Assembly (NCBI RefSeq): GCF_921293095.1
Contig: NC_060258.1
Span: forward strand, 8,136,607-8,200,606
DNA: 64,000 nucleotides
Direction: 5' to 3'
DNA from: Ischnura elegans
Lineage: Eukaryota; Arthropoda; Insecta; Odonata; Coenagrionidae
The notes below the pieces were generated by a model. That model did no database searches. It was not told the origin of the DNA and worked only from the letters and a program-made list of their open reading frames with translations. A program made the translations under genes and the position numbers. Shown here in pieces: positions 1 through 64,000 of this stretch; within the stretch, counting starts at the first letter, position 1; each line of letters opens with the position of its first letter.

Positions 1-536
1 CAACTTTAGTGGCGATGGCTGTGGTCGCTTGTTATAGTCACATGTTATATAAGATGGCCGCCGGTCGTTAAGGCGCAAGTTTCGAAATACGATTTTCCAA
101 GTCCAAGTATATTTGTCGTGGTTGTTTTCCGCTGTTCCCAGCTTTGCAGCTGTCTCCTGGGGGGTACGTTTAGTAATAATGCAGGCAGATTAGTTTATCA
201 CGTTTTACAGATTAAAAGAGTTATGGCATAATAATACTTGACAGGGAATTAGGGGATAGGGATATGGGAAGGGTTGAGGGCACATCTGGGGAGGCGGTAT
301 TTTGGTTTCAGCGGAGGTTCGTAGTCCCAAAGATTTTTTAACAGTGCATTATTTGTTTTATCAAATGTAAGGGCAAATTTTTATAGAGCAGATTTTAGTT
401 TCGCTAGAATAGAAATACGATTTTTAATCCGTTATTATTAGATAAGTACGTAATATAATGGTTCCAACGAAAAATATAATAATTATCACTGTGGAGGAAA
501 TTTGTAAATGCTATAATCACCAATTCCAAACTATAG
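1..536. other. Unassigned sequence
   Basis: No gene, RNA or repeat boundary was recognised here. The sequence is AT-rich with short open frames only, none with a recognisable motif. Confidence 0.5.
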
Positions 537-1256
537 GTGCTTGTATTCGACAGAAAACCTATATTAATAATGAGCGAAAACCAAAACTTGCAGGAAAAAC
601 TTCGAATGCCAATTCGAATAATTTTTGCATTCAGAGTTGCTATTTGTATTCAGTTAGTTTTCATCAATGAATTTGCTGTAACTGCATTGGTATTGTGCAA
701 ATCTGAATGCAATAATGGTTACAATTGTATATTATTGTTATTAAAGCTCTGTAACCTATGATCATCCCATTCGGACATTTTTCGGATCATCCGACTTCGG
801 ATATCCGTGGGAGATCCGACGGATATCCGGATTGCCGGCAGACCTAGATAGGACATAGCGGACCTGAAACGGATATTCTGCTTGCATTGCTATATGCTTG
901 CATTCGACAGAAAACCCGCATTAAAATGAGCGAAAACCAAAACTTGCAGGAAAAACTTCAAATATTAACTCGAATATTTTTTTGCAGTCAGAGTTGTTAT
1001 TTGTATTCATTTAGTTTTCATCAATGAATATGGTACAACTGCATTGGTATTGTGCAAATCTGAATGCAATAATGGTAACAATTGTATATTATTGTTATTA
1101 TAGCTAAGTAACAGAATATCCTATAATCATCCCATTCGGACATTTTTCGGATCATCCGGCTTCGGATATCCGTGGGAGATCCGACGGATATCCTGATTGC
1201 CGGCGGACCTAGATAGGACATAGCGGACCTGAAACGGATATCCGTAGGATATCCGG
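537..1256. repeat. Tandem duplication of a ~360-bp unit with GGATATCCG palindromes
   Basis: Two head-to-tail copies (about 537-893 and 896-1256) share most of their length. Each begins near TGCTTGYATTCGACAGAAAA and ends in a stretch with several copies of the palindromes CGGATATCCG and GGATCATCCG. The copies differ by scattered substitutions and small indels. Short open frames in the two units are not conserved, so the unit is probably non-coding and could be the edge of a satellite or a duplicated MITE. Confidence 0.7.
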
Positions 1257-2547
1257 TGTTGTTAGGGGACATTCAAGAAACGAGGGGAGAGATGCAGAAC
1301 TATCTCAATGTTTTTATGCGAATACAAAAAATAGAAGCAATGAAACACTCACCGAAATTCACGCCAACACAATGCCGATCCTCTTATCCTGGCTCCTCAG
1401 GGAATGAAAGCAATCGCATGCGCACTTTATCTCCACTCCGCACACGAAAACTGTTGACAATGTCCTCTCTCCGCGTCCGTCTCTCGAATATTACAATAGT
1501 AATGTTGGTAATGTAGTCCCCTTGGTCCGCTTCACGAATGACGATGTTGCCCGATGTGTTCCAACATGCGTGGGCAACGGGAGCGTGTGTTCCCAGCGCC
1601 AAAATTGGCCAAAATGCGGCGCCACTGAGTAGTGCCGTATGAGCAATCCAGGGGACTCTGGCTGTCTCGTCACAAGCCCGAATATGACAAAAGAGGAACC
1701 GCAAATTGCCCGCATGTTTCGTCACCCAACACGCATTTAAATGATTTTACAAAACTCTCCACTTGAGTCGCTGATGGACAGAAAGATCCTGGCTGACATT
1801 TACATAACTGTCCATTTATCGATAGCATAATAGCACTGTTTACAATGCAATCACGATGGAAATCTGAAAATACTACTCTTGGCAGATGTTTTTCAACCTT
1901 GTCAAACTTAACTGTCATAGTGCATTACAACCACTGGCACTGTGATTGCCAGCAGTAGATTAACGAGAGTTGTCACGATGAAAATAACACTATTTTGGCA
2001 CAAAAGATGTTTAGTAAAAATCGCAAATCTCCAAGCATAGCGAACTAAGTTGTATTCTCTGGTGTTCACCTTATAATACAAGCACAAGCAGTGGTTAACG
2101 ACGAATTTTCCAGTACCTACGAAGAAATGGATGAAATTATTCACTGTCAAAGCATAGCAGGCATTAGAAAATATCAAAATTGTTCTAATTACATAAATGG
2201 ATGAGGTGCCGTCGATAACATCAACTTACAATTAACGTATCCACCTCCAACGGCCGTGGCTCATTGTCAGACTGCTACAACGATGCTTCTGACTTTTGGT
2301 TTAACCACTGTTCCAGTTTATATTTTATGCGCTTACTCAGATATTAATATTGTAAATAATACAAAATATGAGGGCTTCTGAGCCCCTATCGTCGGATATT
2401 TTGCTTTACATAACTAACACGTATCACAAACGAAGCTCTCACAACTGCTCGCAACTCATAAACAATCAAAACAAAACACTACCGTGGTCTGCAGACGACC
2501 AACTTACTATCTCCGGCATACGGTTCGTTAGCTTAGGGCATTGGAAG
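1257..2547. other. Unassigned sequence with weak minus-strand open frames
   Basis: No family was recognised. On the minus strand, frames at 2177-1908 and 1918-1670 are open over about 170 residues in total. The first includes a hydrophobic run (about 20 residues of I, V, L and T); the second is Cys-containing. They lie in different frames. A decayed gene or chance frames are both possible. Confidence 0.3.
2544..2547. repeat. Target site duplication (left) of the gypsy element
   Basis: GAAG precedes the 5' LTR and is repeated at 7508-7511 directly after the 3' LTR. A 4-bp duplication is normal for Ty3/gypsy elements and fixes both element boundaries. Confidence 0.85.
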
Positions 2548-2967
2548 TGTGGAGGCGCAATTTCAAATCCGCGAGCCAGCCGTTGGTGCGCCGGGCGATC
2601 GGCAATTGTCGGGAGAGTTTATCGGCGTTGCCGCCAGAGGTCGCTATGATCGACCCACGCCGCTGACTGGGCGCCGCCATATCAACCGATAACAACTGGT
2701 CCGATGTCTCAGAGACTACGCTGATAAAGCACGACTAACGATCTCAGAGACGCCGGATACCGCAGCAGATAAGGGCTTGGGGAAGACTTCTGATGCTGCA
2801 AAAAGCGACCTAGACGAAAGGGGAGTCCGATGCTAACCACGCTACTGAGCGCACGCATTTGTGGCCACGCCAACCGGCGTCTATTGTAACATGAAAATCT
2901 CCACGAAAATATACTATCGTTTATAATTGAGGTGGTTTTTGTTTACGTTAACTGCACCTTCCCCTCA
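2548..2967 (+). repeat. 5' LTR of gypsy element
   Basis: The 420-bp repeat begins TGTGGAGGCG and ends CCTTCCCCTCA, matching 7088-7507. Differences lie around 2811-2825 (for example CTAGACG versus CGAGACG, and GGGGAG versus GGAGAG). It carries the element's promoter and polyadenylation functions by family role; no TATA box was assigned. Confidence 0.92.
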
Positions 2968-2969
2968 AG

Positions 2970-2987
2970 TGGTGACCCCGACGTGAT
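2970..2987 (+). other. Primer binding site, tRNA-Trp type
   Basis: TGGTGACCCCGACGTGAT begins two bases after the LTR. It is complementary to the 3' terminus (with CCA) of arthropod tRNA-Trp. This primer is typical of the CsRn1 branch of gypsy elements. Confidence 0.85.
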
Positions 2988-3035
2988 TCTCGAGTTTAAG
3001 TATATTTTTGTGAATAGCGTTAGTTGGCGTCAAAA

Positions 3036-3809
3036 ATGGCGACTCCCCCGGACCAAGTCCCGCCAACCGGCGAAGCTTCGGTTAATCGTGTAGCGATGCG
3101 TGTGCCACCTTTTTGGCCGGAACGACCGGCGCTTTGGTTTAGCCAGTTAGAGGTGCAGTTTTCCCTCGCCGGCATAACCAGCGAACTCACAAAATTCTCC
3201 CACGTGGTCGCTCAATTGGACAACCGCCACGCCGTGGAAGTAGAGGACATTATTGTGACCCCCCCAGTGAATTCCCATACAAACGAATCAAGGACGAACT
3301 AATTTCGCGTTTGTCTACTTCCCAAGAAACGCGCATCCGTCAACTCCTCGAACACGAGGAACTCGGGGACCGGAAGCCCTCCCAATTCCTCCGCCACATC
3401 CGTTCGCTTGCGGGTAATACCGTACCCGACGACTTTGTGGGTGAATCGCTTGCCATCCTCCGCCCAAGCGATCTTGGCCACGCAGGATTCCACGGATTTG
3501 GCGGGATTGGCGAAGCTGGCCGACAAGGTATGCGAGGTGACGTCACAACCCCAGGTCGCCAGCGCCGAAGCGTATTCCGAAATGGCGGAACTTCGGAAGC
3601 AAATGGCGGAGCTAACGAGGCAGGTCGCAGCGTTGAGCACTCAAAGGTACCGCGCCCGCTCGCGCTCCAGGAGCCGCCCTCGCCATCGCAGCCCATCCGG
3701 AAACCGTGACCCGCGGTTTTGCTACTACCACGGGAAGTTTGGTGCTGCTGCCCACAAGTGCCGCCCTCCCTGTGCTTATGTGGCGGAAAACCCGAAGAGC
3801 AGCGGTTAA
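3036..3809 (+). pseudogene. gag of gypsy element, two frameshifts
   Basis: Gag forms the retrotransposon particle. The frame opens at the ATG at 3036. An early conserved segment has the PPFWPE and LWF residues usual for arthropod CsRn1 gag. The reading continues in a second frame from about 3280, with the conserved LLxHEELGDRKPSQFLRHIRSL-type segment, and returns to the first frame near 3445. The 3' part has an Arg/Ser-rich stretch and a nucleocapsid-like cluster of Cys and His near 3718-3780. The two frame changes must be disabling lesions or sequencing errors, because family members have one continuous gag. The end overlaps the start of pol by about 90 bases, in a different frame. Confidence 0.8.
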
Positions 3810-6800
3810 TGGCGGCCGATGGCCGTTGCTCTACGCCCCGCCGCCTATTCGTCATCGATGCCGCAACAAAAACGGAATTTTTGGTCGATACAGGCTCCGA
3901 CCTATGTGTGTATCCACGTGCCCAAGTGAAAGGACGGAAAGAATTAGCCGCCTATCAACTTTTCGCTGCAAACGGCACCGTGATCTCTACCTACGGGTGG
4001 CTCGACTTGGCCCTAAATTTCGGCCTCAAACGCGACTTCCGCTGGCGATTCGTCGTCGCGGACGTTGACAGGCCGATAATTGGCGTCGACTTCCTATCAT
4101 TTTATAATCTACTAGTCGACGTTCGCCAACGTCGATTAATTGACGGCATCACCTCTTTGACGACTCGCGGCCGTGAAGTGACCTCGCCTCACCCGCAGGT
4201 GAAGACTGTAATTGACAGTTCTCGCTTTCACGCGGTGCTGGCTGAGTTCCCCCAGATCACCCGGCCATCTGGGACCCCCTGCGAATTTCGGCACACGACC
4301 GTGCATTACATTAAGACGACACCAGGTCCGCCAGTCGCCTGCAAGCCCCGCCGCCTTGCACCGGATAAGGCGAACATCGCCAAACAGGAGTTCGAGGAGA
4401 TGGTGCGGAACGGCACAGCGCAGCGCTCCGACAGCTGTTGGGCATCGGCACTTCATCTAGTGCCTAAAAAGGATGGTGACTGGCGCCCTTGCGGCGACTA
4501 CCGCGCACTGAACGCGCGAACCGTCCCCGATCTGTACCCGGTGCCACACATTGCGGACTTCGCCCACAATTTAGCCGGTAAGTGCGTGTTTTCCCGAATA
4601 GACCTAGTGCGTGCTTACCATCAAATACCTGTGGCCCCCGAAGACGTCCCTAAAACCGCCCTCACAACCCCCTTTGGACTCTTCGAGTTCACACGCATGC
4701 CCTTTGGCCTGCGCAACGCTGCACAGACTTTCCAGCGTTTTATCGACGAAGTGCTGCGAGGCCTCGATCACGCGTATGCGTACCTTGATGACATTCTGGT
4801 CGCATCGCGCGACGCCAATGAACACGAGTGCCACTTGCGTGCTCTTTTTAAACGGCTCAGTGAGTTCGGTATTGTAATTAACCCGGCGAAATGTGTATTA
4901 GGTGTTGACGAAGTGACTTTCCTTGGGCATACAGTGACTGCCTCTGGCATTAAGCCCACCCCTAACAAAATTGACGCTGTATAGTGCTACCCCATACCCA
5001 AGACTGTCAGGGAACTACGTCAGTTCCTTGGGATGGTAAATTTCTATAGACGGTTAATTCCGAATGCCGCTGAAGTGCAATCCCCCCTATGCGAAGTGTT
5101 GAAGGGAGGTGTGAAGGGCAGTGATCGCATCGAATGGACGGTTACCCTAGACCGCTCTTTTAACGAGTGCAAGGACGCTCTCGCGAGCGCTGCATTTGTG
5201 GCACATCCAGATGTGCGTTTGCCACTGGCCCTATTTTGTGACGCATCTGATAATGCTATTGGTGGTGCTTTAAACCAACGCGAGGGTGACGAGTGGAAAC
5301 CACTTGGTTTTTTCACTCGTAAGCTGAAGCCGCCACAGCGTAAGTACAGCCCATACGACCGTGAACTTCTCGCCGTTTACGAGGGAGTGAAATATTTCCG
5401 ACACATGTTGGAAGGGCGTGAGTTTACTATATTCACAGACCACAAACCCCTTGTTTACGCCTTTCAACAGAAGCCCGAAAAGTGTTCCCCCCGGCAGTTC
5501 CGGTACTTGAATTTTGTGGCCCAATTTAGCACCGACATTCGACACGTCGCCGGTCGGGAGAACGTTGTCGCGGACGCCCTTTCGCGAGTTGAAGCGCTCT
5601 CAGGTGGAATTGATTTTGACGCGCTTGCACGCTCGCAGGCGCAATTCTTTTCGAAGTGCGATGAACTTGGCAATTCCCTTACTTTAAAGAAAGTACGCAT
5701 CCCCGGATGCAATGGTGAAGTTTGGTGCGACGTTTCGACCCCAACGGTGAGACCTTACCTTACGGAGTCGTTCCGTAAGCCTGTGTTTGATTCCCTCCAT
5801 CAATTGTCCCACCCTGGCATTAAGGCCTCCACTAAACTTGTCTCCGAGAGGTTCGTGTGGCCGTCAATGCGGAAGGACTGCCGCACCTGGGCGCGAGCAT
5901 GCATCCCCTGCCAACGCTCCAAAGTGCACCGCCACACAGTGTCCCCAACAGGCAGTTTTGTTCCCCCTTCCCAACGCTTTGACCATGTCCACATCGACAT
6001 AGTGGGCCCCCTGCCAGTGTCCAATGGCTACCGCTACTGTTTAACTTGTGTTGATCGCTACTCGCGATGGGCTGAAGCCATTCCCATATCCGACGCAACG
6101 GCAGATACGGTCGCACGCGAGTTCTTTCGCGGCTGGATCTCACGTTTCGGCACCCCGTTGAGAGTCACCACGGATCAAGGCCGGCAGTTCGAGTCTGCTC
6201 TCTTTCACCGGCTTTCCGTGCTCACCGGCGCCCGCCATCTCCGTACCACTGCGTACCATCCCGCTGCCAATGGAATGGTGGAACGATTCCACCGGCAGTT
6301 AAAAGCTGCTATTATGTGCCACGAGACCGACAGCTGGTACGATACTCTACCTGCTGTGCTTCTCGGCATTCGAGCAGCTTGGAAAGCCGACATCGGCGCA
6401 TCACCGGCGGAACTTCTCTACGGAGAGCCTCTTCGCCTTCCTGGAGAGTTCTTCGCTCCTACCAAGCCTGACAACGAGGACGAGTCATTCGTCGCGAAGC
6501 TGCGCCGGCACTTCCGACGGATCCAACCCGTTCCCGCCTCGCATCACGGAGAGAGGCCAGTATTTGTCCACCAGGACCTCCAGTCAGCCTCTCATGTGTT
6601 CGTGAGAACGGACGCCGCCCGGCCCCCACTGCAACCGCCGTATGAGGGCCCCTTCCGCGTCGTCCGCCGCGACGCCAAGTACTTCGTGGTCGACATGAAG
6701 GGCAAACAGAAGGCGATATCCATAGACCGCCTGAAACCCTCTTACATCTTGGCAGCGGAGGACGGACGTCACGACGACGGTGGTACAACTGGACCACCGC

Positions 6801-6934
6801 CAGCCAGCTCAACAACGCCGGCTGCCATCGACTCTCCGGCGACATCGATGTCCCATCCCAGCCAGGCGCCACGAACAACCCGCTCTGGGAGAAGGGTCCA
6901 TTTCCCCAGGCACCTGGAGGAGTTCGCCATCTAG
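3719..6934 (+). pseudogene. pol of gypsy element with one in-frame amber codon
   Basis: The polyprotein runs protease, reverse transcriptase, RNase H, integrase in one frame of about 1,070 codons. The protease has the DTGS active-site motif (about residue 57). The reverse transcriptase has YLDD (about residue 355). RNase H begins with an FCDAS motif near 5237. The integrase has an HHCC zinc-binding region (about 5797-5925), the catalytic D-D-E set (about 5998, 6170 and 6280), and a GPY/F module near 6640. A single TAG at 4982-4984, just after the polymerase region, interrupts an otherwise uninterrupted frame. Pol overlaps gag and is in the -1 frame relative to it, so programmed frameshifting is the likely expression route in an intact copy. 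Confidence 0.9.
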
Positions 6935-7076
6935 GCGATATACTTTTTTAAAAATGCCACTGGCGGAGCCCGCTTCACAGTGCTCCATTTTTTTTCTTTC
7001 TTTTCCTCGACCCCCTTGAATTACACTAACGAAAAATTTTCTTTCTTTCAACCATCTTTAGTGGCCTAAAGACTGC

Positions 7077-7087
7077 GGAGGGGGTGA
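7077..7087 (+). other. Polypurine tract of gypsy element
   Basis: The purine-rich GGAGGGGGTGA lies directly before the 3' LTR, where plus-strand synthesis is primed in this family. Confidence 0.7.
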
Positions 7088-7507
7088 TGTGGAGGCGCAA
7101 TTTCAAATCCGCGAGCCAGCCGTTGGTGCGCCGGGCGATCGGCAATTGTCGGGAGAGTTTATCGGCGTTGCCGCCAGAGGTCGCTATGATCGACCCACGC
7201 CGCTGACTGGGCGCCGCCATATCAACCGATAACAACTGGTCCGATGTCTCAGAGACTACGCTGATAAAGCACGACTAACGATCTCAGAGACGCCGGATAC
7301 CGCAGCAGATAAGGGCTTGGGGAAGACTTCTGATGCTGCAAAAAGCGACCGAGACGAAAGGAGAGTCCGATGCTAACCACGCTACTGAGCGCACGCATTT
7401 GTGGCCACGCCAACCGGCGTCTATTGTAACATGAAAATCTCCACGAAAATATACTATCGTTTATAATTGAGGTGGTTTTTGTTTACGTTAACTGCACCTT
7501 CCCCTCA
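7088..7507 (+). repeat. 3' LTR of gypsy element
   Basis: The partner of 2548-2967. It is followed by the right-hand GAAG target duplication at 7508-7511. Confidence 0.92.
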
Positions 7508-7511
7508 GAAG

Positions 7512-8044
7512 AATACATCGCGTATATTTTTGGTCTACAGCCTTACATCGGTTAAGTTACCCGTAGACTTGAAATATCCCAATAGGAAACTTGCATATAT
7601 TTCAGATATAATCAATAGCCCCAAAATTATATAAAAATATATGTGTGCATACCTCGGTGAAAGTTTTTTTAACTATTTTATGAAGTGGTTTGCGATATTT
7701 AAGGCATCAAAGTTCACGAGAATTTTCAAATGCAAATGAGAATCGAAAACGCCCGATGATTGGGTGGTAGAAAAATGACGTCATAGTTCATTAGGAGGAG
7801 GCACGGCGGCACGGCCATTGTAGAGGCTGCATAATACTTGAATACCAGCGACGGCGTGGTTATGATTCATTTATTGAAGTGCAGACGGATCGGAGTTGTT
7901 CATTGTGACTTCAGGGCTATTATTTGATTATTTCTCCTCCATTGAAAGCGATAGATTGCGTAAAGATGAAGGAATATGGTTATTCTTAGGCTGATCCTGG
8001 CAAGCTTCCTGTTACCCCACACAGCACAAAGTGAATAATATGCA
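7512..8044. other. Unassigned AT-rich sequence with a TGACGTCA octamer
   Basis: There is no coding signal. A perfect TGACGTCA lies at 7776-7783, in a context (AAAATGACGTCATAGTTCA) resembling 18370-18390. A CCCACACAGCACA tract at 8016-8028 has an inverted counterpart near 13905-13919. Confidence 0.4.
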
Positions 8045-8195
8045 CATAATATTCCCCAGATGGCACAGAATCCTCCGTATCTAATTCGTATGCAGATAGT
8101 ATCCATTGACGAAAAGCGACGAAGCGGTAGTCAATGGATAGTATCTGCATACGAATTAGATACGGAGGATTCTGCGCCATCTGGGAAATATTATG
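8045..8195. repeat. Long perfect-arm fold-back repeat, copy 1
   Basis: Two arms of about 65 bp, centred on a GAAAAGCGACG loop near 8120, form a near-perfect inverted repeat. A second copy sits at 50593-50741. The inner arms are the same in both copies, while the outer arms differ between copies but still pair within each copy. Open frames across the palindrome are artefacts of symmetry. Confidence 0.85.
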
Positions 8196-8486
8196 CGAAT
8201 ATTATGCCACCACAATGGTATAAAACGCGCATATTATGTACATAATATGTGCATATAAATGGTATAATGTCCTCATAAATTGCGATATTATGCGCATAAT
8301 ATGCGGAATATATGCAGTGATGGAATGGCATAATGTTTGCATATATACGGAATATATGAGGACATTATACCATTTATATGCTCCTTTTATGTACATATTA
8401 TGCACAATTTATACCATTGATGTGGCTATATATATGCACATATTATACCCATATATATGCACCTTTTATGTACATATTATGCACAA
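8196..8486. repeat. ATAATATGC palindrome-rich tract (left part)
   Basis: Dense repeats of CATAATATGC, GCATATTATG and ATACCATTTATATGC run to 8486 and resume at 10040 after an inserted element. The tract is non-coding. Similar sequence recurs at 13547-13915. Confidence 0.7.
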
Positions 8487-10039
8487 TAGGGTTGTTCAAG
8501 CCTATCAGAACGGTCTAAAAAAACGAATGTATATCACTTCTGATGTAATTTCATTTCGATTGGGATGAATGACAGATGCGTTGAAAAAGTAACGATGGAA
8601 TTATTAGCAATCAAAATACGAACAATTTTAAACGCCGCCAAAAACGGTCGGCCATCTTGAAATAGAGGTGATGACGACACAAGCCTGTACGGCTGGCCTG
8701 TACCCTCGATCGCTCGATGCCAAGCTGAGTACTCTGCATGCCGACTGGACATTTGCCAAGGCTATTCCTTATTTTGAAATGGCCTATGTTGTGCATGAAG
8801 CTTCCGGATGGATCAAGGCGACATGAAATCCATTCTTCAAGTTAGGCAGGCAACGTATGTAGCGTTGACAGGAATTGAAAGTTTTGTATAGCTGCATTTG
8901 CTAGGAAACTACGTGCAGTGAACTTTCATTGTGCCTCTAGTGCAAGTGAACACAATTTGTGCCCTTAATGTACCCCTAAGTGAATGATTGCATATAGACG
9001 ATGAAGTAAAGAGTGAAGTGAGTTGTGAATGTAACTGCTTTGACGAAATTATTTATTTCTTCCATGCTAGTTCAATCAACCCTATACATTTCGATCCAAG
9101 GTATCTAACTATTGCCTAGGGGATATTTTTCATATTTGAGCTAGTTGTGCTTTAGGGATACATCGAACGCATATTAATTTTCAATCGTTTGTTCGCTTCT
9201 AAGTTCCGTTTGATGTTATTACCTATTCATTTTGAGCATTCACGAGTGTTTACATTTCACGAATTTCGTTGCGCTGTTGTTTGTTTTTGTTTTGGTCATA
9301 TTTTGGTTACGGTAAGAGTACGGGTAAGAGTAATAGTGAAATTCGAAGTTTTTTGATGTTACAATAACCGGTTTAGCAATTTGTTTCAGCCTATTCATTT
9401 CATTGTCCTCGAAATGTCAATGTGAAATAACGTAAACTGATTCTAAGTTGTTAGTGATGAGTGAGAAGTGAGGTGTGGAGAATCTTTCGAACCTCAAGGA
9501 GTGCAAATTCTTTTAGCGTGTGCAGAGTGATTGGAAAACCGATTATCATGTTTTATTAGTGTTTTATATTTATTGTGAGTCAAGTTTTTCATTGAATCAG
9601 TTGATTCGGAATATACTGATTATATGTATCAAAAAGACAACTCGTGAAATGTGTACGTTGTAGTGCTATTTATGATATGATGAGCAATAAACATGTACAA
9701 GTGAGGGTAATTTTGCTTATTATTACTCTTACTAAAGGATAAATTTGGATTTTCTTTAAACACTGATCTGGCGGCAGACGCTGGAGATCTTGAAAAAAAG
9801 TGGAATAACCCTGCTGAGTCACTTAAACGACACTACAGTAGGGCATCTACAGGCTTGTGACGTCACACATCAATTCAAGATGGAAGTAGGGCTTTTTGGC
9901 ATAACGTAAAATTTGTCACTGTTTAAAGCCTTCTCTAAACATGTACAATGAAGAAAATAGCATAATATTATTGTCATTGCTCCTTCTGAAGCACGATCTT
10001 TCGATTTCTTAAATAAAAAAAATATGGCGAAGAACCCTA
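8487..10039. mobile_element. TSD-less TIR element at AA^TT (TAGGGTTGTTC tips), 1,553 bp
   Basis: Its left end is TAGGGTTGTTCAAG; its right end reads TAGGGTTCTTCG on the other strand. Removing it joins GCACAA to TTTATACC exactly as in the uninterrupted relative at 8402-8415, so no target bases were duplicated. TGACGACA lies 185 bp from the left end and TGACGTCA 174 bp from the right end. No transposase frame is visible, so it is presumably non-autonomous. Confidence 0.75.
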
Positions 10040-10560
10040 TTTATACCATGGATGTGGCCTAAAATATATGCGCATATTATACCATTTATATGCTCCTTCT
10101 GGCACGATTTATACCATTGATGTGACTAAATATACGTATATATTTTTTTTAGATCACGAGATGTGGGTCAATTGTAAATATTATTAATTTTTTCCAAACT
10201 TCGCCAACGTTTCGGACATTATATTTGTCCATCCTCAGGGCTTTAAGTCTGATGTTGTTTTTTAAAAACGACATCATCATCAGACACAACAACATCAGAC
10301 TTAAAGCTTCAAACAACATTATATATATATATATATATATATCAATATATATATATCAATTATATATATATATATAATAAGGGGTCGTGAAGCATAAAAG
10401 TTTGGCTAAATATACGCACATATTATATACCCATATATACCATTAGTATGCACCTTTAGGTACATGTTATGCACATTTTATACCATATCTACGAACCTTT
10501 TATGCATATTTTATACCGTTGATATGTGATAATATGCAGTTGCATAATATTCGAAAATTA
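10040..10560. repeat. ATAATATGC tract (right part) with a fold-back and a TA microsatellite
   Basis: This continues the tract interrupted at 8487. It includes a fold-back at about 10190-10312 (arms GCTTTAAGTCTGATGTTGTT and its complement, with a GCCAACGTTTCGG segment beside it) and a (TA)n run at 10319-10378. No genes. Confidence 0.65.
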
Positions 10561-11169
10561 CATGAATAAAAATTGATTTCTGGAAACGAGGAGAAATTTA
10601 ATGAATCATTCATCTAGACACAGCATAGGTACATTGCACTAAAACAAGGCACAATCCTTCTGCGTTGTATCACAAATATACAAATATTCAGTTAGGAGTC
10701 CTCTATCATCGCAAATTTGGTTTAAATATCATGTGAATGACATCTAAAGACAAACATTAACCCTTCCATAATCGTTACTCATGAAATTGCGATTAGAAAG
10801 TACAAAGTATGTCACACGAATTCACAATCACAACACACGCGATGATTCATTCCATGACATCCGCATGGTTGAACATCTACGATCTTTTCTTAGCGAATGT
10901 ATTAAAAATGGTCCAAAATGTGATTCCAAGCCACAAAGAGGTCTTCTAATCGCATAATTATCTCTGTGTTAGTCATAGAGTTGTGGCGAGCAATCACGCA
11001 AACGATGTAAGCAAGCCGTTCTTGAAAATGCACTCCGAAACAATAAAGATAATATTGTCATTAATAATCACAAATTAAAATAATAATATGCATATGTGAT
11101 CAAGTATGTGATATCTTCAGGGCGAAAGTGCAGCTCACAACCTGGATCAGTACCTAAGTGCCAAAACTT
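10561..11169. other. Unassigned AT-rich sequence
   Basis: No coding potential, RNA gene or repeat boundary was recognised. Confidence 0.5.
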
Positions 11170-12928
11170 CTCAGGGAAAAATTTCTGCTGTGTAAGTCAT
11201 TTGGAACTGTCACCTATCTGCTTTGTACCACTGATTTGTATGTGCTTTTGAACTACTGTGGAATTGAAACACGGTACACAGCAGTTCATGACGTCTTAGC
11301 ATCCTACCATGTCATCAACTCATTTGTAACATATTTTGAACTGCCTCGGATTTCCATTGGAAACTGCTATGGGACTCATTTGGATTTAAATTTGGAACTC
11401 GTTTGTACCACTCGTTCATCCGTTTTGAAACTGATTTGTACCAGTTGGACACCCATTTGGAACTCATTTGTACACCATGCCACCTGCTTTGTAGCAGTTC
11501 TAGATGGCGTATTCAATTTTCTTGAAGTTTATTTTAGTCTGTTTCGGATATTTAGGCAAAATGACTATTACGAATGGAAGTGCGGCAGTGCCGCAATTTC
11601 ACTATAGCTCCATTGCTTTGCAAAGCAATAGTCATAAACGAAAGACCTTCAAGCTTGACAAGCTTAACACAAGTTTCATGTTTTCATATAGGGGAGTGAG
11701 GGGTAAGTCACTTTGGTGGTCAAGAAAGTCCTTATCGAGAGCTTAATTCCGATCTTACGTGGTTGATGTGGATCATTCAGTGTCCATTTTTGAGTGGAAT
11801 GCCTTCGTTTCTGGAAAATATTTTTCTTGAAAACCGTCATGTTAAATATCTGAAAATGCTATGGGAAATGCGAAAAAAGGCCTTTCCGGGTAATCGAACT
11901 TGTCAACCTCGACATTGAAATATATTTTCGAAGGAGGGATTCATGGCGAAAAAATTCAACCCTAAAATACGGATCCAAATATGGACATAAACCATTTCCT
12001 AGGGATCGCGAAGACAATACATCGGTATGTTTTATCATAGAGTAAGTATATTATATACTTACTCTATGGTTTTATGTATATTAATCTATGCAAAATACTA
12101 CTTTTCCGGTAATATCAAAGAACGAAAGCAATGAAAGAAAAGGTTGCAAATATGCCGTAAAATTCGCAATATTTATAATTGCGAAGTATACTTTGAAAGT
12201 ATAGACATTGAATTTTTACGATAATAATATACTTGGAAACGCAAAAAAACGCGAGCGCTATGAATTTGTTATTGAATACCTTTATTATACGCAACCAAAA
12301 TTCTCGGTACGTAGTGAAGGTAATCTCGTCGCATTTCAAATCGGACCCAAAAATACGATTTAAGCCACAAGGAAAATAGAATAATTTTTAAACTAATTCG
12401 AGTGATTATTTGGGAGTTCCGTTTCTATTAACTGACTTGCGATTATTTCTTATTAAACCACGTATGCATTTTTATTGCATATATTAAAGAATTTTCGTTT
12501 TCTCGACCAAACGTATCAGACTGAACCTGGCCATGGTATGTTGGCGCGTAGAAGACAGTTCCAAAACAAATGATCACGTATATAAATCGCATGGATTTGT
12601 TCACAAAGAATTACAAACGTATGGAAAGCCGTTATACATGAATCTTCTCAGTACACAACAGTTACAATACGAATGATGACGTCTGGAAATCCTGCCGAAT
12701 CGTTCAAACGTAGTTCCAAATGAGTAGAAAGCAGTTCCAAACGAACACACTCTGTACAAAGGAGTTCCAAAGGGGATCACAAATGAGTTACAAACGTCTT
12801 CATATTTCTAATTTTTGGTACAAATGAGTGAAAATGAGTTTCACAGCAGTTCCAATGCAGATTTTGGTGTTCCAAAGCAGTTTCAAAAGGCTTCCAAAGC
12901 AGTTGCAAAGCAAAAATTTTTCCCTGAG
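11170..12928. mobile_element. TIR element with arrays of TTTGGAACT and TTTGTACCA subterminal motifs
   Basis: The left end is CTCAGGGAAAAATTT and the right end is its complement, 1,759 bp apart. The left 300 bp holds repeated TTTGGAACT and TTTGTACC words. The right 370 bp holds their complements (AGTTCCAAA, GTACAAA) at similar depth. This mirror arrangement is typical of transposase-binding repeats in non-autonomous DNA transposons. The open frame at 11158-11607 is made of these repeats and is not a gene. No clear target duplication was identified, so the superfamily is unassigned. Confidence 0.6.
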
Positions 12929-13269
12929 TTCGTCTTTCCTTGGAATAGCCTTCCTTCACTTTTCAAGCTGGGACTCTGACTGAAAAAGTACCGTCATAAG
13001 ATATACATTTAGGTAATTAAAAAAATTAATTAAAGTACTGGGAATAACACTCAAAATTAGGAGCTGATAATTTCAGATTTGCTTTCAAACCCTATGACAA
13101 ACGACAACGACTCACGTACGTGTACTTACTTTGATTTTAAATAAAGTCCTGTTCTTCATACCATGAAGCTTATTATTCCTTATCGTATATGCGTTACCAG
13201 AATAGTACTGTGACATAAAATAGTTCCGTAGACCCATCTTTTCCTCATTAATATTAGATTTTTCAATAG
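12929..13269. other. Unassigned AT-rich sequence
   Basis: Nothing recognised, other than a pyrimidine-rich stretch at 13250-13269 that could serve as a splice acceptor for the next feature. Confidence 0.4.
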
Positions 13270-13409
13270 ACGTTCTACTACTACGGCAGTATGGCTACGG
13301 CTGGCTACGGGAACAACTAACAACAATGAACAACAACACAACGGCCATGGACAACGGCAATGGCTACCAAGCTGCCTACCTCGCTAGACCGGAATATGCC
13401 GGTGTGTAA
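13270..13409 (+). CDS. Candidate terminal exon or exon relic, Asn/Gly/Tyr-rich
   Basis: A TTTTTCAATAG acceptor-like sequence precedes a GC-richer island. In one frame its start reads Tyr-Tyr-Tyr-Gly and similar residues, then stops. In another frame its second half reads an Asn/Thr-rich segment ending in AYLARPEYAGV and a stop at 13407-13409. AATAAA follows immediately at 13410-13415. A one-base slip in the AAC repeat would join the halves. It could be a last exon, a relic or a processed pseudogene; no family was recognised. Confidence 0.25.
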
Positions 13410-13546
13410 AATAAAAAAATAATAATAATAGTGGAGTATTCTGCGAACGATACGAAATTGTTAGTGATATATTAAAACATAAGTTTTTCACATTTTTTGA
13501 TACAGAGGATGTATGATCATCGATTTTTACGGATACAATCAAGTTT

Positions 13547-13915
13547 ACGGCGGCATAATATTTAAATATAATGTGCATATTATTCGCATATTATGTGCAT
13601 AATCGACGGAATATTATTTGCATATTATGCCTATCCATTTATGCAACTTTCATACTGAATAGGATTTTTGAGTTTGCTGGGTGGCTGCTGATTTATGATT
13701 CTTATATGAATCATAATTAACGATGAAATGTTACTAACAATGTAATAATATACATATTATGTCAATATTATAGTAATAGTTTACGGCGGCATAATATTTA
13801 AATATTATGTGCATATTATTCGCATAATATGTGCATAATCGACGGAATATTATTTGCATATTATACCTATCCATTTATGCAACTTTTATACGGTATAAAT
13901 TTTGAGTGTGCTGTG
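13547..13915. repeat. Two direct ~130-bp copies of an ATAATATGC-type repeat
   Basis: Segments at about 13547-13680 and 13786-13919 are nearly identical. Each starts TTTACGGCGGCATAATATTT and ends TTTGAGTNTGCTG. They are related to the tracts at 8196-8486 and 10040-10530. Confidence 0.75.
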
Positions 13916-14110
13916 TGGGACTTATTCCATCATGATATAACAGGGCATTTTAGTGAAACTGTTGACTTCGTCGGCGCCGAAAGTCGATGGCGAGAAATGG
14001 AAAGGTAGCTGATGTGCATCTGAAATGTTTTATAGTTCATAACAAAGTGATACTTGCGTATAATATTGGCGAAAGCGTATACTCATGTGAAATGTGTATT
14101 CTTTTGGCAG

Positions 14111-14112
<2 letters not shown>

Positions 14113-14145
<33 letters not shown>

Positions 14146-14146
14146 A
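14113..14146. repeat. (AAAT)n tail of the LINE
   Basis: Tandem AAATA repeats on the plus strand are the (TTTA)n 3' tail of the minus-strand LINE, directly after its AATAAA. Such tails act in target-primed reverse transcription. Confidence 0.85.
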
Positions 14147-14373
14147 CTTTATTGGCTCTAGGAATCCTTTCCTTTGGAGCCTAAATTAATACATAATCAT
14201 AAACACTCAGGCTGAGAAGGTTAACATAAAAAAAAGAAGAAATCATGAAACACTTAACCAACCAACTCAAACAACCACCTGTATACAGATTTCCAAAGAC
14301 ATGAAACAAAATCGAAAACCATACAAAAAACATAAAAACCCAAAAATTGCAAGTTGCAGACGCTTATATAAAT

Positions 14374-17258
14374 TCAGGTATCATAAAAATAAAAAGAAAA
14401 CAAAGACTTTTTGAAATTATTGAATGTTGAGATATTTTTTAACTCTTGAGGAATCGAATTCCATACATGACATGAATTAATATAAAATGAATTTTGGTAC
14501 ATGGTTGTTTTATGAATAGGTACAATTAATTTATTTTTATTTCTTGTAAATCTTGTTTTTTTCATAAAGTTATCTATGTAAGGCTGGAAAATGTAACAAG
14601 GAGTTTCAGTTTTTAAAAGTTTATACATAAATAGACCCATTTGAAATTTTCTTCTTTTTTCAATTTTTAACATTTTTAATTCCTTATAATATGGAGTGAC
14701 ATGCTCATAATATCCAATGTTACACACATAACGCAAGATACAATTTTGTATTTTCTGTAATTTAGATATCTGACATTTATTAATGTTCGACATCACCAAA
14801 GAACAGTAATCAATATGAGGAATCAACAAAGCATTCTCTAGTTTGAGTCTCAATGGTATTGGCATTAGGTTACGGAAGCATTTTAACTGGTGCAAAGATT
14901 TAATTACCTTATTAGAAATGCATGCTATGTGTTCGTCCCAAGTTAGTGTTTTATTTAGAATAACGCCTAAATTTTTAACCTTTTCAGAATAATCTATTTC
15001 TACGTCATTTACTTGAATTTTAGGCAGTAAGCCGATGTTTATGGAAGACAAGACCTTGGCACTGCCTATTATAATGCTCTTAGTTTTCTGTGAGTTTAGT
15101 TTCAGACAATTTTTAGACGCCCATTCACATATAATTGAGATATCTTCGTTAACTTGTGCAATGGCGCTAGAGATCGCATTGCGATCGCAGTCAATATAGA
15201 TCTGCAAGTCATCAGCATATAGATGGTACTTACAATGACGTATCTTATTTGGGAGGTCCTGAATGTAAATGACAAAGAGCAATGGCCCCAGTATTGACCC
15301 TTGGGGGACCCCATGTTCGACAGGGAGTAATTCAGAATGTACATTGTTTTTCCGATCATTCACCGCCTGGAAACGTTGACTCAAGTAAGAACGGAACCAT
15401 TGTAAAACAGAAGTAGATATTTTCAAATTAGATAGTCTTTTAAAAGTATACTATGGTTAACACAATCAAAAGCTTTACTAAAGTCGAAGAGTACCAATAT
15501 TGTTATTTTCTGCTTATCCATTGAAAGTCTTATGTCATCTCTTATTTTAATCAATGCTGTTTGAGTACTATAACCTTTGCGAAACCCAGATTGAAAATTG
15601 TTTAAAAAATTATTTTTAGACAGATGTTCAGTAACACAATTAAACACGAATCTTTCAAGAGGTTTTGATAAGGCACACAGTATTGCAATAGGGCGGTAGT
15701 CAGACATTTCTACAGGATTGGGCTTCTTTTTAATTGGTTGAATGAGAGCAGATTTCCACAAGGAGGGGAAGTTAGAGTAATCTAACGAGCAATTATAAAT
15801 TGAAAGCAAAATTGGAAGAGCTAGATGAAGAATCTTTTTAATTACCTTAATACTGATTTCATCTACTCCCGAAGAGTTTGAATTTACCATTGAAATGTAT
15901 TTTAATAGTAGATCGGGGGTAAAATGAGGGAAATAAAGATTTTCATCGCTAAATTCACGCTCAATGCAAGTATTGACATCGAGACGCTCTTCCTCGTCTA
16001 TACAATGAGACGATGTGGAACTATTTAGAAAATAGGTATTAAGCTCATTGGGGGGGAAATTAATATTGGTGGGTTCATTTCTGGAATTTCCCAGACCCAA
16101 TCTTTTAATTTCTTGCCACAGAGAACGAGCGTCATATTTATCTGATAAGCAAGAAAAGAAGTAGTTAACTTTTGCATTATGCTGCATTTGCTTCACTTTA
16201 TTTCGGGAGACTTTATATTCATTGTATTTTTGAGCAGACCGAGTTCTTCGAAAGTGCCTACGTAAAGAATCTCTGTGACTCATGGCGTTTTGTATTTCTT
16301 GAGAGAGCCAGGGACATGGGTTACGTCTTAATTTTATTTTTTTAATGGGGGCGTGTCTATCTAAAAGACAAGTAAGGTGGGAATTGAATATTGCCACTTT
16401 TTCATTGACATCACGCGTTAAAAAGAAATCCTCCCATGATAGACCGTTCCAGCCCATTTCAAACATAACGTAATCAAGTTTAGCCAAATCCCGGAAACAG
16501 ATTTCAGGAGGTTTATATGGTGTCGGGTTGAAAATATAGTTCACATACACTAAGTCATGCTCTGATAGAAAGTTCACAGATTCTTGACCAAAGTCATCCA
16601 CTTTTCTGGCATCGTCAACAATGATTAGGTCAAGCAAAGTCTGACTTGATTCAAGAATATGTGTGGCTTGAAAAGAAGGCAGATGAAGATTATAACTAAA
16701 TAATAAATTCTTAAGATAAGCACTCTTACGTGTATCTTTAAGCACATCAATGTTGAAATCCCCACAAATAATGACATTTTTATACATAGGTATGTACTTA
16801 CATATTAAGGTTTCAAAATCATCACATACATAGCAACTATTTGGTGGTCTATACATAACTACAAACAATAACTTGCCATTAGCATTAGAGACATCAATAA
16901 ACATAAATTCAGGTTTTCGAGGAGTACCATCGGACTTTTCAAGGACTTTACAATTAAAGCGATCATGAATATACGCAGCCACACCACCACCAACTCTATC
17001 GAGTCGATCATTCCGAATTAACTGATAATTTTGGAGGTTCACCATATTATTGTTTATGTGTTCTTTCAGCCAGGTTTCGGATATTCCAATTAAATGATAA
17101 CTTTTTGCATAAAAATAATGTCTAAATTCATCAATGTGCGCAAATAAAGATTGAGCATTGACATGACATACACTAAGTTTTTGTGGCTCGCGTACAACAG
17201 TAGCTTTGGTGCTAAAAGGTAATGTGTTGATTTCAGAGTTTAAACGTGCACATGTATC
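14374..17258 (-). pseudogene. LINE ORF2: endonuclease and reverse transcriptase, one frameshift
   Basis: The N-terminal half is an apurinic-type endonuclease (SETWL, then CGDFNIDV and SEHDLVYV catalytic-region motifs). The C-terminal half is reverse transcriptase (FSKAFDCVNH, VPQGSILGPLLF and YADD near 15219). Reading shifts at an A-run (15438-15441 on the plus strand), consistent with one deleted base. The endonuclease domain begins at about 17200, upstream of the first ATG (17045). No in-frame ATG lies between it and the ORF1 stop, so the true start is unclear; the frame is open from the ORF1 stop codon. Confidence 0.85.
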
Positions 17259-18227
17259 CTATTTGACCCTCTGTAGGTCTTCTTCGGTGTTCACCTGGAC
17301 TCGATCGGCACCTTCACTTTTTCTTACATACACTTTTCCATTTCTTATCCAGACAAACTTGATTTTACCCTCCTTTCTTAGGCTGCGGGCTATGCTGTGT
17401 AGTTTTCTGTTAAGTGGGGTCAATGATTCATTTACATAGATGAGGGGATTCAGTGAATGGGGCTTCAAATGGGGCACATCTAAGTCCTTCAAGTATAAAT
17501 TTCTTTTCCTTTTACGTAGCTGGACAAATTCCTCTGCAACACGGGACCTCATGAAGCGTACTAAAATTGCACGGCTTGAGTTATCCGCTGAGCGACTACC
17601 AACGCGGAATGCATAGTCAATATCATTGATATCAACTTTTAACCCCAAAGATAATCCCGTTGCAATAACGAGGGAATCAACAACTTCAACGTCAGACGTA
17701 GGAATACCTCTTATCTCTACCACATTCCGCAATTGCTCCTGCTCAATTTGGTTTAAGCGAACTTCACAATCGGACAGTTTGCTAGTGAGAACTTTATTTT
17801 CACTCAAGAGCTCATCCAGCTTATTACTTAATTTTGAGAGGTTATCGTTAATAAGCTCAATAGACTTCGCGTGCTCACTCACAGATACCTGCCATGTAGA
17901 GATGGTATCCTTAAATGCAATCTGCTCGTCGTGGATGGAGTTGACGCGCAGCAGAAGGGTCTGCAACAGCTCCTTTGTGGTTTCCTCCTCGCCCGGAAGA
18001 GTAGGAGACGCAGCACGGATGCCTCTCACGGGGGTTTCCTCTCTGCGGTCTGTGCGATGTTTCCCAAGACATTTGCTGCAAGTCCACGGCTTTTGCAGAT
18101 CTAGGATTGTCTTGAAGTCCTCCTCAGTTAGAGAATTGCAAGACGGATGTTGCAAACTCTTGCATGCACTGCAGGAGAGGCTACAGCCGCGTTTTGTAGG
18201 AAGGCCACATATTACGCAATTGGGCAT
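17259..18227 (-). CDS. LINE ORF1: PHD-like zinc finger, coiled coil, RNA-binding C-terminus
   Basis: The protein is 322 residues from the ATG at 18227. Residues 1-50 contain Cys/His pairs (CVICG, CSACKSLQHPSC, CSKC) as in PHD fingers of CR1-type ORF1 proteins. The middle is a predicted coiled coil. The C-terminal 150 residues resemble the FP-like domain found in many insect ORF1 proteins. It probably chaperones LINE RNA. It ends in TAG and is in the same frame as ORF2. Confidence 0.8.
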   Translation of the reverse strand: MPNCVICGLPTKRGCSLSCSACKSLQHPSCNSLTEEDFKTILDLQKPWTCSKCLGKHRTDRREETPVRGIRAASPTLPGEEETTKELLQTLLLRVNSIHDEQIAFKDTISTWQVSVSEHAKSIELINDNLSKLSNKLDELLSENKVLTSKLSDCEVRLNQIEQEQLRNVVEIRGIPTSDVEVVDSLVIATGLSLGLKVDINDIDYAFRVGSRSADNSSRAILVRFMRSRVAEEFVQLRKRKRNLYLKDLDVPHLKPHSLNPLIYVNESLTPLNRKLHSIARSLRKEGKIKFVWIRNGKVYVRKSEGADRVQVNTEEDLQRVK

Positions 18228-18316
18228 TACGAGGCGAGCGAGAATAGGTCTCAAGCGAAAACCGAGCGACCGCGAACAACACGACCGTTCACCTTCACTG
18301 CCTGAGCGAGACTGTT

Positions 18317-20602
18317 GAATTTTTTTGTAATAAAATAAATCAGAATTTAGGATAAAATTTCCTTTAAAATGACGTATAGTTCATTATTATAGCATTCAGT
18401 GAAGCCAGGATATAAATTTGCAAAGTACAGCGGCACATCATTTTGACGCCGACAGTAGAAGAAAACGCTGTCTTCTTGGCTGGCACTCGAATGCATGAGG
18501 ATCAGCGTTGCTCTATATTTTCATATTTCCTCCCTTGACTTTAAACATCATGGAATTTCCTGTGTCCTTCCGTAAATGAAATTGAACAAGTGCCGTAAAT
18601 AATTTGAGTCCATCGTACCCATCGAGAAACACCGCTATCTCGATTTTTGTTGAAAAGTTGAGTTTTTATTCTACGGCGGCCGAATTATCGAAACATTTCA
18701 GTTTCAAGTTATTCAGTCAATGAAATATGGATATATTATTAATATTACAGTTATCTTCGCTCACATAGCATACGAGTTTATCATTCCGTTTATTATACTC
18801 TTATTTTTCCGTAACGCTCATCCGGACAGACGGCATGCATCGAGGCTTTTCTTCTAATTTCCTCCGTGGGAATGCAGACGATATTTTTTCTGGGGTGTTA
18901 TTGCACAGAGGAACAATGCACCACTTGTAATTTTCCCTTATTTCACCCATGTTCTCCTTTAAACGCAACGTGGCTCTTCCAAACCTGCAGTTACTGGGCT
19001 TGGATCTTGGACTCCTACTGAACTATGACGTCACGGCCTAAGATTAGTGGGGGCGGTATTTTTTAGCCCGCGAAACTCGGGAGACTTTTGGGAGTCATTT
19101 TCTAGTGTATAAACTGACTTTTAAGCGGAAAAAAGTATATTGCGGTACTAAGTGTTAACTGTAGTATATCAGCATACTGCTTATAAAAAGTATGCAATTT
19201 CCCTATAGATGGGTCATTTCCAAATATAAAAAAAACAGGCGATACAGAATGTTGATTTCCCTATGCTAAAAAGATTGAAAAAATATACTGTGGTGATAAA
19301 AATGATCAAAAAGTACTAAATAATACGACAAATAAAACATTTATTCACAAAACACAAAGCAATGTATTTGCATTCAATATTCCAAAATCTACTCACATAA
19401 CTGTAAATCAATTCTTGAGAACGAAAAAAATCCTCACCGTATGTTTTTTTAAATATTAAGTATTGTAGCAGCGAGCATCTATGATATGAATCTAGTTCAC
19501 TCCAAATATATTACTTATGATAAACAAAATATCCACCTGCAACCAATTTTCCCAAATCTTTTCAAACGACGGAAAATGAAACCACCTACTCATTGAAAAT
19601 ATTCCGCATCGATAATGCGTGTGTTTAAAGTGAATTTCGCCCAGTTAAAAATTCTTTATTTATCACAAAGCAATCCATTTGTTATAATTATTACCAATTA
19701 TCTCCAAACAATTACAAATTCACTGTTACGCATGTAAGAAATTATTGCGTACCGCTATTCAATTTCTCTGATGTTTAGCTTTGATAATAAATAATCCATA
19801 ATATAATAATCTTCCGATGATGTGAACTACACTTTCTTGAAAAATGTTTACTCATTGCAAAGCACTGCATTTGCCACCAATATTTTCAAATCTGCGTATC
19901 CATGACATTGTTCGTATTAATTTTCGTTTTACCCATCTCATTTAATTAATGATTAAGTAATTCCTGGAGTATAGGCCATGTTATATGATACCAAAAAGTT
20001 CTTAGCCAACGTTTCGGTTTATTTGAAAACTTGTTTAGGGATATGCATGAAAAAATGAGAATAGAATAAAATAAAATAACATACAATATTGATAGATAAA
20101 TAAAGGTTACAAAAAAGTTTTTTTACAATAACATAATTTTTAAAAATGAGGAGGGTATACACAAGAATTTTAACATAACCTTGGACCTAACGTAGTTTTG
20201 CACATATATGTTTATTGATAGTCGGTAACTAAGCTATTACTAAACATATTTACCATTAATTTCTAATAATTAAATGAAAATACATTTTGCTTAGGTTTTC
20301 AAAGTCTGTTTTTTTTTATATATCTGTTAGTTGATTTAGGTGTATGAACCTTTTCTTTGATTTTGTTCGTATTTAATGAGATTCTATTTTATTAGTAGAC
20401 GGCCATTAATTATGTGGGGTGATTTTGGGAATCCTCCTTAATTCCTTCCCTGTAGTGAGATTGTTTTCGACGCCATCCCTCTACGCCACGTGATTGTTCA
20501 CAATACGTATTTTCAGTGTAAACACGTTAATATATGCTTCATTGAGCTGGATTTATTTAAAAAAACAATTTTTTAAAATTATTTTTATTCGAGATTGGTT
20601 AA
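18317..20602. other. Unassigned AT-rich sequence
   Basis: There are no convincing genes. TGACGTCA lies at 19026-19033, 172 bp before a TTTCCCTA terminus-like sequence at 19198-19205, possibly the right end of another TSD-less element. A GCCAACGTTTCGG word occurs at 20012-20026. The rest is simple AT-rich sequence. Confidence 0.4.
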
Positions 20603-21302
20603 TAGGGTGGTTTCCTATTATTTTTTATTGCCTAAATCGAAAGATTATTACTCCTGGAGTACGTATTTTACGCTTTTAGATTTTTATTTGACGATATCTA
20701 TTTTTTGCAATTAAATGAAAAGTGAAAATTTTCAATCGCGCGAAAACGCGACCGGTAAGTATGAATGCTGGGAAAACTCCGTGTGACGTCGTTCTGGTTC
20801 CCGCTGCCGCAAGTGAGGTGACCTTGGGGCGAGGCTCTGAGTGCTGATACGACGCAGGATGCTAGCAGGTAGCTGAGTACCATGCTAGCTGGTAGCGCTT
20901 GGCTTAAATAAGGAATATTAACACCCCATCCAACAAAGGAAACTTTCTGACCATAGGCAGTTTTAATAGGTGATTATTAAGAGATGTTTCCCTGAGCTCT
21001 GTGCCCCATGTATGCATTGGTAACCTCAGACGATGTAAAACTCCTATCTTCTCGTATAGAAACTAGGTCCCTGTGACGTCACGTGGAGTGGCATCGCATG
21101 GGCCTTTTTCAAATGGGGATAAAATTGACCCTTGCCATTCGTCTAAACCGGTATTTCTAAAACCAAATAATTTGTATATTACGAATACACTAATGGTGGG
21201 TAACGAATCGTAATCAATGCCTTTCGTTTATAATGAAATACGTGCTCCAGAAGTAATAATCTTTCGATTTAGGCAATTTAAAAATAATAGGAAACCACCC
21301 TA
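20603..21302 (+). mobile_element. MITE family A, copy 1 (TAGGGTGGTTTCC tips), rearranged right end
   Basis: This copy starts TAGGGTGGTTTCC after AA and ends CCACCCTA before TT, with no target duplication. TGACGTCG lies 181 bp from the left end. The right end is an inverted copy of the left end (TAGGCAAT...AATAGG) in place of the usual right end, so this copy has two left tips. Family A averages 660-700 bp and has no coding capacity. Confidence 0.85.
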
Positions 21303-21510
21303 TTGCGTCAGGTACAGAAATTAGGTATAGAAAACATGTGAGATAAACTAGAAATGTGTAAAGGATTTGATTTTCCACTTGATGTCAGCACAGGAGAGAG
21401 GGTCACTCGTATCCCATGGCAACCAAGTTTTTGTGTATTTCTTCAATCAATATCTATATGTAGTTCTGTTTTGAAAAGAAATCACATGTGTACCCTATCA
21501 TAAAATAAAA

Positions 21511-21652
21511 AAAACTTGTTCTATTCAACATATTATTTTTAATTTTACGACCTGGGTTTCTGTATATCATGCTATCATCAGGATGACAGCATGATATGCA
21601 AAAACATATGGTCGTACTATTTAAAATAAAGTGTGGAATAGAACAAAGAATT
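21511..21652. repeat. Fold-back repeat centred on TATCATCAGGATGAC
   Basis: Arms of about 60 bp (outer word TTGTTCTATTC, its complement GAATAGAACAA) flank a loop near 21580. It is non-coding. Confidence 0.7.
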
Positions 21653-21702
21653 TCTATTTTGTGATGAAGCAGTTCTACAATGTAACGCCGGAGGCCGTGT
21701 CC

Positions 21703-23430
21703 TAAGGCCGTATCACACTAGCGACTGCGACCGCCGCACAGTGGGCTGAAATCGAAAAAAGCTGGACAAAACCTCGAAAATGGTTTTTTTGAGGTTGGAA
21801 GTTGAAACTTTGCACAGTTGTTGCCAACACATTAGTGCATTTTTTGACGCAAAATTTTTTTCTTAGGCTAATTTTTTATATAAAATACATAGCCTCAAAG
21901 TTGAACAAATTGGGCGCAAATTGCCCGCTTTGAATTTTTTTAGAAATTCAGCATGTTTAAACTAATGTCACACCGTTAGTAGTTATTCAATAGCAACAAA
22001 AATGTATAAAATTGTTAAACGGTTTGTTATAGAGGAAACCATCAACTTTCATTCTTAAGTCCGTATCACACTAGCGACTGCGGCCGGCGCTGCGGCTGCG
22101 ACCGCGGCTGCGACTGGCCCGTCGACCAATCAGAGCGAGGCAGTCGCAGTCGCAGCCAATCAGAGAGCTCCATTTCAATCTCGCGCGCTTGCGGTAGACG
22201 TGTTTGTTTGTTTTGGTTACCGTAGCGAGGGAAGTTCAAGAAGGTTATAAGATAACGCTGAGATAATTTCGGACTTTTAAAGTGAAGATGGAAGCCCAGT
22301 ATATTGGATATTGCACCCGAGTACACAGGTGAATGAAAATGAAGTACGCTTTAACATATTTTAGGAACATTTTCAACAATAGCTGCTCTCTATCTATTCT
22401 TTGGGCTTTCGTAAACAAACATGCCACAAGCAGAAACGTTCATACGTGCGCATGCGCGATCGTGGCGTCGGCCGCAATGTGTGATGGGGTGCAGTCGCAG
22501 CCGCAGCCGAAATCGCGGTCGCAGCGGCGGTCGCAGTCGCTAGTGTGATACGGCCTTTAGTTGTTGTATTTGTGACCAATACGATACAAAATGGCGGACC
22601 CTGTTTTTCGTCGAATTTTTGTGTTTATGTAGGATTTTAAAAAAAGGATCACCGAGTTACCTCGAGATATTTACACCACATATACAACAAAGTATATAGA
22701 TTATGATAATCGGAAGTACAGCTGCGACCACCTGCGATGCCGAAATTAAGATCGATTTTTCGAACGTGCGGCACCGCCCGGAGCTGGCTGCTGGCCACGG
22801 GAATTGCCGTACTCGACGGATGTTGGATAGTGAATCATTTTAAGCAAGTTCATTGTATAAAAGCTATGATATATTATTACTACATTTATTTTCCTTTTGT
22901 TGTAACCTGATTTATTTACTGTATTGTAATATTTATCGTCGATGCAGTACAAAATGGCGCGCCGCTGCGACCGCGACTGCGGCTGCGACTGTCCCGTCGA
23001 CCAATCAGAGCGAGGCAGTCGCAGTCGCAGCCAATCAGAGAGCTCCATTTCAATCTCGCGCGCTTGCAGCAGACGTGTTTGTTTTGGTTACCGTAGCGAG
23101 GGAAGTTCAAGAAGGTTATAAGATAACGCTGAGATAATTTCGGACTTTTAAAGTGAAGATGGAAGCCCAGTATATTGGATATTGCACCCGAGTACACAGG
23201 TGAATGAAAATGAAGTACGCTTTAACATATTTTAGAAACAATTTCAACAATTGCTGCTCTCTATCTATTCTTTGGGCATTTGTAAACAAACATGCCACAA
23301 GCAGAAACGTTCATACGTGCGCATGCGCGACCGTGGCGTCGGCCGCAATGTGTGATGGGGTGCAGTCGCAGCCGCAGCCGAAATCGCGGTCGCAGCGGCG
23401 GTCGCAGTCGCTAGTGTGATACGGCCTTTA
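21703..23430. mobile_element. PIF/Harbinger-like GC-rich TIR elements, nested or duplicated
   Basis: The terminal sequence GGCCGTATCACACTAGCGAC occurs inward at 21706 and (with GTCCG) 22060, and inverted at about 22537 and 23410. A complete unit spans about 22057-22557. A second unit (about 22955-23430) is nearly identical but lacks its left tip. Internal arrays of GCAGTCGCAGCC-like hexamers surround the palindromic centre. Open frames rich in Arg/Ser or Ala are products of these hexamers. The assignment rests on the GGCC-type tips only; no transposase is present. Confidence 0.6.
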
Positions 23431-23539
23431 CATATATGCCCTCTCATCCCCTTGTATGAAAGGTGTGATAAAAAAGACTCAGATTTACAACGACTCCGTT
23501 AATTTTAGTGGTGTAAACAATTTGTTTTAAGCATACTGC

Positions 23540-23740
23540 TAATAATAGATGTGGCTTCTTTACATCAAAATTGAAAGTTACAGGAACGAAAACTTCTGCA
23601 ATCCCAAGCGCTCAAAGTTGGGCAACTTGATTTTACGCGCAAAAAACGGGTAATTTTTTGAGAAAAAATTAAGTACAGGAGTATTGAGTCGAAGATTTTT
23701 AAAAGTACATATTACAACGTGGAAATACATTCTCCTTCGT
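23540..23740. repeat. Dispersed repeat, inverted partner at 48790-49010
   Basis: About 200 bp beginning with TAATAGATGTGGCTTCTTTAC is related, in reverse orientation, to 48790-49010. It abuts family A copies in both places, so it may be part of a larger composite. It is non-coding. Confidence 0.65.
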
Positions 23741-23762
23741 ATGTTTTTTTTTTGCATTGAAA

Positions 23763-24445
23763 TAGGATAGTTTCCTTCATCAAAGAAAACGGAATGCATT
23801 GATTGCGATTCGTTACCCACCATTAGTGTATTCATAATATACAAATTATTTGGTTTTAGAAATCCCAGTTCAGACGAATGGCAATGGTCAATTTTAACTT
23901 CATTTGAAAAAGGCCAGATTGGCGCCCATGCGATTCCACTCCACGTGACGTCACAGGAACCTAGTTTATATACGAGAACCTAGTTCTATACGAGTAGATG
24001 GGAGTTTTACATCGTCTGAGATTACCAATGCATGCATGAGGCACAGAGCTCAGGGAAACATCCCATAATAATCACACGTTAAACATACCTAAGTTCGGAA
24101 AGTTTCCTTCTTTTTATACGGGAATAATAATCCTTACTTAAGCCAAGCGCTACCTGCTAGCAGGGTACCCTGCTACCTGCTAGCAGCCTGCGTTGTATCA
24201 GCGCTCAAGCCTCGCCCCAAGGTCACCTCAAATGCCGACAGCTGGAATCAGAAATACGTCACACGGACTTTTCCCATCATTCCTACTTAGCCGTCGCGTT
24301 TTCGCGCGCTTGAAATTTTTCACTTTTCATTTAATCGCGAAAAATAGATGTCGTCATTTAAAAATCTAAAAGCGTGAAATACGTACTCCAGGAGTAATAA
24401 TCTTTCGATTTAGGCAATAAAAAAATAATAGGAAACCGCACCCTA
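23763..24445 (-). mobile_element. MITE family A, copy 2
   Basis: The element is full length in reverse orientation. It is flanked by GAA on the left and TTG on the right, without duplication. A TGACGTCA octamer lies about 180 bp from its plus-strand left end. Confidence 0.85.
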
Positions 24446-24745
24446 TTGATTGCTCCGTTTAGACGATAGAACTCCTCAAACTTGGGTATCTTGCCTTTTT
24501 TTTACAGACATAGTAGTGCAATCATCGAAAAGACCACTGCAAGGGATGAAATACGATTTGATGCTTTCCCGGCGAATGATGTTGGTAAACTCTTCTCGGG
24601 ATTCAACTAAATTTATCACTTGGGATGAGTCCCGAGTAGGAACTTGAAACGTTGGCCATTATGGAAAAACTAACCCGATGGGAATCCCGAGAAGAGTCCA
24701 CCCACACTGCAAAGGGATTTTTTAAAGATATAATTGCCTTGATTG

Positions 24746-25370
24746 CAGTGGCGCCGACTCCATGGGGCCTGAGGGGGCCCGAGCCCCCTCAAAGATTTGT
24801 TTTGGGGGGCGGAGCCCCCTCAATAATTCAAGAAAATAATTAAGTTATATTATGCCTTGTGAAATCACAAAAATATATTGGCGATTTTTATTTCCCTTGC
24901 TTGACGATAGTCAGTGGCACCGACTCCATGGGGCTTGAGGGGCCCGAGTCCCCCCAAAAATTCGTTATGGGGGTGAAGCAAAAAATGTAAGGCTTTTCGA
25001 CTATCTTCTGAGTGTCAAGTTATTGAGAATCGAGTTTTCAGGTTTCTAATGTTGATCAGATGGAATCTAAAATGCTTTAAAAAACTTTAAAACTCACTCT
25101 TTATAAATTTTCCCGGGAAAGGCCCCCGGATTGCCCCCCCCCCCCCATATTTTTTATAAGTCGGCACCCCTGACGATAGTTACCTTTTAAAAATAAATTC
25201 AACACGGAGTGTTGAAACAAATAATTATAAGGTTAAGCAGGTTAACTGAATCAAGTGTTGTGAATCATGGTAGTGTTTCGGTGCTGCGACACACTTTCAA
25301 TTTCACTTCTTCCTGGGGCAAGACCTCCGATATGGGCCCCCCCAATATTTTTTATAAGTCGGCGCCCCTG
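24746..25370. mobile_element. hAT MITE (CAGTGGCGCCGACT tips) with a nested relative
   Basis: Ends are CAGTGGCGCCGACT and AGTCGGCGCCCCTG. Flanks CTTGATTG and CTTGGTTG match at 7 of 8 positions as an old 8-bp target duplication. It contains the second element at 24912-25172. The G-rich runs explain the open frames across it. Confidence 0.75.
24912..25172. mobile_element. Nested hAT MITE with exact 8-bp duplication ACGATAGT
   Basis: Tips are CAGTGGCACCGACT and AGTCGGCACCCCTG. ACGATAGT lies on both sides (24904-24911 and 25173-25180). It is the same family as its host element, so it is a younger insertion into a related copy. Confidence 0.85.
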
Positions 25371-25632
25371 CTTGGTTGCATTTTAAATCAGGACCTTCTA
25401 AGCCACATGGCTTGTCAGAAGATTCCGTAGTATTCATACCAGTGGCATGTTACATAGTGGAAAATGATATGCACACACAAAACAGGACTCAAAACCAATC
25501 TCATAAAAATGAAAAACTTAAAAAACCTGTAACATGAATACATTTTCCAAAGTATAACATAATATTGCAATGATATAAGAAAAAGAAAATTCACAAAGAT
25601 CACAGAAATGTAACATATTCATAAATATAGTG
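25371..25632. other. Unassigned sequence
   Basis: Nothing recognised apart from flanking LINE or hAT remnants. Confidence 0.4.
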
Positions 25633-25640
25633 CTTAGTTT

Positions 25641-26345
25641 CAGTGGCGGCTGGTGGTAATTTATCTAGGGTGTGCATTAGAGTAGATATACGATGATTTA
25701 ATTATATTATGTTAATCCTAATCCATGAGCGTCATATTTCGTCGTAATAGAATACATAGCAAGCAAAACATATCACTGGTACACTCTACCCTTAAAATTG
25801 CATGAACAGAAATAATATTAGCATGTGTGAAAATAATTATTCTCAACACACCTTTACAAGTGACGGTAGTTGAAATTCATTCTCTTTTCCTTACACCCTA
25901 TGAGGAAGTAGTGTAGAAAACGGCTATACAGATGGCTCTGTAGACGGACTAGGATCCTGGGCGCAGGTAGTGTAGGTGGCGGCTACACCACTACACTACC
26001 TGCTAGTCAGTCACCAAAAACATGCGCGTGCGCATTCGCATGGTTTTGAGTCTGCTCCCATCGCCCCTTTGAACAGTACATACCCCCCCGCTTACCTCGT
26101 CCCGCCAGAGCTCCCTCAAGCGATCGCACAGACCGAAAATGCGCCCGGCATGATGCCACGGGATCGCACACTTGTAGAGCGGTGAATTCGAAAAGGAGAT
26201 AGCTGTAGCGTTCGGAGGCTCATGTTTCTTATACATGCAGACAGTACTTTTATCCTTCGCGTTGCAAAGGAATAGTTTTCTTTTATAATTTATTCATCTT
26301 TGGGTGTGCACTTGCTAACATGCGTATACGCACGCGCCGCCACTG
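25641..26345. mobile_element. hAT element, 705 bp, CAGTGGCGGC tips, 8-bp duplication CTTAGTTT
   Basis: The left tip CAGTGGCGGCTGGTG and right tip CACGCGCCGCCACTG are inverted. CTTAGTTT precedes and follows the element exactly. Both the 8-bp duplication and the CAGNG tip are diagnostic of hAT elements. It has no transposase, so it is non-autonomous. Confidence 0.9.
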
Positions 26346-26360
26346 CTTAGTTTTAAGGGA

Positions 26361-27345
26361 TTAAAAATTCACAATATCATTAATTAACCACTCCTTGATA
26401 CTTTTTTTAATTTCTGCCATTCCTTTTAAATTTCTCAATTGCTTAGGCATACAATTAAAAGTATATGGTATAATATACGTAGGTAACCTTTTTCCATATG
26501 AATTTTGATAATTATAAGTTATCAGCATATGAGTATTTCTTTTAGACATACAATGTCTATTCATACAGGGAACTTGGTATTCTTTCTTAAAATAATTTTC
26601 CACAATGATGAACCATTTAAATAATTTATCTACAGTCAAAACATTATATTTAACGCAAATTGATTTCAAATCAATGTCACCACAATATGAGAACCCATAT
26701 CCAAAGCAATTGATTTTTGAATTCTTTTTTTATTTCTAATTATTGTGTTTAATAGTGTATTACAGGCCATTCCTCCAAACTGTGATTACATATCTCAGTA
26801 TGCTCTCAACCATTGCAAAATAAATTATTAATTTAGTCTTTTTGGGTACAATTTGCCTGAGCATAAACATTTGATAAGACACGGTTCTTAATTTTTTATT
26901 AATTTTGTCAATGTGAAGAGAGAATTTGAAGTGCTCATCAATGGTCACACCAAGGTAAGTTTACTTCTCTACCTGGTCCAATGAAGGACAGTCGCAGTTA
27001 TCAACAAGATCAATATTATTGTCATGAATACATTTGTGGGGATGGATTTTTACATTTGCCTCTTTCCTCATTTTACTCATTGAGGATATATGTATAATCG
27101 ACGTTTCATCTTTATTAATAATTGAATTATTGTCATGCGCCCAAACATTTAACATATTAAAGTCTATTTGCATCCTTTTATGGCATGTTTCAAAATTTTT
27201 ATGGACACTTACTAACACAATGTCATCAGCATACATGATTATTTTAGTATGCCGAATAGCTAGGCATATATCATTTATATATATCAAAAAGATGTTGGAA
27301 TTATTATTATTCATATCCGATTCCTTCTGAATTTGCTGTTCCTAC
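26361..27345 (-). pseudogene. Decayed LINE reverse transcriptase 3' part
   Basis: Three minus-strand frames read in order: a YADDIVLV active-site segment (near 27220), a thumb-like region (VTIDEHFKFSLHIDKINKKL, near 26920), and a C-terminal tail (to 26361). Together they are the C-terminal part of a jockey/CR1-type reverse transcriptase. At least two frame changes or stops separate them. It is different from the 14-18 kb LINE and older, and is 5'-truncated. Confidence 0.7.
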
Positions 27346-27614
27346 TTTTTCATTCGCAAAGAAATCGAGTATCAGATTTTATTACTTTTGCTAATCCTCC
27401 GACGGGGGAGGCAAACCCCAAAAAGTGGGACCCTGCGTCTTAAGTCTTAAACTAACACCACACATTCCTCTCTAAACTTGGATTCCTGCCTTTATTTCAT
27501 CAAAAGGGATTATAGTCTTTCATTCCAACAAAATGGAGCCCTTTGACGACACCCTTTGATGCCTCTCTGTTCGTTTTCACAGTAATTAGCATCTTTTTCT
27601 GTCTACGTAAGTAT
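27346..27614. other. Unassigned sequence
   Basis: No gene or repeat boundary recognised. Confidence 0.4.
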
Positions 27615-28277
27615 TATGGTGGTTTCCTATTATTTTTTATTGCCTAAATCGAAAGATTATTACTCCCGGAGTACGTATTTCACGCTTTTAGATTTTTAAA
27701 TGACGATATCTATTTTTCGCGATTAAATGAAAAGTGAAAATTTTCAAGCGCGCGGAAACGCGACGCGTAAGTATGAATGCCGGGAAATCTCTCCGTGTGA
27801 CGTATTTCTGGTTCCCGCTGCCGCCCTGTGAGGTGACCTTGAGGCGAGCTGAGCGCTGATACGACGCAGGGTGCTAGCAGGTAGCAGTTTACCATGCTAG
27901 CTGGTAGCGCTTGGCTTAAATAAGGATTATTAATGCCTTATCAAACGAAGGAAACTTTCCGACCTTAGCCAGTTTTAATAAGTGATTATTAATACATGTT
28001 TCCCTGAGCTCTGTGCCACATGCATGCATTCGTAATCTCAGACCATGTATAACTCCTATCTACTCGTATAGAAACTAGGTCCCTGTGACGTCACGTGGAG
28101 TGGCATCGCATGGGCGCCAATCTGGCCCTTTTCAAATGAAGATAAAAATGGACCATTGCCATTCGTCTAAACCGGTATTTCTAAAACGAAGTAATTTGTA
28201 CATTATGAATACAGTAATTGTGGGTAACGAATCGCAATCAATGCCTTTCGTTTTCTTTGATGAAGGAAACTAACCTA
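27615..28277 (+). mobile_element. MITE family A, copy 3
   Basis: Forward copy with a mutated left tip (TATGGTGG) and a right tip CTAACCTA followed by TTC. TGACGTCA lies about 183 bp from its right end. Confidence 0.85.
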
Positions 28278-29362
28278 TTCTGGTACACTGCCTTGGATTA
28301 CGAAGTTATGATTTTTGCGTCAGCTAAAGTTGCGGGGACGATCATTGCTGTTGATTGGGTCTTACATTTAACTCTATCACAGCTGGCAGACGCATTTTAC
28401 CCGCAGAAGGTCCAGTTTGAGGTTATAATCCTTAATGTTTATTTCATGAATTACGTAGAGATACAAATCGGCTGATTTCTGGTCAGTTAATTCGGATGAT
28501 AAGGGTAATTTCCTTTATCAAAGAAAACGAAAGGCATTGATTGCGATTCGTTACCCACCATTAGTGTGTTCATTATGTACACATTATTCGGTTTTAAAAA
28601 TCCCAGTTTAGACGAATGGCAATGGTCAATTTTATCCTCATTTGAAAAGGGCCAGATTGGCGCCCATGCGATGCCACTCCACGTGACGTAACAGGGACGT
28701 GTTTCTGTACGAGTAGATAGGAGTTTTACATCGTCTGAGATTACCAATGCATGCATGTGGCAGAGTGCGTGTGGAAACATCCCATAATAATCACACATTA
28801 AAAATAGGGTAAAGGGGGGTGAATCGGGCCACGAAAAGGAAAATCGTCTATTTCCTCGTTTGTGTAAACAGTTACATCATGAAAGCATTATCATCCAAGG
28901 ACTTGATGTTTTACCCGTTTAAAACGTAATTTTTAGCGTTGTTGCTCTGAATAGAACGGTCCTGGAGCAATTTCTTCAAGAGACTGCATGGTCCTATTCG
29001 CCCGACGACTTGGAGGGCGAATCGGACCAGATGAGAGGCTGAATCGGACCAGTAAAATAATGTTAATAATTTTAGTTTTCTTAAGTTTTATTGCATAAAA
29101 TTTTGAAAATTTTCATCATTACTTTTAACAATGTAGTTCAGTCTCGAGATATTTCGACTACACCTTCTTAGAGTCAAACATAACGTTACAAATAGACATA
29201 CATCACAAATGTGAACATATAGAACAAATTTACCAAAACAATTAAGCACATTTACCACAAGTAAATTTATGTAGCCCCTTAGCACCTACACACAGCTCAT
29301 GGTACCAACAATTACACTCCATGCACTTAATCCAGTCTCTAAATTTTGACGAATTCGCGCAA

Positions 29363-31779
29363 TAGGAGGGAACACTCAAAATTAAAAATTGGTTTTCGTT
29401 ATTTAAAACCAAAAAGATATGAATAAAAAACACACACGCCAAATTTTAGAGCTCAAATTCGATTTGTAACCGAGATAAGTAGCTTTGAAAGTCCGCTAGG
29501 AGCTTCGGCCACGCCCACGGCGCGAAACGTATTTCTATTGGCTGACGCCGCGTGACGTGTGAACCTCATGAATGTCGCGAGAGTAATGCTTGAAGAAGCA
29601 GTAAACACACTGCGTTCGTGGAAATAGTGGCCAAAAGTTTATCGTCATGGCGAAACACGATGTTAATTTGGTTCTGGTAGGTACCAGAAGTGTACTGACA
29701 TTATTAACAGGGACTCTGGACAATTTTTTGTCTCAAAATGAATCATTTCATTGAAATGAAACTTCTTAAGATGAAATGTTTACACTCTTGAAAGAGACAG
29801 TAATCACGGCAATTATTGTGGATGCTTTAATTTGTAGACTTACCATCGTAAGATCCTTTACTTATTACTGGTTTTTAGTTTCCGGATGTAAATTGTGAAA
29901 TAAATGAACAAATGTGCTATAGCTATAGCTGTTGCCCTCTGAAGGGAGGAAATTCGGGGTTTTCTCCGTTTCTTTTAGGATTAGGATTCAAATTTCGTTG
30001 GAACATAATTTTTAAAAGCAGAGGTCTCGCTTTGGTCCACCTATGCTCCTGATAAATGTTCAAGTCAGTTTCGTACTATGAAAAATGGTAAACAATTGTC
30101 ATCAAAATGAAAGGGTAACTCAGAGATGGGGATTTTTACATGAAAATATCCGAATTCACTTATAGTTCACTTATATTTACATCAGAGTTACACTTACAGT
30201 CACTTTCAAAAGTTTTAGGACAAAGCTTGTGGCACCACTTCTGCTTCTCAAGGAAATTTAGTATCCTATACTCCTTTCGTAGTTATCTGCTGCACTCCGC
30301 TGACATTCCGCTTGTGATTATATACATGCACACAAAGGGGCAAATTATCTTATACTGCCAATTTATCATTCCCCTTCTATTTATGTAGGGTGTAATGATT
30401 ATTTCATGAGCATTTACTGCATACTTGCACCGGTTTTTTCCCTTAGTGGTTAAAGTAATTATTACATGATTTTTGACATGTAACGGGTCGCCGCGGCGGT
30501 GGCCTAGTGAGCAACGCTATCAGCTCGGGTAATGAAGATTGAGGGGTCTGGTCTGTCTCTCATAATTCTTTCAGCTCCTTTTCCTACTTATTAACAGGTT
30601 TTTTACAATCGTATTTCAGCTGTATTTGATTTGGTGCTTTTATTATTGCCGATGCGAATTTTTAAAATTAAAAGAAAAATGGTGGATAAAAGACTGGCGT
30701 TAGCATTAACGTATAGTTTGAAGTCTAGCGAAAGGAGTCACACATAATTTATTATTTGTCAATTATTCTTTTTCGATTAATGATAGTTCAAACTATTTAC
30801 TAGCATTCATTCAGTCAGTAAGTATTTACCTCCGGTATCTCTGTTTTGTTGTAAGATTTGCAAAGTTATCCGTGTTTATTATTTACTATTTGTTCTTCTA
30901 TTTATAGACCTGGTGGCACCGGGAGTCAAATGTGCTTATTTCTGTTTATTGTGAGTAATTCGATATCGTAGTGTTCCTGGAGTACAAATTTGAGATTTTT
31001 ATGTATTTGTTCGTACTATTTGACACATCACCAGGTTAGCGTCGAAGATTCTTTCCGTTGCAGTGGTTGGCTTTTAATGCGCAAGTTAGAAACAAAGAGT
31101 GAAAACCAGGGCAAATACGCAGTAAATTCACACGAAATAATCATTATATCCAACATAAATTGAAGCAGAATGATATATTTGCAATTGAAAAGTGAAATTT
31201 CCTGTTGAGTGCGTATATATTTAAGAACATACGAAATTTTTGCGATGTGAGGTCAAAGACAACAAAAGGAGTAATGGAAACAAAATCTCTTTGAGAAGCA
31301 GAAGAGATTTACATTAAAATGGCCCTCACACATTCTATAACAGCCTATTTATGAAGGAATATGCAGTCTCCGGGCAGCGTCGCACCACCGCCTTCCCCGG
31401 TCTGGGTCGTTTGGCACCACAAAAAATACTTTTCTGGCGTTTAACGAGAGGTAAATTCACATCTCGGCACACAACAATATACATAAGGTTTCCTCCCACT
31501 CATTTAAAGTTCTGAGTTTTATGTTGTATTTACTTATACTCGAAATAACGTATACGACAATGCACTCCTTATGCAAGCAATGCAGATATCATGAGGTTCA
31601 CACGTCATCAACATGGCGTCGCCCCAGAAATACGTTTTTGGCGCGGAATTCAAGTTGAAACTTCAAACTGCTCTAGGGGCGAAATTATTCTGCGCTCAAT
31701 GGTAAAATTTGGTGAGAGTCTTTCTTACGCCCATTGCTATAAAAATCAGACAAAATATTTGGTATTGTAATCCCTTCTA
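29363..31779. mobile_element. TSD-less TIR element at AA^TT inside the transposase gene, 2,417 bp
   Basis: Left tip TAGGAGGGAACAC and right tip (reverse) TAGAAGGGATTAC are the ends of imperfect TIRs of about 240 bp that share CGTATTTCT and GACGTGTGAACCTCATGA. Excision joins GCGCAA to TTATAAG and restores the transposase frame with no added base. TGACGTGT lies 190 bp from the left end and its inverted relative 172 bp from the right end. No transposase of its own was found; frames are short. Confidence 0.8.
30482..30560 (+). other. Possible tRNA-derived SINE head
   Basis: GCGGTGGCCTAGTGAGCAACG resembles a pol III A box. A GAGGGGTCTGGTCTG segment about 35 bases later is only a poor B box. It shares AACGGGTCG with a tRNA-like stretch at 56078-56160. 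This is weak evidence. Confidence 0.3.
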
Positions 31780-34700
31780 TTATAAGACTTGGAGCAGAAG
31801 CCACACAGCGTATCATCAGATGAGATTTCCCCATTTTCAATATTGCCGTCCCTATCTGAAGATGACTCATATAAGTTTCTGCAAGTTCCTTTCATGTTCC
31901 TAATATTTTGTTTCTTCAGCCGTTGCTTTGTTTCTTCTATTATATCTGGAGAAGTAAGTATTTGAGCAGTTTGCTTTCTTGACTTTTTCACATTGACTTT
32001 CATTATTTTTTCTGGTGTAGGTAGTAAATTATGGAAAGACCTACCCAAAGTATTTGACGATTCCTCAGATGTTGAAGTCGAGGATTGGCTTTCTTCAAAG
32101 GGACTGGCAGTTAATTTTTGATCGGAAGATGGATTTTTCGAAAAAGGAGTTGATGCACCTTGTGGTGCGTGTGAGCTTCCGAGATTAGAAGGATGAAGAT
32201 CTAACTCCGTCAGGACACCCGGATTCAGAGGGAATATTCCTGTTGATCGGAATCCATTTTCAGCGTTGCCAATTGTTGCGGCTTTGCTCCATGCATTTCG
32301 AAAAAGCCGACCAAAATTAAATTTAGTTATCTTTCTATCCCCCTTACAAGCTGTCATATACGCATCTGTTTCAATATCATAATATGTCTTTAATGGTTTA
32401 AAAAAAGACCTGTCCAGTGGTTGCAACCTTTGTGTAGTGTGGCTGGGTAGTGATAAGAGAGTGATCTCATTCTTTTCACAGAACAGTAGAACAGGAAGAG
32501 TCTTATGTGATGCGTGGCCATCGAGGACTAGAATGCATCGGCCAGGAATCCTGTTTGCTTGAAAGTGCTTTAGCCACTCCAAAAAAAGATCCTCATTTAT
32601 CCACCCTGAATCGGACATAAAAATTTTAGATCCCAACGGAAATCCATCCCATTCTTTGTGGAAAATTTTCCCCTTAAAAATTACAAAAGGTGGTATGTAA
32701 TGTCCACATGCATTGCAGCACGCAACAACTGTCACCAATTCCCCCCTTTCCACAGACGTCTGTTTTATGACTACCTTAGATCCTGTTCTTCCAACAATCT
32801 TTTGGGTTTGGCGATTATTTAATACACATCCCGTTTCGTCAACGTTGTATATGAGGTGGGGCCTATCCATAACTCCAGCCTCGGCCATCGAAGTAGTTAA
32901 CTTTGAAAAAAAATCGTCTACATCTTCCTTATTTAAACCCTCAGCTCGAGCCACTGACAAACCTTCGGGTTTTCGAAGACTTAAAGGATGCCTAGATATA
33001 AAATTCAAGAACCAATCCTTGCCAGCTCGTTTTTTTAACGCACAGAAATTGTTTTTTATGTTGTTTTCAATGGAAAATTCATATGCCACCTTCATGACAT
33101 CATCTCTTGTCAATCCGAACCCAATTTCACATAACCTAAGTATTCTTCTAAATAATGCTTCCTCTTCTTCCACTGAGAAGACATTTTGCCCCCCTCTTGT
33201 CTTCAATTTTTCCGTGTCCGCACTATCCTACGATAGAGATAGGTACGGGGAACATGGAAAAGTTCGGCAGAATGCCTCATGCTTCTTCCCTCTCTGAAAG
33301 CTTTCAGCGCCATTCTCATATCCTCCTCTGACCATGTCTGTTCCGTTTTTCGCCGGTACTTCCCCATCTTAATCCAAAAGGAAAATCATTAACGGTAAGC
33401 GAAAATTATCACTTTCATAAATACGTTTTAAATTAAATTTTGCTAATGTTACGCTATCAAAAAGAGGTTGTAAGGCGTTCCACAACTAATCCGGTCGCCA
33501 TGTATAATATTTAATACTTTGGCAATCCCTCTATCACGTACATTATATCACCTCCCTTTCTTTCAGATTAACCATAGACCACTGAGTAATGTAGAATGAA
33601 TGTAGTTAGGGAAATGTGAATTATTAACTATAAATTTCCATCACGAAATGCGTATGTTTTGTAATATTGTTTCAGCGAATAATTGGTTAAAATATATGGA
33701 GCACTACACAACAAATGTTACATCAAACGAAGGTAGCTTACCTCTCGCTCAGCCTGTAAATCGTGCTCCTCGCAGTAATAATTCCCCTCTATGACGGGGA
33801 AAATCTCTTCCCCCTCCTCGTTTTACGTAGTAAATATCTATAACGTGATATAGAATGTCATTATAATAGGTTTGTTCCATTAAACTTCTAATAATACTTC
33901 AATAAAAGAGTATGGCCTAAAAATATATTTTTAGCCACTTTCCCTCGAACATTCTTATAAACATTTGATGTTATTAATGTAAAAAATTAAGTTTAATTAA
34001 GAAATTTATCAATATTAGTTGTATATCTACTTACTTTTCGGTAGCAGAAGGAGGTTTTCCAAATGCCTGTTGAGTATAACTGTTTCGATGCTTCACCCTC
34101 GACCAGCGGCTTGGAACTGAACTACTGCGCGTGCTGGTCCTTTTCACCCGACTGAGTAATATGATTTTGTATCATTTTTGGTAACTCCGATATTCATACA
34201 AGGCTCAAAAAACTAACCTAATGTCGGAGCTATGGTATTAAATTTCCTTTCAGGAAAGAAAAACTTGAAATCTGAGTAAGTGCTACTATGTCACCTTACT
34301 TTGAACATATACGAGGTTTTCTAAATATCCAATTTCACACCTCTCTCTTATGGCAGGCTTCCATTCGACTGAGTATCATATGCTTATATTCAGTCGTCGA
34401 GTTCTCGTTTTCACTCTGGTAGAAGGACAAGATTACAAAGAAGCAATGCCTGAAGCGTAGTCATTCTTCTGTGATACCGTTTCGGGTCTGAGCGCACTTT
34501 TTGAAAAGCGTTCCCATTCACCCGCTGGTCCGATTCACCCCCCTTTCACCTAAGTTCGGAAAGTTTCCTTCTTTTTATAGGGGAATAATAATCCTTACTT
34601 AAGCCAAGCGCTACCTGCTAGCTGGGTACCCGGCTACCTGCTAGCATCCTGCGTTGTATCAGCGCTCAAAGCTTCGCCCCAAGGTCACCTCATATGCCGA

Positions 34701-34902
34701 CAGCTGGAACCAGAAATACGTCACACGGACTTTTCCCATCATTCCTACATAGCCGTCGCGTTTTCGCGCGCTTGAATATTTTCACCTTACGTTTGTTCGC
34801 GGAAAATAGATGTCATTAAAAAATCTAAAAGCGTGAAATGCGTACTCCAGGAGTAATAATCTTTCGATGTAGGCAATAAAAAAATAATAGGAAACCACCC
34901 TA

Positions 34903-36181
34903 TTGATGAAGAAAATATTTGATTCTATTTTCCCATACAGGAAATGACGATGTTGACCCAAAGTTCTCCGACGATTCCCTCCGTCCCTCCGTTCGGAACG
35001 ACTTATCAAGTGTCAAAAGTCAAAGGGTCAACCAACGCCGAAATCTGAGGGCACCCTCAACAAATTATCATTAGCGCATCAAGGGCATGACGCATTTCTG
35101 AACGGCTTCGTGAAGGTCATTCGTTGGTACGGATTGCATGAAAGCGGGCGCTTTCCGAATCACGGTATAGTTTCACTATGGTTACCAGTCGTTTGTTGAT
35201 GTGCTTACCAGCAATTATTTTGACGATATTTGCCCGCCCGGCAATCTTGACGTACACACTATGTGAGTAAAAATTTCATTTTTCATAGTTATTACGCTTA
35301 TGCGAAATGTTGTGTAGGTGCTATAATTACCGTGCTAACGGTGTCGATTCCTTATTATGAAAGGAATGTGCAGTGCATATACCAAGCATGTGTATGTTCA
35401 GGGAAGCTGTGACTCAATGTAGACCATTTCCTCCTCGAAGGACGCTGATGTAATTTTTATAATATCGTCTCCGGTGTGTGTGTGAATTGATTTGTTACAT
35501 TTTTGTCCGTTAAATGTCCGTACACCCAGGAAATATCTTTTGATGTAATAAGACTGTACTGCCTGCTATCAGTTGAAATATGTTTTTGATAAAAATAGTT
35601 ACATTGTAGCTCGACATGAAATTTAGTGTTTTAAATGTTGACAATTGATTCCCACGTATCGTAAGTTCTGGAAAGAATTTGATTGTACTTGAATGCACTT
35701 TTATTTGTGTTATTTTCCTGTCGAAATGGACACCTACTCGCGAATATAAATTGCTTACTATTCAACTATACCGAAACTCTAGCGACGAGAGAAATTCCTG
35801 CTTCTTTGCATTGGTACGTCATCGGCAGAGATGAGTTTCACCTATGATAAGTTCAGATGGCACTGGCGTCGCCAGCTCAGCATTTTCCTCGTTAAATTAA
35901 AATCACTACAATACATTCTCTTTCGATTCAATTCTTATTTAAGTGTATTATATTCGCCTAGAAACGTCTTTCACAGCTTAAGTACGATGTTAATATATTT
36001 CTATCCTTTTTGGTACCTGCTACACACCAAATAACTGATTCTGAGGATTAATGGGATAGTATCAACGGTATTATATGTGGAAGTAAGACCCACCAAGGTC
36101 TTAGGGCAGTAGGGTTACGACAGGTTGATGCGCATAAATTAATGCCGAAGTTAAAAAGACAAGATTAATATTTATTGATAA
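34903..36181. other. Unassigned AT-rich sequence
   Basis: No coding or repeat signal was recognised across this stretch. Confidence 0.5.
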
Positions 36182-37335
36182 AAGGGTAGTTTCCTTCATC
36201 AAAGAAAACGAAAGGCATTGTTATTCGTTACCCACCAAGGGCCCCCGCGCACTGGCAACTTTTTCAAAGCAACTTTTTAGTTGCTTTATGGAAGTTCAAA
36301 TGAAACACACGGCATTGACTGTGGCCCCGCGAAGAAAATTTCAAAGTTTTTTACGTTTCTTTGCATTTTAATACCGGTGATTGTATAATAAACGTTATTA
36401 TTCGACCTATGTTGCTTACCTCGACTATTTCGTACATGACTGGTGCTGAATCGGCTGAAAAAATCATAAAAATCACGACATTTATCGCCGAAATAGCGTA
36501 AAAAGAGGGTATGTGTTGAGGGTTGCCTACGCTTAACATAAACGGCCCTGGTGCAACCGTAGGATGTCAACCTGCATGAACAAAATTTTTTCTCTGTTCA
36601 TTTGGTACGTCGGGCTACATTTTGTAATATGTCGAACTTTGACTTTCGAAAAAATTTGTTTGATGACCGCCCCTACTGTACCCAAAACATTTTGTTCCTT
36701 TGCTTATTTTTTCGCTGTCTCAAAATGAACGCAACAACACAACTTGCCTTCACGAGATCCATTGTAAACTGAGCTGAGGGGCAACTATTTAATCGCCAGT
36801 GCGCGGTAGCGAGCAACTCTTCGGTGAGTAAATTGTTTAGTTGCCGGTGATTAAAGTTGCCAGTGCGCGGGGGCCCTTAGTGAATTCATAATATACAAAT
36901 TATTTCGTTTTAGAAATCCCAGTTTATACGAATGGCAATGGTCAATATTAACCTCATTTGAAAAAAGCCAGATTGGCGCCCATGCGATGCCACTCCACGT
37001 GACGTCACAGGGACCTAGTTTCTATACGAGAAGATAGGGGTTTCACATCGTCTGAGATTACCAATGCATGCATGAAGCACAGAGCTCAGGGAAACATCTC
37101 TTAATAATCACCTATTAAAACTGGCTAGGGTCGGAAAGTTTCCTTCGTTTGAAAGGGTATTAATAATCCTTATTTAAGCCAAGCGCTACCTGCTAGCATC
37201 CTGCATCGTACCAGCGCTCAGAGCCTCGCCCCAAGGTCACCTCACTTGCGGGAGCGGGAACCAGAATGATGTCGCACGAGTTTATCCCATCATTCATACT
37301 TAGCGTATACGCATTTTTGCGCGCTTGAAAATTTT
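36182..37335 (-). mobile_element. MITE family A, copy 5 (reverse), joined head-to-head with copy 6
   Basis: This reverse copy ends inside its own left region at CTTGAAAATTTT, where a forward copy begins. It is interrupted by the GC-tipped element at 36239-36876. TGACGTCA remains at its usual place. Confidence 0.8.
36239..36876. mobile_element. PIF/Harbinger-like MITE with GGGCCCCCGCGCACTGGC tips
   Basis: The 638-bp element has inverted ends GGGCCCCCGCGCACTGGCAA. It is inserted in the CCACCATTAGTG segment of a family A copy. The right flank is TTA; the left looks like a TTA that has lost two bases. This suits a 3-bp TWA duplication but does not prove it. It has no coding capacity. Confidence 0.65.
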
Positions 37336-37976
37336 TATTGCCTAAATCGAAAGATTAATATTCGTGGAGTATGTATTCCACGCTTTTAGATTTTTAAATG
37401 GCCATATCTATTTTTCCTGATTGAATGAAAAGTGCAAAATTTCATGCGCGTGAAAACGCGACGGATAAGTAGGAATTCTGGGAAAAGCGAGTGTGACGTC
37501 GTTCTGGTTCCCGCTGCCGCATGTGAGGTGACCTTGGAGCGAGGCTTTGAGCGTTGATACGACGCAGGATGCTAGCAGGTAGCAGAGTACCCTGCTAGCT
37601 GGTAGCGCTTGGCTTAAATAAGGATTATTAATACCCTATCAAACTGAAGATACTTTCCGACCATTGGCAGTTTTAATAGGAGATTATTAAGACAAGTTTC
37701 CCTGAGCTCTGTGCCTCATGCGTGTATTGGTAATCTCAGACGACGTAAAACTCCTCAGGACAACTCGTATAGAAGCTATGTCCCTGTGACGTCACGTGGA
37801 GTGGAATCGCATGGGTGCCAGTCTGGCCTTTATCAAATGAGAATAAAATTGACCATTAAAATTCGTCTAAACTGTCATTTCTAAAACAAAAAAAAATTAT
37901 ATTATGAATGCACTAATGGTGGGTAACGAATCGCAATCAATGCCTTTCGTTTTCTTTGATGAAGGAAACTACCCTA
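37336..37976 (+). mobile_element. MITE family A, copy 6 (forward)
   Basis: It lacks the outermost 30 bp of the left end and runs to CTACCCTA followed by TTA. Together with copy 5 it forms a composite palindrome with two right tips. Confidence 0.8.
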
Positions 37977-38144
37977 TTATCACGAAACAGGGACTATATT
38001 CAGAGGGGCACTATATTCGGTGAAATGTGGTATAGAGTATATAGCATAAATAGAATATTGTAAGATATTTAAAATCTTGGTATGCTCCGAAAGGACACAG
38101 TTGTCTCGTAATAATGAATTATATTTTCTATTTCCACGTTGCAG

Positions 38145-38377
38145 ATGATATAGCGAGCGATCGGGTGTGTACTCCCATGGGCAGGAGGGGTATTGTGGTA
38201 ACGCTAACTGGTCCACTGCTGGTGAAGGAGAGTGGACGTCTCCTTGGCAACTGGACCGGAGATCACAACTTCTCGTGTCGATGGGAAGTGGAGGCCAGGG
38301 GCCGCGGTGTAGGCGTTGTTGCCGTCATCCAGAGACTGCGCTTGCGTGAGCAAGAAGACTGCATCGACCACGTCAGG
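38145..38377 (+). CDS. Host gene exon a: N-terminal half of a CUB domain
   Basis: The acceptor CACGTTGCAG precedes the exon and the donor AGG/GTGAGT follows. It begins with two bases of a split codon (preceding exon outside or upstream) and ends in phase 0. The 77 encoded residues include the first three cysteines of a CUB domain (VC, FSCRW, EDCIDHV), and two N-glycosylation sequons (NWT, NFS). CUB domains are extracellular protein-interaction modules. The upstream gene part, with signal peptide and start codon, was not found in this window. Confidence 0.75.
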
Positions 38378-38439
38378 GTGAGTGCACTGCTGGCGTTGGG
38401 TGGTGTATGAAATCACGGACAGAGTTTGTTTCCGAAACG

Positions 38440-39335
38440 AGTATTATACACTCCACTCCTGATTATCAGGGCGGATGATGGGGAGAGACGGCGCGCATAA
38501 TCGGAAAACACGGATAATCCAAACTTTCCCTTTCACATCTTGTGATGGTCTTAATTTAATAAGAGGGATTTAGGTAAATAACCCTGCAAGAAACAGTACT
38601 CTGAACTAGCTAGTAAGCAAAATATACTAATGGTGCGTACGTCTAATGCCATTAAATGGATAGAATTCTGCTGAGGTTGAATTGCAAACATCCTTGACGG
38701 ATAACCCAAACTTTCTCTATAACGTCTTGTTATGTTCATAATTTACGTAAAACAAACAATATTTTATTATTTATGCAGTTATTCTGTTATTTTAGAGTGC
38801 TTCCAGGACTCATTGAGATCTTTCTTTGCGTGTTCGTGATCTTTTTAGCGGCGATAATGTTGTTGTACTCATATTATTACGGCTCCATGTAAGGCCTGGT
38901 TTTGAAAACCTCACATCCGTGGCTTTGTGATCTCGGATACAGAAAAGTGGCTTGCACGAATGCTTTAAAACCACTGCTCAACGTCGGAAACTACATTGCC
39001 AGGCACCATGCCACGTAATAGCGTCTCGGTCAAGTCGCCCGGGTTGCAACTGCTGCGGGACGTGTTTCCATGATCACGGAGCACGGTTGCGCACTACGAT
39101 GCTTGGAAAACGGGAACAAGGTGCTCCCGTGGATGCAGCTAGCGGACGATTGATTCCGTTGGACGATGGGGAATCTAACGGAAATAATAAGCCCGATACA
39201 TCCTAGTGATACCGATGATTTCACTTTTTGATAAAGATCGTGGAAAATATTGAGCGAGAGTGAATATCGTGCACGGATAATCCGCAACACGGATATTCTG
39301 AAGCCGGATAATCGGGAGTCTGGTTTACTTAGGAA
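38440..39335. mobile_element. Possible pogo/Tigger-like MITE in the first intron
   Basis: ACTCCTGATTATCAGG near 38456 and the inverted GGATAATCGGGAGTCTGG near 39310 resemble the ends of Tigger-type MITEs (ACTCCCGATTATCCGG). Internal GATAATCC words repeat. Target duplication was not resolved. Confidence 0.5.
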
Positions 39336-39638
39336 AACCAAAAATATTAATGTGCGGCTTCATAGCTGCATATCGGAGGCCCAGTTCCATCCTATCCTCA
39401 TAGCCGACGAGCTGTCCTGGCCAAACCGCTCATGCCATGAGATGTTAGTGCCATAATAACATACGAGATATTCGAGGGGATGAAAAGCCGAGGCGTGAAA
39501 TTAATTTTTTTTTAGCTGCTGATCTATCAAGATAAAATTTTTCCAGCTCTAATTTTAATTTGAGAGAAAAGTTGATATTTTCATGGAAATGCCCGTTTAC
39601 GAAGGCCCAGTAAAAATTGCGTCGGGAAAAGTGATGAA

Positions 39639-39916
39639 TAGGGTAGTTTCCTTCATCAAAGAAAACGAAAGGCATTAATTGCGATTCGTTACCCACCATT
39701 AGTGTATTCATAATACACAAATTATTTGGTTTTTAGAAATCGCAGTTTAGACGAATGGCAATGGTCAATTTTATCCTCATTTGAAAAAGCCCAGATTGGC
39801 GCCCATGCGATGCCACTCCACGTGACGTCACGGGGACCTAGTTTCTACACGAGAGGATAGGAGTTTTACATCGCCTGAGATTTACAATGCATGCATCAGG
39901 CACAGCTCAGGGAAAA
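39639..39916 (-). mobile_element. MITE family A, copy 7, truncated
   Basis: It starts TAGGGTAGTTTCC after GAA and stops after the CACAGCTCAGGG segment, at about 278 bp. TGACGTCA is kept. Confidence 0.8.
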
Positions 39917-40069
39917 CCCTGGATCAGTCCATCCTTACTGCTAATTGTCCTGACTGACCCCGCGCGTTATTCTGTTGTAGTCTTATTATTCCGTTTGATG
40001 TAGCAGGCTGATTACTTGAGATGTTATGAAGCTCAATACTTTTTTTTTATAAAATTCATATTTCTTTGT

Positions 40070-40500
40070 AAGTACTCTGCTTACATATTGAGATAAGGAT
40101 TCTATCTAGATTTCATACGTTTCATAATGTACACTGTATACATATTATATCTGTATAAAATACATTTAAATGTCCTCTTCCACGCAGATAATATCTAGAT
40201 ATTACACGCATTGTATCTGCTGCTATAATTTGATTTTCATATAGATTAAATTCGTTTAACTCGTCGAAAATCTGTATTTTATATATCATCAGACATATCT
40301 GATAGATGTCTGATGATCCCAGGTTACGCCGTAAGGATATTATTTGTATATTTTAAAAATTCTGGTATACATCAAGGACCATGGATCATCAGACATGCAT
40401 AACATATGTATAATATACAGATTTGCAAATCTGTGTACCGACTTATTTCGAAATCTTAAAAAATATACAGATATAATCCTTTCAGGGATATTTAACTGCA
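40070..40500. repeat. Dispersed AT-rich repeat related to 47557-47953
   Basis: Words such as GGATTCTATCTAGATTTCATACG and TGTCTGATGATCC recur at 47570-47900 in the same order. This copy lacks the clear GTAGCACCAAAAGG tips. Confidence 0.65.
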
Positions 40501-40595
40501 AATTTAGCAATAAAAATGTATAAACCTTCATTTTCAGACAGTTTTTTTTATTTTAAACAGGTATTTTCTTAGAAATTCCCATAAAACATCATGAT

Positions 40596-41492
40596 TAGAG
40601 ATACCTGAAAATCGCACTTTCATTTTTATTTTATTTTTCAATAAGTTTATCGCATTTTGTAGCGTCTATTTTTTATTTTCATAATGAGGTAGATGATTAT
40701 AAAATGTAGTAAAACAAAGTTATACGACAAAATACATAATATTTTAAATAACTACGCTGTTGAACAAAAATTAATTAAAGAATAAGATACGTAGTGGCAG
40801 AGGTGTATCTCTCCCGCGCTCACATGTAGTTCGCGGCCTCGTAGGATCCCAGCCAACTAGCAGCTGGCCAGTCGCACACATGCTTTAAGTGGTGAGTGTC
40901 GGCGGAGCATTTAAAACTGCGCTTGGAACAAAATGTACGAATTTTGCCGTCGAAAAGGCAAATTTGCGTAAAAACATCATAAAAGTCCAGTCATCGCATC
41001 TATGTCGCATTTATTTGCGCCACTGCATCCAAATCGCATTTGCGGTTTTCACGCATCTCTAAAAAAATAAGGCATTTAATGAGATAAAAGTGAAAGTAAA
41101 CGAATCCAACGGTTACAGTCGAAGTTAAGATAGATACAATATGTACGCTCAATGGGTGCTTTTAGAAACGAAGGTACTATACTTATGGGAAATTAAAATA
41201 ACTATATGAAATTTTGGGCAGTTACATACCTTTATGCGCGTGTAAATTATAATTGAAAGTAAGTTTTACTTAAGAAGATGTATTGTTTTAAATTCATATC
41301 GATAATTGCTGTTTTATCGCATGCTATAGGCGCAGCGAGGGGGGGAGGTTTAGGTGTAGAAACCCCCCCTCCAGAGCTCGATCCAAATCCCATCCATCCA
41401 TCCATCCATCCCATTCCATCAATTTCGCATTTATTCGCGCACATCGCATCTATGAACGCATTTATCGCATTTGCGATATTCACGCATCTATA
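40596..41492. mobile_element. hAT element in intron, 8-bp duplication ATCATGAT
   Basis: The left end is TAGAGATACCTGAAAATCGCA. The right end, read inverted, is TATAGATGCGTGAATATCGCA. ATCATGAT occurs at 40588-40595 and 41493-41500. A second right-end-like sequence ends at 41061, so another copy may be nested inside. A (CATC)n run lies at 41394-41413. The element ends 33 bp before exon b. Fragments of the family recur at 46880-46975 and 53175-53500. Confidence 0.75.
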
Positions 41493-41525
41493 ATCATGAT
41501 ATATAATGTAAGTTTTTTTTTCCAG

Positions 41526-41835
41526 TTCCAAGAGTACGGGACGTCGGACTCCACCGAGCACATTTGCGGCTCGATGCTGTTCGGCGATCCCACGAACCGA
41601 GATCTCAACTTTCCCTCCCCTACCATCCCTCCCCTCCTGTCCACCACCCCTCCCACGACACCACCATCCTCTGGCCCCTCCCACTTCATGAACATAACCA
41701 AGTGGCGCGTTCTCGCATCCCGAGGCGCCGCCATCGACCCTGAAGGCGAGCTCAAGACGTACATATACGTGGCCAACCGGGCCTTTGAGGGAGACGACAC
41801 GCTCCAGATGGTCGTGGCCTACACTTCCTTCCTAG
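41526..41835 (+). CDS. Host gene exon b: C-terminal half of the CUB domain
   Basis: A poly-T tract and TTCCAG acceptor precede the exon and CTAG/GTGAGT follows. It enters in phase 0, matching exon a, and leaves one base. It supplies the fourth CUB cysteine (HICGS). It carries an unusual Pro/Thr-rich loop of about 20 residues and an NIT sequon, then ends in a beta-rich segment (ELKTYIYVANRAF, LQMVVAYTSF). In-frame joining with exon a gives the CUB spacing CIDHV, then F, then CG. The 3' half was duplicated downstream. Confidence 0.75.
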
Positions 41836-42973
41836 GTGAGTAAAGAGAAGTCACGATGAAAAGAAAGTACTGTAAAACCTCTACAGTGAAATGCCTGAAC
41901 AAAATAACAAAATCCTACGAACTGCGAACTTCGTTCGTTAAATTGAAATTTCGTTACAATGAAATGTGCGAAAAATATCGTACGGAACTCATATGAATGA
42001 AATAACGTCAAAAAACGCATAATGAAACATCCGAAATACATATTTTGGCGCGTTCTCGCATCGCGAGGCGCCACCATCGACCCCAAAGGCGAGCTCAAGA
42101 CGTACATGTACATTAGGGTGGGCCGAAAAAAGGTTTTTTTTTTCCTGATCAAATTTGCCCTGTGCGGGAAAGTTGCGAAATGATATAAGGATCTCGCACA
42201 CAAAATTTTTTTCAAATCGGATAATATTAACCACTGCCGCCCGAGCTCTAAAGTTTAAAATTTTGCGAAAAATCAGGCTGATTTCAGAATCAAACGGCTA
42301 TGAAGACGAATTTTATGAAAATACGGAATAATGGATAATATCAAAGAGTGGATTCATGTTTATAGTTTATGAAAATGAAATTTGAAGTTTTGTTGACAAA
42401 ATCTATGGTTAAAAAAATGACTATGAATTAACAACAAAATTAGAGTATAGACCACCCGCACAACACAACTCATTTTTGCCTACATTTCTAAAACTCCATT
42501 TTCGGGGCTACATTGCAGGTAAAATAATACTTATTTCCATTGAATTTCATTTCTTATCAAATAAGTCATCATAGGGCAATAAATAATCCCACTTAAAGTA
42601 ATAATAAGGTAAATTATTGGAAATTAACACCAATTCATAATGACGGATAACGTACCTGGGGAGCTATTTTCAACAAGGAATTCAGCCAAGGCTTAGAAAA
42701 AACAGAACCTGAACACCAAGCATTTCACTAAGTAGCTCTCTGCTAGTTTCGTAAAGAAACTACCCAGAACTCACCACGAGGAAGAGGCTACCATCGAGTT
42801 CCACACCCTTACCCCCCTGCCAACCTTCCGAAGGACACGATTGTGAAGACTCTTAGGTTACTCTGAGAAAATTATTCTATTCTATTATTATTATTATGAT
42901 CCGTCTCTTATGCACGATAATGCCCATCCATGCCTGCGTTCTGTACTGCACACGGATTTTGATGCTAACATTA

Positions 42974-44920
42974 TCATTTGTACCATCCTTTCAACTGCTT
43001 GTGTATGGCAGGGAAAAGGTAGGCTACTTCTAATACATATCTTTCCGGAACAAGGTCTTCCAAGTTTTTGTTTGTCTTCCTAGCTACTATTGGTGGTTGA
43101 TTTACCTCAATTGGTTCACAGTCAACCAAGTCGATATAATTTTGAGCATCGAAGTTTAGAAATATTTTGTGATTTCCCGGCGAATGGACTGAGGGAAGAG
43201 TTCTCGGGATCGCCACCGGGTCAGGAACTCCATATCTGCCGACGTTTCGATGTCCGACTCAGTCATCGTCCTCAGGGCTGTGAAGTCGGACATCGAAACG
43301 TCGGCAGATATGGAGTTCCTGACCCGGTGGCGATCCCGAAAACTCTTCACTCCATCGTAGGTTAGCTTTGGAAAATTCGAATTTCCTCATTTCCTCCTGC
43401 TGAGTTTCTCTCGATTTCAATGTATTTGTGATGGCCATTGCACGAGTTTGTCTGCGTTCATCGGCTAACATTGCAAGCGAAATATTCTCTGGATGAGCAA
43501 AATTACATTTCCCTGAATCATAGAGTAGCGGCGTAATTTGATGTCTCTATCTATATATTTCATAAGAAGAATCATGTTCATAATATACTTCGGGACTTCT
43601 GTTCAATATTGTCTCAATTTTATTGAAAACCGCATTGGAGCGTAAACTTCGATAACAAATTTTGCCAGGGTCATCAGTTCTTTTGACGGTTCTGAACGAT
43701 AGTTCATTGCAATGAAGCAGGCAAACAAACCAATGCAAAGGTCTTCTTAGGGCCATTTCTATTCTCTTGATTACTCCAGCATGGCTTCCGGTGTTAACCT
43801 CAGTTCCATCGCACACAATTGCTTGGAGTCCATCGATAATGATCATTTCCTCCCCTAGAAAATTCTTTATGGAATCTTAGAGGCCAATAGCTTTGCTGAC
43901 ACATGAGGTGACATGCCATAAGTAGCGTGAACCGGGCTCTTGAACGAGAGTTACATGCTCCTCACCTATTGTTTTTCACTTTGATTGACTATAAACGAAA
44001 GCGGAGTCTTTCCTCTCGTCGAAGTAAAGAGCTTGCAGTTTAACAGTTCCCACATTCATCCGAAGAGACGTGCGCAATCTTTCTCTTTCCCTTCTAAATT
44101 TGTTCTTGTCAACAAAAAGTGCATTGACTCCTTGGGTAACCAACCCGATATCTATTAGGTGCGCAGATGCAAGTGCTGCAGAGGTATGGTTTGACATGCA
44201 GAATTATTCACAGGATAATGCAAATCTTGGCAATTTCAAATTACTTACACTAACCTTTTTCCATTAAATACTCTCCTTCACTTGCATCACATAACTCTCC
44301 GTTCAATGTCATTTAATCACCTGAGTCTTCCGAACAGAAGTGTTATGACAAAATAGGGTGGAACATTCGGGTGTTCCTTTGGTCCTTCTAACCTGCAAAG
44401 CCTCGTCTTCCTATTTTTGGTCTCCTGCACATCGATGGCGCCTATCTTCATTTTCCTGCCAAGTCTCTGTCCTTTGGGAATTCCCATTCTAAACAAGGAA
44501 TTTTCGAAAGAATATCACAAACAGAATCAGTCTCACTAAAGAAATTTACATGCCGCAACATCAAAAAGCTGACGTGCGTGACGAAGAAAGTCTTGCTTTA
44601 GATCAATGAAAGCATTTTTGTTGACAGATCGAAGAATAATGCGATTATTTCCATGATATTGAATAATTTGTAAAACAATTTGCCTATATCCAACAACTGG
44701 GATAGAGGATCTACGCCAAATGCCATCAATGGCATAAGCCACTGTCTCCGCGATTCCCGACAGAGAAATAATGGTATTTTAACTTTCTTCTTCAATGTAC
44801 CGAGAGTACAAAAACACTTTCATCATCTCTTCATAAGTGGGCAAATCATTACCCATTAAATTTTCGGGTGCAGCAAATATCACACACTTCACTCCACACC
44901 TGGTACGCTTTCCCTCTATT
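42974..44920 (-). pseudogene. hAT-like transposase remnant
   Basis: Successive minus-strand frames (near 44880-44536, 44197-43976, 43846-43547 and 43216-42974) read as parts of one protein. They include an AVCDGT..NTG segment followed by a C-x-x-H-containing LVCLLHCNEL-type motif, which resembles the catalytic Asp and CxxH region of hAT-like transposases widespread in arthropods. Stops and frame changes separate them, and a 143-bp hairpin (43201-43343) interrupts the C-terminal part. The product cannot be made from this copy. The family assignment rests on motif pattern and the 8-bp duplication. Confidence 0.6.
43201..43343. repeat. Near-perfect hairpin with AAACGTCGGCAGATATGG arms
   Basis: Arms of about 60 bp flank a CAGTCATCGTCCTCAGGG loop. 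Related AACGTYGGC words occur beside hairpins or inverted repeats at 10200, 20015, 24645 and 48710. It sits inside the transposase remnant. Confidence 0.8.
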
Positions 44921-45827
44921 CTAACCGTTGCGTCAATCCTCCCGTAATCCTTTGGAAGGTTGGTTGGGGGGACACGGGTGGAACTCGATGGTAGCCTCTT
45001 CCTCGTGGTGAGTTCTGGGTAGTTTCTTTACGAAACTAGCAGAGAGCTACTTAGTGAAATGCTTGGTGTTCAGGTTCTGTTTTTTCTAAGCCTTGGCTGA
45101 ATTCCTTGTTGAAAATAGCTCCCCAGGTACGTTATCCGTCATTATGAATTGGTGTTAATTTCCAATAATTTACCTTATTATTACTTTAAGTGGGATTATT
45201 TATTGCCCTATGATGACTTATTTGATAATAAATGAAATTCAATGGAAATAAGTATTATTTTACCTGCAATGTAGCCCCGAAAATGGAGTTTTAGAAATGT
45301 AGGCAAAAATGAGTTGTGTTGTGCGGGTGGTCTATACTCTAATTTTGTTGTTAATTCATAGTCATTTTTTTAACCATAGATTTTGTCAACAAAACTTCAA
45401 ATTTCATTTTCATAAACTATAAACATGAATCCACTCTTTGATATTATCCATTATTCCGTATTTTCATAAAATTCGTCTTCATAGCCGTTTGATTCTGAAA
45501 TCAGCCTGATTTTTCGCAAAATTTTAAACTTTAGAGCTCGGGCGGCAGTGGTTAATATTATCCGATTTGAAAAAAATTTTGTGTGCGAGATCCTTATATC
45601 ATTTCGCAACTTTCCCGCACAGGGCAAATTTGATCAGGAAAAAAAACCTTTTTTCGGCCCACCCTAATGTACATGGCACACCGGGCCCTCGAGGTAGACG
45701 ACATCCTCCAGATGGTCGTGGCTTGCATTGCGTTCCAAGGTGAGATCGGAGAAATTTGGATTCGGTGAATTTTAGGATCACAAATTATCTATGCGTTAAA
45801 TTCCTTTTGGGAAATGCTCGATTGGTA

Positions 45828-46160
45828 ATACAGTAAAACCTCTATGTAGCGAACCTCTTTACATCCTAAACCTCCATACATCACACCACCCGTCTGATTT
45901 ACATGTAAATTTATTGGCAAACCTCTTTGTAGTGAACCTCTTTATATCGTAAAACCTCCACTTATCATACCAAGAAGATACTCCCGAGACGGCCTAACTA
46001 CCTCCACAAATTGTACCAAGACAACTAGAGACCATTATCACAGCCGCGATTACGTACATGGAATGGAATTTTCAGCGATAAATGTTTTACCCTTATTTTT
46101 CTTCTTATACACTGTGCTCTTTACTGTGCTGTAATTTTCACTTTAATCATTAGTTATGTA
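45828..46160. mobile_element. Tigger-like MITE (CAGTAAAACCTCT tip), copy 1
   Basis: Begins ACAGTAAAACCTCTATG and shares about 330 bp with 51083-51415. CAGTARAACCTC tips are common in pogo/Tigger-type MITEs. Internal words AACCTCTTTACATC repeat. Shorter relatives start at 41870, 46229 and 46810. Confidence 0.65.
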
Positions 46161-46410
46161 CGCTCCAGATGGTCGTGGCCTAAACTTCCTACCAAGGTGA
46201 GCAAATAGAAGTAACTATGAAAAGTAAATACAGTAAAACCTCTACAGTGAAATGTCTTTATAACAAAAATCCTACGAACTGCCGAAATTTTTTCGTTAAA
46301 CTGAAATTTCGTTGCATTGAAATGTGCAAAAAATATCGTATGGAACCTATATGAATGAAAGAACGTCAAATAAACACATAATGAAACATACAAAATACAT
46401 ATTTTGGCAA
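46154..46410 (+). repeat. Third partial copy of exon b end plus intron
   Basis: TACGCTCCAGATGGTCGTGGCC at 46157 and the following donor region repeat 41798-42050. This includes intron sequence down to ACATATTTTGGC. The coding part is only about 40 bp. With the copy at 42048 it shows tandem duplication of a roughly 350-bp unit. Confidence 0.75.
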
Positions 46411-47027
46411 ATGCAATCGAAAAAAATACTAAAAAATCGGATTATCACATTCAAAGCGGGCCCGATTTTTCAATAAAAGTCATTAAAATCGCCTGTTAAA
46501 ATGAGAAAGAAAAACAAAGAGAGGTTTCCACGCCATAACTTAAGTTCAAATGCTACTATTTACAAACGGTGCACGCCGTTGGAAAGAGTGAAGCTTGCTG
46601 AAGGCCATGCACATGACCGGAAGACTCGGAAGTGGATATAAGTCACGTACGGAGGCGGAGAAAGGCCCCCTGACAAGGACCGAAGGACAAGGCACGTGAA
46701 TTGGCGTGCTCCACATCTAGGCTTTGACGGGACAACGTCAATCGACGTGCTCTGCGCTGAATGTGTTAAACAGGCATTTTCATGGAAATTTCCACATAAC
46801 ATCATGATACAGTAAAACCTCTATGCAGTGAACCTCTTGCCATCATAAACCTCCATAGTCCATTCTACGCAAATTGCGGTTTAAATACAATGAAAGTCCA
46901 GTCATCGCAACTATGTCGCATTTATTCACGCGTGCATCGCATCTATATCGCATTTGCGATTTTCACGTATCACCATTCATAATATGTATTTGGGTTGTGA
47001 TTCGCTTCCTGATGTCCTAAGTGACTG

Positions 47028-47126
47028 AGATATCGTCATTTAAAAGTCTAAAAGCGTGAAATACGTACTCCAGAAGTAATAATCTTTCAATGTAGGCAGT
47101 AAAAATGTAATAGGAAACCACCCTAT
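47028..47126 (-). mobile_element. MITE family A, copy 8, end fragment
   Basis: Only the outer 100 bp of one end is present. It ends CCACCCTA followed by TTG, and lies 80 bp before the LDLa exon. Confidence 0.8.
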
Positions 47127-47205
47127 TGTTGTGCGGTATCCGAATCAGAATCGGAATCGCTAAAATTTTGGAGTGGACCAATAACTAATAGTATTCCATT
47201 TTCAG

Positions 47206-47361
47206 AATGTGATGGCAGTAGTGTTCCATCTTCGCTGTTCCACTGCGGATATGGGCTGTGTATCTCGAGGCTGTTGGTCAACGATGGCGTCATCAACTGC
47301 CCGTTTGGCAATTGTTTAGACGAGGGGTCCTGCGAACAAGCCAAACAATTACATCTCACTG
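47206..47361 (+). CDS. Host gene exon c: LDL-receptor class A module
   Basis: The acceptor TCCATTTTCAG and donor CTG/GTGAGT bound a symmetrical phase 1-1 exon of 156 bp. It encodes six cysteines in LDLa order (CDGSS, FHC, GLC, INC, GNC, GSC) with acidic residues around the last cysteines (NDG, LDE) that fit the calcium-binding loop. Phase 1-1 single-exon modules are typical of shuffled extracellular domains. The split codon with exon b restores a Glu. Confidence 0.75.
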
Positions 47362-47556
47362 GTGAGTGCATTACACGGCTCTCTTCGTAGAAAGACCACA
47401 GCACTGAAATACGGCAAATAATTGTCTGTAAAAAAAGCAAGATACCCGAGTTTGAGGATCTCTAGCGTCTAAACGAAGCAATCAGTTTCAATGCGACAAA
47501 AAACATACGAAAGAGCTCTATTCGCTATGCGCTATTTTATAAGCCTATTTACCCTA

Positions 47557-47953
47557 GTAGCACCAAAAGGATGATATCTAGATTTAATACGTACCATAGT
47601 ATACACTGTGTACATATAATATCTGTATAAAATACATGCAAATGTCCTCTACCACGCAGATCATATCTAGATATTATACGTATTGTATCTGCTGCCATAA
47701 TATGGATTTTACATAGATTAAATACGTATAACTCGTCGTAAATCTGTATATTATTCATATCTTATACATGTCTGATGATCCTGGTTACGCCGTAAGGATA
47801 TTATTTGTGTATTTTCAAGATTTTGGTATACATTAAGGACGATGGATCATGAGACATGTATAAAATATGTATAATATACAGATTTTCAAATCTGTAGACC
47901 GATTTATTTCGAAATCTTTTAAAAATATACAGATATAATCCTTTTGGTGCTAC
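47557..47953. mobile_element. MITE with GTAGCACCAAAAGGAT tips, 397 bp
   Basis: The ends GTAGCACCAAAAGGAT and ATCCTTTTGGTGCTAC are perfect 16-bp inverted repeats. The interior is AT-rich with TCTAGATATTA-type palindromes and is related to 40070-40500. The right end abuts a truncated family A copy. Target duplication is unclear. Confidence 0.75.
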
Positions 47954-47955
47954 CT

Positions 47956-48565
47956 TGAGTACATATTTCACACTTTTAGATTTTTAAATGACGATATCTA
48001 TTTTTCGCGATTAAATGAAAAGTGAAAATTTTCAAACGCGCGAAAACGCGACCGCTAAGTATGAATGCCGGGAAAAACTCTGTGTGACGTGGTTCTGGTT
48101 CCCGCTGCCGCAAGTGAAGTGACCTTGGGGCGAGGCTTTGAGCGCTGATATGACGCAGGATGCAAGCAGGTGGCAGAGTACCCTGCTAGCAGGTAGCACT
48201 TGGCTTAAATAAGGATTATTAGTACCTTTTCAAACGAAGGAAATTTTCCGACCTTAGCCAGTTTTAATAGGTGATCATTAAGAGATGTTTCGCTGAGCTC
48301 TGTGCCTCATGCATGAATTGGTAACCTCAGATGATGTAAAACTCCTATCTACTCGTGTAGAAACTAGGTCCCTGTGACGTCACGTGGAGTGGCATCGCAT
48401 GGGCGCCAATCCGGCCCTTTTCAAATGAGGATAAAAATGGACCATTGCCATTCGTCTAAACCGTTATTTCTAAAACGAAATAATTTTTATATTATGAATA
48501 CACTAATGGTGGGTAACGAATCGCAATCAATGCCGTTCGTTTTCTTTGATGAAGGAAACTACCAT
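47956..48565 (+). mobile_element. MITE family A, copy 9, left end lost
   Basis: Forward copy that begins at the TTGAGTACATATTTCACAC position of the consensus, after the previous MITE, and runs to GGAAACTACCATT (degenerate right tip). The short open frame at 48374 is the usual family A shadow. Confidence 0.8.
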
Positions 48566-49882
48566 TTTATGCTTGCCAGATTTATATCCACGCAGGTCCA
48601 TTGTCCTCCGCGACAACAATTGGGACTCGACCAATCCGGCCCCTCCTAATGCTGAGCTTCAACGGTCACTTCAAATTTTCTGTCAGTGGCCGTATAGCGA
48701 GTCGGTACCCGAAACGTCGGCGCTCTTTTATAGCCTTAACCGTGCGGTATCCCGAGAAGATTTTTTACATGCTGTTCGCCGGTAAAGAGTAAAATCATGC
48801 ATGCGAAAGAAAATTTATTTCTACGTTGTATCATGTACTTTAAAAAATCTTCGGCTCGATAGTATTTCCCGTACTTAATTTTTCCTCAAAAAAAGTACCT
48901 GTTTTTTTGCGCGTAAAATCAAGTTGCCCAACTTTGAGCGCTTGGAATTCTCATAGTTTTTGTTCCTGTGACTTGCAATTTTGATGTAAAGAAGCCACAT
49001 CTATTACACAACTATTCTGCAAAAAAATAGTTCAAAAAAATTCTGGCTACAATTTAGGGTGTTTCTGGCTAATTTTGAGTCACTGAATCTGAAAATGGCC
49101 TCCGTTTTTTTTTCCATCGCCCTCCATTTTTACGCAACCCCTAAATCGGGGAAAACAACCCCTTATCTAAACTTATCGCTTTTCAAGGGATTATGTAATC
49201 TGCTTCTGATTGAAAAAAACTGACGTTTTAAGGCTATCAGGGTCAAGATAGAGACAAACTTCACTGGGGTTGAAAAGATTTAGGGAGTGAAAATGGAAAA
49301 AAAACTTAAAAAAACATTAAATTAACCATTTTTCTTCGTTTTTTTAATGACATATGATATGGTAGCTAATGGAAAAGTTTTTAAAGGGATGAATACACTT
49401 CACCCCTCCTATTTTGTAAAGCCGTGTGTAGCCGTAAAGTATTTACGCCGTGACTTAGCGATGGTGAAACTGGAGAGGAAGGGAATAGCAGGAGTGTAGG
49501 CAGCAAGGGAAGTAGAAGTGGAGGCATTATAATTCATAGCCAGGCGCTCGCCTACGTAGACAAATTACCAAAATTCCTGGTTTCCTCTAATTGCTGCCGT
49601 GCGATGGGGTGATCACATGCCCATTACCTTCACGGAAGCTCAGTGTTCATGTTATCTAAACAGTCGCGCAGCGAAAATGTGGAAAAATAGTATTAAATTG
49701 TTTGATTTGCATGAATTATGAGAATTACGTGAAATATAATTGAAAGTTTGGATTATTCGTGTTTTCCGATTATTCGTGCCGCCTTTACCCCATTATTAGC
49801 TAGGATAATTAGGAGTACGCTGCACGTGAAAATTACAATACAAATTCACCAACTGTTGCTCATATTCTTCCACAGACGACTA
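48566..49882. other. Intron sequence, mostly unassigned repeats
   Basis: Contains an ACCCGAAACGTCGGC word at 48708-48722 and the reverse partner (48790-49010) of the repeat at 23540. AT-rich sequence follows. No exon with splice sites was recognised. Confidence 0.4.
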
Positions 49883-50543
49883 CAGGGTAGTTTATTTCAT
49901 CAAAGATTACGAAAGGCATTGATTGCGATTTGTTACCTACCTTTATTGTATTCATAATGTACAAATTATTTGGTTTTAGAAAAACCAGTCTAGAAAAATG
50001 GCAATGGTCAATTTTATCCTCATTTGAAAAAGGCCAGATTGGCGCCCATGCGATACCACTCCACGTGATGTCACAGGGATCTAGTTTCTATACAACTAGA
50101 TAGGAGTTTTACATTGTCTGAGATTACTAATGCATGCATGAGGCACAGAGCTCAGGGAAACATGTCACAATAATCACCTATTAAAGTTATATGGTTGGAA
50201 AGTTTTCTTCGTTTGATAGGGTATTAATAATCCTTATTTAAGCCAAGCGCTACGAGCTAGCCGGGTAGTCTGCCACCTGCTAGCAGCCTGCACCGCGGAG
50301 GCGCACCTATCCTCGCCCCAAGGTCACCTAATTTGCGGCAGCGGGAACCAGAATTACGTCAAACGGCGTTTTCCCAGCATTCATATTAGCCGTCGCGTTT
50401 TCGATTGTGCTTGAAAATTTTCACTTTTCATTTAATCGCGAAAAATAGATATCGTCATTTAAAAATCTAAAAGTGTGAAATGCGTACTCAAGGAGTAATA
50501 ATCTTTCTATTTAGGCAATAAAAAATCATAGGAAACCACCCTA
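49883..50543 (-). mobile_element. MITE family A, copy 10
   Basis: Reverse, nearly full-length copy; right tip CCACCCTA before TTG; left tip degenerate (ACAGGGTAG). The octamer has decayed to TGATGTCA. Confidence 0.8.
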
Positions 50544-50592
50544 TTGAATCCATAAATACACACGTTTGTCTTCGTAGGCAAGTTAACATCCG

Positions 50593-50741
50593 GTGGTAAG
50601 TACACAGACAGCACAGAATCCTCCGTATCTAATTCGTATGCAGATAGTATCCATTGACGAAAAGCGACGGAGCGGAAGTCAATGGTTACTATCTGCATAC
50701 GCATTAGATACGGAGGATTCTGTGCTGTCTGCGTACCTACC
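50593..50741. repeat. Long fold-back repeat, copy 2
   Basis: Partner of 8045-8195. The inner arms are shared. The outer arms (GGTGGTAAGTACACAGACA paired with TGTCTGCGTACCTACCAC) differ from copy 1 but remain complementary to each other. Confidence 0.85.
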
Positions 50742-50945
50742 ACAAAATCTTCAAAAGAAAGCCATATCTCAACTATAGGGTTAATAATTACATGGAATGC
50801 GTTTTAGTTTCTCGTATTATGACTTATACACAAGTATAGCTCATACTACACACATGTTATTTTGCTTGTTTGTGTTAGAATTCTAATCTTTCCTTGTTTA
50901 AGTTCATTAATACAACCCTGCTCTCTATTCTTCTTGTTGCGACAG

Positions 50946-51053
50946 TATTCCCAGATGGTGGAGCCACTGGCGGAGGAGGCGTTGCTGCTAGGATTGACGA
51001 TCAAGCCCCGCCACAGACCACACCAATGGCAAGACCACAGAGTCAAGGATCAA
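50946..51053 (+). CDS. Host gene exon d (probable): Gly/Pro-rich linker
   Basis: The acceptor TTGTTGCGACAG precedes and the donor TCAA/GTAATT follows. It enters in phase 1 (GTA, Val, with exon c) and leaves one base. It encodes an FPDGG start, a Gly-rich run and a Pro/Gln segment (APPQTTP), as in flexible linkers after extracellular modules. There are no cysteines and no membrane segment. Confidence is lower than for exons a-c because the only support is splice signals and phase. Confidence 0.5.
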
Positions 51054-51082
51054 GTAATTAATCTCATTTATTCAAGTAAAGT

Positions 51083-51716
51083 ACAGTAAAACCTCTATGT
51101 AGCGAACCTCTTTACATCGTAAACCTCCATACTTCATACGACCCCAACGGTCCCGTCAGATTTACTTGTGCATTTATGGGCAAACCTCTTTGTAGTGAAC
51201 CTCTTTATATCGTAAAACCTCCACTTATCGTACCAAAGAGACACCCCCGAGACTGCCTAACTACCTCCTTAAATCGTACCGAGACAACTAGAGACCTTTA
51301 ATGCAGCCGCGATTACGTACATGGAATGACATTTTCAGCGATAAACGTTTCACACTTGTTTTTCTTGTACACCTTTATTAATACGCTGCAATTTTTACTT
51401 TAACCATTAGTTGTGGCCATTTTGTTCCATATGAGAGCATACCTAACAGTATATAATAAAAAAGTATCCTTAACTATCCTAATCATTTTCAGTGACTGTT
51501 GAATTAAGAGAGATCAAATAATTTGGATAGTTAGATACCTTTTTTCTTATTTACTGTTTGGTATGCACTCATGTTGAACAAAATGGCCACAACTAATGGT
51601 TAGTCATAATAGGGTGGTGTCCTATTACATTAAAACCTCTTTACATCGTAATGGAGAGGACCGAAATTTGGGCAATTCGATGTATGGAGGTTCATTATAT
51701 AGAGGTTTCAGTGATA
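51083..51716. mobile_element. Tigger-like MITE, copy 2, holding a hairpin insertion
   Basis: It starts CAGTAAAACCTCTATG and appears to end near GTATGGAGGTTC...AGAGGTTTCAGTG. Between them lies a hairpin (51404-51600; arms ACCATTAGTTGTGGCCATTT and its complement) and a TAGGGTGGTGTCC tip at 51610 after AA. Confidence 0.6.
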
Positions 51717-52083
51717 GGCACCACTTTTACGTATCCTTCGGAAATGAACGGCAGTATACTTTTAATACAGTACAGTACAGTAATGGTCTTTTAAACTATT
51801 ATATTTATGTATTCAAACAATCATGCATGGATTAGTGAACATGTGCTTATTATTTAATAATAACAGAAATATTTAATAATAACAGAAATATTTAATAATA
51901 ACAGGACTATCGCATGATTTTTACCATGATTCGAGAGAAAACGATGTGATCTCTCTCAATTCAACAGTCACTTAAAATAATTTGGATAGTTAGATACCTT
52001 TTTTCTTATTTACTGTTTGGTATGCACTCATGTTGAACAAAATGGCCACAACTAATGGTTAGTCATAATAGGGTGGTGTCCCA
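51518..52083. repeat. Direct repeat of ~107 bp (51518-51625 and 51977-52083)
   Basis: The two segments, from AATAATTTGGATAGTTAGAT to AATAGGGTGGTGTCC, are nearly identical. A partial inverted copy lies at 51404-51480. They probably come from two insertions of one TIR element sharing the TAGGGTGG tip. Confidence 0.75.
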
Positions 52084-52479
52084 TTACATTATTACAGGGC
52101 TGGAGGCATAATGCTCAGCGACCGCTGATGCGTCCCACTGATGTTGTATAAATATTTTACTTGAATATTAATTCAAGCCCTAACATTGCATGCATGCCCA
52201 TACTTATTTAGCTTCATAGAAAACGCTCGCCTTTTTCTTGGTGTCAACATTTAAGAAAGTAAATTTATACACGTACAGTTGCGGACCTCAAATCCCGAAT
52301 TCTTAGACCTGGAAAATCAGGACCGTCCTCAAGGATCAGTTTGCTACATAAGCATCCACTTGCGCAGCGAGGTTAAATATTTGGGGTTAAAACCCCCCCT
52401 TAGTTCATAGAAGTTTGTAAGTTTAATCCATTTATTTAATTGGATTATTATTACTTATAGAATTTACTTATAGAATACT

Positions 52480-52942
52480 ATTAGAAGTAAGGAAACAATT
52501 CATCAGATGCTACATATGGAGTATGTTTCTCTATGGAAGCCAGGCTTGGACGTTGACAGCAGCAGAGAAGTCAAGAGTGGAAGCATTCGAAATGTGGTGC
52601 TGCCGAAGAATGATGAAGATAAAATGGATTGACCGTGTGAGTAACCATGAAGTGCTAAGGAGAGTAGGAGAAAAGAGAAGCCTCCTAAAAACATTAAGCA
52701 GAAGAAGGGCCAACTTAGTTGGCCACATTTTGAGGCACGATGGTCTGATGAAGACAATCGTTGAAGGACAAGTGGAAGGGAAAAAGGGCAAGGGACGGCC
52801 CCGAATGAGTTATATAGGACAGGTTATAAAGGATGTAAAAGAGAATAAATATGTAGCTATGAAAAGATTAGCGGATAGGAGAGAGAAATGGAGAGCTGCG
52901 TCAAACCAATCCTAGGATTATTAACTGATGATGATGATGATG
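52480..52942 (+). mobile_element. 5'-truncated RTE-like retrotransposon end with (TGA)n tail
   Basis: An open frame (about 52523-52915) encodes the C-terminal end of an endonuclease-reverse transcriptase family protein (EAFEMWCCRRMMKIKW, LVGHILRHDG, GRPRMSYI). A (GAT)n tail follows. ATAGAATACT flanks the element at 52470-52479 and 52943-52952. The related repeat at 54718-54830 shows the uninterrupted site. Confidence 0.85.
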
Positions 52943-53174
52943 ATAGAATACTGTAAGGATTTATAAAATATCCCTCAGAAAGCCGTAAAACTCACCATTT
53001 TGAACCATTTATCTGAAAAACTTTCTGGGGTAGGGCCCCCGCACCTCATATATCTATCCTGGCGGGTATTCCACACACACAGACAACCCAGTATCAGTTA
53101 CGCCTAAAAACCCCGCCCGCTAACCCTTAATTCCTGGCTGCACCCCTGTAAGCATCTACGTAGATGTGTCATGA

Positions 53175-53500
53175 GTAGAGATACGTGAAAATCGCACTTT
53201 CATTTTTATTTTATCGCACTTTCAATAACAGTTTATCGCATTTTGTAGCGTCTATTTTCTTATATTCGTAATGAGGTAGACGACGATGAAATGTAGCAAA
53301 AGACAGTTATATGACAAAATACAGAATATTTCAAATAATTATGTTGTAGAGCAATTACAAATTAAGGAATAAGACATATAATGGTGGAGGAGTAGCTTGC
53401 CCGCGCCCAATTGTGGTTCGCGGCCACGTGTAGAGTCCCAGCCAACTAGCAGCTGGCCATTCGCTCACATGCTTTAAGCGGCGAGTGTCGGCGGAGCATT
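53175..53500. repeat. hAT family fragment (left half) related to 40596-40930
   Basis: Starts TAGAGATACGTGAAAATCGCA and follows the other copy through CAGCTGGCC and GGCGGAGCATTTT, then diverges. Confidence 0.75.
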
Positions 53501-53701
53501 TTGCACACACGGGGACTTTTCAGGATTTCATTAGAGTGGAATCCTTGAGGTTCATGCAAATTTTCAGCTTGTTGGCAATTTGCTTGTTGACGATGCAAGG
53601 GTCAATGTCTATTTTGACCGGGCTAAATGCAGGGTCGACTAAGAATACAGCCCTAAGAATACGGGCCTAAATTTCTGCATTCTTTTTTTTTCTCACGCTA
53701 G

Positions 53702-53796
53702 TGAGCACAGGCAATCAGGATACATTTTCTGTGCAGCTTGCGGACTTGCGGGAGCAGTTTGCAGACATATCCCAAAAAAATACTGCAATCTTGAAG
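53702..53796 (+). CDS. Host gene exon e (probable): helical segment
   Basis: A run of T and CACGCTAG acceptor precedes and the donor AAG/GTGAGT follows. It enters in phase 1 (ATG across the junction with exon d) and leaves in phase 0, matching the last exon. It encodes a hydrophilic, probably helical segment (VQLADLREQFADI). It could instead belong, with exon f, to a different gene whose other exons were not recognised. Confidence 0.5.
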
Positions 53797-55047
53797 GTGA
53801 GTACCAATGCTGCTACTGCTGCAGTGGCCATCGCTTCTCTTCCCTATTATATACAGCCCTTGTGGTGACTGACTCACTGATGGATACAAATTCCCGACAA
53901 CTTCCAGACGTGCAGCGAGTCCTCATTTACACATAATAAGTGGGCTCCAGCCTCCTCTATCCCACAGATATATAAACTCATTGCCTCAAACTAATTGACA
54001 ACTCATAAACAGTAGGAGGAAACATCAAACCTGTGGAGTTGTCGAATTATTCTGTCTGAATAGTACGACAATGCCGCTGGTAAAGCTAAGGGTGAACAAT
54101 ACCATGTATTCACGATTGTAGGCAAGCTTCCTAGCCTAGCAGACGACGTAGTTAACCACTTTTCCCTTCTGCTACGCCCAAATTCTATATTTGCGCCTAA
54201 TATTTTTTTTCGAGATAACTCATGCATTTGGATTCCAATTCCTGAATATTGAGCAGGAACCGAATTAGTGTTAATCATAGCTCAGCTTGTATTACCAATT
54301 TCATAACTTCGTCACGGTTATTTTCCGCTCAAGGATCGATTAATTTACCACGTATTTGTGTCACGATCGTCCCCTTAATTTTTAATAAGATGCATCTTAA
54401 ACGAAAATGACAACGTTTTCCATAGTTCATAGCCTTAATCAAACCGCCATTATCTTTCACAACGTAATTTTCCTCCAGTTCCTTACGTACGCAGACTCAT
54501 ATGTGGGTGAAGGCAACATGGCCGCCAACAGAACGTCACGGCTTCACCATGGCCATCTTTAATACTGTATTATAATATAGGAGGCCATGCCTTCACCCCA
54601 CCCCCGCCACTGCCAATCTAGTTTATATATATGTAATCTATCCAGTACTACACAATAACATTAACATATATACTTATTAAAAATTTATATTCCCCAATAT
54701 TTTATTTTTAAGTTTTATTCATTTTACTCAATGGATTAGTATTGCTTATAGAATAGTGTTAGGATTAATCAAACATCTCTCATAAAGCAGTAAAACTGGT
54801 CATTTTGAACCATTAATCTCAAAAATTTTCTCGAGCAGAATTGCTTGTAGTATATAATGCATACATATATTCTGGGATCAAATATGGTATTCTATTTTGG
54901 GGGACATCTTGTCACAGTGATAGAATTTTTAAACCACAGAAAAGGGCAGTGAGAACAATTTCCAGAATCTCAAACAAAACTTCTTGCAAACCCTACTCTA
55001 TCTCCTAATAAATTTAACATAATGACTCTTTCTTATATACTAATGCT
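53797..55047. other. Intron sequence, no gene recognised
   Basis: It holds the uninterrupted relative (54718-54830) of the sequence around the RTE-like insertion. Otherwise AT-rich and unassigned. Confidence 0.4.
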
Positions 55048-55129
55048 CTGTGCCTCATGTATGCATTGGTAATCTCAGACGAAGTAAATATCCCATCTAC
55101 CTACTCGTGTAGAAACTAAAACCAAATAA

Positions 55130-57660
55130 TAGGGAAGTGCACTAGTGTTTCAAATGCATCAAACACATTTTTTAAATTAGAGTTCAGAATAACATAATGT
55201 CGTAAAACCACAGTTTAAATCCTAATAGTGAATACTTGATTCGAGATGACCGTCTGAAATATGGAAAAATTCAAAGGCCGCGAAAACGGGTGTCCATGTT
55301 GAATATTGGCCGTGACGTCACAAGGCAGTAGCAGAAGGCAGCTTCTACACAGTTTAGTTCTACCACTATTATTGCATAGAAAAATTACAGAATTTTAGGG
55401 TATCCGTTTTTTGCTGTCATAAAATATCTTCAGAATATATATGTGGACGCTTCTCTTTTGAGTAAACGACTTCATCATTGCGTAATATATTAATATTCAT
55501 TTACGTGTCAACTTCAAGTTTGGAAAGAGTAGTACGAATAGCACATTGAATCTTTAATAAATGCATGATGGCATTTATTTTTCGCTGGTTATATTTTGGC
55601 ACAATGCCGTTTATCATGCCAAAACTTTTTTGTAAGAACCGAGTCAAACTAATAAACCTATTTCAGACGTTTGCTGCAAGACTTATTCGTTGCGTATGTA
55701 TTCACGCCGGCCGGAACGTTCGCCCTTCGCAACTAGAATCATGGGATGTTAGCCTTATTTTCGAGCTGGCTGGTTGTTGCAATGGTTCGCTGTCCAGGAT
55801 GGGTTCAAGAAAAGGTAATCTTGGTTGGGAGAAGGAAAATTCCAACGATTTATAAATGGTATACCAAACTTTGATGTATTTATGGTTACTGAATTTTTGA
55901 ATAAGGAGGACAGGTTCAACGCTCCATAGAAATGCGAGACGTTAAGGCTAACAAGGGGAGACCTCGTACCTTGCTGCATCTTTTTCAATTAGGGCGTTAG
56001 TTAGGCTGTAATTAATTAATTTTCATGCGTTACTTTTTACAAGTTATATATATAAATCCAAAATATCCACAGTCACCTAACGGGTCGGTTGGGGTAGTGG
56101 TAGCGTGCACGATTCAAAGGAAAGATCTCACCCTAAGGCTCGTCGTTCAAGACTACGTCATGGCATTATTTTTTGTTGTCTTCATTGTGATCATACGGCA
56201 TCAAGTTTATCATTAATTATAATTGCAGCAATCATTGGCATGAGACAATTTTTTAATCATCATTATGGCGTTTAGGTATTTGAGCAGTGTCTTTACAAAC
56301 GCAGAGATACGATGACTACAAGGGTTGGTGTGCGCTAAAATGTTAATTTTTTCTTTGCTTATACTGACCAACTTCCACATTAAAAATGAAAACCACTCTT
56401 GCAAGAGCACATACCATTAAAGGCTCGCGGCAAGCAACAATATGCGTACAGGCATGATTAATAAGAACACAAAGCGAATATAAAATGCCATATATCTCGA
56501 ACACTTGTAATTCACATTACTCCAAAGGGAGTTTACTTACTCAGTACATACCTCAGTACCTTGTACTCAGTACCTACCAGTTTACCTCAGTAGCAGTGCT
56601 AAAAGAACCATTCTGAAATATAATTTCAACTAACAAATAGGATGAAATAAAAGTTGATAACCCTGGACCGGGCGCGCTGGCGTATAAAATACGTCAATCT
56701 TTGAAAACCAAGGATTTCGACATTGTACGTACATTCAGGGCTATAATGGTCTCGTGTATTCTTACAATGTACTTTGACTGCCTATATTGCGAGTTTTCAA
56801 AGTTCGAGGTATTGTAGCTAATTTTTTAGATCAGCAAGATGAACCCGTCACCAGTGGAGTACAAATTACGCCGCACGACCTGCCGTGTACCTTTATATCT
56901 GTATCACCTATAAATGTACTAATTTCAACAAATAAAGATTAACTTTAACAGAAATCGTTTGTTATCATATATGCACATATCATGGGCAAAGTACGCATTT
57001 TGCCCGGTCGTGTAAAAAAAAAAGTCGCGCTATAATTCTTTAACCAAACTACTTTCAGTTTATAAATTACGTAGGTCTACGCGGAAGATGCTATATTTTG
57101 ACTCAACACTCTTTCTGATGTGACTGAGGTACCTATTAAGTAAATTATTATTATATAAATATCAATTTGATCTTACAATACCTTCAAATGATCTTCAAAA
57201 CAGAATATCATCGATAGGTAAGAGTCACGAGCAGCCTTGAACCATTTATTCCGTATAGCTTGTGCTTAAGGCACGGGAATGAATATCTTCTCCAGGCTTT
57301 TGTTTCGACGTCGAGATGAAATTTGGAACAAAAAATTATTTATAATTCTATTTTGAATTCATATTTTCGGTACTAGACGACATTTTTAGGAAGCAAACTC
57401 CACCGATTCCCGGAAACTCTCGCCGCGCTAAAGAAGGCGACGGAATACAGCGATACTCCACTGGTGACTACTGCCTTGTGACGTCACATCTCAATCAAGA
57501 TGGAGGCACTGTGTTTCAGCGCAACATGAAATTTTCCGACTTTCAAAACGTTTTAAAGTGCATACCCCAGATGCAGAAAATAAAAGTGACTATACTAATG
57601 TTTCTTTTTTAGGCTAAACTTTCAAATTCAGCAATAAAAAAAAATTAGTGCACTTCCCTA
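55130..57660. mobile_element. TSD-less TIR element at AA^TT (TAGGGAAGTGCACTA tips), 2,531 bp
   Basis: Both ends read TAGGGAAGTGCACTA. Removing it joins CCAAATAA to TTCGTGTATT, matching the family A consensus without extra bases. TGACGTCA lies 183 bp from the left end and 174 bp from the right end, with CAAGGCAGTAG next to it on both sides. The right part shares TTGTGACGTCACA and CAAGATGGA with the element at 8487-10039. No transposase frame was recognised. Confidence 0.8.
56078..56165 (+). other. Possible tRNA-derived SINE head
   Basis: GGGGTAGTGGTAGCGTG is a good pol III A-box-like sequence, and CGTTCAAGACTACG about 45 bases later resembles a B box. It does not fold as a canonical tRNA by eye. 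It lies inside the TSD-less element. Confidence 0.35.
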
Positions 57661-57807
57661 TTCGTGTATTATGAATACACTAATGTTGAGTAAAGAATCG
57701 CAATCAATGCATTTTGTTTTCTTTGATGAAGGACACTACCCTATTTGGTTCTTGTAATGGGCTTTTACGTACAAACAAGCATTATTGATGCCATGTCATG
57801 CCATGTC

Positions 57808-58281
57808 GTTCTGGTTCCCGCTGTCGGCATGTGAGGTGACGTTGAGGCGAGGCTCTGAGCGCTGATACAACGCAGGATGCTAGCAGGTAGCAGAGTACCC
57901 TGCTAGCTGGTAGCGCTTGGATTAAATAAGAAATATTTATACCTTATCAAATGAAGGAAACTTTCCGACTTAGCCAGTTTTAATAAGTGATTATTAAGAC
58001 ATGTTTCCCTGAGCTCTGTGCCTCATGCATGCATTGGTAACCTCAGACGATGTAAAACTCCTATCTACTCGTATAGAAACTAGGTCCCTGTGACGTCACG
58101 TGGAGTGGCATCGCATGGGCGCCAATCTGGCCTTTTTCAAATGAGGATAAAATTGACCATTGCCATTCGTCTAAACTGGTATCTCTAAAACCGAATAATT
58201 TGTATATTATGAATAAACTAATGGTGGCTAACGAATCGCAATCAATGGCTTTCGTTTTCTTTGATGAAGGAGACTACCCTA
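57808..58281 (+). mobile_element. MITE family A, copy 12, left third lost
   Basis: It begins at the GTCGTTCTGG position and runs to CTACCCTA followed by TTG. TGACGTCA lies 183 bp from the right end. Confidence 0.85.
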
Positions 58282-58356
58282 TTGTGATTAATTTATCATT
58301 TAAAGAAACTCTTCCTTTGCTGTCTTATGCTTCGGCAATTTTTTTCCGTTTTCCAG

Positions 58357-58500
58357 GAAGTGGCCGTAGTTGTCAACAAAATGGCGGATGCCTCCCTGAT
58401 GCAGGCTGAAGCCGAGAGACGATCTGCTGAAAATGAGAAGGAGAGAAACGAACTGTTGAGAGAATTGATTGCGATGGCCAAGAAAACGCATTGCAAATAA
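58357..58500 (+). CDS. Host gene exon f (probable): charged coiled-coil C-terminus with stop
   Basis: The acceptor CCGTTTTCCAG precedes; it enters in phase 0 as exon e requires. It encodes 47 residues, predominantly a charged helix (AEAERRSAENEKERNEL, LRELIAMAKK), and ends at TAA 58498-58500. AATAAA follows at 58515-58520. The sequence has no membrane anchor, so if joined to the CUB/LDLa exons the product would be secreted or its anchor is upstream. A charged helical tail is unusual there and also resembles C-termini of Myb/SANT-like proteins. Confidence 0.5.
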   Translation, partial: EVAVVVNKMADASLMQAEAERRSAENEKERNELLRELIAMAKKTHCK

Positions 58501-58514
58501 CTTATTGTAAATTT

Positions 58515-58520
58515 AATAAA
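58515..58520 (+). terminator. Polyadenylation signal AATAAA
   Basis: AATAAA lies 15 bases after the stop codon of exon f, giving a very short 3' UTR if used. Confidence 0.45.
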
Positions 58521-58574
58521 TTGTTAATTATGGCGAAAGAAGTTTTCGGGAAGAATAAAAGAGGCTTGTTTAAC

Positions 58575-58815
58575 TAAGCATTGGAATTAAAATTGAGGAA
58601 GAGATTGGTGAAATGCTATGTGTGGAGTGTGTTTATATGTATGGATGAGAGACTTAGACGATGGGGAAGAGAAAAAGGGACAGGATTGGGGCGTTTGAGG
58701 CGTGGGTTTGGAGGAAGATGGAGGGAATACGGTGGACGGATAGAGTTGGGAATGAATACATGTTTAATAGGATGTATGAGGAGAGAACGTTGAAGGACAG
58801 AATAAATCAAAGGAA
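58575..58815 (+). mobile_element. Fragment of a second RTE-like reverse transcriptase
   Basis: It reads, with frame changes, KLRKRLVKCYVWSV, then FEAWVWRKMEGIRWTDRV and EERTLKDRI, the typical C-terminal region of this family. It is about 85-90 percent similar to 60890-61095. Both copies share the same start and end region, so they may have been moved together. Confidence 0.7.
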
Positions 58816-58819
58816 GGGG

Positions 58820-60476
58820 CAGTGGAGTTTCCTTCATCAAAGAAAACGAAAGGCATTGATTGCGATTCGTTACCCACCATTAGTGTATTCATAATACACA
58901 AATTATTTGGTTTTAGAAATACCGGTTTAGACGAATGGCAATGGTCAAATTTTATCCTCATTTGAAAAGGGCCAGATTGGCGCCCATGCGATTTCACTCC
59001 ACTTGGGGTGCGGTCCAATGAATGCTACTTTCGCTACCAGACGCTACAGACAGCAGTGCTCCGGAGCTCCGGTCCATAGGCGCTACGTTCGCTACGGGAA
59101 TTTCTTTTCGGACCGGTCAGGAGCGAAGTCAAGATGGCAGAAATGAACGAGGGTGGGCAAACTGGGTTTATGAAATCGAATATATGGCTTTAATTGCGAA
59201 TTGAGGTGATAATGGTAATTGAATATTAATAAATATATTCGAATATCATTTAAATGAATTATATTTTCCAATATCGAGGTTCCACTAAGTAAAGCAAGAA
59301 ACTTTGGACCGTATTTCTCACACCTACCCTCGCCTAACCCTTCAAAATGAAACTCATTACCCTAGAAAAGGAAGAATTAGGTACTCTATCGTTTTCTCAG
59401 TTGAAACATGTCAACTTATTATGGCTAAAGACTATTAAAAACATTAATCCATTTCATGTAAATCCTATTTTACTTCAGATTTTAAGTTATGGCATGAGTT
59501 GATTTGTCGTTATGTGTTCTTACAACCCTTTCTTATATTACATGCCCCTTTTAATAATTTTTTGTTGCCTTTTGTATGTTAAGGCTGCTTCCAGAGACAT
59601 TAGAGTTCATTTTGGAGGAGATACGAGAATGTTTGCGGATAGATAGTTGTTGCTATATATTTATTTAAATCACGATTAAATTTACATCTATTTACGAAGT
59701 GCGTCTACTCCGTTACTTCGTAGTCACTTTTATAGGAGAAAAGCGTCCACATTCAGCGTCCAACAACTGCAACGTGAGTAAACTCTCCATTGCCTCAGTG
59801 CATTCCCTTCGAATTTCCGCCAGAAATTGACTCGCTCCTCCGCTGACCCAAGTTTTCAGGGGAGCGTCTGGAGCTGGTCTGGAGCGAGGCGGGAAATGGG
59901 TGTATGACGTTTGCCGTGACGTCACAGCCTAACCTGTAGCGCTCCGTAGCGAATAACGGACCGCTTGGGGGCGCTCCGAAGCATTGGTAGCGTTCAACGG
60001 ACCGCACCCTTGGCGTCACAGGGACCTAGTTTCTATACGAGAAGATAGGAGTTATACATCGTCTGAGATTACCAATGCATGCATGAGGCACAGAGCTCAG
60101 GGAAACATGCCTTAATGATCACCTATTAAAACTGGCTAAGGTTGGAAAGTTTTCTTCGTTTGATAAGGTATTAATAAACCTTTTTTAAGCCAAGCGATAC
60201 CTGCTAGCAGGGTACTCAGCTATCCGCTAGCATCCTGCGTCCTATCAGCGCTCAGAGCCTCGATCAAGGTCTCCTCACAAGACGGGAGGGGGAACCAGAA
60301 ATACGTCACACGGAGATTTCCTTACCCGTCGCGTTTTCGCGCGCTTGAAAATTTTCGCTTATCATTTAATCGCGAAAAATAGATATCGTCATTTAAAAAT
60401 CTAAAAGCGTGAAATACGTACTCCAGGAGTAATAATCTTCCCATATAGGCAATAAAAAGAATAGGAAACCACCCTA
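58820..60476 (-). mobile_element. MITE family A, copy 13, split by a Harbinger-like element
   Basis: Pieces 58820-59005 and 60010-60476 are one reverse copy. The right tip CCACCCTA is followed by TTC. The foreign element sits in the TGACGTCA segment. Confidence 0.8.
59006..60009. mobile_element. PIF/Harbinger-like TIR element, 1,004 bp, TTG duplication
   Basis: Ends GGGTGCGGTCC and GGACCGCACCC are inverted, with TTG on each side (59003-59005 and 60010-60012), a 3-bp duplication as in PIF/Harbinger. A TGACGTCA occurs at 59918. Short frames within it show no recognisable domain. Confidence 0.75.
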
Positions 60477-60885
60477 TTTCGTTCGGGGGGGTCCAAAACC
60501 AGGGGGGAAAATTTTTTAAATATAGGGTACTAAGTAATGGATTTTAAACTAATTTTAACACCTTTCACAATCGAAAAAACTTCATTTGTCAAAGAAAATA
60601 ATTTGTACAGTCATGATTTTTCGATTATTTGTTTTCTCTCATTAAGGAAAATAATTTTGCTTTTATATTTCGGGTGTGGGTCCGCACCCCCCCCCCCCCC
60701 GACTGTCAATCAGCCGTCCTGAAGCCCCACTTCAAAGAATTACAACTTCACGCTACGCGTGCGCAGCGAGACCCTTTGTTGTTCGCGTGACGGTCAAAAA
60801 CAGTTTAGAAACCCTTTTCAGAATAGGATTTTGATCCGCGATTCACTGTCCATCACTTATAAGTTAGGGGAATTCCCTTAACTTA
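60477..60885. repeat. G-rich-tipped dispersed repeat, inverted partner at 63212-63400
   Basis: TTCGTTCGGGGGG and a C-run at 60688-60705 bracket about 200 bp that matches 63215-63400 in reverse (CATGATTTTTCGATTATTTG, TTCATTTGTCAAAGAAAAT). Another partial copy lies at 61108-61190. Probably a MITE of the GTAGCCAGG type. Confidence 0.65.
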
Positions 60886-61100
60886 AGTGGAACAGAAAGA
60901 TGTGTGGAGCGTGTTTTTGTGTATGGATGAGAGACTTGGACGATGGGGAAGAGAAAAAGGGACAGGATTGGGGCGTTTGAGATGTGGGTTTGGAGGAAGA
61001 TGGAGGGAATACGGTGGACGGATAGAGTTGGGAATGAGCCAGTGATAAATAGGATAGATGAGAAAAGAACGTTGAGATGGACAAAATAAATCCAAGGAAG
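60886..61100 (+). mobile_element. Fragment of RTE-like reverse transcriptase, second copy
   Basis: Related to 58575-58815 over about 210 bp, from the TGTGTGGAGCGTGT segment through the GAACGTTGAGATGGAC segment. The minus-strand frames across it are shadows. Confidence 0.7.
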
Positions 61101-61199
61101 GGTCAGTGACGTAGCCAGGAATTTCGTTCGGGGGGGGGGGGGTCCCAAACCAGGGGGGGAAATATTTGTAAAATATGGTACTAACCCTTTCGAGACGGC

Positions 61200-61678
61200 G
61201 GAGTTTTCGTCTTAGCATGACTGCTGTACTGATCCCCAAAATACCGGTAAAACGGGGTGAATGGAAACAATTTTCAACTTTGGTTTGAAATTTTGCATAT
61301 TTGTAGTTGTTCCATATACACAATTTTTTCCCCAAACTCAGGTCTCTGTTAGACCTATTTGTTTATAGTATTTTATTTTTTCAATTTTATTTGATTTTAA
61401 AGAAAAAAATTAAAAACATGGTGTTTCTATTCACCCCGCAAATGGGGGTGAATAGAAACAGTATTTCCATTTCATGTTTTTTTCTATTGAAACGAATCGG
61501 GGGTGAATGGAAACTGTTAAATATGGTATTTTTAATTTGTAATGGATAAGTAATTTAATTTCTCCAAATCCGACTCTTTGGAGTTCACTAGAGACTTCAA
61601 GAGGCCCTTCGTTGATGCCTATGAAGTGGAACGCTGTAACCATATATTAGAAGTTGTCGTGGTTGAACCACTAGAGTA
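61200..61678. other. Unassigned sequence with repeated GGGGTGAATRGAAAC
   Basis: Four forms of GGGTGAATGGAAAC occur (61254, 61445, 61500 and inverted near 61432). They recall the TIR of the pogo-like element (GGGGTGAATCGG), so this may be a decayed relative. Confidence 0.4.
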
Positions 61679-62340
61679 TAGGGTGGTTTCCTATTATTTT
61701 TTATTGCCTAAATCGAAAGATTATTACTCCTGGAGTGCGAATTCCACGCTCTTAGATTTTTAAATGACTATATCTATTTTTTGTTATTAAACGAAAAGTG
61801 AAAAATTTCAAGCGCGCGAAAACGCGACGGCCAAGTAGGAATGATGGGAAAAGTCCGTGTGACGTACTTCTGGTTCCAGCTGCCGGCGTGTGAGGTGACC
61901 TTGGGGCGAGGTTTGAGCGCTGATACGACGCAGGCTGCTAGCAGGTGGCGGAGTACCCTGCTAGCAGGTAACGCACGGCTTAAATAAGGATTATTATTCC
62001 CCTATCAAACGAAGGAAACTTTCCGAACTTGGGTATTTTTGATGTGTGATTATTATGGGATGTTTCCCTGAGCTCTGTGCCTCATGCATGCATTGGTAAT
62101 CTCAGACGATGTAAAACACCTATCTACTCGTATAGAATCTAAGTCCCTGTGACGTCACGTGGAGTGGTATCGCATGGGCGCCAATCTGGCGTCTTTCAAA
62201 TGCGGTTGAAATTACCCGTTGCCATTTTTCTAGACTGGCATTTCTAAAACCAAATAATTTGTATATTATGAATACACTAATGGTGGGTAAGGAATCGCAT
62301 TCGATGCATTTCGTTTTCTTTGATGAAGCAAACTACCCTA
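61679..62340 (+). mobile_element. MITE family A, copy 14, full length
   Basis: A 662-bp copy with tips TAGGGTGGTTTCC and CTACCCTA before TTT. TGACGTAC lies 181 bp from the left end and TGACGTCA 183 bp from the right end. The sequence after its right end (62341-62400) is also found after copy 11 (57744-57800), so the two copies share a duplicated flank. Confidence 0.9.
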
Positions 62341-62595
62341 TTTGGTTCTTGTAATGGGCTTTTACGTACAAACAAGCATTATTAATGGCATGGCACACGA
62401 GATACACGCTTTTAGGAAGAAAATGGGCACTTCTTTTTCCGTTTTGGTGTGCATAATTTTTGACGATTTTATTAACCATAAATGACAATTATTAGAATCG
62501 TCAAACAATACGATAGCCATCTCTTCATATATGCCATCCGACCTCAATTAGCTAATATCTTTTGTCTTGAGGTTGTTAATAGTGATCCAACGTGT

Positions 62596-62985
62596 CAGGG
62601 CCGGCCCTAGCAGGTGCGGGGCTAGGGGCGAACCTTCAGTGCGGGGCCCTTCACTTAAAATATTAAACTCTGTACCCCATCTACAAACTCGAGCATTTTG
62701 AATCCCTACCACTCTCTGGCTAAGTAGGTGTTCCTCTCCCAATTTCAGACTTCGTAATTACGCCGTTATGATACCATCACGCAGTTGAGTTCAAAATAGT
62801 GTAATACAAATAAAATTTATAATTATATTTATTCATAAAATTCACGGACTTGACAATATAGTAATAGTTGAAATTGCGTTTTCAAAACTATCGTTTATTT
62901 TAATTTTTTTTCACGAACGCGGGGCCCCCCAAAGCGCGGGGCCCGGGGTGTTCGCCCCGGTCGCCCCGCCCTAAGGCCGGCCCTG
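62596..62985. mobile_element. hAT MITE with CAGGGCCGGCC tips
   Basis: CAGGGCCGGCCCTAG and GGCCGGCCCTG are inverted ends of a 390-bp element. Flanks CAACGTGT and CAACCTGT match at 7 of 8 positions. Confidence 0.75.
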
Positions 62986-63211
62986 CAACCTGTATCACTT
63001 CATCATCATCATCTTGTGGTGTCCCCCGCGCCAATGCTGTCTCCATTCCCTCCTGTCTATCTCCCTGAAGTCTCCATATCTTCCAATTTTATTACGTTGT
63101 CGATAAACTTCAGCATTCCCCTTCTCCTGATCCCTTCCACCGTTTCCTCCAAAGCTACTTTTAAAATTCCATTCCCTCTCATCTAATGTCCCAACCAGTT
63201 ACCCTTCCCAG
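62986..63211 (-). mobile_element. 3' end of an RTE-like retrotransposon, minus strand
   Basis: On the minus strand, a reverse-transcriptase C-terminal-like tail (DRREWRQHW) is followed by a (GAT)n tail (TCATCATCATCATC at 63000-63015). It is 5'-truncated at the G-rich repeat. Confidence 0.55.
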
Positions 63212-63423
63212 TAGCGTAGCCAGGGGGGGGGGCTTCCGGGGGGTCCGGACCCCCCCCCCCTCCGAAATATATAAGCACAATTATTTTCCTTAATAAAAGA
63301 AAACAAATTATTGAAAAATCATGAATTTACAAAGTATTTTTTTTAACAAATGAAGTTTTTTCGATTGTCAAAAGTGTTGAAATTAGTTTAAACCCGCAGA
63401 CAACACAACAATTATGGCCACAA

Positions 63424-64000
63424 TAGGGTAGTTTCCCATTATTTTTTTATTGCCTAAATCGAAAGATTATTACTCCTGGAGTACGAATTTCACACTTTTA
63501 GATTTTTAAATGACGACATCTATTTTTCGCGATTAAATGAAAAGTGAAAAATTTCAAGCGCGCGAAAACGCGACGCGTAAGTAGGAATGATGGGAAAAAG
63601 TCCGTGCGACGCATTTCTGGTTCCCCCTCCCGCCTTGTGAGGTGACCTTGATCGAGGCTCTGAGCGCTGATAGGACGCAGGATGCTAGCGGGTTGCTGAG
63701 CACCTTGCTGGCTGGTAGCGCTTTGCTTAAAAAAGGTTTATTAATACCTTATCAAACGAAGAAAACTTTCCGACCTTAGCCAGTTTTAATAGGTGATTAT
63801 TAAGACATATTTCCCTGAGCTCTGTGCCTCATGCGTGCATTGGTAATCTCAGACGATGTATAACTCCCATCCTCTCGTGTAGAAACTAGGTCCCTGTGAC
63901 GTCACGTGGAGTGGTATCGCATGGGCGCCAATCTGGCCTTTTTCAAATGAGGATAAAATTTGACCCTTGCCATTCGTGTAAACCTGTATTTCTAAAACCA
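63424..64000 (+). mobile_element. MITE family A, copy 15, runs off the window
   Basis: It starts TAGGGTAGTTTCCC after ACAA and is continuous to the window end. TGACGTCA at 63898 is in the usual position. Confidence 0.85.

What the first reader, a model, noticed from the sequence alone, without database searches (positions are those of the whole stretch)
8487..64000. A superfamily of TIR elements with AA^TT insertion, no target duplication, and a CRE-like octamer fixed near 180 bp from each end
Four families with different interiors and lengths share three traits. First, the tip is TAGGG or TAGGA. Second, they insert between AA and TT with no duplicated bases (elements at 8487-10039, 29363-31779 and 55130-57660; family A copies such as 20603-21302 and 23763-24445, with single good ends in about ten more). 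Third, a TGACGTCA-like octamer lies inside both ends. Measured distances from tip to octamer (left/right) are 185/174 (8487), 190/172 (29363), 183/174 (55130) and 181/183 (61679). The octamer survives when flanking sequence does not. TSD-less insertion between AAA and TTT is known for the Spy group of DNA transposons; I do not know of a fixed CRE-like site there. It could be a transposase or host bZIP-factor binding site, and the spacing is close to one nucleosome repeat.
Basis: partly seen in the sequence, partly recalled or inferred. Interest (0 to 1): 0.9.

Follow-up and report, generated by a model that had tools for sequence, protein, structure and literature searches.

The report
ISL2EU transposons with paired inner repeats
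These are decayed or shortened copies of a known kind of animal jumping gene (ISL2EU); they do duplicate two bases when they insert, and each end carries a second, 18-20 base repeat about 180 bases inside, near the starts of the element's own genes.

Summary
The elements are real and the octamer positions are right, but two claims change. (1) They are not TSD-less. AA^TAGGG...CCCTA^TT with empty site AATT is letter for letter A|AT|AGGG...CCCT|AT|T, the published ISL2EU pattern. In the 55130 family, 11 of 11 position-matched pairs in which both ends depart from AT carry the same dinucleotide (AC or AA); of 8 fetched pairs, 5 agree and 3 depart at one end only. The target is AATT, not Spy's AAATTT. 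(2) The parentage is ISL2EU: decayed THAP pieces lie inside the right ends of the 29363 and 55130 elements and of an unlisted host element (7584-19204). (3) The octamer is half of an 18-20 bp subterminal inverted repeat: near-constant TGACGTCA plus about 10 family-specific bases that match between the two ends (9-10 of 10) in five families, one of them carrying both ISL2EU genes. Family A is an exception. The repeat lies 172-193 bp inside the tips and, where starts could be read, 83-138 bp before gene starts. Best reading: a binding site for an element protein overlapping its promoters, like P-element subterminal repeats. Binding is untested.

The parts
7584..19204 (.). Its two ends were paired because the inner repeats matched; the tips match too
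8488..10038 (.). non-autonomous element nested in 7584-19204; AT at 8486-8487 and 10039-10040; family of 308 candidates, best 40 scored at 99-100% over 271 bp, 15 full-length copies 95.9-98.8% over the whole element
29364..31778 (.). deletion derivative of an ISL2EU element inserted in a pogo/Jerky-like DDE_1 reading frame
55131..57659 (.). deletion derivative of an ISL2EU element inserted in a family A copy; 1040 exact AATAGGGAAGTGCACTA tips genome-wide
61680..62339 (.). family A copy (example); octamer-like sites at 181 and 183 bp, but A's two ends do not share the second half of the inner repeat
7776..7794 (+). left subterminal repeat TGACGTCATAGTTCATTAG
19015..19033 (-). right subterminal repeat TGACGTCATAGTTCAGTAG
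8672..8689 (+). left subterminal repeat TGACGACACAAGCCTGTA
9848..9865 (-). right subterminal repeat TGACGTCACAAGCCTGTA
29553..29571 (+). left subterminal repeat TGACGTGTGAACCTCATGA
31589..31607 (-). right subterminal repeat TGACGTGTGAACCTCATGA
55313..55331 (+). left subterminal repeat TGACGTCACAAGGCAGTAG
57468..57486 (-). right subterminal repeat TGACGTCACAAGGCAGTAG
18858..18950 (-). THAP exon-1 remnant; its first codon, aligned to the L034 start, is 83 bp inside the octamer
   Evidence: tblastn E 6.6e-6 against the whole window
18468..18575 (-). remnant of the start of an ISL2EU DDE exon
   Evidence: tblastn E 3.2e-4 with 1 of 3 DDE queries
31307..31501 (-). broken THAP exon-1 remnant; an ATG lies 104 bp inside the octamer, in another frame than the best-matched piece
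   Evidence: tblastn E 1.4e-4 (window); Pfam THAP 24.2 bits against cut-off 23.9 for its second half, no Pfam match for its first half
57188..57292 (-). broken THAP exon-1 remnant; an ATG lies 103 bp inside the octamer, in another frame than the matched piece
   Evidence: tblastn E 1.7e-5 (window)
55855..55923 (+). possible YqaJ-gene exon-1 remnant (23 residues), about 540 bp inside the octamer
   Evidence: tblastn E 1.3e-5 and 3.1e-5; no reversed-sequence control was run for this query

Best explanation
The elements are ISL2EU DNA transposons (PIF/Harbinger-ISL2EU-Spy superfamily) and internally deleted derivatives. They insert into A|AT|T and duplicate the middle two bases (shown for the 55130 family); the true tips are AGGG/AGGA. 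Gene-bearing relatives carry two convergent genes, a THAP-HTH-DDE transposase and a YqaJ nuclease, each starting near one end (shown in one element and part of a second copy). About 172-193 bp inside each tip lies a second inverted repeat of 18-20 bp: a nearly constant CRE-like half (TGACGTCA) and a family-specific half that matches at the two ends of an element (shown for five families; family A is an exception). It lies upstream of the gene starts that could be read. Inferred: the family-specific half is a docking site for an element protein (most simply the THAP transposase) at each end, and the constant half belongs to the promoter of each gene, so binding could both join the ends and control transcription. 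Shortened copies keep the sites by descent and are moved in trans.
For: Duplication: AATAGGGAAGTGCACTA 1040 places (backward control 0), VAGGG form 35 (control 14), BTAGGG form 24 (control 1); opposite-strand V-B pairs 1-6 kb apart: 11 found, 11 of 11 complementary, 0.76 pairs expected if independent. Of 10 V ends fetched out of 35, 8 had a readable other end: 5 duplicate the same non-AT dinucleotide, with A outside it at 10 of 10 ends. Target: AA 20 of 20, TT 15 of 15 readable (20 of the 40 listed copies were fetched). Genes: THAP remnants in 3 window elements, a possible YqaJ remnant in one. Gene-bearing relative L029/L032/L037: DDE_Tnp_4, HTH_Tnp_4 and YqaJ, with THAP in the copy L034, AT at both flanks, octamer block at 172 and 191 bp from GGG. 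Inner repeat: left/right matches at positions 9-18 are 10,10,10,9,9 of 10; between families mean 4.45 (40 comparisons); 19 of 20000 random pairings as good, about the share of the true pairing itself. Starts at 83, 93, about 120 and 138 bp inside the octamer.
Against: No intact copy with AGGG tips and genes was found; the two long 55130 copies fetched are copies interrupted by other sequence. In 3 of 8 resolved fetched pairs only one end departs from AT, read as later mutation. Published ISL2EU tips are usually GG; these are AG. None of 3 YqaJ-domain queries and 1 of 3 DDE queries matched the window; the YqaJ exon piece in 55130 lies about 540 bp inside the octamer, not about 120 as in L037; no coding trace was found in the 8487 element. 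Family A matches 1 of 10 in the second half of the inner repeat and its left octamer is poorly kept. Own-tip versus own-inner-site similarity is not clearly above cross-family (8 against up to 7 of 10). The 7584-19204 ends were paired by their repeats, so that family is not an independent case. Protein binding and promoter activity are untested.
Confidence: 0.85

Rival explanations
1. TSD-less Spy-like elements: TAGGG...CCCTA inserted between AA and TT.
For: Empty sites are AATT; flanks AA/TT are invariant in the 8487 copies read.
Against: The same letters are read equally well as A|AT|T with an AT duplication; at rare sites the 'terminal' T/A and the facing flank base change together (11 of 11 pairs), which a fixed tip would not do. 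Third flank base is not A/T. Remnants are of THAP and perhaps YqaJ genes, whereas intact Spy has one reading frame (PMC11304231, passage).
Confidence: 0.03
2. The inner repeat is only a promoter: CRE plus E2F-like site driving each of the two genes, with no role in transposition.
For: It lies 83-138 bp before readable gene starts; a GCGCSAAA-like sequence precedes it in several families (a listing selected by that pattern).
Against: Two different genes do not need the same family-specific 10 bp, yet the two ends match 9-10 of 10 while families differ; identity stops at position 19-20.
Confidence: 0.25
3. The inner repeat is only a protein-binding site for transposition; its place before the gene starts is a by-product of compact ends.
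For: Family-specific half shared by both ends; subterminal inverted repeats in P elements and zebrafish THAP9 elements (PMC7776569, passages); 9-bp subterminal motif bound by the Harbinger3_DR Myb-like protein (PMC9710019, passage).
Against: The half kept between families matches a host CRE consensus (recalled), odd for a site that must stay specific to one element protein.
Confidence: 0.3
4. The octamer spacing is chance or common descent of one end sequence.
For: Family A copies make up 4 of the 6 sample occurrences; families may share an ancestral end.
Against: Peak in a sample taken without regard to the motif; in the gene-bearing element the two ends align over the repeat but not over the stretch between tip and repeat; same layout with different tips.
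Confidence: 0.05

Closest known systems
ISL2EU (PIF/Harbinger-ISL2EU-Spy superfamily)
   Same: AT duplication, A|AT|T target, THAP/HTH-DDE transposase and YqaJ gene (PMC4482050, parts 1 and 2 of 4 read; here)
   Different: tips AGGG/AGGA rather than the usual GG; a subterminal repeat, a word that does not occur in that paper's main text
Spy
   Same: related superfamily, no visible duplication at first sight, AT-rich palindromic target
   Different: Spy inserts at AAATTT without duplication and has one reading frame (PMC11304231, passages); here AATT, a 2-bp duplication and a two-gene relative
Drosophila P element and zebrafish THAP9 elements
   Same: THAP transposase; short TIR plus a separate subterminal inverted repeat about 100-400 bp inside (PMC7776569, passages)
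   Different: 8-bp duplications; a different transposase core and the lack of a constant CRE-like half are recalled, not tested
Harbinger3_DR
   Same: subterminal motif bound by an element-encoded protein (PMC9710019, passage)
   Different: Myb-like second protein instead of THAP/YqaJ; 3-bp duplications for Harbinger (PMC9179366, passage)

Membership tests
ISL2EU | 2-bp AT target duplication in A|AT|T | tested here: met
   11 of 11 V-B pairs complementary; 5 of 8 fetched pairs duplicate a non-AT dinucleotide, 3 of 8 do not; AATT empty sites. Direct test only for the 55130 family.
ISL2EU | DDE_Tnp_4 transposase with THAP/HTH | tested here: met
   Relative L029/L034: THAP, HTH_Tnp_4, DDE_Tnp_4. 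Window elements: THAP exon remnants in three and one DDE-exon remnant; none in the 8487 element.
ISL2EU | second gene with YqaJ domain | tested here: inconclusive
   Met in the relative L029 (YqaJ 58.9 bits). In the window only a 23-residue exon-1 piece in the 55130 element; 0 of 3 YqaJ-domain queries matched the window.
ISL2EU | tips usually beginning GG | tested here: inconclusive
   GGG in L029/L034/L037; AGGG, AGGA or AGAA in the window families.
Spy | insertion in AAATTT | tested here: not met
   third base A in 2 of 20 left ends, T in 0 of 15 right ends, 8487 family (read)
Spy | no target duplication | tested here: not met
   (55130 family)
Spy | single transposase gene | tested here: inconclusive
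   two genes in the relative L029; only a short possible YqaJ piece in a window element

The most novel reading that the evidence does not exclude
ISL2EU ends carry a two-part subterminal inverted repeat, a universal host CRE fused to a family-specific site, placed as the promoter of both convergent genes. One site per end would then couple three things: host-cell signal (CREB/ATF), transcription of the transposase and nuclease, and docking of the THAP transposase, which could repress its own genes as it assembles the transposition complex.
Probability: 0.3. Interest if true: 0.6.

Novelty: new member of a known kind. Interest (0 to 1): 0.4.

Why it matters
It shows how an apparent TSD-less insertion can be a palindromic target read in the wrong register, a trap worth checking wherever 'no duplication' is claimed at AT-rich palindromes, and gives a simple test (covariation of the two ends at off-target sites). 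It also gives ISL2EU, for which the searches here found no described subterminal site, a concrete candidate recognition site and a family with 1040 exact tips in which to test it.

Tried and rejected
Tc1/mariner (TA duplication with GGG tips): rejected, since adding TA breaks the reading frame at the 29363 empty site and AATT is the empty site. Spy: see the membership test. Gene-bearing AGGG-tip copy: among the first 100 listed places at least five tip pairs are longer than 3.5 kb; two were fetched and both are copies interrupted by other sequence. Tip resembling inner site (Sleeping Beauty-like direct repeats): not clearly above cross-family. Octamer conservation inside family A: right end 19 of 205 windows at least as conserved, left end 200 of 205. 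L033 has a THAP start 138 bp inside an octamer (counted) but no recognisable tip. One search, a first pattern with a 16-base gap, was uninformative (14 places, backward control 10). The genome-wide gapped pattern AATAGGGN{165,195}TGACGTCA and the 29363 DNA search did not complete, so the spacing was tested on the 200 kb sample and the window only. E2F, YY1, CRE and bZIP names are recalled, not from a call. Papers: PMC4482050 (parts 1 and 2 of 4 read, plus a word search), PMC11304231, PMC9179366, PMC2836001, PMC9710019 and PMC7776569 (passages only); all others only as search listings. That the repeat is not in print rests (ISL2EU + subterminal, 0 papers), in an open-licence library only; Repbase was not available.
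Full report
The window lies in a 1.72-Gb genome of unnamed source. [quoted passage not shown]

Observation. The distance peak is not an artefact of picking: in 200 kb taken at fixed coordinates, TGACG[TC] lies at 180-199 bp of 65 AATAGG[AG] tips 6 times and at 160-179 twice, against 12 in the other 28 bins together; 266 tips with no A in the two bases before them show no peak. The 6 come from 5 tips, 4 of them family A and one of the 29363 family counted twice, so they are few independent cases.

Empty sites. Element 29363 interrupts a pogo/Jerky-like reading frame (DDE_1). Joining the flanks as AA|TT runs in frame into a cysteine-rich tail and a stop; adding TA does not. Element 55130 interrupts a family A copy, and the joined flank aligns to other A copies without gap at AATT. 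So AATT is the empty site.

Register. AA|TAGGG...CCCTA|TT and A|AT|AGGG...CCCT|AT|T are the same letters. The second is the ISL2EU pattern: AT duplication, target A|AT|T (PMC4482050). To separate them I used sites that are not AATT. In the 55130 family there are 1040 exact tips after AA (backward control 0), 35 places with the 'terminal' T replaced (V ends; backward control 14, so a good part of the 35 may not be element ends) and 24 with T kept but the next base out not A (B ends; control 1). If T were part of a fixed tip, V and B changes would be unrelated. Instead 11 V-B pairs sit at opposite ends of one element, all 11 complementary (8 AC, 3 AA duplications), with 0.76 pairs expected if independent. 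I also fetched 10 of the 35 V places with their expected other end. Two had no readable other end; 5 of the other 8 carry the same non-AT dinucleotide at both ends (3 of these 5 are among the 11), with A outside it at 10 of 10 ends; 3 of 8 have plain AT at the other end, read as mutation. The B list cannot show AT partners, so 5 of 8 is the fair rate; in all, 13 V ends agree, 3 do not and 19 of 35 are unresolved. This is a 2-bp duplication. In the 8487 family (20 fetched of the 40 listed, which are the best of 308 candidates) 20 of 20 left flanks end AA and 15 of 15 readable right flanks begin TT, but the third base is A in 2 of 20 and T in 0 of 15, unlike Spy's AAATTT.

Parentage. The search for DDE_Tnp_4 found 2144 candidates, of which the best 150 were scored. 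One element read in three pieces (L037, L032, L029; about 7.6 kb by coordinates) has ends GAAAAT|GGGGTTCTGTAC and TTCAAT|GGGCCTCTGTAC, hence AT at both flanks, with a DDE gene and a YqaJ gene in convergent order. Its THAP exon appears to hold a stop (read by eye); L034, a second copy by its end and THAP exon, has it open. The octamer block lies 172 and 191 bp from the GGG tips. The THAP start is 93 bp inside the octamer in L034 and the first ATG of the YqaJ gene about 120 bp inside in L037 (the latter counted by hand). The window elements carry THAP remnants in the same place: 18950-18858, whose start aligns to the L034 start and lies 83 bp inside the octamer, and the broken pieces 57292-57188 and 31501-31307, where an ATG lies 103 and 104 bp inside the octamer but in another frame than the matched piece. 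The reversed window gives one weak THAP hit, E 0.015. Pfam finds THAP in the second half of the 31501-31307 piece just over its cut-off and nothing in the first half. A 23-residue match to the first YqaJ exon lies at 55855-55923, about 540 bp inside the octamer, farther in than in L037, and without a reversed control; 0 of 3 YqaJ-domain queries and 1 of 3 DDE queries matched the window. The 8487 element shows no coding trace.

Inner repeat. Comparing the two ends of each element inward from the octamer, identity runs to position 18-19 and then stops: over five families (8487, 29363, 55130, 7584 and L029/L037) the left-right match per position is 4-5 of 5 through position 19 and 0-2 of 5 from position 20. 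At positions 9-18 the two ends match 10, 10, 10, 9 and 9 of 10; ends of different families match 4.45 of 10 on average (40 comparisons, 2 to 8). Of 20000 random pairings of the ten ends, 19 do as well, about what the true pairing alone would supply. The 7584 ends were recognised as a pair by this match, so that case is not independent. A scan for paired sites in the window and the 200 kb sample gave 16 of 453 candidate pairs: 11 between A copies, one palindrome, one poor match, and exactly the 8487, 29363 and 55130 elements; ten control hexamers gave 3 of 469. That scan was limited to 9 kb and so missed 7584-19204. Family A does not share the second half between its ends (1 of 10).

Mechanism. 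Shown: place, two-part structure, family-specific matching of the two ends, closeness to gene starts. Inferred: the family-specific half is bound by an element protein at both ends, because two different promoters have no reason to share it; the constant TGACGTCA half, a consensus CRE (recalled), is more likely a host-factor or core-promoter part. P elements and zebrafish THAP9 elements, also with THAP transposases, have short TIRs plus subterminal inverted repeats (PMC7776569, passages), and Harbinger3_DR has a subterminal motif bound by its Myb-like protein (PMC9710019, passage). Nothing here measures binding or expression.

Age. The best 40 copies of the 55130 and 8487 ends are 99-100% identical over 271 bp (of 823 and 308 candidates); the 15 full-length 8487 copies are 95.9-98.8% identical to the window copy. 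The families are fairly young, so retention of the repeat in them shows descent, not selection.

Verdict. New members of a known group, with the TSD-less claim refuted and the octamer claim refined into a subterminal repeat that I did not find described for ISL2EU (open-licence papers only).

Noticed in passing
window 7584-19204: Unlisted ISL2EU remnant hosting the 8487 element and a LINE-type reverse transcriptase (Pfam hits in 15426-17258, minus).
   Followed up: yes
window 4985-6931: LTR-retrotransposon-like pol: RNase H, H2C2 and integrase core domains.
   Followed up: no
window 31780-33227 and about 29243-29362: pogo/Jerky-like DDE_1 gene with a cysteine-rich C-terminus, interrupted by the 29363 element.
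   Followed up: partly
window 51610 and 52069: Two near-identical tips TAGGGTGGTGTCC[CT]ATTACATTA 459 bp apart after the same 12-bp flank, with no TGACG site at the usual distance.
   Followed up: no
window 59905-59924: Two octamer-like sites 12 bp apart, 171 and 183 bp from a TATAGGAG tip, possibly another ISL2EU-type end.
   Followed up: no
L058 about 1632-5159: Long insert inside a 55130 copy with the same 90-residue reading frame in both arms, a large palindromic (foldback-like) element.
   Followed up: no
L016 5223-5912: Paired octamer-like site with identical flanking sequence on both arms, apparently a palindromic element.
   Followed up: no
L030 794: AATAGGGTCACAAGCC close to an ISL2EU DDE gene; may be a decayed octamer block or a tip.
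   Followed up: partly
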